DNA of 41,348 nt from Pseudotamlana haliotis (GTDB taxonomy: Bacteria > Bacteroidota > Bacteroidia > Flavobacteriales > Flavobacteriaceae). Of this stretch, positions 1 to 41,348 are shown one piece after another. The stretch's first letter is position 1, and each line of letters begins with the position of its first letter. The position numbers and the translations under genes are program-made. Location of the stretch: positions 1-41,348 of the forward strand of contig NZ_WAAT01000040.1 in assembly GCF_008806375.1 (NCBI RefSeq), given 5' to 3'. The notes under the pieces are model-generated. The model did not search any database, had not been told where the DNA came from, and saw only the letters and a program-made list of their open reading frames with translations.

Positions 1-87
1 AAAATAAGCGACAACTGGAGAGAAGACTATAATTTTAATCATCCACATAAATCTCTAGGAAATAAATCCCCTAAAGAATATATACCC

Positions 88-123
88 AGATTTGATGAAG
101 AATTTAAATTCTTCATCAAATCT
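88..123. repeat. Perfect 36-bp palindrome
   Basis: Every base from 88 to 105 pairs with its partner from 106 to 123, with no loop and no mismatch. The core is GAATTTAAATTC. It sits inside the open frame at the end of the transposase fragment. It could form a cruciform in DNA or a long hairpin in RNA. There is no T-run behind it, so it is not a classical terminator. Confidence 0.9.
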
Positions 124-139
124 ATACTTAATTTCGAAA

Positions 140-169
140 ACGTTATATTTCCCAAGGGAAATATAACGT
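140..169. repeat. Second palindrome, 14-bp arms with a 2-base centre
   Basis: The arms ACGTTATATTTCCC (140-153) and GGGAAATATAACGT (156-169) are perfectly complementary around an AA centre. It begins 17 bases after the 36-bp palindrome. The two may act together as a transcription barrier at the end of the transposase. The trailing sequence is AT-rich but has no clean T-run, so the terminator role is only a guess. Confidence 0.8.
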
Positions 170-274
170 CATTTAATTGTTTAATTTCTTCATCACTACC
201 TGTGTATAGTAATCCTGTATACTACTTTTATATCTCTATTATTTGAACGTGATATTTATGAAATAAATCAATTA

Positions 275-304
275 TGACGTCATTATTTAAAATAATATCA
301 GTCA
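275..304. repeat. Imperfect dyad in the spacer before the aminotransferase gene
   Basis: TGAC at 275-278 pairs with GTCA at 301-304, and ATTATT pairs with AATAAT around a TAA centre, with a few mismatches between. It is the third dyad in the first 304 bases. The rest of the 247-392 spacer is AT-rich and shows nothing else that I can name. Confidence 0.4.
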
Positions 305-392
305 AAATTTTATACAATACTATTCTTTTTTTAATCATACTCTGAATAAGAAATTCTAACAAACAAGATGTTTTTTTAAAATAAAATCTAAG

Positions 393-1913
393 CTAAATCT
401 GAAACCAATTGTTAATTATTTCTCCTTCTATATTATGATTTCCTTTGTGAATGAATTCATTTTTAGCAGCGTTATACTCATAGTCTTTTCCCCAATCTTT
501 ATAATTACGAGAAACAGATTTAATAGCATCACAAATAAACGAAACCTCTTCATTGGTCATGGTTGGGTGAACAGACATACGTATCCATCCGGGGCGTTCT
601 ATTAAACACCCTTCTAATATCTTTACTTCAATTGATTTTGAAGTGGCTTCATCTACGTTTAATAAATAATGCCCATAAGTACCAGCACATGAGCAGCCAC
701 CTCTGGTTTGTACTCCAAATCGATCGTTTAAAAGTTTTACAATTAAATTATAGTGTGCATCTTCAATATAAAATGAAAAAACGCCTAATCTTGCTGTATG
801 GTTTTCTGCAAGGATTTTGAGGTTCTTTATTTTTTTTAGGCGTTTAAAAATGATCGCATTCAGTTCGTGCTCTCTATCTAAAATATTTTTAACACCCATT
901 TTTTCTTTCAACTGAATGGACAGGGCTACTTTTATAGCTTGTAAAAACCCAGGTGTGCCACCATCTTCTCTAGTTTCAATATCATCAATGTAATCATGGT
1001 CACCCCATGGATTGGTATAGTTTACCGTACCGCCTCCAGGGTTATCTGGCACCAGGTTTTTATAAAGTTTTTTGTTAAAAATTAAAACTCCCGAAGATCC
1101 TGGACCTCCTAAAAATTTATGCGGGGAAAAGGTTATAGCATCTAAATATTGATCTTCATCTTTTGGATGCATATCAATATCGACATAGGGAGCAGAACAT
1201 GCAAAATCAACAAAACATAAACCATTGTTTTGATGCATAATTTTTGCTACCTCATGATAATTTGTTCTAATACCTGTTACATTAGAGCAGCCTGTAATTG
1301 CTGCTATTTTTATAGGTACGTTTTTATATTTCTCAATTAAATCTTTTAACTTTTCAGTACTAGGTAGGCCTTTATCGTTCGATGGAATAACTGCAACTCT
1401 TGCAATGGTTTCAAGCCATGACGTCTGGTTAGAATGATGCTCCATATGGGACACAAAAATGATAGGTCTTTTTTCTTCTGGAACATCTGTATGGTCTTTT
1501 AAGTTTTCATTAACTTTAAGACCCAGAATACGTTGAAACTTATTGATAGCACCTGTCATTCCAGTTCCTACAGTAATTAAAATATCATCATTGGAAGCAT
1601 TTACATGTTTTTTTATAATGTTTCTTGCATTGTGGTAAGCCAACGTCATTACTGAACCTGTAATTGAGGTCTCGGTATGAGTGTTGGCTACGTAAGGTCC
1701 CATATCATTTAGCAGCTTTTCTTCAATAGATTTGTATAATCTTCCGCTTGCTGTCCAATCGGCATAAATGATTTTCTTTTTTCCGTAAGGAGATTCAAAC
1801 TCTTGATTTATTCCAACAATTTCGTCCCTAAAAGGCTTAAAATAAGCTTCAAGGTTTGATCCTTTTCTTTTAGTACTGAAAATGCTTTTAATCTTATTGG
1901 CTGTTATATTCAT
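393..1913 (-). CDS. Aminotransferase class V-fold PLP-dependent enzyme
   Basis: A 506-residue enzyme of the class V aminotransferase (cysteine desulfurase-like) fold, presumably cytosolic. The cofactor lysine is K266 in FSPHKFLGGPGSSG. The usual upstream PLP contacts are visible: H157/H158 in SHMEHHSN, and D236 in FVDFACSAPY. A cysteine-rich GGCSCAGTYGHYL segment lies near residue 405. It is about 100 residues longer than SufS/IscS. No Fe-S assembly genes are near, so a dedicated desulfurase role is not supported and the substrate is unknown. The start is ATG 1911-1913, with a perfect 12-bp palindrome TTAAACGTTTAA (1919-1930) just upstream that could be an operator. A terminator hairpin separates it from dsbD, so it probably has its own promoter. 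Confidence 0.88.
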   Translation of the reverse strand: MNITANKIKSIFSTKRKGSNLEAYFKPFRDEIVGINQEFESPYGKKKIIYADWTASGRLYKSIEEKLLNDMGPYVANTHTETSITGSVMTLAYHNARNIIKKHVNASNDDILITVGTGMTGAINKFQRILGLKVNENLKDHTDVPEEKRPIIFVSHMEHHSNQTSWLETIARVAVIPSNDKGLPSTEKLKDLIEKYKNVPIKIAAITGCSNVTGIRTNYHEVAKIMHQNNGLCFVDFACSAPYVDIDMHPKDEDQYLDAITFSPHKFLGGPGSSGVLIFNKKLYKNLVPDNPGGGTVNYTNPWGDHDYIDDIETREDGGTPGFLQAIKVALSIQLKEKMGVKNILDREHELNAIIFKRLKKIKNLKILAENHTARLGVFSFYIEDAHYNLIVKLLNDRFGVQTRGGCSCAGTYGHYLLNVDEATSKSIEVKILEGCLIERPGWIRMSVHPTMTNEEVSFICDAIKSVSRNYKDWGKDYEYNAAKNEFIHKGNHNIEGEIINNWFQI

Positions 1914-1933
1914 AATAATTAAACGTTTAACAA

Positions 1934-1974
1934 AGAATCACTTTGGTTTATTCAAAAAAACTCAAAGTGACTCT
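1934..1974 (-). terminator. Hairpin between dsbD and the aminotransferase gene
   Basis: Arms at 1934-1945 and 1963-1974 pair over 12 bp with one G-U. The T-run on the minus strand is weak (TTTGTT). It begins 30 bases after the dsbD stop, so it most likely ends dsbD transcription. Confidence 0.5.
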
Positions 1975-2004
1975 TCTCACTAAAACAAAAAACTAACTCA
2001 ATTC

Positions 2005-3966
2005 TTAATTAAATTTTGAAATACCCTCTTTTAACCAATTGTAGTACTCATCTACATTTGGGGTATAAGCTACTGGGGTTATTAAGTTTTCTTCATCATG
2101 ATTCATTAATACATAAAATGGTTGTGAGTTGGTTTTGTATTTAATAGTTTGTAACTCACTCCATTTCTGACCTATATATTTAAGCTTTTTTCCTGGCTTT
2201 AATTTTGAATCTATAACTTCATCAGCTTTAAGTTTGCGTTTATCATCTACATAAAGTGAAATTAATATAACATCATTTTTAATTATGTCTAAAACTTTTG
2301 GTTTAACCCAAACATTTTGTTCCATTTTTCTACAATTAACACAAGCATGCCCTGTAAAATCAATCATAACAGGTTTACCTACTTTTTTAGCATACGCTAA
2401 ACCTTTATCATAATCATTAAAAGCTAAGATATTATGTGGCGGCATTAAATGCGCACCTTCTGGCACATCATCATGATGCCCTCCAGGCACCATACTAGAA
2501 CTTAATTCCGTATAACCAACGCCATAAGGCGATTCACTATAATGCTGAGGTGGAGGGAACGCACTAATTAAATTCAGCGGTGCACCCCATAAACCTGGAA
2601 TCAGGTAAATAGTAAATGATAATACCAGTAATCCTAAACTTAATCGCCCAACAGAAATATAGGTTACAGGCGAATCATGTGGTAACTGTATTTTTCCGAA
2701 AAGATAAAAGGCCAAAGCTCCAAATATAGCTATCCAAATAGCGATAAATACTTCACGCTCTAACCAGTGCAATTGTAATACTAAATCGGCATTCGATAAA
2801 AACTTAAAGGCTAATGCTAGTTCTAAGAATCCTAAAACCACTTTTACCGTGTTCAACCAACCTCCAGATTTAGGTAATGAATTTAACCATCCTGGGAAAG
2901 CCGCAAATAATGCAAATGGTAAGGCTATGGCTAATGAAAACCCTAGCATACCAACTATAGGACCAATTTGACTGCCTCCTGCTGCGGCTTCTACTAATAA
3001 TGTTCCTACTATTGGACCTGTACAAGAAAAAGAAACAATAGCTAATGCTAAAGCCATAAAAAAGATACCAATCAATCCACCTCTATCGGCTTGCTTATCT
3101 ACTTTATTTGCCCACGAATTAGGTAACATGATTTCAAATGCACCTAAAAAAGATGCAGCAAATACTAATAACAATAGGAAAAATGCAATATTGAACCAAA
3201 CATTTGTAGAAAGCGCATTAAGGGCATCTGCTCCAAATATCAAACTCACTAAAGTACCTAATAACACATAAATCACAATGATAGAAATACCATAGATAAT
3301 AGCATTTCTTATACCGGCTGCCTTATTTTTACTTTGTTTAGTAAAAAAGCTTACCGTCATAGGGATCATTGGAAAAACACATGGTGTTAATAAGGCCGCA
3401 AAGCCTGATAAAAAGGCGATAAAGAATATTCCCCAAAGCCCTGTTTGTGATTCTTTTTTGTTTGATGTTAGAACATCATCCTCTACCTCTGAAAATGTTG
3501 CTTTTGCCGCTGCTTTATCATCAGAAATCTTAAACATTAAATCCACTTCTGTGGGAGGTAAACACCTGGTATCATCACATACCATGAACTCTACAAATCC
3601 TTTAATACTATTTATTCCTTCTTTGACTTCTACAATTTGCTCGAAAGTTGCAGCGTTTTCAAAAAACTTAATTTTGATTTTAAACACAGGGTCATCAATA
3701 ATATGTCCTGCTTCTTCTTGGGTATTGCCTTTTAAAGAAAAACCACCCTCTGAATCATCATAAGAAAATGTTGTTGGGATTGGTCCATCTTCTGGAACAT
3801 CTTGTGAATATAAATGCCAACCGTTATCTATTCTGGCTTTACTGATTAACTTGTATTCTGTTTCTGAAACTTTCTCAACGCTTGTAGTCCATTTTACAGG
3901 CTCAAATATTTGAGAATATGTATTAAGACTAAAGGCTAAAACAAATAATAATAAAAGGTTTTTCAT
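2005..3966 (-). CDS. dsbD: Protein-disulfide reductase DsbD-type, membrane thiol transporter
   Basis: This membrane protein moves electrons from cytosolic thioredoxin to periplasmic thiol proteins. It has the three-part DsbD layout: a signal peptide (MKNLLLLFVLAFSLNTYSQ) and periplasmic N-terminal domain with a CDDTRC pair; a central multi-helix domain with conserved cysteines in LLTPCVFPMIP and SFSCTGPIVG; and a C-terminal thioredoxin domain with CVNC at about residues 542-545. I chose ATG 3964-3966. An in-frame ATG at 4017 would add 17 residues ahead of the signal peptide, and those codons overlap a terminator-like hairpin. It follows the M16 peptidase on the same strand, 123 bases downstream. 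Periplasmic TlpA-like proteins at 20128-22895 are plausible clients, but that is inference. Confidence 0.93.
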   Translation of the reverse strand: MKNLLLLFVLAFSLNTYSQIFEPVKWTTSVEKVSETEYKLISKARIDNGWHLYSQDVPEDGPIPTTFSYDDSEGGFSLKGNTQEEAGHIIDDPVFKIKIKFFENAATFEQIVEVKEGINSIKGFVEFMVCDDTRCLPPTEVDLMFKISDDKAAAKATFSEVEDDVLTSNKKESQTGLWGIFFIAFLSGFAALLTPCVFPMIPMTVSFFTKQSKNKAAGIRNAIIYGISIIVIYVLLGTLVSLIFGADALNALSTNVWFNIAFFLLLLVFAASFLGAFEIMLPNSWANKVDKQADRGGLIGIFFMALALAIVSFSCTGPIVGTLLVEAAAGGSQIGPIVGMLGFSLAIALPFALFAAFPGWLNSLPKSGGWLNTVKVVLGFLELALAFKFLSNADLVLQLHWLEREVFIAIWIAIFGALAFYLFGKIQLPHDSPVTYISVGRLSLGLLVLSFTIYLIPGLWGAPLNLISAFPPPQHYSESPYGVGYTELSSSMVPGGHHDDVPEGAHLMPPHNILAFNDYDKGLAYAKKVGKPVMIDFTGHACVNCRKMEQNVWVKPKVLDIIKNDVILISLYVDDKRKLKADEVIDSKLKPGKKLKYIGQKWSELQTIKYKTNSQPFYVLMNHDEENLITPVAYTPNVDEYYNWLKEGISKFN

Positions 3967-3985
3967 AAAAAAATATGTGTTAAAA

Positions 3986-4008
3986 AAGGACTGCTGATCA
4001 CAGCCCTT
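3986..4008 (-). terminator. Intrinsic terminator or leader hairpin between M16 peptidase and dsbD
   Basis: On the minus strand the arms AAGGGCTG and CAGTCCTT (one G-U pair) enclose a 7-base loop and run into a string of Ts. This is a good Rho-independent terminator about 80 bases after the M16 stop. It ends only 20 bases before the dsbD start, so if the dsbD promoter lies upstream of it the hairpin would sit in the dsbD leader and could attenuate it. Confidence 0.6.
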
Positions 4009-4089
4009 CTTTTTCATCTTGCTAAACTTTATAATTGACTGACTAACTCAAATAGTTAAAAACAAAGACATTAGAAAGATGCTTAATTA

Positions 4090-6915
4090 TTATTTTAACG
4101 GTTTAAATATTATTTCAAATGAACTTGAATTGTCTAGTAACTTTTTAACAAACTCTTGAATATCATTTACAGTAATATTCTTAACTATATTTTCAAAATT
4201 ATTAGGATCATTTCTATTGTATCCTTCTCTAAAAAAATCGATTAACAGATCCATTTCATACCTATTATATCCCTTTTCCTGCTCACGCTCTTTTAGATAA
4301 TTATTCATGGTCTTTTCTAGATCTACGGGCAAAACATCTCCTTGCGCTAATTTATGAATCTCACGATGTACAATTTCTACTAATGTCTCAACTTTATCAG
4401 GGTTACAATTAAAAGTTACCATGAGTTCTGCTTCACTTTTTGGTCTTTTATAAAGATTCGATCTTGTACTCGCTCCATAGGTCCCTCCTTCTTCTTCTCT
4501 TAAGGTCTGGGTAAACCTAAGCTGTAAAACATCACCTATGGCTTTAGCTAGAATTTCATTTTTTAAACTAAATTCAAAATCAGATTTATAACCTATAAAC
4601 ACCTTACCTTTGGGAACTTCCATTTTAAGATTAAACTTTTTATCAATCTCTTTATTAACCCAAGAAGATGATTTATCCTTCCAGTTTTCTTGAGTATTCT
4701 GTGATGGAATACTTGCAATATATTTTTCTAATAATGGTTTTAGTTGCGCTTCCTTAACATCTCCTACAATAAAAAACTCAAAATCTGCTGGATCATTAAA
4801 ACGATCTGAATAAATTTCTTTTACTTTTTCAAAAGAAAACTCTTTAACCAAATCTGAATTGAATAATCTATGATTAGGATCTGCTTTACCATATAAAGCA
4901 ACAGTAAGGCTGTCATTCATTTTCTCATCAACATCCTTACTTCTTTTTAGAAGGTAATTATTAATATTACCGCGTTGTACTTTATATGCTTCTTCATCAA
5001 AACGAGGTTTTACAAATCGTAAAAATGTCATTTGTAATAAGGTTTCAACATCTTTAGTTACTGAAGAACCTGAAATAGACTCACTAAGCTGCCCTACTGA
5101 AACTGATGTGAAGGCCGTTTTTCCTGCTAAGATTTTATTCAATTCTACAGCAGAGTAATCTCCAAGACCTGATTTACCAACAAGATCAGATAAAATTCTA
5201 ACTGAAGGAATCTCATCTTCATTTAACAAAGAAACTCCACCATAGCTCAGTGCTTTTAGACTTACATCATTTTTATTTTTTTTAGAAAATTTGAAGTGCA
5301 CTTTTGCTCCATTGCTTAATACAAAAGTTGTAGCCCCAATCTCATTTGTTTCAGTCTCTTTAACTATGTTACCTGGCTTAATTGCTATACCAGACATTAA
5401 TGTTTTTCCGGCAAATTCATCAACATAAGGTTTAATGCTATTATCATTTTCAATGCTTTCAATCATACTCGCAGCATCTTCCTCTGATAGATTTTGGTTA
5501 CCTTTTACACCGGTAACAATTATATATCTGTTTTTATCTGAATATAATTCTTTAAGTCTATCATGAACCTCCTCTGCTGTTAATTGTTCAAATATGGATT
5601 TAATAATTTGAAAACGCTCTTCTAAATCTGGGATTGTTATGTTTTCTAAATAATTGCCTTTAATACCCTCAGCAATACTACCATGTGATTTATCATCTTG
5701 CCCCGTGATCTCATTCTCATAATAGTTAGTGTAATTAGAAATTGTTCTATCAATTTCTGCTTGCGTAAACCCATGCTTTACCGCTCTATTAAGTTCCTTA
5801 ACCCCTATTTTAAAAGCTTCATACTGCTTATTTGGTTTTGGAGAAACCCAAAGAGAAAACACATTTGATGACCTAGAATTTTTACCGTAGCTTACAGAAG
5901 CTCCTAGTAAAGGCGTCTCAGGGTTTTGAAGAATTTCATTCATTCTTGAAGATAACATTCCGGTTATCATACTACTGATTATTGATGTTTTTAAATCTGA
6001 GACATTTCTATCTGTTATTTTTTTAGGATGTCTAATAGAAAAATTGATTCCTGATGTTGTAACTTCTTCATCCATCGCCAAGCTAAATAGCATTTCTTCA
6101 TTATCAGGAATATCTACTATAAATCTTTCCTTAGGGTTATCAACTTTAGGTATAGCAGAGAATTTTTCTTTAATTTTTGCTTCTATTTGAGCAACATCTA
6201 CATCCCCAATAACAGCTATAGCCTGTAAATCTGTTCGGTACCAATCATGGTAAAAATCACGTAAGGCCTTATACTCAAAGTTTTCAACGATATCCATTAA
6301 GCCAATAGGTAAACGGTTAACATATTTTGAATGGTTAAAGCGTGTGTTTAAAGATTGTTCTAAAATTCGCATTGGCCCCGTGCGCCTGCTTCTCCACTCT
6401 TCTTTTATAACACCACGTTCCGCATCAATTTCTTCATCAGTAAGTAATAAATAATTAGACCAATCGTGCAAAACTAATAAACAAGTGTCAATCAACTCTG
6501 GTGTAGTAGGAATATTGTTCATATTGTATACGGTCTCATCAAAAGACGTATATGCATTAATATCTTTACCAAATACAGCACCGTGTTTTTGCAACGTGTT
6601 TAATACGCCTTTACCCTCAAAGTTTTCAGTGCCATTAAAGGCCATGTGCTCAAGAAAATGTGCTAAACCTTGTTGGTCATCGTTCTCAAGAATAGAACCA
6701 ACATTTTGGATAATGTAATAGCTTGCGGCATTTTTAGTAACATCTGTATTATAAATATAATATGTTAGGCCATTAGGTAAAACTCCTTTTTTAACCTTAG
6801 TACTTGCAGGAATAGGAGCATTTAAATTTAATTCTTGTGAAACTCCTTTTGAGCTCATTAGAATAACAGTTATAAGTAAAATATTTTTAAATAACATTTT
6901 TACAGTTCTATACAT
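4090..6915 (-). CDS. M16 family zinc metallopeptidase, exported
   Basis: A 941-residue pitrilysin/insulinase-type peptidase with duplicated M16 halves. The inverted zinc motif HFLEH is at residues 86-90, followed by the downstream glutamate region ERGVIKEEW (166-174). The C-terminal half lacks the zinc motif but has the R/Y-type segment TLREEEGGTYGAS usual in inactive M16 halves. A signal peptide precedes the domain, so it acts in the periplasm or at the outer membrane, probably on peptides. ATG 6915 and ATG 6897 are both possible; the second gives a cleaner signal peptide. A GGGGT-N15-CGT element lies 29-51 bases upstream, matching the promoters of the SusCD locus beyond the dead IS. That suggests it belongs to the same regulon. 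Confidence 0.9.
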   Translation of the reverse strand: MYRTVKMLFKNILLITVILMSSKGVSQELNLNAPIPASTKVKKGVLPNGLTYYIYNTDVTKNAASYYIIQNVGSILENDDQQGLAHFLEHMAFNGTENFEGKGVLNTLQKHGAVFGKDINAYTSFDETVYNMNNIPTTPELIDTCLLVLHDWSNYLLLTDEEIDAERGVIKEEWRSRRTGPMRILEQSLNTRFNHSKYVNRLPIGLMDIVENFEYKALRDFYHDWYRTDLQAIAVIGDVDVAQIEAKIKEKFSAIPKVDNPKERFIVDIPDNEEMLFSLAMDEEVTTSGINFSIRHPKKITDRNVSDLKTSIISSMITGMLSSRMNEILQNPETPLLGASVSYGKNSRSSNVFSLWVSPKPNKQYEAFKIGVKELNRAVKHGFTQAEIDRTISNYTNYYENEITGQDDKSHGSIAEGIKGNYLENITIPDLEERFQIIKSIFEQLTAEEVHDRLKELYSDKNRYIIVTGVKGNQNLSEEDAASMIESIENDNSIKPYVDEFAGKTLMSGIAIKPGNIVKETETNEIGATTFVLSNGAKVHFKFSKKNKNDVSLKALSYGGVSLLNEDEIPSVRILSDLVGKSGLGDYSAVELNKILAGKTAFTSVSVGQLSESISGSSVTKDVETLLQMTFLRFVKPRFDEEAYKVQRGNINNYLLKRSKDVDEKMNDSLTVALYGKADPNHRLFNSDLVKEFSFEKVKEIYSDRFNDPADFEFFIVGDVKEAQLKPLLEKYIASIPSQNTQENWKDKSSSWVNKEIDKKFNLKMEVPKGKVFIGYKSDFEFSLKNEILAKAIGDVLQLRFTQTLREEEGGTYGASTRSNLYKRPKSEAELMVTFNCNPDKVETLVEIVHREIHKLAQGDVLPVDLEKTMNNYLKEREQEKGYNRYEMDLLIDFFREGYNRNDPNNFENIVKNITVNDIQEFVKKLLDNSSSFEIIFKPLK

Positions 6916-6943
6916 AGTAAAGTCTTAGTGTTTTTTACTTAAG

Positions 6944-6966
6944 ACGAAATAATTAATATCAACCCC
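6944..6966 (-). promoter_or_regulatory. Candidate ECF-sigma promoter for the M16 peptidase
   Basis: Minus-strand GGGGT (6966-6962), 15 bases, then CGT (6946-6944) followed by CTT. The same arrangement is found upstream of fecR, the S9 peptidase, the lipoprotein and the tlpA pair. Assignment to the local sigma factor is inference. Confidence 0.55.
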
Positions 6967-7054
6967 TATTTTAGAAATGTTAAAATTATTATAAATCAGA
7001 TTTTGAATACTTTATTTCATTGGAAAAAGGTCGCCATATTTTTAAATAGATGAC

Positions 7055-7085
7055 TGTAGGCTTCCCCATATATAGAACTGCTTAA
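7055..7085 (+). repeat. Left terminal inverted repeat of the IS3 element
   Basis: It starts TGTAGGCTTCC and contains GAACTG. It matches the reverse complement of 8126-8156 at 22 of 31 bases. Confidence 0.75.
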
Positions 7086-7130
7086 TTTTCCAAAACTGGT
7101 TTAAAATTACTGTTTTTAATTCTCTTAGGG

Positions 7131-7843
7131 TTAGCCTTCGAATATGTATTTGTTTAGGACTCCACGTCTATAACTTCCATTGAAGCGTTCTATAAAAGCA
7201 TTTTGAGTTGGTTTTCCTGGTTGAATATATTTAAAGTCTATTCCATGCATTTGACTCCATTCTTTGGTGATATTAGGGATAAATTCAGGACCGTTATCCA
7301 TTCGTACTTTTCAGGCTTGCCCTTTTTGTTAATTAGGTGGTTAAGCACCCAAACTATGCGGTTACTGGTCAATGAAAAATCTATTTCTATATGAAGAACT
7401 TCTCGGTTAAAATCATCAATGATATTAAAGGCTCGAAAACGTCTTTTGTTTTCTAATACATCAGTTACAAAATCCATACTCCAAGTGTAGTTGAGTTCTT
7501 TTGGTTCTTCTAAAAGCTCTATAACTCGTGCAGGTAAACGCTTCTTTACTTTCCTTCTCAAGGGAAGTCCTAACCAGACATACACCCGATGTACGCGTTT
7601 GTGATTCCACAGGTTGCCTTCTTCTCGTAAGCGATCATAAGCCTTACAAAAACCCTATTCAGGGCGTTCTTGAGCTTTTTGTTGTAAAGCTTCTTCTATG
7701 TCGCCGTCATCCTTGGCTTTGCATGTATAATAATAAACACTCTTACTCATTCCTAGAACACGGCACGCCCTACTAATACCGTAATGAATAAGTTCCTTAG
7801 TGATGCTGCGTTTACTGAAGGGCTTTAAAGCTTTTTTTCAATG
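7131..7843 (-). pseudogene. IS3-family transposase OrfB (DDE integrase), broken
   Basis: Reading begins after a -1 slip at the A7 run 7832-7838, as usual for IS3 elements. Three lesions are visible. A TAG at 7655-7657 falls where the family has an aromatic residue ([13 protein letters not shown]). A one-base deletion near 7305-7312 breaks the frame before the second catalytic Asp. The C-terminal end is missing after [10 protein letters not shown]. The DDE residues can still be traced: WSMDF, then MDNGPEF after frame correction, then [10 protein letters not shown]. It cannot make a working transposase. Confidence 0.88.
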
Positions 7844-8091
7844 ATCTTTTTGGCCATTTGGTGGTCAAGAGCTAATGTAGCATACATCTGTTTAAGCTTA
7901 CGGTTTTCTTCTTCAAGCTCTTTTAACCTTTCTAACTCTTTTGAGTTCATTCCAGCGTATTTTGAACGCCACTTATAAAAAGCAGCTGAGCTTACTACGT
8001 GCTCACGACTTATTTGGACGACACTCTTTCCGTTATCAAACTCCTTTAAAATCTTTGCAATCTGTTGCGGGGAAAATTTACTTTTTCTCAT
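7825..8091 (-). CDS. IS3-family transposase OrfA (helix-turn-helix)
   Basis: An 88-residue OrfA that binds the IS ends. It has an N-terminal HTH (MRKSKFSPQQIAKILKEF...YKWRSKYAGM) followed by a leucine-rich coiled coil (ELERLKELEEENRKLKQM). ATG 8089-8091 is chosen because reading further upstream would cross the IS end at 8156. The frame is intact, but with orfB dead the gene is only a relic. The A7 run near its end is the expected frameshift site. Confidence 0.85.
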   Translation of the reverse strand: MRKSKFSPQQIAKILKEFDNGKSVVQISREHVVSSAAFYKWRSKYAGMNSKELERLKELEEENRKLKQMYATLALDHQMAKKIIEKKL

Positions 8092-8125
8092 AATACTGTT
8101 AAAGTTAAAAATTATTATTATACTT

Positions 8126-8156
8126 TTAAACAGTTCGGTTTTAAGGGAAGCTTGCA
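8126..8156 (-). repeat. Right terminal inverted repeat of the IS3 element
   Basis: On the minus strand it starts TGCAAGCTTCC and contains GAACTG. It is the partner of 7055-7085. The next plus-strand base begins the IS30-type fragment. Confidence 0.75.
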
Positions 8157-8161
8157 CTCGG

Positions 8162-8419
8162 CATAAACAAATAGCAGATCAGCACGGTGTCAAAACGTAT
8201 TTCACAAGACCATATACGTCGCAAGATAAGGGTACTGATGAGAACCGGATAGGATTGATAAGAAGATTTTTACCCAAAAGAACAGACCTGAACCTAGTGA
8301 GTTCAGAACGGATTCAAGAAATAGAAAAATTAATCAATAATAGAAGAGTTAGAAAGTTTGGCTACATTAGCCCTATAGAAAAATTAAAATCTACTTGGCC
8401 TGTTGCACTTATAACTTGA
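8162..8419 (+). pseudogene. IS30-family transposase, C-terminal remnant
   Basis: An open stretch of 85 codons to TGA 8417-8419 reads like the end of IS30 transposases: a HGVKTYFTRPYTSQDKGTDE segment, then NRIGLIRRFLPKRTDL, then a NNRRVRKFGYISP tail. The last catalytic Glu of the DDE set falls in the KGTDEN part. The N-terminal two thirds are missing and the fragment abuts the right end of the IS3 element. This suggests that the IS3 insertion or a later deletion removed the rest. No continuation is evident left of the IS3 element. Confidence 0.8.
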
Positions 8420-8760
8420 ACATGGTAATTTAGAATTTGTGTTGTCCCTAAATAGAGTAACACAAAGCATTAGTTTTTAGAAGAGAATTAGCTATAGCAA
8501 TTCTAATAGGAAAGAATTGAACTAAATATATTCATTTAAAATCTTATAAAAATAAGCTCTTAGCTCTTGAACATCTCTTTTATTTTAGCAATCTCATATA
8601 AAAGGTTAAACACCTTATAAACAAAATATCTAAAAACCATTTACTTAATCTTTTTAGACTAATAATTGGTTTTTTAAAAATCTACAACATTAAAAAACGT
8701 GCAAGTTTTAATATAGTCTATTTGACTTTGTTGGTTATATAAACCTTTTAAATATTAAAA
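8420..8760. other. Spacer between IS30 remnant and susD terminator
   Basis: There is no gene here. A dyad TTTGTGTT (8436-8443) / AACACAAA (8459-8466) follows the IS30 fragment by 16 bases and may be what is left of its terminal repeat. The rest is AT-rich without recognisable signals. Confidence 0.5.
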
Positions 8761-8799
8761 AAAGTACTTCTAAGAATATTTAATTCTTAGAAGTACTTT
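8761..8799 (-). terminator. Intrinsic terminator of the fecR-susC-susD unit
   Basis: Perfect 17-bp arms (8761-8777 and 8783-8799) around a 5-base loop, followed on the minus strand by a long T-run. It lies 22 bases beyond the susD stop. Confidence 0.88.
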
Positions 8800-8820
8800 C
8801 TATAAGTAGGTATAAAAAAA

Positions 8821-10245
8821 TTAATATTTATTTTGTACCGTTTCTCCTTTACTTAAAAGTATAATTTCATTACCTATTGGCCTAGCATACCTTCTATCAT
8901 CTGGCTGAATAGTAACTGTTTCACCATTAACAACTCTAGTAAGAATAATAGAATCAGTAAGATCATCATTATTCAATCTTTTAATATCCATAAAGCGATA
9001 TTCAAAAGGGTCTTCTCTTCTACGTTCATCAATTATTTCTTCAACAGTTTCTTTCACCGTTGAAGGTATAGGTAGAGCTACATAATCAGCAGGTTTAAAG
9101 CGGTTTACTCTTACCATTTCAACATCTGCCATAGCCCCAGTGATATCATTATCACGAGCCTTGCACTCTGCTCTTGTTAAATACATTTCAGCAACTCCTG
9201 GTCCAGCAAGTGAAGTACCAGGTCCTAAATCCATATAACTTGTCCAAGTATTTGTAGTTACACCAGAACGTGAAAACCAACCATCAATAAAAAACATGTT
9301 TCTTATATCATTTGGATCATATAAATCCAATAACTCTTGACTTGGACTAGTATTCCAGTTACCATTTGAAGATTCTACATAGAAATACTCATCAGTATAA
9401 AGCTCAGGAATAGAAATATCCCAAGTTCTTAACTCGACTGAATTTGGATATGTAAATGGTCCGTACCATAAAGAGTAAGGTAATTCATAAATACTTGTAG
9501 CGTAATCTACCATAGCATTGTACCCATTTAACGCCGCATCTGCATGTGTTTTAGCTTTTTCATATTCTCCCAAATACAAATATACTCTTGCTGCTAACGC
9601 ATGAACACTAGGCTTATCGGTTCGAAAAGGTGATTGCTTTAAAGCAATTGGATGCTTTAAAGCTTCTTCAATATCAGCTTTAATAAAATCAAATGTTTCT
9701 TTTACTGTTGCTCTTGCTAAACTTTCTGTAATAGATGACGTTTGTTTTAACACAACACCCATTTCATTAAGGTTTGAATCATTTGGATAAAGTGAATACA
9801 CTACTGCTGCTTGAAACAAATGAAATGCTCTTCTAAAATGAGCTTCAGCAATAGTCTCAGCCAATAAAACAGGATCTTCTGAAATTAATTCACCACCAGC
9901 TATTTGATCTAAGGCTAAGTTTGGTAAAAGCAAATAGCGATAATAACCACTCCATTGACCATCTCTAGTTCTATCAACATCTGTTTCAAAAGTATAATGT
10001 GCCAATTGTTCATCAGTAATTGTAAATGACTCATCTAAAACAGCTTGAGGGACATATGCATTATCGGTACACCAGATATTTACTTGATCGTCTGTAAAAG
10101 GTATATTAATACCATTAAATAATTTATCAATATCGTCAACTGATGTTATTTCTACTGAATTACTAACGCTCGGGCTCTTATCTAAAAAATCCTCAGAACA
10201 CCCAAATGTTAAAATGCTTAATAAAGCTATATATATATTTCTCAT
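8821..10245 (-). CDS. SusD/RagB-family outer-membrane nutrient-binding lipoprotein
   Basis: A 474-residue surface lipoprotein that caps the SusC transporter and captures substrate. The lipobox cysteine is C16 (LTFGC), followed by the family opening SEDFLDKSPS. Helical TPR-like repeats fill the middle (HFRRAFHLFQAAVVYSLYP, ALAARVYLYLGEYEKAKTHAD). The C-terminal AEMYLTRAECKAR and EIIDERRREDPFEYRFMDIKR blocks are typical SusD signatures. It begins 12 bases after susC, so the two are co-transcribed. No carbohydrate-active enzymes are near; the neighbours are peptidases and thiol proteins, so a peptide ligand is more likely than a glycan. The ligand cannot be read from the sequence. Confidence 0.93.
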   Translation of the reverse strand: MRNIYIALLSILTFGCSEDFLDKSPSVSNSVEITSVDDIDKLFNGINIPFTDDQVNIWCTDNAYVPQAVLDESFTITDEQLAHYTFETDVDRTRDGQWSGYYRYLLLPNLALDQIAGGELISEDPVLLAETIAEAHFRRAFHLFQAAVVYSLYPNDSNLNEMGVVLKQTSSITESLARATVKETFDFIKADIEEALKHPIALKQSPFRTDKPSVHALAARVYLYLGEYEKAKTHADAALNGYNAMVDYATSIYELPYSLWYGPFTYPNSVELRTWDISIPELYTDEYFYVESSNGNWNTSPSQELLDLYDPNDIRNMFFIDGWFSRSGVTTNTWTSYMDLGPGTSLAGPGVAEMYLTRAECKARDNDITGAMADVEMVRVNRFKPADYVALPIPSTVKETVEEIIDERRREDPFEYRFMDIKRLNNDDLTDSIILTRVVNGETVTIQPDDRRYARPIGNEIILLSKGETVQNKY

Positions 10246-10257
10246 TTTATTATTTTT

Positions 10258-13200
10258 TTAAAATTCAACATTAATACCTACAGAAAAAGTTTTTTCAGGA
10301 GCTCTAGCCACTCCTCTATTATATTCAGGGTCAATTTTAAAATCATTAGCAACCCAGATATTTCCTAAATTTTCTGCCTGAGCAAATAAACGTAAATTAG
10401 AAATCCCTATTTTAGAAAGTACATCTCTAGACATATCATATGACAAATAGATTTGTTGTAAACGTATATGAGCAGCATCTTCTACTAATGAATCTAGCTG
10501 AGGCACATACCATCCCCAACGGTAATTATAAAATTCATATTGAGTAGTTAATTGAGGTAATCCCATAGCATCATGATTCCCTGCCATTAGTCCTTCTAAA
10601 TCTTCGTGATAAAGCCCACCTGTTCTAAATGATGGATACTCAAAAGTTGTTCTCACAAATTTATGCCCAAACTTACCTAGCATACGTGTACTTAATGTAA
10701 ATTGTTTAAACCTAAATGTGTTATTCCACCCTACAACTGTAGGAGCTACTTTAGTACCCATATATTTAAGAACTTCTCTTCCATCTTCTCCGTTAATTCC
10801 TATATTTTCATCCATACCATAAGTCACTCCATTTTGCCCGTTAATAGTTGGGTATGGTACTGGCTGAGATGGTATAGTTTGCATGCCTCCATATTCAAAA
10901 GCATAAATAGGTTGATATGGTTTCCCTTCAATATATGGAAAGCTAACTAATGATCTTGGATGAATAAAAAGGTCTGCTAAGGATGTTGTTTCACTATTAT
11001 TATGACCATAAACTAAATTGGTTGTTAAGAAAGCGTTATCTGAAAATTTAATATCAGAAAACAAATTGAATTCTACACCTTTATTAACCATTTCACCAAC
11101 ATTATATCTAGCCGATGATTGTCCTGTTGTAGAAGGAACATCTACTGATGCTATTAGAAGTTTACTATGCTTATTATACACATCAATAGATCCATACAAT
11201 TTACTATCAAATAAATTAAAATCTGTTCCAAAGTTTAGAGTATTGATGCGTTCCCAGCGTAAATCTGGATTTCCTAAACCATCAAGGTAACCACTAAATA
11301 ATCCGGTATTAGCATTAGGTGTAGAATATATAGTTATAGTTGGCTTTGTTGCTTCACTACCAACCAAATTTCCATTTTCACCATTAGTTACTCTAAAAGA
11401 TAATTTATTTATAGCATCTACATCTTCTAAAAAACTTTCATTCTTTGCATTCCATGAAAAGCCTAAAGACCACATAGGATTATAACGTTGACTTTTATCT
11501 TCTACAATAAAGTTTGCGCCATCAGAACGTGCGCTTCCTGAAACTGTATACTTACGGTCATAGGTATATGATAAGTTACCAAAATAGGATAAAAAACGAC
11601 TATCATATTGACCATATGCTCTTTCTCTTCCTATATATTTAGTATCATAGTCCCATACTGGCGACCATGGTGTGTTTTCTGGCAAATCAAAAGTATTATT
11701 ATCTTTATTAAAACCATAAGTTCTAGCTCTTGTAGCACCTTTAGTAGTGCTTGAAATTCTTTCAAAACCAGCTAAAGCGCTAACAGCATGTTTTCCAAAT
11801 ATTTTATCATATGTCAATAAACTTCTAAAAGTTGTTGAAATAGTTTCTTTAGAATCATAATCAAGAATAGCACCTGGATTAATACGAGTTCTACCTATTG
11901 CAGCATTTGCAGGATCATAATCCTCTATAGATGAACTATTAATGACTTCCATTTTAGAAAAGAAACTATTGGCACCATAAGTAGTATTAGCTGTTGTTTT
12001 AAAGTTTTCATATTGAAAACTTGGTTTAAATTGTAAACCATCAACAATGTCAATTTCTAAACCAGTACTAATTCTGTAATTGGTGTTTTTAAATTCTTGT
12101 AAATTTTCTCTAGCATCCCTTAATGGGTTGTAAGTAATCTCATCATAAGGTAAGTTTGTTAGGGTATTCCCCATAACATCAAGATATTTTGAATTATAAG
12201 AAATACTAGCGACAGATGAATAAGCACCATTAGCATCAATTAAACTTTCATATGGCGCCATGTTTCCAAGTGTTTGTAACCCAACTCTACGAGCTCCGGT
12301 TGAACCATAAGGCGCTGACCCCTCTAATGCATTCGTAAATTTTGAATTATCTACCATTCCATTTAGATTAAAAGTAATCCAATCTCCTATTTTGTATTGA
12401 TTATTAATGTTAATCAAAAGCTGATTACTAGTATCATTAATAAAAGCATTAACATTGTCGTTATATACTGCAGAAACACGCGTATTACTCTTTTCAGTAG
12501 ATGTAGATATCGCTAAATTATACTGCTGATTAATAGGCGATGTTAACAAATATTTGCTTGCATCATCCAGGGTATTGGTACCTCTTAATCTATTTATTTT
12601 TGAATTTAATTCTGCTTGTGTAATATTACCATGATAAGCATCATAATATGCTTGAGCACCATGACCATATGCGACTTGAGCTATACCTCTATCATAAACG
12701 GTTTGAGGTGGTGGGTTATTTGACATACTACCTACTACTCCAAACCCACCTGGTGTCCAAATGGTACTTTCAAAATCTAATGTTGTTGCTGAATTAGCTC
12801 CTGTAAAATTATAATCTAAATCTACTTTAGATCTTAATTTCACAAAAGTACTAAATGAAACTTTCAACTTACTACCTTCCTGTGCCTTTTTAGTAATAAC
12901 TACAATAACACCATTACCTGCTCTAGCACCCCAAATAGAAGCTGCTGCCGCATCTTTTAAAATTGTAACACTGGCAACATCATTAGGGTTAATAGTATCA
13001 AATCCCCCTTGAATTGGAAAGCCATCAACAACAACAAGAGGAGCAGTACTAGAATTAATAGAACCAACCCCTCTTACAACAACGTTATTAATATCAATAT
13101 TACCATCTGCGTCTTCAACAATTTGTACATTTGGAGCAATACCTTGAAGAACAGAACCGATGCTTTGTGTTACATTATTTTTTATTTGATCTTTTCCAAT

Positions 13201-13923
13201 AACATTAAAAGCCCCTGTAGATCTTTCTCGTGATATTTTTTGATATCCAGTAACAACAACCTCTTCAAGTTGGTTTAAATCTTCTTGTAAAATAAAGTTA
13301 TATGTTGTTTTACCTGCTAAAATATTTTGTTGCGCTTTTTTATACCCAATTCCTGTAACCACTAATATATCTCCAGGAGTGGCAGTTAATCTAAAAACAC
13401 CATCGAAGTCTGAAGTAGTACCACTAATAATATTTGTTTCAGCACCGGAAGTATCTTTAGTTAAATAAACACTAAGCCCAGGAATAGACATGCCGTTTTT
13501 ATCGGTTATTGTTCCTGTAACCAAAATTCCTTGAGTGTTATTTAATGCAGCCCGCTCTGTTATTAAAACATTATTAGAATTTGCCACTAGTTGAACTTGA
13601 AACTCACCTTTAGACAAGGTTTTTTGAAGTAAGCTGTTAATGTAAATATTACCTTTTTTGAGGTTTACTTTAGGTAAATCTTTAAACATATCAACTTGAT
13701 AGATAAATGTATATTGGGTTTGATCCATAATAAGATCAAAGACTTGATCTACAGTTAACACCTTATCTGCATCGATTTTTATTTTGGTATTTTGAGAAAA
13801 CACCTCACTTGTTGGTGTTAAACTAAAAACCATAGAGCAAAACAAAAAAATAAAACTCTTCATAACTGTAATCAGTATTTTTTTTCTGACAAAGAAAAAA
13901 ACATTTTTTAATTTAATTTCCAT
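10258..13923 (-). CDS. SusC/RagA-family TonB-dependent outer-membrane transporter with STN signalling domain
   Basis: A 1221-residue outer-membrane transporter. A signal peptide (core MKSFIFLFCSMVFS from Met21) is followed by an STN domain at about 50-118, which in FecA-type systems contacts a FecR anti-sigma. Then come a carboxypeptidase-regulatory-like domain (about 131-215, VTGTITDKNGMSIPGLSVYL), the plug (about 230-345, EVVVTGYQKISRERSTGAF) and a beta barrel ending in phenylalanine (FSVGINVEF). The STN domain and the adjacent fecR/sigma pair make it both a transporter and a sensor. It lies 104 bases after fecR, with no ECF-type promoter in that gap, so it is probably read from the fecR promoter. 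Its leader shares an element with the lipoprotein gene at 19051-20007. Confidence 0.94.
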   Translation of the reverse strand: MEIKLKNVFFFVRKKILITVMKSFIFLFCSMVFSLTPTSEVFSQNTKIKIDADKVLTVDQVFDLIMDQTQYTFIYQVDMFKDLPKVNLKKGNIYINSLLQKTLSKGEFQVQLVANSNNVLITERAALNNTQGILVTGTITDKNGMSIPGLSVYLTKDTSGAETNIISGTTSDFDGVFRLTATPGDILVVTGIGYKKAQQNILAGKTTYNFILQEDLNQLEEVVVTGYQKISRERSTGAFNVIGKDQIKNNVTQSIGSVLQGIAPNVQIVEDADGNIDINNVVVRGVGSINSSTAPLVVVDGFPIQGGFDTINPNDVASVTILKDAAAASIWGARAGNGVIVVITKKAQEGSKLKVSFSTFVKLRSKVDLDYNFTGANSATTLDFESTIWTPGGFGVVGSMSNNPPPQTVYDRGIAQVAYGHGAQAYYDAYHGNITQAELNSKINRLRGTNTLDDASKYLLTSPINQQYNLAISTSTEKSNTRVSAVYNDNVNAFINDTSNQLLININNQYKIGDWITFNLNGMVDNSKFTNALEGSAPYGSTGARRVGLQTLGNMAPYESLIDANGAYSSVASISYNSKYLDVMGNTLTNLPYDEITYNPLRDARENLQEFKNTNYRISTGLEIDIVDGLQFKPSFQYENFKTTANTTYGANSFFSKMEVINSSSIEDYDPANAAIGRTRINPGAILDYDSKETISTTFRSLLTYDKIFGKHAVSALAGFERISSTTKGATRARTYGFNKDNNTFDLPENTPWSPVWDYDTKYIGRERAYGQYDSRFLSYFGNLSYTYDRKYTVSGSARSDGANFIVEDKSQRYNPMWSLGFSWNAKNESFLEDVDAINKLSFRVTNGENGNLVGSEATKPTITIYSTPNANTGLFSGYLDGLGNPDLRWERINTLNFGTDFNLFDSKLYGSIDVYNKHSKLLIASVDVPSTTGQSSARYNVGEMVNKGVEFNLFSDIKFSDNAFLTTNLVYGHNNSETTSLADLFIHPRSLVSFPYIEGKPYQPIYAFEYGGMQTIPSQPVPYPTINGQNGVTYGMDENIGINGEDGREVLKYMGTKVAPTVVGWNNTFRFKQFTLSTRMLGKFGHKFVRTTFEYPSFRTGGLYHEDLEGLMAGNHDAMGLPQLTTQYEFYNYRWGWYVPQLDSLVEDAAHIRLQQIYLSYDMSRDVLSKIGISNLRLFAQAENLGNIWVANDFKIDPEYNRGVARAPEKTFSVGINVEF

Positions 13924-13938
13924 AAATTTACATTGTTA

Positions 13939-14004
13939 ATTGGTTAGTTAATATTGAATTAATAATTGACACTTTATAGAGGGAGATGAAGTATTGTTCT
14001 GTGG
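13939..14004 (-). promoter_or_regulatory. Leader element upstream of susC shared with the lipoprotein gene
   Basis: On the minus strand CCACAGAACAAT (14004-13993) is followed by AATATTAACTAACCAATT (13956-13939). The same two blocks occur upstream of the lipoprotein gene (20044-20014) with a shorter gap. The function is unknown. A shared RNA leader or binding site is one reading. Confidence 0.45.
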
Positions 14005-14027
14005 TAAGTCTAAAACCTCTCTCCCTT

Positions 14028-15209
14028 TTATTTTATAATAATTGTTTTTCCATTAATTTCGTATGAGTTTATAAATTTAGTATGCTTGATATTTAATAGA
14101 ATTTCTTCAATATTTTGATTTTTTCTTGATACCCCATTAAAACGGATATCTTCTAAATCATGATTAAGAAAAACGATATCAACATCATACCATCTAGATA
14201 ATACCTTCGCTATTTCTCCTAAGGTTTCATTTCTAAAACTAAAAATACCGTTCTTCCAAGAAATCACCTTTTCTACATCTACACTAGCTACCTCTATTAT
14301 GCTGTTTTGAATTTTAACATTTATTTTAGACTGCTCTCCTTCTTTTAATATGGTATTATCGAACATATTACTTACAGATACACGCCCTTCTGCTAATGTT
14401 GTATAGATATTTGTTTCGCCTTTATAAGCTTCTATATTAAACTTAGTACCTAAAACCTCAACCTCTTGAGCATGAGTTCCAACAATAAAACGAGCGCCAT
14501 GATGCTCAGTGCTTGAAGACACTTCAAAATAAGCTTCTCCATAAACAAGTTCTACCTTACGTGGTTCTCCCTCTACAAAAGCTATTGGATATTTAAGTTG
14601 AGATTCCGAATTCAGCCATGCTTTAGTGCCATCAGGCAACTTAATAAAGAACTGCCCCCCCCTAGGTACGGTCAAGAAATTATATTTAACTTCTTCCTTA
14701 GAAACTTTAGAATTACTATATAATACATGCTCTCCATTGGCAGATAAATTATTAGACACAAAATCCTTACCATCTTCTAATATGACACTTGAACCGTCTT
14801 CTAATGTTAACACAGCCCTATTTGTTCCTGCTTCAATAGTGTTGTCTATAATAACAGGTGGGTTTGTTGTAATTTGATTTGGCAACTGTTCATGGACTTG
14901 AGTCTTTACATAAGCAATGGAAAGCGATATAAACAACACTATTGAAGCCGCAACAGCATATTTCCAATAAGCTGGCTTTCTTTTTTCTTTCTTAATTTTA
15001 GATTCAATACCACTCCATGTAACATCAAGATTACTTAAGTTAACTGTTTGATATTGCTCAATATTATAATTCACACTAACATAGTGTTTAAATACAAGCT
15101 TATTGTTTTCACTTTCGTTTAACCAATTATTAAGAATATTTAATTCATCACTGCTTATTTGATTTGAGCAGTACCTAATAATTAAATTTTCTATATCGTT
15201 ATTTATCAT
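14028..15209 (-). CDS. FecR-family anti-sigma factor
   Basis: A 393-residue inner-membrane regulator. The cytoplasmic N-terminal part (1-80) should bind the ECF sigma factor. A single membrane helix lies at about 83-101 (YAVAASIVLFISLSIAY). The periplasmic FecR domain has the typical GGQFFIKLPDGTKAWLNSESQLKYP and VYGEAYFEVS stretches. A C-terminal domain (EIAKVLSRWYDVDI) resembles an STN-like partner fold. It is divergent from the sigma gene and upstream of susC, the standard order of SusC-coupled cell-surface signalling loci. A GGGGT-N15-CGT promoter sits immediately upstream, suggesting that the unit is autoregulated by the sigma factor. Confidence 0.92.
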   Translation of the reverse strand: MINNDIENLIIRYCSNQISSDELNILNNWLNESENNKLVFKHYVSVNYNIEQYQTVNLSNLDVTWSGIESKIKKEKRKPAYWKYAVAASIVLFISLSIAYVKTQVHEQLPNQITTNPPVIIDNTIEAGTNRAVLTLEDGSSVILEDGKDFVSNNLSANGEHVLYSNSKVSKEEVKYNFLTVPRGGQFFIKLPDGTKAWLNSESQLKYPIAFVEGEPRKVELVYGEAYFEVSSSTEHHGARFIVGTHAQEVEVLGTKFNIEAYKGETNIYTTLAEGRVSVSNMFDNTILKEGEQSKINVKIQNSIIEVASVDVEKVISWKNGIFSFRNETLGEIAKVLSRWYDVDIVFLNHDLEDIRFNGVSRKNQNIEEILLNIKHTKFINSYEINGKTIIIK

Positions 15210-15231
15210 AATATCTTTTATATTTAGTTTT

Positions 15232-15254
15232 ACGGTTACTTTTTAATATACCCC
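15232..15254 (-). promoter_or_regulatory. Candidate ECF-sigma promoter for fecR-susC-susD
   Basis: Minus-strand GGGGT (15254-15250), 15 bases, CGT (15234-15232) followed by AAAA. The CGT lies 23 bases before the fecR ATG. This is one of five such sites in the window. Confidence 0.6.
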
Positions 15255-15277
15255 TACTTAAAATTACTTTTTTTTTT

Positions 15278-15285
15278 TAGATTTG
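15278..15285 (+). promoter_or_regulatory. TAGATTTG -7 box of the ECF sigma gene
   Basis: An exact match to the Bacteroidota housekeeping -7 consensus TAnnTTTG, 18 bases before the sigma ATG at 15304. No clear TTTG -33 box is visible in the T-rich upstream. A TTG at 15283 lies inside this box and is therefore unlikely to be the start codon. Confidence 0.6.
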
Positions 15286-15303
15286 CTCTTTAGCCACCTC
15301 AAA

Positions 15304-15936
15304 ATGAAAAACAACACGGAAGACCTTCAATTATTGATTCTTAATTTCAAAAAAGGGAATACTTCGGCTTTTAAATATTTCTTTGAAAAATATCATAGCA
15401 AACTTACCTCCTTTATTAATAGCTACACTAATAATCCTGAATTAACCCAGGATATTGTTCAAGATGCTTTTGTAACTTTATGGGAATCAAGAGATAAAAT
15501 TGATAGCAGCAAATCTATAGCTCCATATTTATACAAAATTGCATACAACATATTCATTAACAACTACAGAAAACATGTTAAAGAATCTAAAATGCTTGAT
15601 GCCTTAATGTATAAAACTTTAATTGATTTAAGTGAAGAAGACACTGATTTACAAGAAAAAAAATTAAAACAAATAACAGAGGCCATCGAAATTCTTCCTC
15701 CAAAGTGTAAAAAAGTTTTTCAAATGAGTAAGCTTCAAGGGTATAAATACGCCGAGATAGCTATCATGCTTAATATATCTGTAAAGACCGTTGAAGCTCA
15801 AATGGGTAAAGCCTTCGCAATAATTAGAGAACGAATCAAAAAAACAGGACCATTAATCTTAAGTTTAATAGCAAAACATATCTACCATAAAACTACAAAT
15901 ACCTGGCATAAATACTTAAACAAAACCCCCATTTAA
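15304..15936 (+). CDS. ECF-type RNA polymerase sigma factor
   Basis: A 210-residue sigma-70 family protein of the extracytoplasmic-function group. Region 2 includes FKYFFEKYHSKLTSFINSY and the core-binding and -10 recognition part DIVQDAFVTLWESRDKI. Region 4 has the -35-reading HTH: LPPKCKKVFQMSKLQGYKY, then AEIAIMLNISVKTVEAQM. There is no region 1 or 3. ATG 15304 was preferred over TTG 15283 because the latter lies within the -7 box. It is divergent from fecR and convergent with the S9 peptidase gene (stops 38 bases apart). Its likely targets are the five GGGT-N14/15-CGT promoters in this window. Confidence 0.93.
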   Translation: MKNNTEDLQLLILNFKKGNTSAFKYFFEKYHSKLTSFINSYTNNPELTQDIVQDAFVTLWESRDKIDSSKSIAPYLYKIAYNIFINNYRKHVKESKMLDALMYKTLIDLSEEDTDLQEKKLKQITEAIEILPPKCKKVFQMSKLQGYKYAEIAIMLNISVKTVEAQMGKAFAIIRERIKKTGPLILSLIAKHIYHKTTNTWHKYLNKTPI

Positions 15937-15949
15937 AAAATAAATGAGG
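15927..15949 (-). terminator. Terminator of the S9 peptidase gene, overlapping the sigma gene stop
   Basis: On the minus strand CCTCATTTA pairs with TAAATGGGG (one G-U) around a 5-base T loop, then GTTTTG. It begins 25 bases after the S9 stop and covers the sigma stop codon at 15934-15936. Confidence 0.5.
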
Positions 15950-15973
15950 ATTGAAAAATATTACAAAAGACTA

Positions 15974-18754
15974 TTAGTCTTTCCAATTCTCTAATCTTCT
16001 TTGCTGTTCTTTATACGGTATTCCTTCAGTTATCCAGTCTTCAGCTTTATCCTCTTTAAGATAATGGCCAAACCATTTTAAAATACGTGTTTGATAATCA
16101 AATCTGTTTTTTTCTTGCCTTAACCCATGCCCTTCATTAGCATAAACTAATAAAACAAAAGGTTTACCAGCTCTTCTAGCCGCATTATAATAGGCTAACC
16201 CTTGAGACCAATTAACATTAGTGTCGTTATCTCCAACTTCAAAAAGCATTGGTGTATTTAAATTTTCAATTTGCATTATTGAAGAATTTCTAAAGTAATT
16301 ATCAGGACTAACCCAAGGTGCAGAATTCATACGCTCCTGCCCTACTTCAAAATGATCATTTTCTGGTCTACCTCCAAATGCAGGAGTAATAGCTAAATTC
16401 ATAGCAACTAAATCTGTTAACCCAGCTCCAGCAACACTAGCTGCAAAAATATTGGTTTGGGTAGGTACAAACCCAGCTTGGTAACCTCCCCAAGAATGCC
16501 CAATAAGACCAACCTTTGAGGCATCAACATCGCCTTTATCAACAACTACATTAACTGCATTTTCTAGAGTTGTTGTTGATGAAGTACCTGGTTCCCCTGC
16601 TATAAAGTGAATATCTGGATTTAGTACAAAATATCCATTTTGAGACCATACGGTTGTATTATAGTAATCGTATTTTGAAGGCGCAATATACCTATGTAAT
16701 CGGTTTGAAAGTTTTTCATAGACATAAGTAATCATGGGGTACTTTTTACCCTTCACATAATTTGCTGGATAATATAAAATACCTTGAGCATTTTTACCAA
16801 CTGCGTTTTTATACTCAATTAACTCCGCCTTACCCCAAGCAAAATTATTTTGAAAAGCATTTGTATTTGAAAGTTTTACAGGAAATTTAAATTCGGTATT
16901 TGTTAAATACAAATTTGGAGAATCTTGGTAGGATTGTTTTACAAAAAGGATATTATCTGAGTTCTTTAATTTTAGTGATGCCAAAGAAATATCAAAATTA
17001 TCATAAACTAGTCTTTTAATTTCTTTACCAGGAATACCTTTAGCAAAACCTGTATTTTTTGTGTATTTACCTTTCAAAGAAAAATACACAGTTTTACTAG
17101 CATCGGTTTCTATTTGTTCACTATCAAAATTAATAATTCTATAAACAACACCTTCTTTTTCACCATTAGTTATTTTTTTTGGAGCAGCCCCATTTGTAAA
17201 AAATTGCCAAACATTAAATTCACTATAAACAAAAAATGATTTACTGTCTTTATTCCATCTATTAAAACCAAAAGCTGCTTTTTGAGGCAAAGGATGGTCA
17301 TTTTCAAAATTAATAAATGTACCATTTAATCCTTGTGTAATATTTTTAGAGGTGCCTTTAGAAATATTAAACAAGTGAATATCATTATCTTTTAAATATG
17401 TAAAGTATTTATTATTTGGGCTTACTCCCCATGCCCTTGTAATATTTTCTAATACTTTTAATTTAGCTCCTGTTTTAGAGTTAACGGTATAAACATCATA
17501 ACTAGGTCTGCCAAAAATAGCTTCAAAATCATAAGGTGTTCTATCAAGACCAAGCACAACTTCATTATCTATTTGAACTTGAATTTTTTCAACTAAATCA
17601 TCAGCTAAGGGAACAAATTTATTTTCATTAATATGCCATACTGCACTTAATGGTTGTTCAATATCTCCCATTTTGCTTTTCTTTTGAGCAGAAATAATAA
17701 CTAAATCTTTACTATTCCAAATTTCTACTTCAGGAGCTTCTTCTTTACTAGCCCCGGTAATAAGAGAGTCTTTTTTCTTTTCTGTTTCTTCAATCTTTTT
17801 TGATTTATTTTCCCAACTAAATGTTGTAAAATAAATTGAATTTGCATCTTCAGACACCCTAACTCTATTACTTAATAATCTTGTATCTTTTGGGAAGTTT
17901 TCAAATTTTGATTGATTAAAAATATGAGAAGAGGTCTTTTTTGAGTTTAAGTCTTTCCATAATAGTAAATGATGGGTTTCATCTATATAATCATCATCTT
18001 CAAATGTTCTCATTACAAATAGATCATCACTATCTTTAAGCCATAGCATGTTAGAATACGTTGTGTTTTCCTGGTCTAAAACTCTTAAAACACCTGTGTT
18101 TGGGTTATACGTTTGAATAGCATTTCCAACCTTGTCTTTTGTTTCAATTATCATAGCGATAATGGCATTATCACTTTGCCAGTTGTAACTCTTAACGTTT
18201 CCAAAAGTCACTTCATTTTTAGAATTTAAATTTTTAACAATCAAAACATCTCCCTCACTACGCTTCATAGCAATATAGCTGCCCACATCACTAAAACTAA
18301 TAGATTGATACCCTTCCAGCTCTAAAGTATCTTTAGTTTTTAGATTATAAATTATAGATTTAAGAGATGCTTTATCTTTATCGGCATCTTTCTTTTTAGA
18401 TTTTAAACGTTTTTTCGCTTCTTTCCCTGGAAGCACTTTGCTTAAACTTATCCAATTAGCATCATTAGAAAACACAGCTTTTGAAGTATTTGGAAATACA
18501 ATTGAACTTTTATTTTTTGTATTGTAAATATACGTTGAGTTATCTTGATCATTAGTTGTTGTCTTATAAGTAACCCATTCTCCATTACCTGAAATAATCA
18601 CATTACTTAGCCTTTCCCATTGACCGTAATCACTAGGCTTTACTAAATTAATAGAATCCTTTTTTATTTCTTGAGCAAAAATATTAGAATGACTATTAAT
18701 AAAAACTGTTATTACAACAGCAACAAGTTGTTTTAAAAAAGAAGATTTTAGCAT
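15974..18754 (-). CDS. S9 family peptidase (prolyl oligopeptidase type), exported
   Basis: A 926-residue serine peptidase with an N-terminal signal peptide (about 1-28, ending IFAQ), a long propeller-like N-terminal region, and a C-terminal alpha/beta-hydrolase domain. The catalytic serine is about S754 in GHSWGGYQA. The acid is in VGDNDTNVNW (about D844) and the histidine is about H876 in ANEGHGL. The family cleaves oligopeptides, acting here in the periplasm or at the surface. A Lys/Asp-rich insert (around KSKKKDADKDK) is a local oddity. It has its own AGGGT-N14-CGT promoter and a minus-strand terminator, so it is a single-gene unit in the inferred regulon. Confidence 0.92.
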   Translation of the reverse strand: MLKSSFLKQLVAVVITVFINSHSNIFAQEIKKDSINLVKPSDYGQWERLSNVIISGNGEWVTYKTTTNDQDNSTYIYNTKNKSSIVFPNTSKAVFSNDANWISLSKVLPGKEAKKRLKSKKKDADKDKASLKSIIYNLKTKDTLELEGYQSISFSDVGSYIAMKRSEGDVLIVKNLNSKNEVTFGNVKSYNWQSDNAIIAMIIETKDKVGNAIQTYNPNTGVLRVLDQENTTYSNMLWLKDSDDLFVMRTFEDDDYIDETHHLLLWKDLNSKKTSSHIFNQSKFENFPKDTRLLSNRVRVSEDANSIYFTTFSWENKSKKIEETEKKKDSLITGASKEEAPEVEIWNSKDLVIISAQKKSKMGDIEQPLSAVWHINENKFVPLADDLVEKIQVQIDNEVVLGLDRTPYDFEAIFGRPSYDVYTVNSKTGAKLKVLENITRAWGVSPNNKYFTYLKDNDIHLFNISKGTSKNITQGLNGTFINFENDHPLPQKAAFGFNRWNKDSKSFFVYSEFNVWQFFTNGAAPKKITNGEKEGVVYRIINFDSEQIETDASKTVYFSLKGKYTKNTGFAKGIPGKEIKRLVYDNFDISLASLKLKNSDNILFVKQSYQDSPNLYLTNTEFKFPVKLSNTNAFQNNFAWGKAELIEYKNAVGKNAQGILYYPANYVKGKKYPMITYVYEKLSNRLHRYIAPSKYDYYNTTVWSQNGYFVLNPDIHFIAGEPGTSSTTTLENAVNVVVDKGDVDASKVGLIGHSWGGYQAGFVPTQTNIFAASVAGAGLTDLVAMNLAITPAFGGRPENDHFEVGQERMNSAPWVSPDNYFRNSSIMQIENLNTPMLFEVGDNDTNVNWSQGLAYYNAARRAGKPFVLLVYANEGHGLRQEKNRFDYQTRILKWFGHYLKEDKAEDWITEGIPYKEQQRRLENWKD

Positions 18755-18795
18755 AATTATTTATGTTAAGTTATTTTTAGTGTCTGATATTCATT

Positions 18796-18817
18796 ACGGA
18801 TTTTTGTTAAATACCCT
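18796..18817 (-). promoter_or_regulatory. Candidate ECF-sigma promoter for the S9 peptidase
   Basis: Minus-strand AGGGT (18817-18813), 14 bases, CGT (18798-18796) followed by AAT. The CGT is about 42 bases before the ATG. Confidence 0.5.
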
Positions 18818-18872
18818 AATTATCAATACTGAAAACTAGATTTTTTAACTTTATTTTAGTAGTTCACTAATT

Positions 18873-18892
18873 GCGTGTGTGTGTGTGCGTGT
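18873..18892. repeat. GT microsatellite, 20 bp alternating purine-pyrimidine
   Basis: GC followed by six GT units and GCGT. It lies about 56 bases upstream of the S9 promoter element, in the spacer 18755-18985. Length changes by slippage or Z-DNA formation are possible. The rest of the spacer holds no other signal. Confidence 0.8.
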
Positions 18893-18985
18893 TGCAAACG
18901 AATATTTACCCTTTTTCTTTGAGATAAAAGTTTTTCAATTTGATTAATAAAATAAATTTTAGTCCTGCTTAGGATAACCAAAAAG

Positions 18986-19040
18986 TTTCAATAAAAGCAA
19001 AGGAGGGTTAAAACATAACCCTCCTTTGCTTTTATTGAAA
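18986..19040 (-). terminator. Intrinsic terminator of the lipoprotein gene
   Basis: Perfect 25-bp arms (18986-19010 and 19016-19040) around a 5-base loop, with a T-run on the minus-strand exit side. It starts 11 bases after the lipoprotein stop. It is the strongest hairpin in the window. Confidence 0.9.
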
Positions 19041-19050
19041 AAAAAACTAC

Positions 19051-20007
19051 TTAATCTTCAGTATAAATATTTGATGGCCAATCGGTTCCATCTGTTCTTG
19101 TAAATCTTACGGTTCCTGTTTCATCATAAGCATCAGAATATTGGTATGTGAAAGCTATATCCATAGAAGCTCCATTTAAATTTGAAATGCTCCATTTTTC
19201 TTGATAACTTCCTTGAACATAAGTTAAGCCATCTAAAAAGTCATAATAAACCTTTCCTTTCCCTCCATATTTGTAATCCCATAAAAGATTACTCATGCTA
19301 TAAACACCTTCTCCATCATGTGTGATATTAACAGTACCTGTTTTTCCTAACCAAACACCTCCGTAAGTAATTGCACCTCCACTTAATTCAATCCACTCAA
19401 ATTCAAAAGTACCCTCAAATAATGGTGGCGCAAAGTCTTCAACTCTAACTTTCATGGCATATCTATTACTTTCTCTAATAGATTCTCTTGAGTCTAATGT
19501 AGATCCATCTTTAGCAGTAATAACATAGTAAAGTAAAAAAATATCGCCTTCTCTTGCCAAAGTGCTAGACCTATCCTTCTGAAAATCATTTTCATATACC
19601 CCATAGGCTTCATCAGCTCCTAAAGAAAAAGTAAAAGCGCCAGATTCTGGGATTTCTGCAGAACCAATCATTTTACCATCGGTATTAAATGGTGTTGAAT
19701 AGTTATAACCATCTTTTTCTTCTACAGTAATGTAGAAATCTACTTTTGAAAAGTCTTTAGCCGGGTTTTTTGACTTTAACCTCATATTTATCTCTACTTC
19801 ATCATTCCCCCAATATTCTTGTTTTGTTTGTAAATCATAATACCAAATGAAAGTTTCTTTATCCTCTACAGGTTCAAAAACTAACTTAGTATCTAGTTGC
19901 CAAATTGATTCTGAATTTATTGTATCATCATCGTTATCACTACAAGAATTAAATAATAAAATGGCGCCGAAAAATAAAAAGCATCTTAAGATCAATGTTT
20001 TTTTCAT
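19051..20007 (-). CDS. Putative exported lipoprotein of the SusCD locus, unknown function
   Basis: A 318-residue protein with a lipoprotein signal (MKKTLILRCFLFFGAILLFNSC, lipid cysteine C22) followed by an acidic SDNDDD linker, which in Bacteroidota often accompanies surface export. The body looks beta-rich. I do not recognise a family. It has no catalytic motif, CxxC or metal site that I can see. It has its own ECF-type promoter and shares a leader element with susC, so it is probably made together with the transporter. An accessory surface binding protein (SusE/F-like in role, not in recognised sequence) is the best guess. Confidence 0.8.
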   Translation of the reverse strand: MKKTLILRCFLFFGAILLFNSCSDNDDDTINSESIWQLDTKLVFEPVEDKETFIWYYDLQTKQEYWGNDEVEINMRLKSKNPAKDFSKVDFYITVEEKDGYNYSTPFNTDGKMIGSAEIPESGAFTFSLGADEAYGVYENDFQKDRSSTLAREGDIFLLYYVITAKDGSTLDSRESIRESNRYAMKVRVEDFAPPLFEGTFEFEWIELSGGAITYGGVWLGKTGTVNITHDGEGVYSMSNLLWDYKYGGKGKVYYDFLDGLTYVQGSYQEKWSISNLNGASMDIAFTYQYSDAYDETGTVRFTRTDGTDWPSNIYTED

Positions 20008-20013
20008 AATTTG

Positions 20014-20044
20014 AATTGTTAGTTAATATTAAATTGTTCTGTGG
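20014..20044 (-). promoter_or_regulatory. Leader element of the lipoprotein gene shared with susC
   Basis: Minus-strand CCACAGAACAAT (20044-20033), then AATATTAACTAACAATT (20030-20014), 6 bases before the ATG. It closely matches the two blocks upstream of susC. Confidence 0.45.
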
Positions 20045-20059
20045 TTATTTATAATCTTT

Positions 20060-20081
20060 ACGTATTATTTACAAAAACCCC
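20060..20081 (-). promoter_or_regulatory. Candidate ECF-sigma promoter for the lipoprotein gene
   Basis: Minus-strand GGGGT (20081-20077), 14 bases, CGT (20062-20060) followed by AAAG. The CGT lies 53 bases before the ATG, so the shared leader element would be inside the transcript. Confidence 0.55.
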
Positions 20082-20127
20082 TACGTGATTTTTATTTTTT
20101 TAACATGGAATCTAAAAATGCTACTAT

Positions 20128-21516
20128 TTAGATACTTAAATCATCAAATAGGTTAATTAATTTGTGATCTGATGGTCTTGGTGCATTAGCTGAAACAATA
20201 TTGCCAGAAGGGTCTATTAGAATGAACCTAGGAATTCCTTTTATTAAATACCCCTTAACAAACTCTGAACTCCAACTTTTATCTGAAAATAATTGAATGC
20301 CTCCTAGGTCTTTATCGTCAACCATTTTTTTCCACTTTTTATAGTCTCCTTGTCTATCTACAGAAATACTAATAAACTCAATGTTTTTTCCGTGGTAATT
20401 TTTTTCAATTTTCTTTAATGATGGGATCTCAGCCATGCATGGTCCGCACCATGTTGCCCACACATCTATGTACACGTATTTACCTTTTAAATCATCTAAA
20501 GATGTTGTTCCTCCAGCATGATTTTCATAATCAACAAACTTTGGTGAAGAGCTCCCTTTTGATAAAAGTTTTAACTGATTATAAATCTTAGTAATTGAGT
20601 CTTTTGCAACCCTATCTGTAGACGCATTGTTAAAAGCTTTATAAAAACCATCTAAATCACTTGTATAAGTGATATTACCTGAACTATTTCTTAATAGCAA
20701 TTGGTTCTTTATTTCTTGATTGTCTACATTTTTGGAAATAAAATCAATTAAACCCAAGTAATAATCTGCGCTCTCATCTTTAATTGTACTTTTATATGTA
20801 TCTCTCAAGTCAGTCTCAACAATAACTCTATAGAGTCCAGACCTATTGAACTCATCAACATTAAATTTATCTAAAGTGTTCAATTCTAAAAAAAATGAAT
20901 CAGAAGGCTTAAAGGATTCATTTTTTATAAAACGTCCTCTTGCAACAGGGTATTTTTGCAAATCATAAATGAATTCATAATCAATATTAAACATCTGTTC
21001 TTTGATAAACTCAGCACCCAAGTCTTTAGCTTCATTTAACAAGACTTTTTTCTTATTTTTATATGCAGTTATATATTGTTTAAAACCAACCTCATCTCTG
21101 TTATATTTTTCTTCATAATTTGAATTCTCTTCATTTGATATCTTGGCTAGTTCAACTTTAATATTTTTTTCTTCAGAACCTACGCCTTCAAAGCTTAATG
21201 TATTAAAAAAATCATTTCCATCTAGAGTCATTTTAACATGATCGCCCTGATTAACAGGTAGCCAAATATTCTTGTTTTTATATAAAAAAAGGAACTCTCC
21301 GTTTTGTATTTGAATGGTATCATTAAAGCTACCATGCTCATCTATTTTTAAAGTATGAGATTTTATTTGTTTATAAGATTTTATTACGAAACTTTTTGAT
21401 GTATCATAATTGGCTATTGTTCCTTGTACTATAGCATAATCGATAGGTTTTTCATTTACGTTACAATTAAACATTACCCCTAAAGCTACTAGTAATAGCA
21501 TGTACCTTATCTTCAT
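20128..21516 (-). CDS. TlpA-like thioredoxin-fold lipoprotein, copy 1
   Basis: A 462-residue envelope thiol protein. A lipoprotein signal (MLLLVALGVMFNC, C18) leads into a beta-rich N-terminal domain (about 25-115), a helical middle, and a C-terminal TlpA/redoxin domain (about 320-462) with WCGPC (C357, C360). It also has the cis-proline segment IKGIPRFILIDPSG. TlpA-type proteins reduce disulfides in the periplasm and need electrons from a DsbD-like donor; a dsbD gene is at 2005-3966. It begins 8 bases after copy 2 and closely resembles it, a tandem duplication within one operon. Its target is unknown. A surface-anchored role in opening disulfide peptides is inference. Confidence 0.9.
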   Translation of the reverse strand: MKIRYMLLLVALGVMFNCNVNEKPIDYAIVQGTIANYDTSKSFVIKSYKQIKSHTLKIDEHGSFNDTIQIQNGEFLFLYKNKNIWLPVNQGDHVKMTLDGNDFFNTLSFEGVGSEEKNIKVELAKISNEENSNYEEKYNRDEVGFKQYITAYKNKKKVLLNEAKDLGAEFIKEQMFNIDYEFIYDLQKYPVARGRFIKNESFKPSDSFFLELNTLDKFNVDEFNRSGLYRVIVETDLRDTYKSTIKDESADYYLGLIDFISKNVDNQEIKNQLLLRNSSGNITYTSDLDGFYKAFNNASTDRVAKDSITKIYNQLKLLSKGSSSPKFVDYENHAGGTTSLDDLKGKYVYIDVWATWCGPCMAEIPSLKKIEKNYHGKNIEFISISVDRQGDYKKWKKMVDDKDLGGIQLFSDKSWSSEFVKGYLIKGIPRFILIDPSGNIVSANAPRPSDHKLINLFDDLSI

Positions 21517-21524
21517 ATTTATTT

Positions 21525-22895
21525 TTATATGTTTAATGAATTAAATAATTCAATTAACTTTTTATCTGAAGGTCTTGGAGCAGAATACTTCACAATATTG
21601 CCATTAGGATCTAATAAAATAAAATGTGGAATTCCTTTAATTTGATAATCTTGAACGAATTGAGATTTCCATGCATTATCTGCTAACACTTGAACACCAC
21701 CTAATTCTTTATCCTTAATCATCTTTTTCCATTTATCATGATCTTTTATCTTATCTATTGATAAACTTAAAAACTCAATATTTTTATCATGATACTGCTT
21801 TTCAACCTTCTTTAAAGAAGGTATTTCAGCTTTACAAGGTCCACACCATGTTGCCCAAACATCAACATAAACATATTTACCTTTCAAATCATCTAATGAA
21901 GTAGTACCACCAGCATTATTTATATAATTAACAAACTTTGGCGACGGCTCACCAACCGCAAGAACTTTTACTTTTTCATATAACTCGGTAAGGGCTTTTT
22001 TATCATCTTCATTTGTTGAAGTCTCCATAAAAAGGGTATAATATTGCCCCATATTATCAGAGTATTTAATTTCCTCTATTTGCTCAGATAACAAAGCATC
22101 CCTTATAATCTCATTGGGAATTTCTTTAACTGATTTAATAAATGACACACCAAAATCCTGAGAACTTGAGTTCGCTAACTCAATACTCTTAGACTTATAA
22201 TAACTTTGCACCAAATATTGATAATAAATAGAATTTAAGTAGTCTTCTTCATTGTGATAATCAAATCCATCTAATTCAGCTAAAAAAGACTCTGGCACTT
22301 TAAAGTCTGGCTGTTTTGTATAAAATGAATGACTAGACTCGTAGTTATTTAAATGATACAAATAATTATAATGAATATTCTTTTTTTCAACATTAAAAAA
22401 AGCTTTATCTAACCCCTTATAGCTTGAAGCAATATGCGTAACTTCTTCTTCAATTTTTTTACATTTAGCCTTAAAATCTTCTGGTTGTAATTGATAAAAA
22501 GATTTTCTATCCCCCATTATATTTGCAACCGCATTCTCTTTTTTAGTAAGATAATTACTGCTCTCATTCCCTTTTCCTGTAATTGAAAGACTGTTTTTAA
22601 AATCTTTAGAATTATAATTCAGTATAATATGATCTCCAGCAGATAGGTATAAATCACTATAGTTTCTACCTTCACTAAAGTGGAAAATACCAGGTAAATA
22701 ATTAATAGTATCAATAAAAGTTCCTTCCCTATCAACTGCAATCGTTTTATTAAATTTATAGTCAGAACTCATTAATCGAATTGCAGATATTTCTGTATTC
22801 AAAATTTTTCCGGAAATGATTGCGTAATCAACTTCCGCCTCTTTTTTACAAGATATTATTGAAATAATAGATAAAAATAAAATTACTTTTTTCAT
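21525..22895 (-). CDS. TlpA-like thioredoxin-fold lipoprotein, copy 2
   Basis: A 456-residue paralogue of the next gene with the same order of parts: lipobox (IISIISC, C16), beta-rich N-terminal domain, helical middle, and a C-terminal TlpA/redoxin domain with WCGPC (C351, C354) and the cis-proline segment IKGIPHFILLDPNG. The C-terminal 130 residues are nearly the same in both copies, while the N-terminal halves have diverged strongly. That fits conserved chemistry with a changed partner or substrate. It is the first gene of the pair, with an AGGGT-N15-CGT promoter 41-63 bases upstream. Confidence 0.9.
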   Translation of the reverse strand: MKKVILFLSIISIISCKKEAEVDYAIISGKILNTEISAIRLMSSDYKFNKTIAVDREGTFIDTINYLPGIFHFSEGRNYSDLYLSAGDHIILNYNSKDFKNSLSITGKGNESSNYLTKKENAVANIMGDRKSFYQLQPEDFKAKCKKIEEEVTHIASSYKGLDKAFFNVEKKNIHYNYLYHLNNYESSHSFYTKQPDFKVPESFLAELDGFDYHNEEDYLNSIYYQYLVQSYYKSKSIELANSSSQDFGVSFIKSVKEIPNEIIRDALLSEQIEEIKYSDNMGQYYTLFMETSTNEDDKKALTELYEKVKVLAVGEPSPKFVNYINNAGGTTSLDDLKGKYVYVDVWATWCGPCKAEIPSLKKVEKQYHDKNIEFLSLSIDKIKDHDKWKKMIKDKELGGVQVLADNAWKSQFVQDYQIKGIPHFILLDPNGNIVKYSAPRPSDKKLIELFNSLNI

Positions 22896-22935
22896 ATTGA
22901 TAAGTTTTCTAGTTTAATAGTTATATGTTTTAAAT

Positions 22936-22958
22936 ACGCTGAACTTTTTATTTACCCT
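22936..22958 (-). promoter_or_regulatory. Candidate ECF-sigma promoter for the tlpA pair
   Basis: Minus-strand AGGGT (22958-22954), 15 bases, CGT (22938-22936) followed by ATTT. The remaining spacer to the LysR gene shows no other signal. Confidence 0.5.
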
Positions 22959-23150
22959 TAGCCTTGTATTTTTTTTAACATAAAATTATAATTTCACAAA
23001 ATAGCTTATCCTATATAGTTGATATAAAACTAAAACACTTCTACATAAAACACTTTAAGTAGTTTGTTGTTAACCCTCAAACATAAACACTATCGGATTT
23101 AACATAAATAAATGAAAGAAAATAACATTCACTTTTAAATAGCATGTTGT

Positions 23151-24038
23151 TCATATACCAGAAATAAACTCTAACATTTTAGATAACATGGGGTTTCTAT
23201 TATTCTTACTCCAAACGGCAGATAATATTGTTCGTTGTGAGATATCTTTAAGTTCAATAAATTTAACATGCTCATTAATTCCTGTTCTTAAAGAACTTGG
23301 CACAATTGAAATTCCAAAATCATGCTCTACTAATTTGTATATGGATGAGGAATGAATGGTTCTGTGAGAAACATTTGGTGTAAAGCCACTTTCTTTAAAA
23401 ATCTCCATTATTTTTTGATAATAACTAGGGCTATAAGACTTATCAAACATAATGAAATTCTCGTCCTGTAATTGTTTTAAACCTGTGAAATTTTGTTCAC
23501 TTAAATGATGTTTCAATGGCAGTACTAAGGAAAATGTATCTTCTAAAATTGGTTGAATATTCAATTCATTTGGTATAGTCTCAATTCTTACAAAACCTAT
23601 ATCAATTTCTTTCATTTGAAGTGCAGAAATTTGATTTAGGTTATCCATTTCTTGAAACCTGAAATGAATATTTGGATGCTTGTTTCTGAGTTTCACTAAT
23701 AGCTCGGGTATAATGTTTTCCATCGCAGATCCTATATAACCAAAGTTTAGATTTCCATCAATACCGTCATTGATACGTTTTGCTTGATTTAAAATATCAT
23801 CTAAGGCATTTAAGTTTACTTTCAACTCTTTTTTTAAATATTCTCCCGCTTTGGTTAAAGAAACATTTCTATTATCACGATCAAAAAGAATAACCCCCAT
23901 ACTTTCTTCCATTTGTCTTATTTGCCTACTTAATCCTGGCTGAGAAATAAACAACTTATCTGCAGCTTTTCTAAAATGCAATTCATCTGCTACAGCTAAA
24001 AAATAAATTAAATGACGATATTCTAATTGATTACTCAT
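23151..24038 (-). CDS. LysR-family transcriptional regulator, probably of the hut operon
   Basis: A 295-residue LysR regulator. The N-terminal winged HTH (about 6-65) contains FRKAADKLFISQPGLSRQIRQM, and a linker helix leads to a two-lobed effector domain (about 90-290). It is divergent from hutH with only 77 bases between starts. By the usual LysR arrangement it should control the Hut genes, with histidine or urocanate as likely inducer (family-based inference). Most known hut operons use HutC or HutP instead, so a LysR regulator here is a lineage-specific choice. Its own -7 box TATATTTG (24084-24077, minus) interlocks with the hutH promoter. Confidence 0.9.
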   Translation of the reverse strand: MSNQLEYRHLIYFLAVADELHFRKAADKLFISQPGLSRQIRQMEESMGVILFDRDNRNVSLTKAGEYLKKELKVNLNALDDILNQAKRINDGIDGNLNFGYIGSAMENIIPELLVKLRNKHPNIHFRFQEMDNLNQISALQMKEIDIGFVRIETIPNELNIQPILEDTFSLVLPLKHHLSEQNFTGLKQLQDENFIMFDKSYSPSYYQKIMEIFKESGFTPNVSHRTIHSSSIYKLVEHDFGISIVPSSLRTGINEHVKFIELKDISQRTILSAVWSKNNRNPMLSKMLEFISGI

Positions 24039-24068
24039 AGTTATTAATTGTTAACTAAAACAGTCTTA

Positions 24069-24104
24069 TTTTGCATCAAATATAATGGTAAATTTGTAAC
24101 AAAT
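24069..24104. promoter_or_regulatory. Interlocked divergent promoters of lysR and hutH with two dyads
   Basis: Plus strand: TTTG (24070-24073), 15 bases, TAAATTTG (24089-24096), 19 bases before the hutH ATG. Minus strand: TTTG (24103-24100), 15 bases, TATATTTG (24084-24077). Two dyads, TTTGCATCAAA (24070-24080) and ATTTGTAACAAAT (24092-24104), have centres 23 bp apart, about two helical turns. They overlap both -7 boxes and are good candidates for the LysR binding sites. Confidence 0.55.
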
Positions 24105-24115
24105 CTTTATCTACC

Positions 24116-25606
24116 ATGTTCAAATACGGAATCGACACTTTGACTGTCGAAAAAATCTTAAAAATTTCAAAAGGAAAATTAAAAGCTATTTTAACTCCAA
24201 ATGCTATAGAAAAAGTTAACCAATGTAGGTTAAAAGTAGAAAAAATGGCCACTGGAAAAAAAGCTATTTACGGAATAAATACAGGGTTTGGTCCATTATG
24301 TGACGTACAAATCACACCCGAAGAAACCAATTTATTGCAAAAAAACTTATTAATCACTCATGCCGTTGGAGTTGGCAAACCTATTGATAAAGAATTATCT
24401 AAAATAATGATGATTTGTAAAGTTCATGCATTATGCCAAGGGTTTTCGGGAGTTCGATTGGAATTAATAGAAAGAATTATATTTTTTATAGAAAATGATT
24501 TATTACCTGTAGTTCCAGAACAAGGTTCAGTAGGAGCGTCTGGAGATTTAGCACCTCTGTCTCATCTTTTCTTGCCACTTATAGGAGAAGGCGAATTTTG
24601 GATAGACAACCAAATTCAACCCGCTTTAACAATATTAACAAAACATAATCTGAAACCTATCACGCTTCAAGCCAAAGAAGGACTAGGATTAATTAACGGT
24701 ACTCAATTTATTCTAGCCCATACTATTATAGGTTTGAAAAAAATGGAATACCTTTTAGATTTAGCAGATGTTTGTGGAGCAATGAGCATTGAGGGTTATC
24801 AAGGTAGTTCTTCTCCATTTAGAGACGAGCTTCACCGTATAAGACCTTTTCAAGGAACGATTGAGGTAGCTGAAAGAATGACCATGCTTCTTTATAAATC
24901 TCAAAATGTGGATTCACATGAAAATTGTGAACGCGTGCAAGACCCTTATTCAATGCGATGTATTCCACAAGTACATGGCGCTTCTAGAAATGCCTATTAT
25001 CATTTAAAAGAATTGGCAGAAATAGAAATGAATTCTGTCACAGACAACCCTATTGTTTTAAGTGATACTGAAGCGATTTCTGGAGGGAATTTTCATGGAC
25101 AACCGTTAGCTATGGCTTTAGATTATTGCTCAATTGCAGCTTCAGAATTAGGAAACATTTCAGACCGCAGATGTTATTTATTACTAGAAGGCAAATACGG
25201 GCTACCTAGGCTACTAACTACAGGAGGCGGATTAAATTCTGGTTTTATGATACCTCAATACACAACAGCTGCCCTAGTTACAGAAAACAAATCACTATGT
25301 TTTCCGCCATCAGCAGACAGTATCCCAACATCGCTAGGTCAAGAAGACCATGTTTCTATGGGGAGTATTTCTAGTAGAAAATTCAATCAAATCTTAGGGA
25401 ATCTAGAAAAAATACTTGCTATAGAGTTAATGTATGGTGCTCAGGCATTAGAATTTAGAAGACCAAATACATTCTCTGATATTATTGAAGAAAATCATAG
25501 AATTATTAGAACTAAAATTCCAAAATTAGAAGACGATCGCATTCTAAAAGATGACATTAATGCTATAATAGAGTTAGTTAACAATCAAGTTTTCAACTTA
25601 AAATAA
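24116..25606 (+). CDS. hutH: Histidine ammonia-lyase
   Basis: A 496-residue cytosolic enzyme that removes ammonia from L-histidine to give trans-urocanate, the first step of histidine breakdown. The self-forming MIO cofactor triad Ala-Ser-Gly is at 141-143 in GSVGASGDLAPLSH. The catalytic tyrosine is Y52 in YGINTGFG. SMRCIPQVHGASR and the QEDHVSMG block are further family signatures. Length is normal for HutH (about 500). It is the first gene of a tight five-gene operon, with 8 bases to hutU, and has a clear TAnnTTTG promoter. Confidence 0.97.
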   Translation: MFKYGIDTLTVEKILKISKGKLKAILTPNAIEKVNQCRLKVEKMATGKKAIYGINTGFGPLCDVQITPEETNLLQKNLLITHAVGVGKPIDKELSKIMMICKVHALCQGFSGVRLELIERIIFFIENDLLPVVPEQGSVGASGDLAPLSHLFLPLIGEGEFWIDNQIQPALTILTKHNLKPITLQAKEGLGLINGTQFILAHTIIGLKKMEYLLDLADVCGAMSIEGYQGSSSPFRDELHRIRPFQGTIEVAERMTMLLYKSQNVDSHENCERVQDPYSMRCIPQVHGASRNAYYHLKELAEIEMNSVTDNPIVLSDTEAISGGNFHGQPLAMALDYCSIAASELGNISDRRCYLLLEGKYGLPRLLTTGGGLNSGFMIPQYTTAALVTENKSLCFPPSADSIPTSLGQEDHVSMGSISSRKFNQILGNLEKILAIELMYGAQALEFRRPNTFSDIIEENHRIIRTKIPKLEDDRILKDDINAIIELVNNQVFNLK

Positions 25607-25614
25607 CTAAAGAG

Positions 25615-27612
25615 ATGACTTTTAAAGAACAAATTTTACAGGGTATTCCTTCTAGTTTACCCACAAAAAAAATCTATCCAGAAAATGCTAATAGAGCGCC
25701 AAAGAGAAAAGATGTTTTATCTATTGAAGAGAAACAATTAGCCATTAGAAATGCTCTTCGTTACTTTCCAAAAAAATGGCATCAAGAATTGGCAATTGAA
25801 TTTGCTCAGGAGTTAAAAGAGTATGGGAGAATTTACATGTATCGATTCAAGCCAGATTATGATATTTATGCGCGGTCAATTTCAGAATACCCTTCAAAAT
25901 CATCTCAAACAGCTGCAATCATGCTAATGATTCAAAATAATTTAAATCCTGCTGTTGCGCAACACCCAGAAGAATTAATAACATATGGAGGAAACGGTGC
26001 AGTTTTTCAAAACTGGGCTCAATACTTATTAGTCATGCAATATTTAGCAACCATGACAGATGAACAAACCTTACATATCTATTCTGGTCATCCAATGGGG
26101 TTATTTCCTTCTTCAAAAAATGCACCAAGAGTTATTGTCTCCAATGGCATGATGATTCCTAATTATTCAAAACCCGATGATTGGGAAAAGTTTAATGCTC
26201 TAGGAGTTACTCAATACGGACAAATGACTGCCGGATCATTCATGTATATTGGCCCTCAAGGCATAGTGCATGGCACTACTATCACTGTAATGAATGCTTT
26301 TAGAAAAGTACTTAAAAAAGACGAAAAACCAGCTGGAAAAATATTTCTAACGGCAGGATTAGGAGGCATGAGTGGAGCTCAACCAAAAGCAGGAAATATT
26401 GCAGGGTGTATTACCATTTGTGCCGAAGTTAACCCGAAAGCAGCCATAAAAAGACACGAACAAGGCTGGGTAGATGTACTTATTAATAAAATTGATGACC
26501 TGGTCATGCGTGTGAAAAAAGCACAATTGAATAACGAAGTTGTTTCCATTGCTTATATAGGAAATGTTGTAGATGTTTGGGAGCGCTTTGATTCAGAAAA
26601 TATATTTATTCATTTAGGCTCAGACCAAACCTCCTTACATATCCCATGGACAGGAGGCTATTACCCGGTTGATATTTCGTATGATGAATCCAATCGATTA
26701 ATTCGGGAAGAGCCAGAAATTTTCAAACAAAGAGTTCAAGAAACCTTGAGACGTCATGCTGAAGCAATAAATAAACATGTAGCAAAAGGAACCTATTTTT
26801 TCGATTATGGAAATGCGTTTTTATTAGAAGCCTCAAGAGCTGGTGCAGATGTAATGGCTAAAAATGGTATAGATTTTAAATACCCATCATATGTTCAAGA
26901 TATTTTAGGACCTATGTGTTTTGATTACGGCTTTGGGCCTTTTAGATGGGTCTGTGCCTCAGGAAATTCAAATGATTTAGATACCACCGATGCAATTGCT
27001 GCTTCTGTTTTACAAGAAATTATGGAAAACTCACCTGAGGAAATCAAACTTCAAATGCAAGATAATATCACTTGGATCAAAGATGCAAAAAAAAATAAAA
27101 TGGTTGTTGGGTCTCAAGCTCGTATTTTATATGCAGATGCAGAGGGTAGATCTAAAATTGCAGAAGCTTTTAATAATGCCATTGCATCAGGTAAAATTGG
27201 TCCTGTTGTATTAGGAAGGGACCATCATGATGTTAGCGGCACAGATTCTCCTTATAGAGAAACTTCTAATATTTATGATGGTAGTAAATTCACGGCAGAC
27301 ATGGCCATTCATAATGTTATAGGAGACAGTTTTAGAGGCGCTACCTGGGTGTCTATCCACAATGGCGGAGGTGTTGGTTGGGGTGAGGTCATAAATGGAG
27401 GTTTTGGTATGTTACTAGACGGAACTAAAGAAGCCGAATCTCGCTTAAAAAGCATGCTTTTCTATGATGTAAATAATGGAATTGCACGTAGAAGTTGGGC
27501 AAGAAACAATGAGGCTATTTTCGCTATAAAAAGAGAAATGAAAAGATCTCCAAATTTAAAAATAACTTTACCTAACTTAGTAGAAGACAACCTTTTAAAC
27601 AACTTGTTTTAA
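25615..27612 (+). CDS. hutU: Urocanate hydratase, long form
   Basis: A 665-residue NAD-dependent hydratase converting urocanate to 4-imidazolone-5-propanoate. Family blocks include YGQMTAGSFMYIGPQGIVHG (201-220) and the NAD-binding GLGGMSGAQPKAGNIAGC (about 248-265). DYGFGPFRWVCASGN and the C-terminal HNGGGVGWGE also match. It is about 100 residues longer than the 550-560 residue proteobacterial enzymes and resembles the long type known from animals and several Bacteroidota. Its stop overlaps the hutI start by one base (TAATG), pointing to translational coupling. Confidence 0.96.
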   Translation: MTFKEQILQGIPSSLPTKKIYPENANRAPKRKDVLSIEEKQLAIRNALRYFPKKWHQELAIEFAQELKEYGRIYMYRFKPDYDIYARSISEYPSKSSQTAAIMLMIQNNLNPAVAQHPEELITYGGNGAVFQNWAQYLLVMQYLATMTDEQTLHIYSGHPMGLFPSSKNAPRVIVSNGMMIPNYSKPDDWEKFNALGVTQYGQMTAGSFMYIGPQGIVHGTTITVMNAFRKVLKKDEKPAGKIFLTAGLGGMSGAQPKAGNIAGCITICAEVNPKAAIKRHEQGWVDVLINKIDDLVMRVKKAQLNNEVVSIAYIGNVVDVWERFDSENIFIHLGSDQTSLHIPWTGGYYPVDISYDESNRLIREEPEIFKQRVQETLRRHAEAINKHVAKGTYFFDYGNAFLLEASRAGADVMAKNGIDFKYPSYVQDILGPMCFDYGFGPFRWVCASGNSNDLDTTDAIAASVLQEIMENSPEEIKLQMQDNITWIKDAKKNKMVVGSQARILYADAEGRSKIAEAFNNAIASGKIGPVVLGRDHHDVSGTDSPYRETSNIYDGSKFTADMAIHNVIGDSFRGATWVSIHNGGGVGWGEVINGGFGMLLDGTKEAESRLKSMLFYDVNNGIARRSWARNNEAIFAIKREMKRSPNLKITLPNLVEDNLLNNLF

Positions 27613-28850
27613 TGACCACTTTATTTAAAAACATCAAAGAATTAGTTCAAGTTCGTAATACCCCTGTTTCTTATGTGTCAGGCTCAGAGATGAAAACCTT
27701 ACCTACAATCAAAAATGCTTTTTTAATTGTTAAAGACGGATTGATTTCAGACTTTGGAACCATGAATAACTGTCCAACTTTAAAATTTGATAACACTATT
27801 GATGCTTCAGGGAAACTAATTTTACCTGCATGGTGTGACTCCCACACTCATATTGTTTATGCCGGAAATCGTGAAGGCGAATTTGTTGATAGAATACATG
27901 GATTGTCTTATGAAGATATAGCTAAAAATGGTGGTGGCATACTAAACTCTGCAAAAAAACTACAAAAAATTTCTGAAGAAAATTTATATAAACAAAGCAA
28001 GGTTAGACTTGAAGAGGTCATAAAATTAGGCACAGGTGCTATTGAAATAAAATCTGGCTACGGATTAACGGTTGATGCCGAACTAAAAATGCTTAGAGTT
28101 ATTAAGCGCTTAAAAGAAAGTTATCCTGTAAAAATCAAATCAACTCTTTTAGCCGCACATGCATTACCAAACGCATATAAAAATAATAAAATAGGGTTTT
28201 TACAATTATTAATTGATGAATTGATTCCTAAAACAGCTAAAGAAAATTTAGCCGAATTTATTGATGTTTTTTGTGAAACCGGGTACTTTTCAGTTGAAGA
28301 TACAGAGCTTATTTTAAAAGCTGGTAAAGCACATGGTCTCTTACCAAAAATTCATGTGAACCAATTCACAGCTATTGATGGCATACAAGCTGGTTTAAAG
28401 TACAACGCCTTATCGGTAGACCATCTTGAAGAAATGAGAAAGGAAGATATTATGGATTTAAAAAACACTGCAACTATGCCTGTAGCATTGCCAAGTTGCT
28501 CCTATTTTTTAAGCATTCCTTACACCCCTGCTAGAAAAATTATAGATGCCGGCTTACCACTTGCCCTTGCATCAGATTACAATCCTGGGTCTACACCATC
28601 TGGAAATATGAATTTTGTTATTTCTACAGCCTGTATAAAAATGAAAATGACTCCTGAAGAAGCTATCAATGCAGCTACGATCAACGGTGCTTATGCTATG
28701 GGACTTGAAAAAGAAGTTGGTTCTATATCCATTGGTAAAAAAGCAAATCTTATTTTAACAAAAAAAATAAGTTCTTATGCTTTTATACCATATTCATTTG
28801 GGAACAACCAAATAGAAACAGTATTTATAAACGGTAACCCTTTCAATTAA
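27612..28850 (+). CDS. hutI: Imidazolonepropionase
   Basis: A 412-residue amidohydrolase-fold enzyme opening the imidazolone ring to give N-formimidoyl-L-glutamate. Metal ligands H78 and H80 are in CDSHTHIVYAGN. Further family segments are ALPSCSYFLSIPYTPARKII and the Asp-containing ASDYNPGSTPSGNM. The length fits the family. It overlaps hutU by one base and is followed after 6 bases by hutG. Confidence 0.96.
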   Translation: MTTLFKNIKELVQVRNTPVSYVSGSEMKTLPTIKNAFLIVKDGLISDFGTMNNCPTLKFDNTIDASGKLILPAWCDSHTHIVYAGNREGEFVDRIHGLSYEDIAKNGGGILNSAKKLQKISEENLYKQSKVRLEEVIKLGTGAIEIKSGYGLTVDAELKMLRVIKRLKESYPVKIKSTLLAAHALPNAYKNNKIGFLQLLIDELIPKTAKENLAEFIDVFCETGYFSVEDTELILKAGKAHGLLPKIHVNQFTAIDGIQAGLKYNALSVDHLEEMRKEDIMDLKNTATMPVALPSCSYFLSIPYTPARKIIDAGLPLALASDYNPGSTPSGNMNFVISTACIKMKMTPEEAINAATINGAYAMGLEKEVGSISIGKKANLILTKKISSYAFIPYSFGNNQIETVFINGNPFN

Positions 28851-28856
28851 ATAATC

Positions 28857-29666
28857 ATGAAAGACCCTTTTAAAATTTATAAAGCCAAAGGACAAAAAGT
28901 TCCTATTATACTAAGTATTCCACATGCAGGAACCAAATTCCCAAAAGAACTAAAAAACAAGTTCGACAAAAGAATGCGGCAACAGGTTGATGATACCGAC
29001 TGGTATGTTGACCAATTGTATCAATTTGTTCAAAACATGGGTATTACCATTATAAAAGCAAAATATAGCAGATGGGTTATTGACTTAAACCGAGACCCAC
29101 AAAGTGAAGCTTTGTATAATGATGGAAGAATTATCACAGGGTTAACACCAACTACAGATTTTTTTGGAAATAACATTTACCGTAAAGAAAAATTTGTTCC
29201 AAATACTATTGAAATAAATAGACGTCTAGAAAACTACTATTGGCCATATTACAAAAAAATTGAGGAATTACTAAAAGAACGAAAATCTGAATTTGGAAAC
29301 GTATTACTCTGGGATGCACATTCAATTCGAGAATTTGTTCCAACTATAAGAAAAGAAAAATTTCCCGATTTAATTTTAGGAAATAATAATCATGTTACTG
29401 CACACCCTAAACTAACCACTTCAGCAATTGAAGGTCTTAAATCTGGTAGTTATCAAGTTAGTATAAACACACCATTTAAAGGCGGGCATATTACTAGGTA
29501 TTTTGGAAAACCAGAAAACAATATTCATGCACTACAATTAGAGATGAATAAGATACTGTATATGGATAACCGAGAATTAAATTTTGACGAAAAACGTGCT
29601 ATCCAAATGCGAGACGTGTTAAAAAACACTTTAGAAGGGGTTATAAAAACCATCTATAATTTATAA
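28857..29666 (+). CDS. hutG: N-formylglutamate amidohydrolase (deformylase)
   Basis: A 269-residue hydrolase of the N-formylglutamate amidohydrolase family, splitting N-formyl-L-glutamate into formate and glutamate. Typical blocks are ILSIPHAGTKFP (H23), DLNRDPQ and LLWDAHSIRE, whose Asp and His are likely metal ligands. This is the deformylase type, not the arginase-like formiminoglutamase that shares the hutG name. The pathway therefore needs the deiminase hutF, which is the next gene (11 bases downstream). Confidence 0.94.
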   Translation: MKDPFKIYKAKGQKVPIILSIPHAGTKFPKELKNKFDKRMRQQVDDTDWYVDQLYQFVQNMGITIIKAKYSRWVIDLNRDPQSEALYNDGRIITGLTPTTDFFGNNIYRKEKFVPNTIEINRRLENYYWPYYKKIEELLKERKSEFGNVLLWDAHSIREFVPTIRKEKFPDLILGNNNHVTAHPKLTTSAIEGLKSGSYQVSINTPFKGGHITRYFGKPENNIHALQLEMNKILYMDNRELNFDEKRAIQMRDVLKNTLEGVIKTIYNL

Positions 29667-29677
29667 CTAAAACATCA

Positions 29678-31054
29678 ATGAAATCATTTTTATTTAAAGG
29701 ACTTTTAACTCGTCATGGATGGGAAGAAAATACAAAAATTACCATTGACAATGATGGTATAATTACTGCCATTCATCATGATTCTCAAAATGATAATTCA
29801 GAATTTATTAATGGCTTTGCTATTCCTGGTTTTCAGAACGCCCATTCTCATTCTTTTCAATATGCCATGGCTGGTTTGGCTGAAAGACATGAAGGAACTG
29901 GAGTTCCAGATGATTTTTGGTCTTGGAGAGATGCCATGTATAAGTTGGCTCTATCTGTAAATCCAGATCAATTTGAAACTATTGCCACAATGCTTTATGC
30001 TGAAATGGCAAGACATGGCTATACTCAGGTTGCAGAATTTCATTATGTACATCATGATAAAAATGGTAAGAAGTATAATGATCTTGCCGAAATGGGAAAT
30101 CGACTAGTCTCAGCTGCAAAAAAAGTGGGCATCAAAATCACACTAGTTCCTATATTTTACCAAAAAGGAGGTTTTGGTGAAAATCCTACAAAAGCACAAC
30201 GCAGATTTATATCTTCAACCTTTGATGAATATCAAAAACTATATGATGCCAGTGAGCAGGCAACAAAAAATTATCATGGTGCCAATATAGCTACTGGAAT
30301 TCACTCTATGCGAGGCGTTGAACCAGAACTTATAAAACGAATCGCTACTGATTTTCCACAAAATGTTCCTTTTCATATTCATATTGCTGAGCAATTAAAA
30401 GAAATAGAAGACTCTAAAACCTACTTAAATAAACGCCCTGTAGAATGGATGTTAGATAATATAGAAATGACTGAGAGGTTTCATTTAGTTCACGCTACTC
30501 ATTTAAATGACCGAGAAATTAAAGGAATTGCAAAATCAGGGGCCAATGTTGTTTTATGCCCATCAACAGAAGGTAATTTGGGTGATGGCATTTTCCCTTT
30601 AAAAGAATTTCAGGAATATGGAGGACATTGGAGCATAGGAACCGATTCACATATTAGCTTAAATCCATTAGAAGAATTACGTATTCTTGATTATGGTCAA
30701 AGATTAACATCTCATAAGCGCAATATATTCTATAATCCAAAACAAGTAGATAGTGGTTTATTTAGTATTGATATGACTCTAAAATCAGGAAGAAAAGCAA
30801 TGAATAACTATAATACTAACTATTTCAGGATAGGCGCACCACTAGATGCCGTAGTATATGATGCAGAATCTCCGCTTTTAGCCTGTACATCACTTAAAAA
30901 TATTGCTTCTACTCTTATTTATAGTTCTGATGTATCTATGCAATTAGGAACCTTAGTTGATGGTAAATGGATAACCAAGAAAGAAGGATATTTCTTAAAA
31001 AAAGAAGTACAACGTGATTTTATAAATACCATGAAGAATTTAGAATTGAGGTAG
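29678..31054 (+). CDS. hutF: Formimidoylglutamate deiminase
   Basis: A 458-residue amidohydrolase-superfamily enzyme that deiminates N-formimidoyl-L-glutamate to N-formyl-L-glutamate and ammonia. The metal motif is AHSHSFQ (H56, H58). Other hallmarks are AEFHYVHHD, FHIHIAEQ, LVHATHLN and IGTDSHISLNPLEELR. With hutG it completes the five-step route ending in glutamate and formate. It is the last gene of the operon. The reaction order hutF-then-hutG is opposite to the gene order. Confidence 0.94.
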   Translation: MKSFLFKGLLTRHGWEENTKITIDNDGIITAIHHDSQNDNSEFINGFAIPGFQNAHSHSFQYAMAGLAERHEGTGVPDDFWSWRDAMYKLALSVNPDQFETIATMLYAEMARHGYTQVAEFHYVHHDKNGKKYNDLAEMGNRLVSAAKKVGIKITLVPIFYQKGGFGENPTKAQRRFISSTFDEYQKLYDASEQATKNYHGANIATGIHSMRGVEPELIKRIATDFPQNVPFHIHIAEQLKEIEDSKTYLNKRPVEWMLDNIEMTERFHLVHATHLNDREIKGIAKSGANVVLCPSTEGNLGDGIFPLKEFQEYGGHWSIGTDSHISLNPLEELRILDYGQRLTSHKRNIFYNPKQVDSGLFSIDMTLKSGRKAMNNYNTNYFRIGAPLDAVVYDAESPLLACTSLKNIASTLIYSSDVSMQLGTLVDGKWITKKEGYFLKKEVQRDFINTMKNLELR

Positions 31055-31705
31055 AAGGCTGAAATTTTTCTAATAAACCTTTTTAATGATTGTCCCTTTT
31101 AGAAAGTAAGTTAAGTAAAACGCTAAAATATTATACCAAAATAAAAAGCAAGATCCATTGAACGAAAAGAGTCTAAGATTCCTCTTCATTTTTTGTATAG
31201 ATAGGAGAGACTCTAACTCCTAAACATTGCTGTATTAGACCCTATGTTTAATTTTTCTAGCAAATCCACCACATCCGCACATTATTGAAAATAAGATAAT
31301 CAATTATTTCATTTTAATCACTAATTCATAATAAAACAAATACTCCTAAGTAGAAGAAAAATATCGAAACTCTGCACTTATTCTGTACTGGATAAAATAA
31401 AAAAGCCTCTCAATTTCTTGAAAGGCTTGATTTTTATATCTTGTTGCCTCTATACGTAATAATATTATTATTAGTCGCTCTATTAAGTCTTCAACCAGAC
31501 ACATAGCTATTAAATGTGTGGAATTATTACAATTTACTTTTTCCAACAGGTTCTTTTTATACGTACGCACGGTATAAGGGTTTCACACCTCTCTTTCAAA
31601 TAAACTAAAGCATTTAGAACCTCAAAATTTTACTATATTGCAGCCAAATTTCGCCTAGCTCTGTGCAAAAAAAGTGTGCAAACACCTGAAAACCAAATAA
31701 AAAAA
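31055..31705. other. Spacer after the hut operon
   Basis: I recognise no gene here. A dyad AGAGTCT (31168-31174) / AGACTCT (31208-31214) encloses a T-rich stretch, and a terminator-like hairpin lies at 31403-31428. A 74-codon minus-strand frame (31346-31570) has no recognisable domain and contains that hairpin, so I do not call it. The base composition matches the neighbourhood. Confidence 0.5.
31403..31428. terminator. Terminator-like hairpin in the hut-LOG spacer
   Basis: AAGCCT (31403-31408) pairs with AGGCTT (31423-31428). The plus strand continues GATTTTT and the minus strand continues with six Ts, so it could stop transcripts from either side. It is 349 bases beyond hutF, far for an operon terminator. 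Confidence 0.45.
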
Positions 31706-32878
31706 ATGCTTGAAATAGATAGTTTATTAGAATTCGAAAACTGGATAAACACTGGGGCTAAAACACCTCTAGCCTTACAAGAACTGAATTTACTTGCTTA
31801 TGATGCCAAGATATTCGAACACACGTTTAAAGATTCTATGTTTTTAGGTTGTGAATTAAGCAATGAAGCCGCAGGACATATTGTTAAAACAGGTGGTATG
31901 GTCATTTCCAACAGAAAAGACCAGCCTTTTAAAATGCACAAAGCCAGATTATATTCTGTAGAAGAATTGTTTAAAGGTTTTGATATCAATAGCGAAGGTG
32001 GTTATAAAGACACTTTCGATTATAAAGTTTATAAAGATTATGTAGAAAACGGCATGGAAACCCCAGCTTCCATTCATACCAGTTTAGCCCGAAGACTCCA
32101 CGACCACAGCATCACCGATGCCCTTTACGAACTTATTGAAGGCAAAAAAGTAGTAGCCATTATGGGCGGACATGCCATGGAGCGTCAAGACCCTTATTAC
32201 TTAGAAATAGCAAAAATATCAAGAACGCTTACGCGGAAGGGCTTTTTGATGGTCAGCGGAGGCGGTCCAGGTGCTATGGAAGCGACCCATTTAGGGGCTT
32301 ACTTTGCCTGTAGAACTGAAGCGGAATTAATAGAAGCTGTTGACACCTTTAAAACACGTTTACCTGATGCCATATCTGGTAAGGAATATGATGATAAAGA
32401 TTGGCTGCATCGTGCTTGGAAGATAAAAACCCAATACCCTATTCTGCCCGGTAAAGAAGAAGCTTCCATGAGTATTGGTATCCCAACTTGGTTGTACGGT
32501 CATGAGCCACCAGCACCTTTTGCTACTCATATTGCGAAATATTTTGCTAATAGTGTTCGTGAAGATGGCCTGTTAACCATTGCCAAATACGGAGTGATTT
32601 TTGCCCCAGGAAGCGCTGGAACCACTCAGGAAATTTTTCAGGAAGTCACCCAAAACCATTACGCACCTTATAACACCCATACCATAAAAAAACATGTGTC
32701 ACCCATGATTCTTTTCGGAGTTAAGACCTGGACGGAAGAAAGACCTCTTTGGGATTTCATGAAACACACTTCGGAAGGTAGACCTTACGGCGAATTGCTA
32801 AACCTTACAGAAGATGCTTCAGAAATTATTAATTACATTGTAAACTACGACCCCGAAGCTTATGCCTTTCCGAAGTAA
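31706..32878 (+). CDS. LOG-family Rossmann-fold protein (nucleotide phosphoribohydrolase-like)
   Basis: A protein of 390 residues from ATG 31706, or 400 if GTG 31676 is used. I prefer the ATG because GTG starts are rare here and the ATG has an A-rich leader. The C-terminal two thirds carry the LOG/lysine-decarboxylase-like signatures: KKVVAIMGGHAMERQDPYY, the glycine-rich SGGGPGAMEATHLGAYF, and PGSAGTTQEIFQEVT, a variant of PGGxGTxxE. Simple LOG proteins are about 180-240 residues. The N-terminal extension recalls larger PpnN-type nucleosidases that release bases from nucleoside monophosphates. The exact substrate is open. It stands alone in the spacer between hut and the XRE regulator. Confidence 0.82.
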   Translation: MLEIDSLLEFENWINTGAKTPLALQELNLLAYDAKIFEHTFKDSMFLGCELSNEAAGHIVKTGGMVISNRKDQPFKMHKARLYSVEELFKGFDINSEGGYKDTFDYKVYKDYVENGMETPASIHTSLARRLHDHSITDALYELIEGKKVVAIMGGHAMERQDPYYLEIAKISRTLTRKGFLMVSGGGPGAMEATHLGAYFACRTEAELIEAVDTFKTRLPDAISGKEYDDKDWLHRAWKIKTQYPILPGKEEASMSIGIPTWLYGHEPPAPFATHIAKYFANSVREDGLLTIAKYGVIFAPGSAGTTQEIFQEVTQNHYAPYNTHTIKKHVSPMILFGVKTWTEERPLWDFMKHTSEGRPYGELLNLTEDASEIINYIVNYDPEAYAFPK

Positions 32879-32920
32879 AAATGGCAATGTTTCTATTTTT
32901 TTATTGCATTCAAAAATTTA

Positions 32921-32957
32921 ACTACAAAAAAAAGCAATTATTACTTATATTTGTAGT
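32921..32957 (+). promoter_or_regulatory. Promoter and probable operator of the XRE/S24 regulator
   Basis: The -7 box TATATTTG (32946-32953) ends 7 bases before the ATG at 32961, so the transcript is probably leaderless or nearly so. An inverted repeat ACTACAAA (32921-32928) / TTTGTAGT (32950-32957) spans the promoter and overlaps the -7 box, as expected for an autorepressor. Confidence 0.5.
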
Positions 32958-32960
32958 GTT

Positions 32961-33734
32961 ATGACTTTTATATCAAAAAACATCAAACATTTGAGAGGAC
33001 TAAAAAAGCTTTCTCAAGAAGCCTTTGCAGAAGAGCTAAAGGTAAACCGTTCACGTATTGGGTCTTATGAAGAAGGTCGTTCAGCACCAACAATTGAGTT
33101 TCTTATCCAACTGTCTGATTTCTTCAAAATCCCTATTGATATCTTACTCAGAAAAGACCTTACCAAAGCCAAAGACTTTTCGTTTATAGAACTGAATAAT
33201 CAGCGGGTACTATTTCCTATTACGGTCGATAGTGACAATGAAGACCTGATTGAAGTAGTTCCAGTAAAAGCTTCGGCAGGTTATTTGGCCGGATATGACG
33301 ACCCCGAATTCATTGAGCAATTGCAAAAAATCAAGCTGCCTTTTTTACCGACTGGAAAGCACCGTGCCTTCCCCATCAAAGGAGAATCTATGCTTCCGCT
33401 AAAAGACGGCTCCTATGTTATTGGACGTTTTGTTGAAAGCAGAAGCGAAATAAAAACAGGCCGAACTTACGTGCTTGTTACCGCCAACGACGGCATAGTC
33501 TATAAGCGTGTGATGAACAACATCGATTTTAACGACTCTTTGCTATTAATGTCCGATAATAAATTCTACCACGATTATAGTGTCCCAATTGGTGAGGTTT
33601 TAGAGCTCTGGGAATACGTTTGCAGCATCAACACGCAAGAATACAGTGAAGAAGAATTAAAACTGAGTAGTATTGCCACCATGCTTACCGAATTAGGTGT
33701 TGAACTAAAGGCTTTGGAGAAGTTAGTTAATTGA
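32961..33734 (+). CDS. XRE-family regulator with S24 (LexA/CI-like) peptidase domain
   Basis: A 257-residue repressor-like protein. The N-terminal HTH_3 domain (about 5-62) contains LSQEAFAEELKVNRSRIGSYEEGR. The C-terminal S24 domain (about 100-220) has the Ser in KGESMLP (S143) and Lys in VYKRV (K182) as the likely catalytic dyad, with an Ala-Gly pair (A106-G107) as a plausible self-cleavage site. Such proteins repress stress or prophage genes and inactivate themselves after DNA damage. No prophage or error-prone polymerase gene follows here, so its targets are elsewhere or it controls only itself. A dyad covers its promoter. Confidence 0.9.
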   Translation: MTFISKNIKHLRGLKKLSQEAFAEELKVNRSRIGSYEEGRSAPTIEFLIQLSDFFKIPIDILLRKDLTKAKDFSFIELNNQRVLFPITVDSDNEDLIEVVPVKASAGYLAGYDDPEFIEQLQKIKLPFLPTGKHRAFPIKGESMLPLKDGSYVIGRFVESRSEIKTGRTYVLVTANDGIVYKRVMNNIDFNDSLLLMSDNKFYHDYSVPIGEVLELWEYVCSINTQEYSEEELKLSSIATMLTELGVELKALEKLVN

Positions 33735-34010
33735 TGCTAGTTGTTGGTTTTTGGAGACTTACGCTTACACTAATTTTCAGATATGGTGTAAGCATTAACC
33801 TGTGAAATGGATGCCTAATTATTTTCTCAGTGCAACTCGGCGTTATCCTCTGTGAAACCCCGTATAATAAATGCAGAAAAACCTCAGCTAACCTCTGAGG
33901 AACAGAAACAGCAAAAACAAAAGCATTACCCCTAGTTCTGAAGTCTGATCGAGCCTACCTATCGGCAGACAGACACAGCCGACACTTTTATTCAATACAA
34001 TAAACCAAAC

Positions 34011-34076
34011 TTCTCGACTCCGCTCGAAGACCGAAAACGAACAGCTCTAGAGATGGTGATTGAGCGGAGTCGAGAA
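34011..34076. repeat. Intergenic inverted-repeat element, copy A
   Basis: TTCTCGACTCCGCTC (34011-34025) is perfectly complementary to GAGCGGAGTCGAGAA (34062-34076) around a 36-base centre. Relatives occur at 34174-34194 and 38352-38422. Confidence 0.8.
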
Positions 34077-34173
34077 CCTGTCTTCTTTATAATAAAATCC
34101 AAATATTTATTTCAAAATCAACTAATTACTTCATAGAAATCGAAGACCGTTACGAAACAGCAATTTTACTGGT

Positions 34174-34194
34174 GTTCGAGCGGAGTCGAGAACC
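34174..34194. repeat. Intergenic inverted-repeat element, copy B (one arm)
   Basis: It carries the GAGCGGAGTCGAGAACC arm of copy A, preceded by GTTC. The upstream part CGAAGACCGTTACGAAACAG (from about 34141) resembles the centre of copy C, but the left arm is missing. Confidence 0.7.
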
Positions 34195-34433
34195 ATCATA
34201 CCCCAAAGAAAAGCATGAATTCACCAACATTCCGTTGTCAAAAAACTCGATTTCTACTACGCTCAATCTGACACACTACTCAAATTCAATATATACTATT
34301 TAAGTCTTTGCTGCGCTCTGTGAAATAGCCCCTAGATTTTCCAATAATAAATTATTTACAATGACTTCTACATATTTATTGAAATTATAAGTAAATTGAA
34401 TCATTAAAAATTAATCCAACTGAAATCACAACT

Positions 34434-35336
34434 ATGAAATGGAAAGGTAGAAGACAAAGCTCAAATGTTGAAGACCGAAGAGGTCAAGGAGGTGATAATA
34501 GTCGCGGCATTGGCGGTTTTAGCCCTATGCTTCTCGGCCCGCTAATCAAGCTCTTATTTTCAAAAACAGGTTTAATAATTGTTGGTATCTTTCTTATAGG
34601 ATCCTTTCTTACCGGCAACAACCCTTTAAATATTATCAGCCAGTTTTTTGGTGGCGGACAAATTCAAACCGAAAACGCTTCCCATTACCAAGGCACTGAA
34701 AAAGAAAATGAATTAGCACAATTTAGCGCTACCATCTTAGCAAATACTGAAGATGTTTGGAATGCTCAATTAGAGAATTACCGCAACCCTACCCTAGTGC
34801 TTTTTACCGGTTCGGTGTCTTCGGCCTGTGGCTCAGCATCTAGTGCTACGGGCCCTTTTTATTGTCCGGGAGACGAAAAACTATACTTAGACCTCAGCTT
34901 TTTTAGCGATATGGAGCGCCAATTAAATGCGCCAGGAGATTTTGCTCAGGCCTACGTTATTGCCCATGAAGTTGGTCATCACATTCAAAAGATCATGGGT
35001 ATTACAGAAAAAATAGATCGCTTACGCGGAACCATGAGTAAAACCGAATACAATAAATACTCCGTACGACTAGAACTTCAAGCCGATTTCTTAGCGGGTG
35101 TTTGGGCACACCACTCACAGGAAATGACTCAAATGATGGAAGCTGGCGATTTAGAAGAAGCCTTAAACGCGGCCAACGCCATTGGTGACGACCGCTTACA
35201 AAAAAATGCTTCGGGACGTGTAGTACCAGATTCATTCACACACGGTACTTCTGCTCAACGTATGCGTTGGTTTAAAAAAGGATTCGAAACAGGTGATCTT
35301 TCTCAAGGCGATACCTTTAATGCTAACCCGCTATAA
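34434..35336 (+). CDS. Neutral zinc metallopeptidase, YpfJ family
   Basis: A 300-residue membrane-anchored protein. A short basic N-terminus (MKWKGRRQSSNVEDRRG) and glycine-rich linker precede one hydrophobic segment (about 45-62, GLIIVGIFLIGSFL). The conserved domain has the zinc motif HEVGH at 178-182 within YVIAHEVGHHIQK, and a downstream ELQADFLAGVWAHH block providing the third ligand. The SACGSASSATGPFYCPGD segment holds two conserved cysteines. This is the putative neutral zinc peptidase family; its substrate is unknown. It is monocistronic, with a terminator at 35418-35459. Confidence 0.92.
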   Translation: MKWKGRRQSSNVEDRRGQGGDNSRGIGGFSPMLLGPLIKLLFSKTGLIIVGIFLIGSFLTGNNPLNIISQFFGGGQIQTENASHYQGTEKENELAQFSATILANTEDVWNAQLENYRNPTLVLFTGSVSSACGSASSATGPFYCPGDEKLYLDLSFFSDMERQLNAPGDFAQAYVIAHEVGHHIQKIMGITEKIDRLRGTMSKTEYNKYSVRLELQADFLAGVWAHHSQEMTQMMEAGDLEEALNAANAIGDDRLQKNASGRVVPDSFTHGTSAQRMRWFKKGFETGDLSQGDTFNANPL

Positions 35337-35664
35337 ATATTTAATAACCTTTAGGAATTTAATTAACGTATCACACTATTAAAATAGCATACAAAAACCA
35401 TATTCAATTTAGTACAAACAAAACCACTGTAATTGCGCTTATAATGGTTTTGTTTTTTATATGTTATTTTATGAATCCTTTAAATTTACAACTAAATAAA
35501 TAGCTTATCATGAAAATTGAGACCGCATTTTAAGCTTAATACTAATAAATCATCTATATATCTACTTAAAGACTTCCTACAAACTTGGTAAAAAGATAAA
35601 TAACCAATAGCCTTGCGGCTTTATTACAATCAACCTAATAGACTCACACAACCTAACGGAATAA
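35337..35664. other. Spacer between zinc peptidase and HPP gene
   Basis: It contains the terminator at 35418-35459. No ATG occurs from about 35515 up to the HPP frame. A short GC hairpin AGCC-TTGC-GGCT is near 35609-35621. I see no gene. Confidence 0.5.
35418..35459 (+). terminator. Terminator of the zinc peptidase gene
   Basis: ACAAAACCA (35418-35426) pairs with TGGTTTTGT (35445-35453), followed by six Ts. It starts 82 bases after the stop codon. Confidence 0.75.
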
Positions 35665-36309
35665 GTAACGAAAAAAAGCAAACAAATAAAGCAGAAATTA
35701 AGGCGACAAGACCGAATTTTTAAGTACATTATTTACAACGAAACCTTAATTGATTTTAGAGAACAATTTTGGTCTTTTCTAGGGGCATTTATAGGCATTG
35801 CACTCATTGGTTTTTTGCAATCTTCCTATTTATTAGAACTTGAAAACATCCTTTTAATCGGCTCATTTGGCGCAGCAAGCGTCCTGATTTTTGGTGCCGT
35901 TCAAAGTCCGTTAGCCCAACCAAGAAATCTTATTGGTGGCCAACTCATTTCTGCATTTATAGGGGTTACCGTTTTTAAACTAATACCCGATGTGATTTGG
36001 ATTAACGCCCCTTTAGCAGAGGCGACTTCCATTATTGCCATGCAAATAACCAAAACATTGCACCCACCGGGAGGTGCTACAGCACTTATTGCGGTTATTG
36101 GCACCGAAAAAATAAGAGCACTAGGTTATTTTTACGTTATTTCTCCTGTGCTTGCAGGAACTTTAATATTGTTTATTACAGCACTTATTTTTAACAATCT
36201 GACTAAACATAGACAATACCCAACCAACGGAAAACTTACTAGGGTATTTAAAAGTAGAGGGTTAAAGAGTAAACGTTTAAGAAAATCACTGGCCTTTTTT
36301 TTAGGTTAA
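35665..36309 (+). CDS. HPP-family integral membrane protein, start codon unclear
   Basis: The frame is open from 35665 (after TAA 35662-35664) to 36309 and encodes an HPP-family membrane protein. It has the name-giving LHPPGGATALIAVIG motif and about four hydrophobic helices (FLGAFIGIALIGFL, IGSFGAASVLIFGAV, LISAFIGVTVFKLI, VLAGTLILFITALIF). Members are thought to be small-molecule or anion (nitrite) transporters; the substrate here is unknown. No ATG or GTG exists upstream of the first helix. The first usable standard start is TTG 35815, which would cut off that helix. Conservation-like sequence (DFREQFWSFLGAFIGIA) begins well upstream, so translation may start at a rare codon (ATT 35728 or 35731), or the start has been lost. 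The given start is simply the beginning of the open frame. Confidence 0.75.
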   Translation, partial: VTKKSKQIKQKLRRQDRIFKYIIYNETLIDFREQFWSFLGAFIGIALIGFLQSSYLLELENILLIGSFGAASVLIFGAVQSPLAQPRNLIGGQLISAFIGVTVFKLIPDVIWINAPLAEATSIIAMQITKTLHPPGGATALIAVIGTEKIRALGYFYVISPVLAGTLILFITALIFNNLTKHRQYPTNGKLTRVFKSRGLKSKRLRKSLAFFLG

Positions 36310-36331
36310 TATTTATTTTAGCTCCCATAGG

Positions 36332-36369
36332 CCCCTTCAGGTTTAAAAAATACTGAAAAGGCTTTTTTT
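36332..36369 (+). terminator. Terminator of the HPP gene
   Basis: GCC and TTCAG pair with CTGAA and GGC, with a 2-base mismatch between the two stem parts. A run of eight Ts follows. Confidence 0.65.
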
Positions 36370-36560
36370 TATTAAAACATAATAGCTCCACGTCTAAGCT
36401 TCTGGATTTTCCTCCTTAATTTATTCAGACTTTTACTATCTTAGTTCTGTATTTTCACATTTTTTTAAGATTTGTGTCGTACCGCTTTTATTAAATAGGC
36501 ATCTTTGTAATCTAGAATGCATTGTTTTATACCAGAATCAAATTAACCAACCTAAAACCA

Positions 36561-38321
36561 ATGAAAAAACATAACAAACTCTCTGAATTAGCCTCTACAG
36601 CCATTTGTGGAAATGACATCAGTTCATCCGTTTTATATGTTTCGGCATTAGCCATCGCCTTTGCGGGGCAGTATGCCTGGATTACTCTGCTAATTGTTTC
36701 ACTTGTGCTTTTTTTATTCCGAAAAATATACGGTGAAGTAGTTGGAGCATTACCTTTAAATGGTGGTGCTTATAACGCCTTATTAAATACAACTAGCAAA
36801 TCAGTGGCCTCTTTTGCGGCTACACTGACTTTACTTTCATACATGGCCACAGCCGTAATTTCAGCTAATGAAGCCATACATTATCTGCATCATTTAATTC
36901 CGTCTATCCCTATCATTATCGCGACTATCGTTTTACTTTGTATGTTTGGTGCATTAACGATTGGCGGGGTTTCAGAATCAGCTAAAGTAGCCATTGGTAT
37001 CTTCTTGTTTCACTTAGGATCATTTCTGTTACTAACTGGCTTTATTGTATTTTTCTTGATAAGCAATGGTTTTGATCTCTTTTTTCAAAACTGGGAAATG
37101 CCCACGACTGGAGGAAGCATCACTAATGCGATTTTTCTAGGTTTTGCCGCTTCAATGCTTGGGGTTTCTGGTTTTGAAAGTTCGGCAAACTTTGTTGAAG
37201 AACAACAAAAAGGCGTATTCCCTAAAACCTTAAGAAACATGTGGGTTGTAGTTAGTGTGATTAACCCACTAACAGCCATTTTTGCTTTAGCTTTATTTAC
37301 TTTACCTGTTTTGCAAAGTCCTGAATACCAAAACACACTTTTAATAGAAATGGCGTCTTACGCTGGCGGAGATTGGCTAGCCATCATAATTGGAATTGAT
37401 GCCTTTTTAGTATTAAGTGGTGCCGTTTTAACAAGTTTTGTTGGTGTTTCTGGTTTATTAGAGCGTATGGCCTTAGATCGTATTTTACCTCAATTCTTTT
37501 TGAAGAAAAATAAAAAAGGAAGCTCTTACCGCATTATTTTAGTGTTTTTAGCTCTAACCATTTCGGTATTACTCATCACCAATGGTAATGTTAAATTACT
37601 AGCTGGGGTATATACGATTTCCTTTTTATCGGTTATGACACTTTTTGGTATAGGAAACATTCTTTTAAAAGTAAAAAGAAACCGCTTGCCAAGACCGGAA
37701 AAAGCAAGCTGGGGCGCTATCATTTTTGCTATAATAGCGGTTTTAGTGGCTTTGATTGGTAATATTATTATGCAACCCTCTGAAGGGGTTCCTAGTAATC
37801 TCACCGTGTTTTTAGAGTATTTCATACCATCCATACTGTTTATTTTGGTGATGTTAAATCGCACCATTTTATTGAAATTCTTATTGAAACTGATTCACTC
37901 GGTATTTGATCCATTTAGAAATTTTGTATTTAAAATGGATAAAAAAATCCTTAGGATTGTTCACGATATTAATTCACAAGAGTTCGTTTATTTTACTAAA
38001 AATGATGATGTGGCGACCTTAAATAAAGTGATGCTATACATACAAAAGAATGAACATACAAAAAACCTAAAAGTGGTTACAGCTCTTAAAAATGGTAATG
38101 CTGTTACTAACGAACTGCGTAATGATATAGATGTTATTGACCGTGAATACCCAAAAATTAAAGTTGAATTCATAGAATTGGATGACACTTTCGGACCAGA
38201 ACTTATCAATAAGCTTTCTAAAGCATGGAAAATACCAATTAACTTTATGTTTATTGCCTCTCCTGGAGATCATTTCCCTTATAAAGTAGAAGACTTGGGT
38301 GGTGTGCGCTTAATTATTTAA
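36561..38321 (+). CDS. APC-superfamily amino acid permease
   Basis: A 586-residue inner-membrane transporter from ATG 36561. A TTG at 36522 would add 13 residues without any family similarity and is rejected. The N-terminus ELASTAICGNDISSSVLYVS fits helix 1 of APC transporters with its unwound glycine region. About twelve hydrophobic helices follow to about residue 440. The last 140 residues are soluble (KMDKKILRIVHDINSQEFVY onward) and may form a regulatory cytosolic domain. The family imports amino acids or polyamines; the exact substrate cannot be told. It has no co-transcribed neighbour. Confidence 0.88.
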   Translation: MKKHNKLSELASTAICGNDISSSVLYVSALAIAFAGQYAWITLLIVSLVLFLFRKIYGEVVGALPLNGGAYNALLNTTSKSVASFAATLTLLSYMATAVISANEAIHYLHHLIPSIPIIIATIVLLCMFGALTIGGVSESAKVAIGIFLFHLGSFLLLTGFIVFFLISNGFDLFFQNWEMPTTGGSITNAIFLGFAASMLGVSGFESSANFVEEQQKGVFPKTLRNMWVVVSVINPLTAIFALALFTLPVLQSPEYQNTLLIEMASYAGGDWLAIIIGIDAFLVLSGAVLTSFVGVSGLLERMALDRILPQFFLKKNKKGSSYRIILVFLALTISVLLITNGNVKLLAGVYTISFLSVMTLFGIGNILLKVKRNRLPRPEKASWGAIIFAIIAVLVALIGNIIMQPSEGVPSNLTVFLEYFIPSILFILVMLNRTILLKFLLKLIHSVFDPFRNFVFKMDKKILRIVHDINSQEFVYFTKNDDVATLNKVMLYIQKNEHTKNLKVVTALKNGNAVTNELRNDIDVIDREYPKIKVEFIELDDTFGPELINKLSKAWKIPINFMFIASPGDHFPYKVEDLGGVRLII

Positions 38322-38351
38322 TTTACTAAATACTTTTCTTAAAAACAAAGC

Positions 38352-38422
38352 AAGTTCTCGACTGGGCTCGAATGCCGTTACTAAACATCAATTAACCGGT
38401 GTTCGAACGGAGTCGAGAACTT
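38352..38422. repeat. Intergenic inverted-repeat element, copy C
   Basis: AAGTTCTCGACT (38352-38363) pairs perfectly with AGTCGAGAACTT (38411-38422). The centre (CGAATGCCGTTACTAAACA) resembles the copy B centre, and GGTGTTCGAACGGAGTCGAG resembles the A and B arms. Confidence 0.8.
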
Positions 38423-38501
38423 ATCTCAACGACTACTTTCCTTATATATTTCACCAATCTGAATTCGGGTAATTGCATTGAAATTTTGAATTCAAGACTT
38501 T

Positions 38502-38530
38502 GTTATTCTAAAATTTCCCTTTAGAATAAC
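38502..38530. repeat. Hairpin with 11-bp arms
   Basis: GTTATTCTAAA (38502-38512) pairs with TTTAGAATAAC (38520-38530). A similar hairpin-plus-ACGAACT arrangement occurs at 38955-38983, which suggests a second dispersed repeat type. Confidence 0.65.
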
Positions 38531-38708
38531 GAACTGGTCTCGGCTACGCCTATCTGTCAATAGGCAGACGCGAATACCATTTTCATTCATATTCTAATTA
38601 TTTGATAGCTTATCTGTTTCATGAAATTCTGAAATCGAAGATTCAACACAATTAATCGCGTTCAGAATTCGGACATGGCATGTCGCCATAAAACCTCTAA
38701 ACCTAACG

Positions 38709-38922
38709 TAAATTTGTAGTGTAATTATAAAAGATTACATTTTTTCATATAGTTAGTTTAGTTTGGTTTTTAAAGATTAATAGAGCTGCTGTAGGTGTGG
38801 TTACCCACAGCGGTTTAATCTTTTCCTAATGCACACTAGTTAAAATTCAAAGTCGCCCAAGTAAATCATTATATATAGTAAAACCCTGTGGAAATTCATT
38901 TTCCACAGGGTTTTCGTTTTTT
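38709..38922 (+). ncRNA. Candidate small RNA
   Basis: An exact -7 box TAAATTTG (38709-38716) is followed by about 200 bases without a sensible reading frame. These contain a nested hairpin: outer stem AAAGATTAA/TTAATCTTT, inner GCTGT/ACAGC, about 38775-38826. The stretch ends in a strong plus-strand terminator (38880-38914, T-run after). Promoter, structure and terminator in order suggest an independent RNA of about 195 nt. No clear TTTG -33 box is visible. I cannot assign it to a known RNA family, and it is convergent with the DegT gene. Confidence 0.4.
38880..38914 (+). terminator. Strong terminator facing the DegT gene
   Basis: Perfect 15-bp arms (38880-38894 and 38900-38914) around a 5-base loop. 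The plus strand exits into TTTTCGTTTTTTT. The minus-strand exit has only four Ts, so the plus direction is favoured, though it may also stop DegT transcripts. Confidence 0.85.
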
Positions 38923-38983
38923 TAGAGATCATGTTAAGTTCTCGAGGTAGTCGGATTCTGAAATGATATTTCAGAATTACGAA

Positions 38984-40180
38984 CTACGCCAAACACGCTT
39001 TTATTAGCTCTACCATTTTTGAAGCACGGGCTTTCACCTCTTCTTCGGTCCATGAGAGTTTAATTAAGCACGATATATTTCTAGCGATGTAGTGATCTGA
39101 TTTTTCAAAAGTTTTAGTTTCTAGATATTTCAATCCGTTTTTAACTTCAGCTGAAATAGGAAATAAAGACTTCATATCTTTTAAATGCTCCCATTTTCTA
39201 ATGTAGTGCCAATTGTTATTGAAATAATGAAAACATGCATCTACCCCATTTTCTTTAAATGCTGAAGACACTTTTGTGGCGATTTCTAAATCTGGTAAAA
39301 AGAAGCTTAAAAAAGCATAACTTTCTTCTCCTCCTTCTGGAACGGTTCTAAAGGTTACTTCTGGAATTTCAGAAAGGGCTTCTTTGATGATGTTGAAATT
39401 CTTTTTTTGAATGGCTATAAATTCTGGAAGACGTCTTACTTGTGCTAAACCTACAGCGGCGTGTAGTTCTGAAATTCTGAAGTTATAACCTAAAAACGGA
39501 TGTGTTTCGGCGCCTCTATCATTCCCCACGTGGTCGTGACCATGATCGCTATAATGATCGGCATTGGTGTAGTAATCTTCATTATTGGTCACTACTGCTC
39601 CGCCCTCGCCACTAGTTATAGTTTTTACAAAATCGAATGAGAAACACCCTAAATCACCTATGCTACCTAGGGGTTTTCCGTTGTATGTACCACCAATAGC
39701 TTGGCATGCATCTTCAACTAAAAGTAAATTATTGCTTTTACAAATATCTAGTAAAGCGGACATATTAGCCATACCCCCACACATTTGAACCACCATTACG
39801 GCTTTGGTTTTTGGTGTAATGGCTGCTTTTACAGCTTCGGGATCAAGCCCTAAAGTATCGTCGATATCTACCAGTACCGGAATGGCACCTAACATCATGA
39901 TGGCCTCAAAACTAGCCACAAATGTAAAACACGGCATGATCACTTCATCACCGGCGCCTACGCCTGCAGATGCCAAGGCCACTGAAACGGCTGCTGTTCC
40001 ACTAGAAACTAGCTGCACGTGATTGGCTTGAAAGGTGTTTTGTAATGCGGTTTCTAGTTCTTTTGATTTCCAATGGCCGTTACGCATGCCATCGAAACCA
40101 TAGCGCATGAGCACGCCATTGTCTAAAACATCATTGACTTCTTTACGTTCTAAATCTCCAAATAATTCAAATCCTGGCAT
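38984..40180 (-). CDS. DegT/DnrJ/EryC1/StrS-family PLP aminotransferase
   Basis: A 398-residue aminotransferase of the sugar-aminotransferase fold type. The PLP lysine is K186 in FSFDFVKTITSGEGGAVVT. The aspartate contacting the pyridine is D157 in LLVEDACQAIGG. SSGTAAVSVALASAG and DEVIMPCFTFVAS bind the cofactor phosphate. Such enzymes aminate keto-sugars for surface polysaccharides or make other amino compounds. No sugar-biosynthesis genes are in view, so the substrate is open. It lies 132 bases downstream of the nitroreductase gene on the same strand and may be co-transcribed with it. Confidence 0.9.
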   Translation of the reverse strand: MPGFELFGDLERKEVNDVLDNGVLMRYGFDGMRNGHWKSKELETALQNTFQANHVQLVSSGTAAVSVALASAGVGAGDEVIMPCFTFVASFEAIMMLGAIPVLVDIDDTLGLDPEAVKAAITPKTKAVMVVQMCGGMANMSALLDICKSNNLLLVEDACQAIGGTYNGKPLGSIGDLGCFSFDFVKTITSGEGGAVVTNNEDYYTNADHYSDHGHDHVGNDRGAETHPFLGYNFRISELHAAVGLAQVRRLPEFIAIQKKNFNIIKEALSEIPEVTFRTVPEGGEESYAFLSFFLPDLEIATKVSSAFKENGVDACFHYFNNNWHYIRKWEHLKDMKSLFPISAEVKNGLKYLETKTFEKSDHYIARNISCLIKLSWTEEEVKARASKMVELIKACLA

Positions 40181-40312
40181 ATCAATTTTTTTACTTTAAT
40201 GTTGTTTTTTAGTAAAGCTGTGCGTTAGGGATTGTAGCGGCATCCTTTTTTGCCATGAAAAGCAAAAAAGATATAGCGGAAAGCCCGACCCTTGTGGTAA
40301 CGCCCAAACCTT

Positions 40313-40942
40313 TTATATTTCTATAACGCCCTCGTTTATGGGACGTCTTACTTTTTTTAATTCGGAAAACATATCGTCGGCCGCGCGATACCCTAAAGGT
40401 AATAGCAACACCGATTTTAAGCCTTGTTTGTCGAGCTCTAAAATACGGTCGTATTCTTGGGGTAAAAATCCTTCCATGGGGCAAGAGTCGATACCTTCCA
40501 TGGCACAGACTGTCATTAAGTTACCCAAGGCGATATAGGCTTGATTGGTAGACCATTGTTGGCGTTGAGCTACCGATTTTTTTGCCATCATGTTGACCAG
40601 GTCCTCACGGTACGGCTTTAAAATGGTTTCTGAAGTTTTACGAATGCCTTTGATATTTTTATAATAATTATCAATATCGGTCGTACTAATATCGCTTTGT
40701 ACACAAATAACTAATAAATGTGAAGCGTCTACCACCTGTTTTTGATTGAACGCCGCTTTTAATAGCGACTGACGGACGGTTTTATCTTCAACAATCACTA
40801 ACTTAATGGTTTGCAAACCAAAGGATGTTGCCGTAAGGTTGAAAGCTTGTTTGACCACATTTAATTTTTCTGCGGAAAGCTTTTTTGTAACATCAAATTT
40901 TTTGGTTGCATAACGCCATTGTAGTTGCTTAATCGTATCCAT
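40313..40942 (-). CDS. NAD(P)H-dependent nitroreductase-family flavoenzyme
   Basis: A 209-residue FMN-dependent oxidoreductase of the NfsB-like nitroreductase family. The N-terminal RYATKKFD and TATSFGLQTIKLVIV segments bind FMN. QAYIALGNLMTVCAMEGIDSCPMEGF and the final LLPLGYRAADD are also typical. These enzymes reduce nitroaromatics, quinones or related acceptors in the cytosol; the natural substrate is rarely known. ATG 40942 is supported by a TATTTTTG -7 box on the minus strand (40970-40963). Confidence 0.92.
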   Translation of the reverse strand: MDTIKQLQWRYATKKFDVTKKLSAEKLNVVKQAFNLTATSFGLQTIKLVIVEDKTVRQSLLKAAFNQKQVVDASHLLVICVQSDISTTDIDNYYKNIKGIRKTSETILKPYREDLVNMMAKKSVAQRQQWSTNQAYIALGNLMTVCAMEGIDSCPMEGFLPQEYDRILELDKQGLKSVLLLPLGYRAADDMFSELKKVRRPINEGVIEI

Positions 40943-41060
40943 TATTAGGTTTTGAATTTGGGCAAAAATAAGCTATGCAGTTTGTATTTTACTACAATAT
41001 GCTCAAAAATTAGGTTTGAAAATGGGCTCGAAAAAAAAAATTAAAAAAAATTGATTTTTG

Positions 41061-41092
41061 TTTGACAGAATTGAAAAAGGTTTCTATATTTG
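41061..41092 (+). promoter_or_regulatory. Promoter of the tRNA-Ser gene
   Basis: TTTG (41061-41064), 20 bases, TATATTTG (41085-41092): a textbook Bacteroidota -33/-7 pair. Transcription should start about 30 bases before the tRNA. The leader holds CCTGA (41112-41116), able to pair with TCAGG (41125-41129). Confidence 0.75.
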
Positions 41093-41127
41093 CACCCGCA
41101 TTCAGGGAATACCTGATGAGGCACTCA

Positions 41128-41212
41128 GGAGAAATGGCAGAGTGGTCGAATGCGGCAGTCTTGAAAACTGTTGAGGGTCACACCTCCGGGGGTTCGAATC
41201 CCTCTTTCTCCG
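41128..41212 (+). tRNA. tRNA-Ser (anticodon UGA)
   Basis: An 85-nt class II tRNA. The acceptor stem is GGAGAAA (41128-41134) with TTTCTCC (41205-41211), discriminator G. The anticodon loop CTTGAAA gives UGA, reading UCA and other UCN serine codons. A variable arm of serine type (TTGAGGGTCACACCTCC region) and the T-loop GGTTCGAATCC are present. CCA is not encoded, so it is added after transcription. Confidence 0.96.
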
Positions 41213-41236
41213 CTGAGTTTTTTTTAAACTCCCTTT

Positions 41237-41271
41237 AAAACCTTGCAAAACATTGTTCTGCAAGGTTTTTT
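41237..41271 (+). terminator. Terminator of the tRNA-Ser gene
   Basis: AAAACCTTGCA (41237-41247) pairs with TGCAAGGTTTT (41259-41269) and continues into Ts. It lies 25 bases after the tRNA. Confidence 0.85.
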
Positions 41272-41348
41272 CATTTTCAAATGTTTCACTTTTTTTTAGA
41301 TTTGTTTCGGATCATTCCTAAAAGTTGTGTTTATGCAAAAATTGTAGT

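Follow-up and report, generated by a model that had tools for sequence, protein, structure and literature searches.

The window, a 41,348-nt stretch of Pseudotamlana haliotis DNA (NZ_WAAT01000040.1), contains a gene for an ECF sigma factor and, adjoining it in divergent orientation, a gene for a FecR-type anti-sigma factor (Table 1). The sigma factor has Sigma70_r2 and r4_2 domains and matches TIGR02985 with 147 bits (curated cut-off, 126.4); we number its residues from the ATG at 15304. A SusC-SusD gene pair adjoins the anti-sigma gene. The family match of SusC begins at residue 134, and Pfam STN gave no hit in this protein at E 0.001. The window also encodes two peptidases, a putative lipoprotein and a pair of thioredoxin-fold proteins. 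The S9 protein gave a sub-threshold match to a lasso peptide isopeptidase model.

Table 1. Genes, motif matches and predicted promoters in the window
Feature	Position	Strand	Remarks
ECF sigma factor, TIGR02985 Sig70_bacteroi1	15304..15936	+	E 5e-43, above cut-off
TAGATTTG, -7-type housekeeping box (TAnnTTTG) of sigma gene	15278..15285	+	
FecR-type anti-sigma factor, FecR and FecR_C domains, divergent from sigma	14028..15209	-	
SusC/RagA TonB-linked outer membrane protein	10258..13923	-	TIGR04056 E 7e-159
SusD/RagB protein	8821..10245	-	
M16 peptidase	4090..6915	-	
S9 prolyl oligopeptidase family	15974..18754	-	
Putative lipoprotein	19051..20007	-	No match in Pfam and NCBIfam searches
tlpA, TlpA/ResA-like thioredoxin-fold protein, first of pair	21525..22895	-	
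tlpB, TlpA/ResA-like thioredoxin-fold protein, second of pair	20128..21516	-	8 bp downstream of tlpA
295-aa gene, named LysR-like in the initial annotation	23151-24038		
Predicted promoter 1, GGGGT-N15-CGT(A), before fecR-susC-susD	15232..15254	-	Matrix 14.7, window rank 3
A-tract, 11 A, 13 nt upstream of promoter 1	15268..15278	-	
Predicted promoter 2, GGGGT-N15-CGT(C), before M16 peptidase	6944..6966	-	Matrix 16.2, window rank 1
Predicted promoter 3, AGGGT-N14-CGT(A), before S9 peptidase	18796..18817	-	Matrix 8.7, weakest
Predicted promoter 4, GGGGT-N14-CGT(A), before lipoprotein gene	20060..20081	-	14-nt spacing
Predicted promoter 5, AGGGT-N15-CGT(A), before tlpA-tlpB	22936..22958	-	Matrix 15.2, window rank 2
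Strict match in tlpB	21480-21458		Coding
Strict match in 599-aa frame 36522-38321	37785-37807	+	Coding

An initial annotation of this DNA described five minus-strand sequences of the form RGGGT-N(14/15)-CGT ahead of genes and proposed that they define a local ECF regulon. All five are present where it placed them. Between CGT and ATG we measured 22-52 bases; the 23-53 given earlier is a count larger by one. Two further strict matches occur in the window, both within reading frames. Since the five sites and these coding copies are all of the strict matches in the window, none precedes the other genes that had been listed, under the annotation's own names, as free of the motif. A strict scan of the window also found no RGGGT motif ahead of the sigma gene, and the housekeeping box assigned to that gene is indeed present ahead of its start codon. 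TAnnTTTG is the housekeeping -7 consensus quoted in PMC7366714.

Conservation in relatives, which had been named as a check, held in part. In an orthologous cluster (G011 C36), the sigma factor is 55% identical to that of the window and the shared genes are in the same order. The full motif precedes fecR, the lipoprotein gene (again with N14) and tlpA, together with two further genes. At the M16 gene, RGGGT is retained and the -10 half is missing, and no motif was found at the S9 ortholog.

The initial annotation took the motif for a consensus of this sigma/anti-sigma pair. Our comparison points rather to a core promoter common to a large class of sigma factors linked to SusC and FecR; one of its components, an A-tract, had been omitted. 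The class consensus consists of the A-tract, RGGGT, N15 and [CT]GT[AC]WTA, with the A-tract mostly ending 13-15 nt upstream of RGGGT. In cross-validation it was found upstream of fecR in 49 of 73 regions from other Bacteroidota genomes and in none of the 73 on the opposite strand; 24 of the 73 fecR upstream regions lacked it, and 3.4% of dinucleotide shuffles passed, compared to 49/73 of the held-out regions. Spacing is 15 in 37 of the 49 sites and 14 in none. When a spacing of 14 was permitted, 5 of 98 sites used it, three of them from the window and its ortholog. Among new loci having fecR, 33 of 69 passed.

A search independent of the pattern returned AAAA-N16-GGG at rank 1 (42/98 fecR versus 16/484 control upstream regions) and also GGGT-N16-GTA (20/98 versus 15/484). 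Divergent loci (n = 38) carried the motif ahead of fecR in 27 cases and ahead of the sigma gene in none. Sites resemble one another more within a locus than between loci (0.67 versus 0.56; permutation p 0.0005), and promoter similarity is correlated with sigma similarity (Mantel r 0.47, p 0.0005). For a Phocaeicola plebeius genome, its family and a Dysgonomonas genome, where 42 of 56 numbered loci were usable (fecR plus the next frame) and the matrix is dominated by other groups, 12 of 42 loci scored at least 10 and 15 at least 8, whereas the reverse strand gave 2 and 8 of 42. Within the window, the fecR site has every element of the class core (A-tract, RGGGT, N15 and YGT[AC]), and its A-tract extends into the promoter box that serves the sigma gene. 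The tlpA-tlpB site has an A-run upstream. Departures from the core are the M16 site, at which we looked for an A-tract and saw none, and the S9 and lipoprotein sites, which have N14.

The bare motif is not enriched in the genome, with 135 matches compared to 149 for the reversed pattern (N15, 71 versus 86; N14, 64 versus 63). A tighter consensus, TARGGGTW-N14-YGTM, was also not enriched genome-wide (9 matches versus 9 for the control); the window has four of its matches, including a coding one. The initial annotation had held that a motif as common as chance would speak against its regulon. This is what we found for the bare pattern, and the proposal is rescued only by position and context. 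Outside the window (3.35 Mb), 113 of the 128 matches were coding and 15 non-coding, where by a rough rule coding means within an open frame of ~70 codons or more; an ATG-started frame followed within 150 nt in three cases and within 60 nt in one. A non-coding position combined with a start within 60 nt was found for 5 of 7 window matches and 1 of 128 elsewhere (Fisher p 4e-7), a value that is partly circular because the pattern was derived from the five sites themselves. Less circular is a matrix built without this genome, with the G011 ortholog included: its top three hits in the window, on both strands, were the M16, tlpA and fecR sites. The coding copy in tlpB was the fourth, and both sites with 14-nt spacing scored below the top three.

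As an alternative, function may be confined to the fecR, tlpA, M16 and lipoprotein sites, the S9 site being a chance match, as the coding copy in tlpB would be. The S9 site is outranked by 16 window rows (two being alternative registers of reported sites), has the 14-nt spacing and is missing in the ortholog. However, it is non-coding, lies 44 nt ahead of a start and adjoins the sigma gene, and just one of the 128 other genome matches lies similarly, within 60 nt of a start. We consider a chance origin of this site possible but, on balance, unlikely.

Bases of the -10 box vary with two residues of the sigma factor. Across 82 loci, the top two of 3150 column-position pairs were residue 86 with the first -10 base (66/69) and residue 68 with the fourth (65/72). 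The residue-86 rule (N with T; D, S or G with C) was fixed before new loci were fetched and held there (p 2e-6, C versus T): N86 accompanied T in 15 loci, C in 1 and G in 1, while D86 accompanied C in 10, A in 1 and T in 0. In the 33 new loci alone, this pair was also the strongest of 3255. Independent contrasts on well-supported tree branches numbered only 3 for residue 86, too few for significance. The window's own sigma factor is among the 3 exceptions in 69, as its N86 is expected with TGT, yet all five sites read CGT. The CGTC of the M16 site also conflicts with the A expected from S68.

The rule written in advance for residue 68 (I with C, others with A) was unsupported (I: C 4, T 1; non-I: C 12, A 11; p 0.12), and the version contrasting hydrophobic residues with the rest is post hoc. 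A rule linking residue 167 to the first base of RGGGT failed in the new loci (I: A 11, G 6; M: A 8, G 5; L: A 3). The -10 of B. subtilis SigW is CGTA and, in our reading of the alignment, SigW has I at the position of residue 68; the residue-68 rule thus seems not to be valid outside the class. By the same kind of reading, residue 68 would fall between regions 2.3 and 2.4, in the segment in which loop L3 is described as reading one flipped-out -10 base (PMC8103513).

On this evidence we lean toward a tripartite core common to Bacteroidota SusC/FecR sigma factors, with paralogues of one genome separated chiefly by the -10 bases that residues 86 and 68 read, so that sequence would suffice to predict targets for most such factors. 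At residue 86, D or S would specify CGT, N TGT, and M or Q CAT; at residue 68, bulky hydrophobic residues would specify C and small or polar residues A.

Since the core is class-wide, the motif might be an ECF promoter general to Bacteroidota and recognized in this genome by another ECF factor, or by several, with the local sigma factor merely sharing it or uninvolved. The genome has 14 regions matching the sigma family (TIGR02985) at E 0.001, three of them above the cut-off, and the SM6 promoters of F. psychrophilum, with a CGT -10, are described as possibly common to several sigma factors (PMC9723704). We nevertheless find this explanation improbable, as the sites are concentrated within 16 kb of the sigma/FecR pair, sites of one locus share a common flavor, and in the new loci the first -10 base follows the residue of the adjacent sigma factor. 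As for the genome's two other FecR_C systems, one has GGGGT-N15-CAC and the other nothing similar. That the motif is an ordinary regulator site (for example, of the adjacent LysR-like protein, to which nothing specific points beyond the gene of that name) or a transcript leader element instead of a core promoter was considered and set aside as scarcely credible, given an asymmetric two-block site on one strand only, near-constant spacing and ATG distance, and covariation with sigma residues.

We therefore favor, with a probability of about 0.8, the reading that RNA polymerase containing the sigma factor of the window uses all five sites as promoters, in a local FecI/FecR-type regulon with a class-wide promoter. 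The local regulon of the initial annotation is supported by five start-proximal sites in 16 kb, the motifs in the ortholog and the class-wide covariation; in the ortholog, however, the S9 site is missing and the M16 site is only half there. Transcription from the five sites, and the FecR release and ligand behind it, we infer from sequence. Ligand uptake via the SusC/SusD pair would alter the SusC-FecR contact, and FecR would then free the sigma factor. Region 4.2 would bind RGGGT as the -35 and region 2 CGTA as the -10, with a spacing of 15 preferred and 14 tolerated in the window. Transcribed together would be fecR-susC-susD, tlpA-tlpB, the lipoprotein and M16 genes and possibly the S9 gene. 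The sigma gene would be expressed from its housekeeping promoter, outside its own regulon, and the anti-sigma gene from within it, such that each burst would lift receptor and brake together. The promoter would be this clade's version of the common core, paralogue specificity residing largely in the -10. Because of the peptidases and thioredoxin-fold partners, our guess is that the ligand is a peptide or peptide-like product.

Bacteroidota often have dozens of ECF sigma factors per genome, and B. thetaiotaomicron has 50 (PMC12596196). According to PMC7366714, in 2020 a recognition motif was known for none of the B. thetaiotaomicron ECF factors; PMC3878776 (2013) describes prediction of their promoters as requiring start-site data, and a SigW-1 motif reported in 2025 was not significant (PMC12596196). 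A published logo for the ECF group of this sigma factor may already exist. As a lead, the TIGR02985 SusC-linked sigma factors could correspond to ECF240, for which PMC8999054 lists a Chryseobacterium protein as an example. The AGGGTA noted in PMC5395568 and PMC3646045 belongs to CRISPR repeats and a primer. If correct, a class-wide core with residue-dependent -10 bases would make regulons predictable and testable, and would bear on how cross-talk is avoided among so many ECF paralogues.

The locus resembles FecI/FecR/FecA signaling, in its Bacteroidota SusC-linked branch, in having a sigma factor, a FecR-type anti-sigma factor and a TonB-linked transporter, and in divergent loci of that branch the sigma gene likewise lacks the motif. 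It differs in having five separate local promoters that include peptidase and TlpA genes; in the 102 loci examined, sites per locus ranged from 0 to 3, the window and its ortholog excepted. Compared to the canonical ECF promoter (-35 AAC, -10 CGT; PMC8103513), all five window sites share the CGT, with the following base tracking a sigma residue across the class, whereas the -35 is RGGGT and the AAC box is absent. The SM6 promoters of F. psychrophilum are also flavobacterial, have CGT in the -10 region and are attributed to an ECF factor, but drive type IX secretion genes (PMC9723704). By description, B. thetaiotaomicron PUL24 (sigma BT1877, anti-sigma BT1876) is similar in that a 5′ end maps before susC in the anti-sigma mutant, attributed to the sigma factor and lacking the housekeeping consensus, although PUL24 also requires the regulator BT4338; the mapped 5′ ends lie 291 nt upstream of BT1875 and 17 nt upstream of BT1871 (PMC11501099). 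In the general ECF code of Todor et al. (2020), as PMC8103513 summarizes it, residues of the two sigma domains predict promoter bases; set beside that description, the residue-base relation found here would be a class-specific version for SusC-linked factors.

The five minus-strand RGGGT sites of the initial annotation lie at the positions it gave; the spacer from RGGGT to CGT is 14 or 15 bases long, and the next ATG follows CGT after 22-52 bases. The housekeeping box assigned to the sigma gene, TAGATTTG, is likewise present, and no RGGGT box was found there. Two additional strict matches in the window are both coding. Domain searches on nine window proteins placed the sigma factor in TIGR02985 (147 bits; cut-off 126.4), found that the FecR protein also carries a FecR_C domain, and confirmed the SusC/RagA, SusD, S9 peptidase, M16 peptidase and two TlpA/ResA-like proteins; the lipoprotein gave no match. 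The S9 peptidase showed a sub-threshold match to a lasso peptide isopeptidase model (E 3e-26, 92 bits vs a cut-off of 400). Between the M16 gene and susD lies an insertion element remnant, in which one frame encodes an HTH_Tnp_1 transposase and a second, short one matches part of the rve integrase core at a score under the cut-off; in the orthologous cluster of the relative's genome G011, this place is taken by genes for a MORN-repeat protein and a TlpA-like protein.

Features located in the window, elsewhere in its genome (G000) and in the orthologous cluster of G011
Feature	Genome or contig	Position	Strand	Remark
Housekeeping box of sigma gene	window	15278-15285
Strict match	window	21480-21458	-	inside tlpB
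Strict match	window	37785	+	inside 599-aa frame 36522-38321
Insertion element remnant	window	7238-8157	-
Sigma-FecR cluster	G000 C74	47856-49726		SusC-sized frames; sigma and fecR in line
Sigma-FecR cluster	G000 C74	77875-79671		SusC-sized frames; sigma and fecR in line
TAGGGTA	G011	before M16		without CGT
TAGGGTA	G011	before fecR		-10 = TGT
TAGGGTA	G011	before lipoprotein		-10 = CGT, N14 as in window
TAGGGTA	G011	before tlpA		-10 = TGT
TAGGGTA	G011	before MORN-repeat gene
TAGGGTA	G011	before FG-GAP/ASPIC gene

A genome scan, proposed in the initial annotation, spoke against the bare pattern as a regulon marker: in 3.35 Mb, RGGGT-N15-CGT occurs 71 times vs 86 for the reversed pattern, and RGGGT-N14-CGT 64 times vs 63. 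Because the bare pattern is common, we inspected the context of each of the 128 matches elsewhere in the genome. By a rough rule for open frames, 113 were coding and 15 were not; an ATG-started frame followed within 150 nt in three of these 15 (within 60 nt in one), and the spacers of these three had a higher G+C content than those of the five sites. Within the window, 5 of 7 strict matches are non-coding and at most 55 nt from a start, a comparison that is partly circular since the five sites themselves supplied the pattern. We therefore trained a two-block matrix on the DNA before fecR in 73 loci from other genomes, the G011 ortholog among them, using the RGGGT/GT consensus as seed. When both strands of the window were scanned, the M16 (16.2), tlpA (15.2) and fecR (14.7) sites ranked first, second and third, and the lipoprotein (9.9) and S9 (8.7) sites sixth and seventeenth, their low scores being largely due to the 14-nt spacing. 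The fourth rank (13.2) went to TAGGGGTAATGTTTAATTGTAACGTA, a full consensus copy in the first codons of tlpB, which may be a chance match, a relic or an internal promoter.

A similar candidate promoter precedes fecR in many loci of other genomes. Among 19 relatives' loci, whose aligned sigma factors are 34-54% identical to the window sigma, RGGGT was marked in 16 fecR upstream regions, with close variants in the other three; in one locus (L076), RGGGT was marked, yet not at the likely site. With 80 more from named genomes (79 under titles of Bacteroidota groups and one of Gemmatimonas), plus the window and two other loci of its genome, the set grew to 102 sequences. Across all 4-mer/gap/3-mer combinations, AAAA-N16-GGG was the top one (42/98 fecR upstream regions vs 16/484 control upstream regions), and GGGT-N16-GTA was also recovered (20/98 vs 15/484). 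In five-fold cross-validation on 73 of the 98, omitting 22 covered by another frame and three of the window's genome, 49 scored at least 8; the same regions read on the other strand gave 0/73, and dinucleotide shuffles 3.4%. Spacing in these 49 was 15 in 37, 16 in nine, 17 or 18 in three and 14 in none; among 98 start-proximal sites in the 102 loci, with 14-16 allowed, it was 15 in 81, 16 in 12 and 14 in five. Runs of at least four A's occur within 45 nt upstream of 73 of these 98 sites, ending most often 13-15 nt upstream of the R in RGGGT.

The signal was weaker in our Bacteroidales set (a Phocaeicola plebeius genome, its family and a Dysgonomonas genome), at 12/42 vs 2/42 on the reverse strand for score 10 and 15 vs 8 for score 8. 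The FecR_C model also matches there within frames of ~1100-1200 aa, probably in N-terminal extensions of SusC, a hint that the C-terminal domain of FecR and the signalling domain of SusC are related.

In 38 divergent loci, the motif stood before fecR in 27 and before sigma in none; the corresponding counts for 41 in-line loci were 18 and four. Thus, in the divergent layout, induction is predicted for the anti-sigma factor, the brake, but not for the sigma gene. Per locus, whose lengths differ, there was one site in 57 of the 102, two in 14, three in one and none in 28; the window and its G011 ortholog, with five each, had the most.

G011 holds the closest relative of the window sigma found in 60 genomes (55% identical), with dsbD, M16, susD, susC, fecR, sigma, S9, lipoprotein and tlp in the same order. 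The proposed conservation of the motif in relatives held there for fecR, lipoprotein and tlpA in full and for M16 in its RGGGT block, and failed for S9, where no motif was found in 130 nt upstream. As the G011 lipoprotein site is also N14, this spacing is common to both clusters. The S9 site of the window may be of recent origin or match by chance.

Three lines of sequence comparison say that the adjacent sigma reads the promoter. Promoter identity averaged 0.67 within loci vs 0.56 between (permutation p 0.0005), to which shared base composition could contribute, and sigma similarity correlated with promoter similarity (Mantel r 0.47). The third line is covariation. Of 60 loci that had a site before fecR or sigma, 49 could be used, the other 11 lacking a suitable sigma frame. 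In these 49, with residues counted from the window sigma ATG, the first and fourth -10 bases paired with residues 86 and 68, respectively, and the opening base of RGGGT with residue 167. These rules were fixed before new loci were fetched; 60 further and 18 already collected loci (78) gave a sigma frame in 72, fecR in 69 and a site by fixed rule in 33. The residue-86 rule recurred: N went with T in 15 loci and with C and G in one each, D with C in ten and A in one (p 2e-6 for C vs T). Residue 86 with base 1 also ranked first of 3255 pairs in the 33 new loci alone. The residue-167 rule failed. As pre-written, the residue-68 rule was not significant (I went with C in four loci and T in one, other residues with C in 12 and A in 11; p 0.12), and residue 68 was outside the twelve strongest pairs in the new loci alone; regrouped post hoc as hydrophobic vs the rest, it fits 65/72 of the joint set. 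In an alignment with solved ECF structures, B. subtilis SigW carries I at residue 68, and its -10 is CGTA, which speaks against residue 68 as a general rule.

Over the joint 82 loci, residue 68 with base 4 (z 9.7) and residue 86 with base 1 (z 9.0) were the strongest of 3150 column-position pairs. On a tree built without columns 68 and 86, a minimum of 11 changes is required for residue 86 and likewise for its base, and the two agree in 66/69 loci; with only three contrasts on well-supported branches, the sign test cannot reach significance. In L145, L160, L043 and L350, M or Q at residue 86 is paired with a GCAT -10 instead of CGT (4/4). As we read the alignment to solved ECF factors, residue 86 would lie on the helix of region 2.4 and residue 68 in the loop that joins this region to 2.3. 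According to a review, loop L3 recognises one flipped-out -10 base and an L3 swap redirects specificity (PMC8103513).

The window departs from these rules. Its sigma has N86, whose partner elsewhere is TGT, and all five sites carry CGT; of the five full sites of the G011 ortholog, whose sigma is N86 too, two carry TGT and three CGT. S68 predicts A at base 4, as at four of the five sites but not at M16 (CGTC). The window's genome has two further FecR_C systems: one has GGGGT-N15-CAC before fecR and, read by eye, sigma residues I68 and A86; no similar site was found in the second.

By analogy with FecI/FecR and Bacteroides models, ligand binding at SusC/SusD would free sigma from FecR, and the freed sigma-polymerase would transcribe fecR-susC-susD, tlpA-tlpB, the lipoprotein gene, M16 and perhaps S9; this cycle is probably how the locus works. 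Since there are two peptidases, one lasso-isopeptidase-like below threshold, and two thioredoxin-fold proteins, we would guess that the ligand is peptide-like. In the literature searched, we found no RGGGT -35, tripartite class-wide form or class-specific residue pairing; the ECF re-classification and the general code of ECF residues by Todor et al. (2020) may already contain part of these results. ECF regulons and the CGT -10 box are already known.
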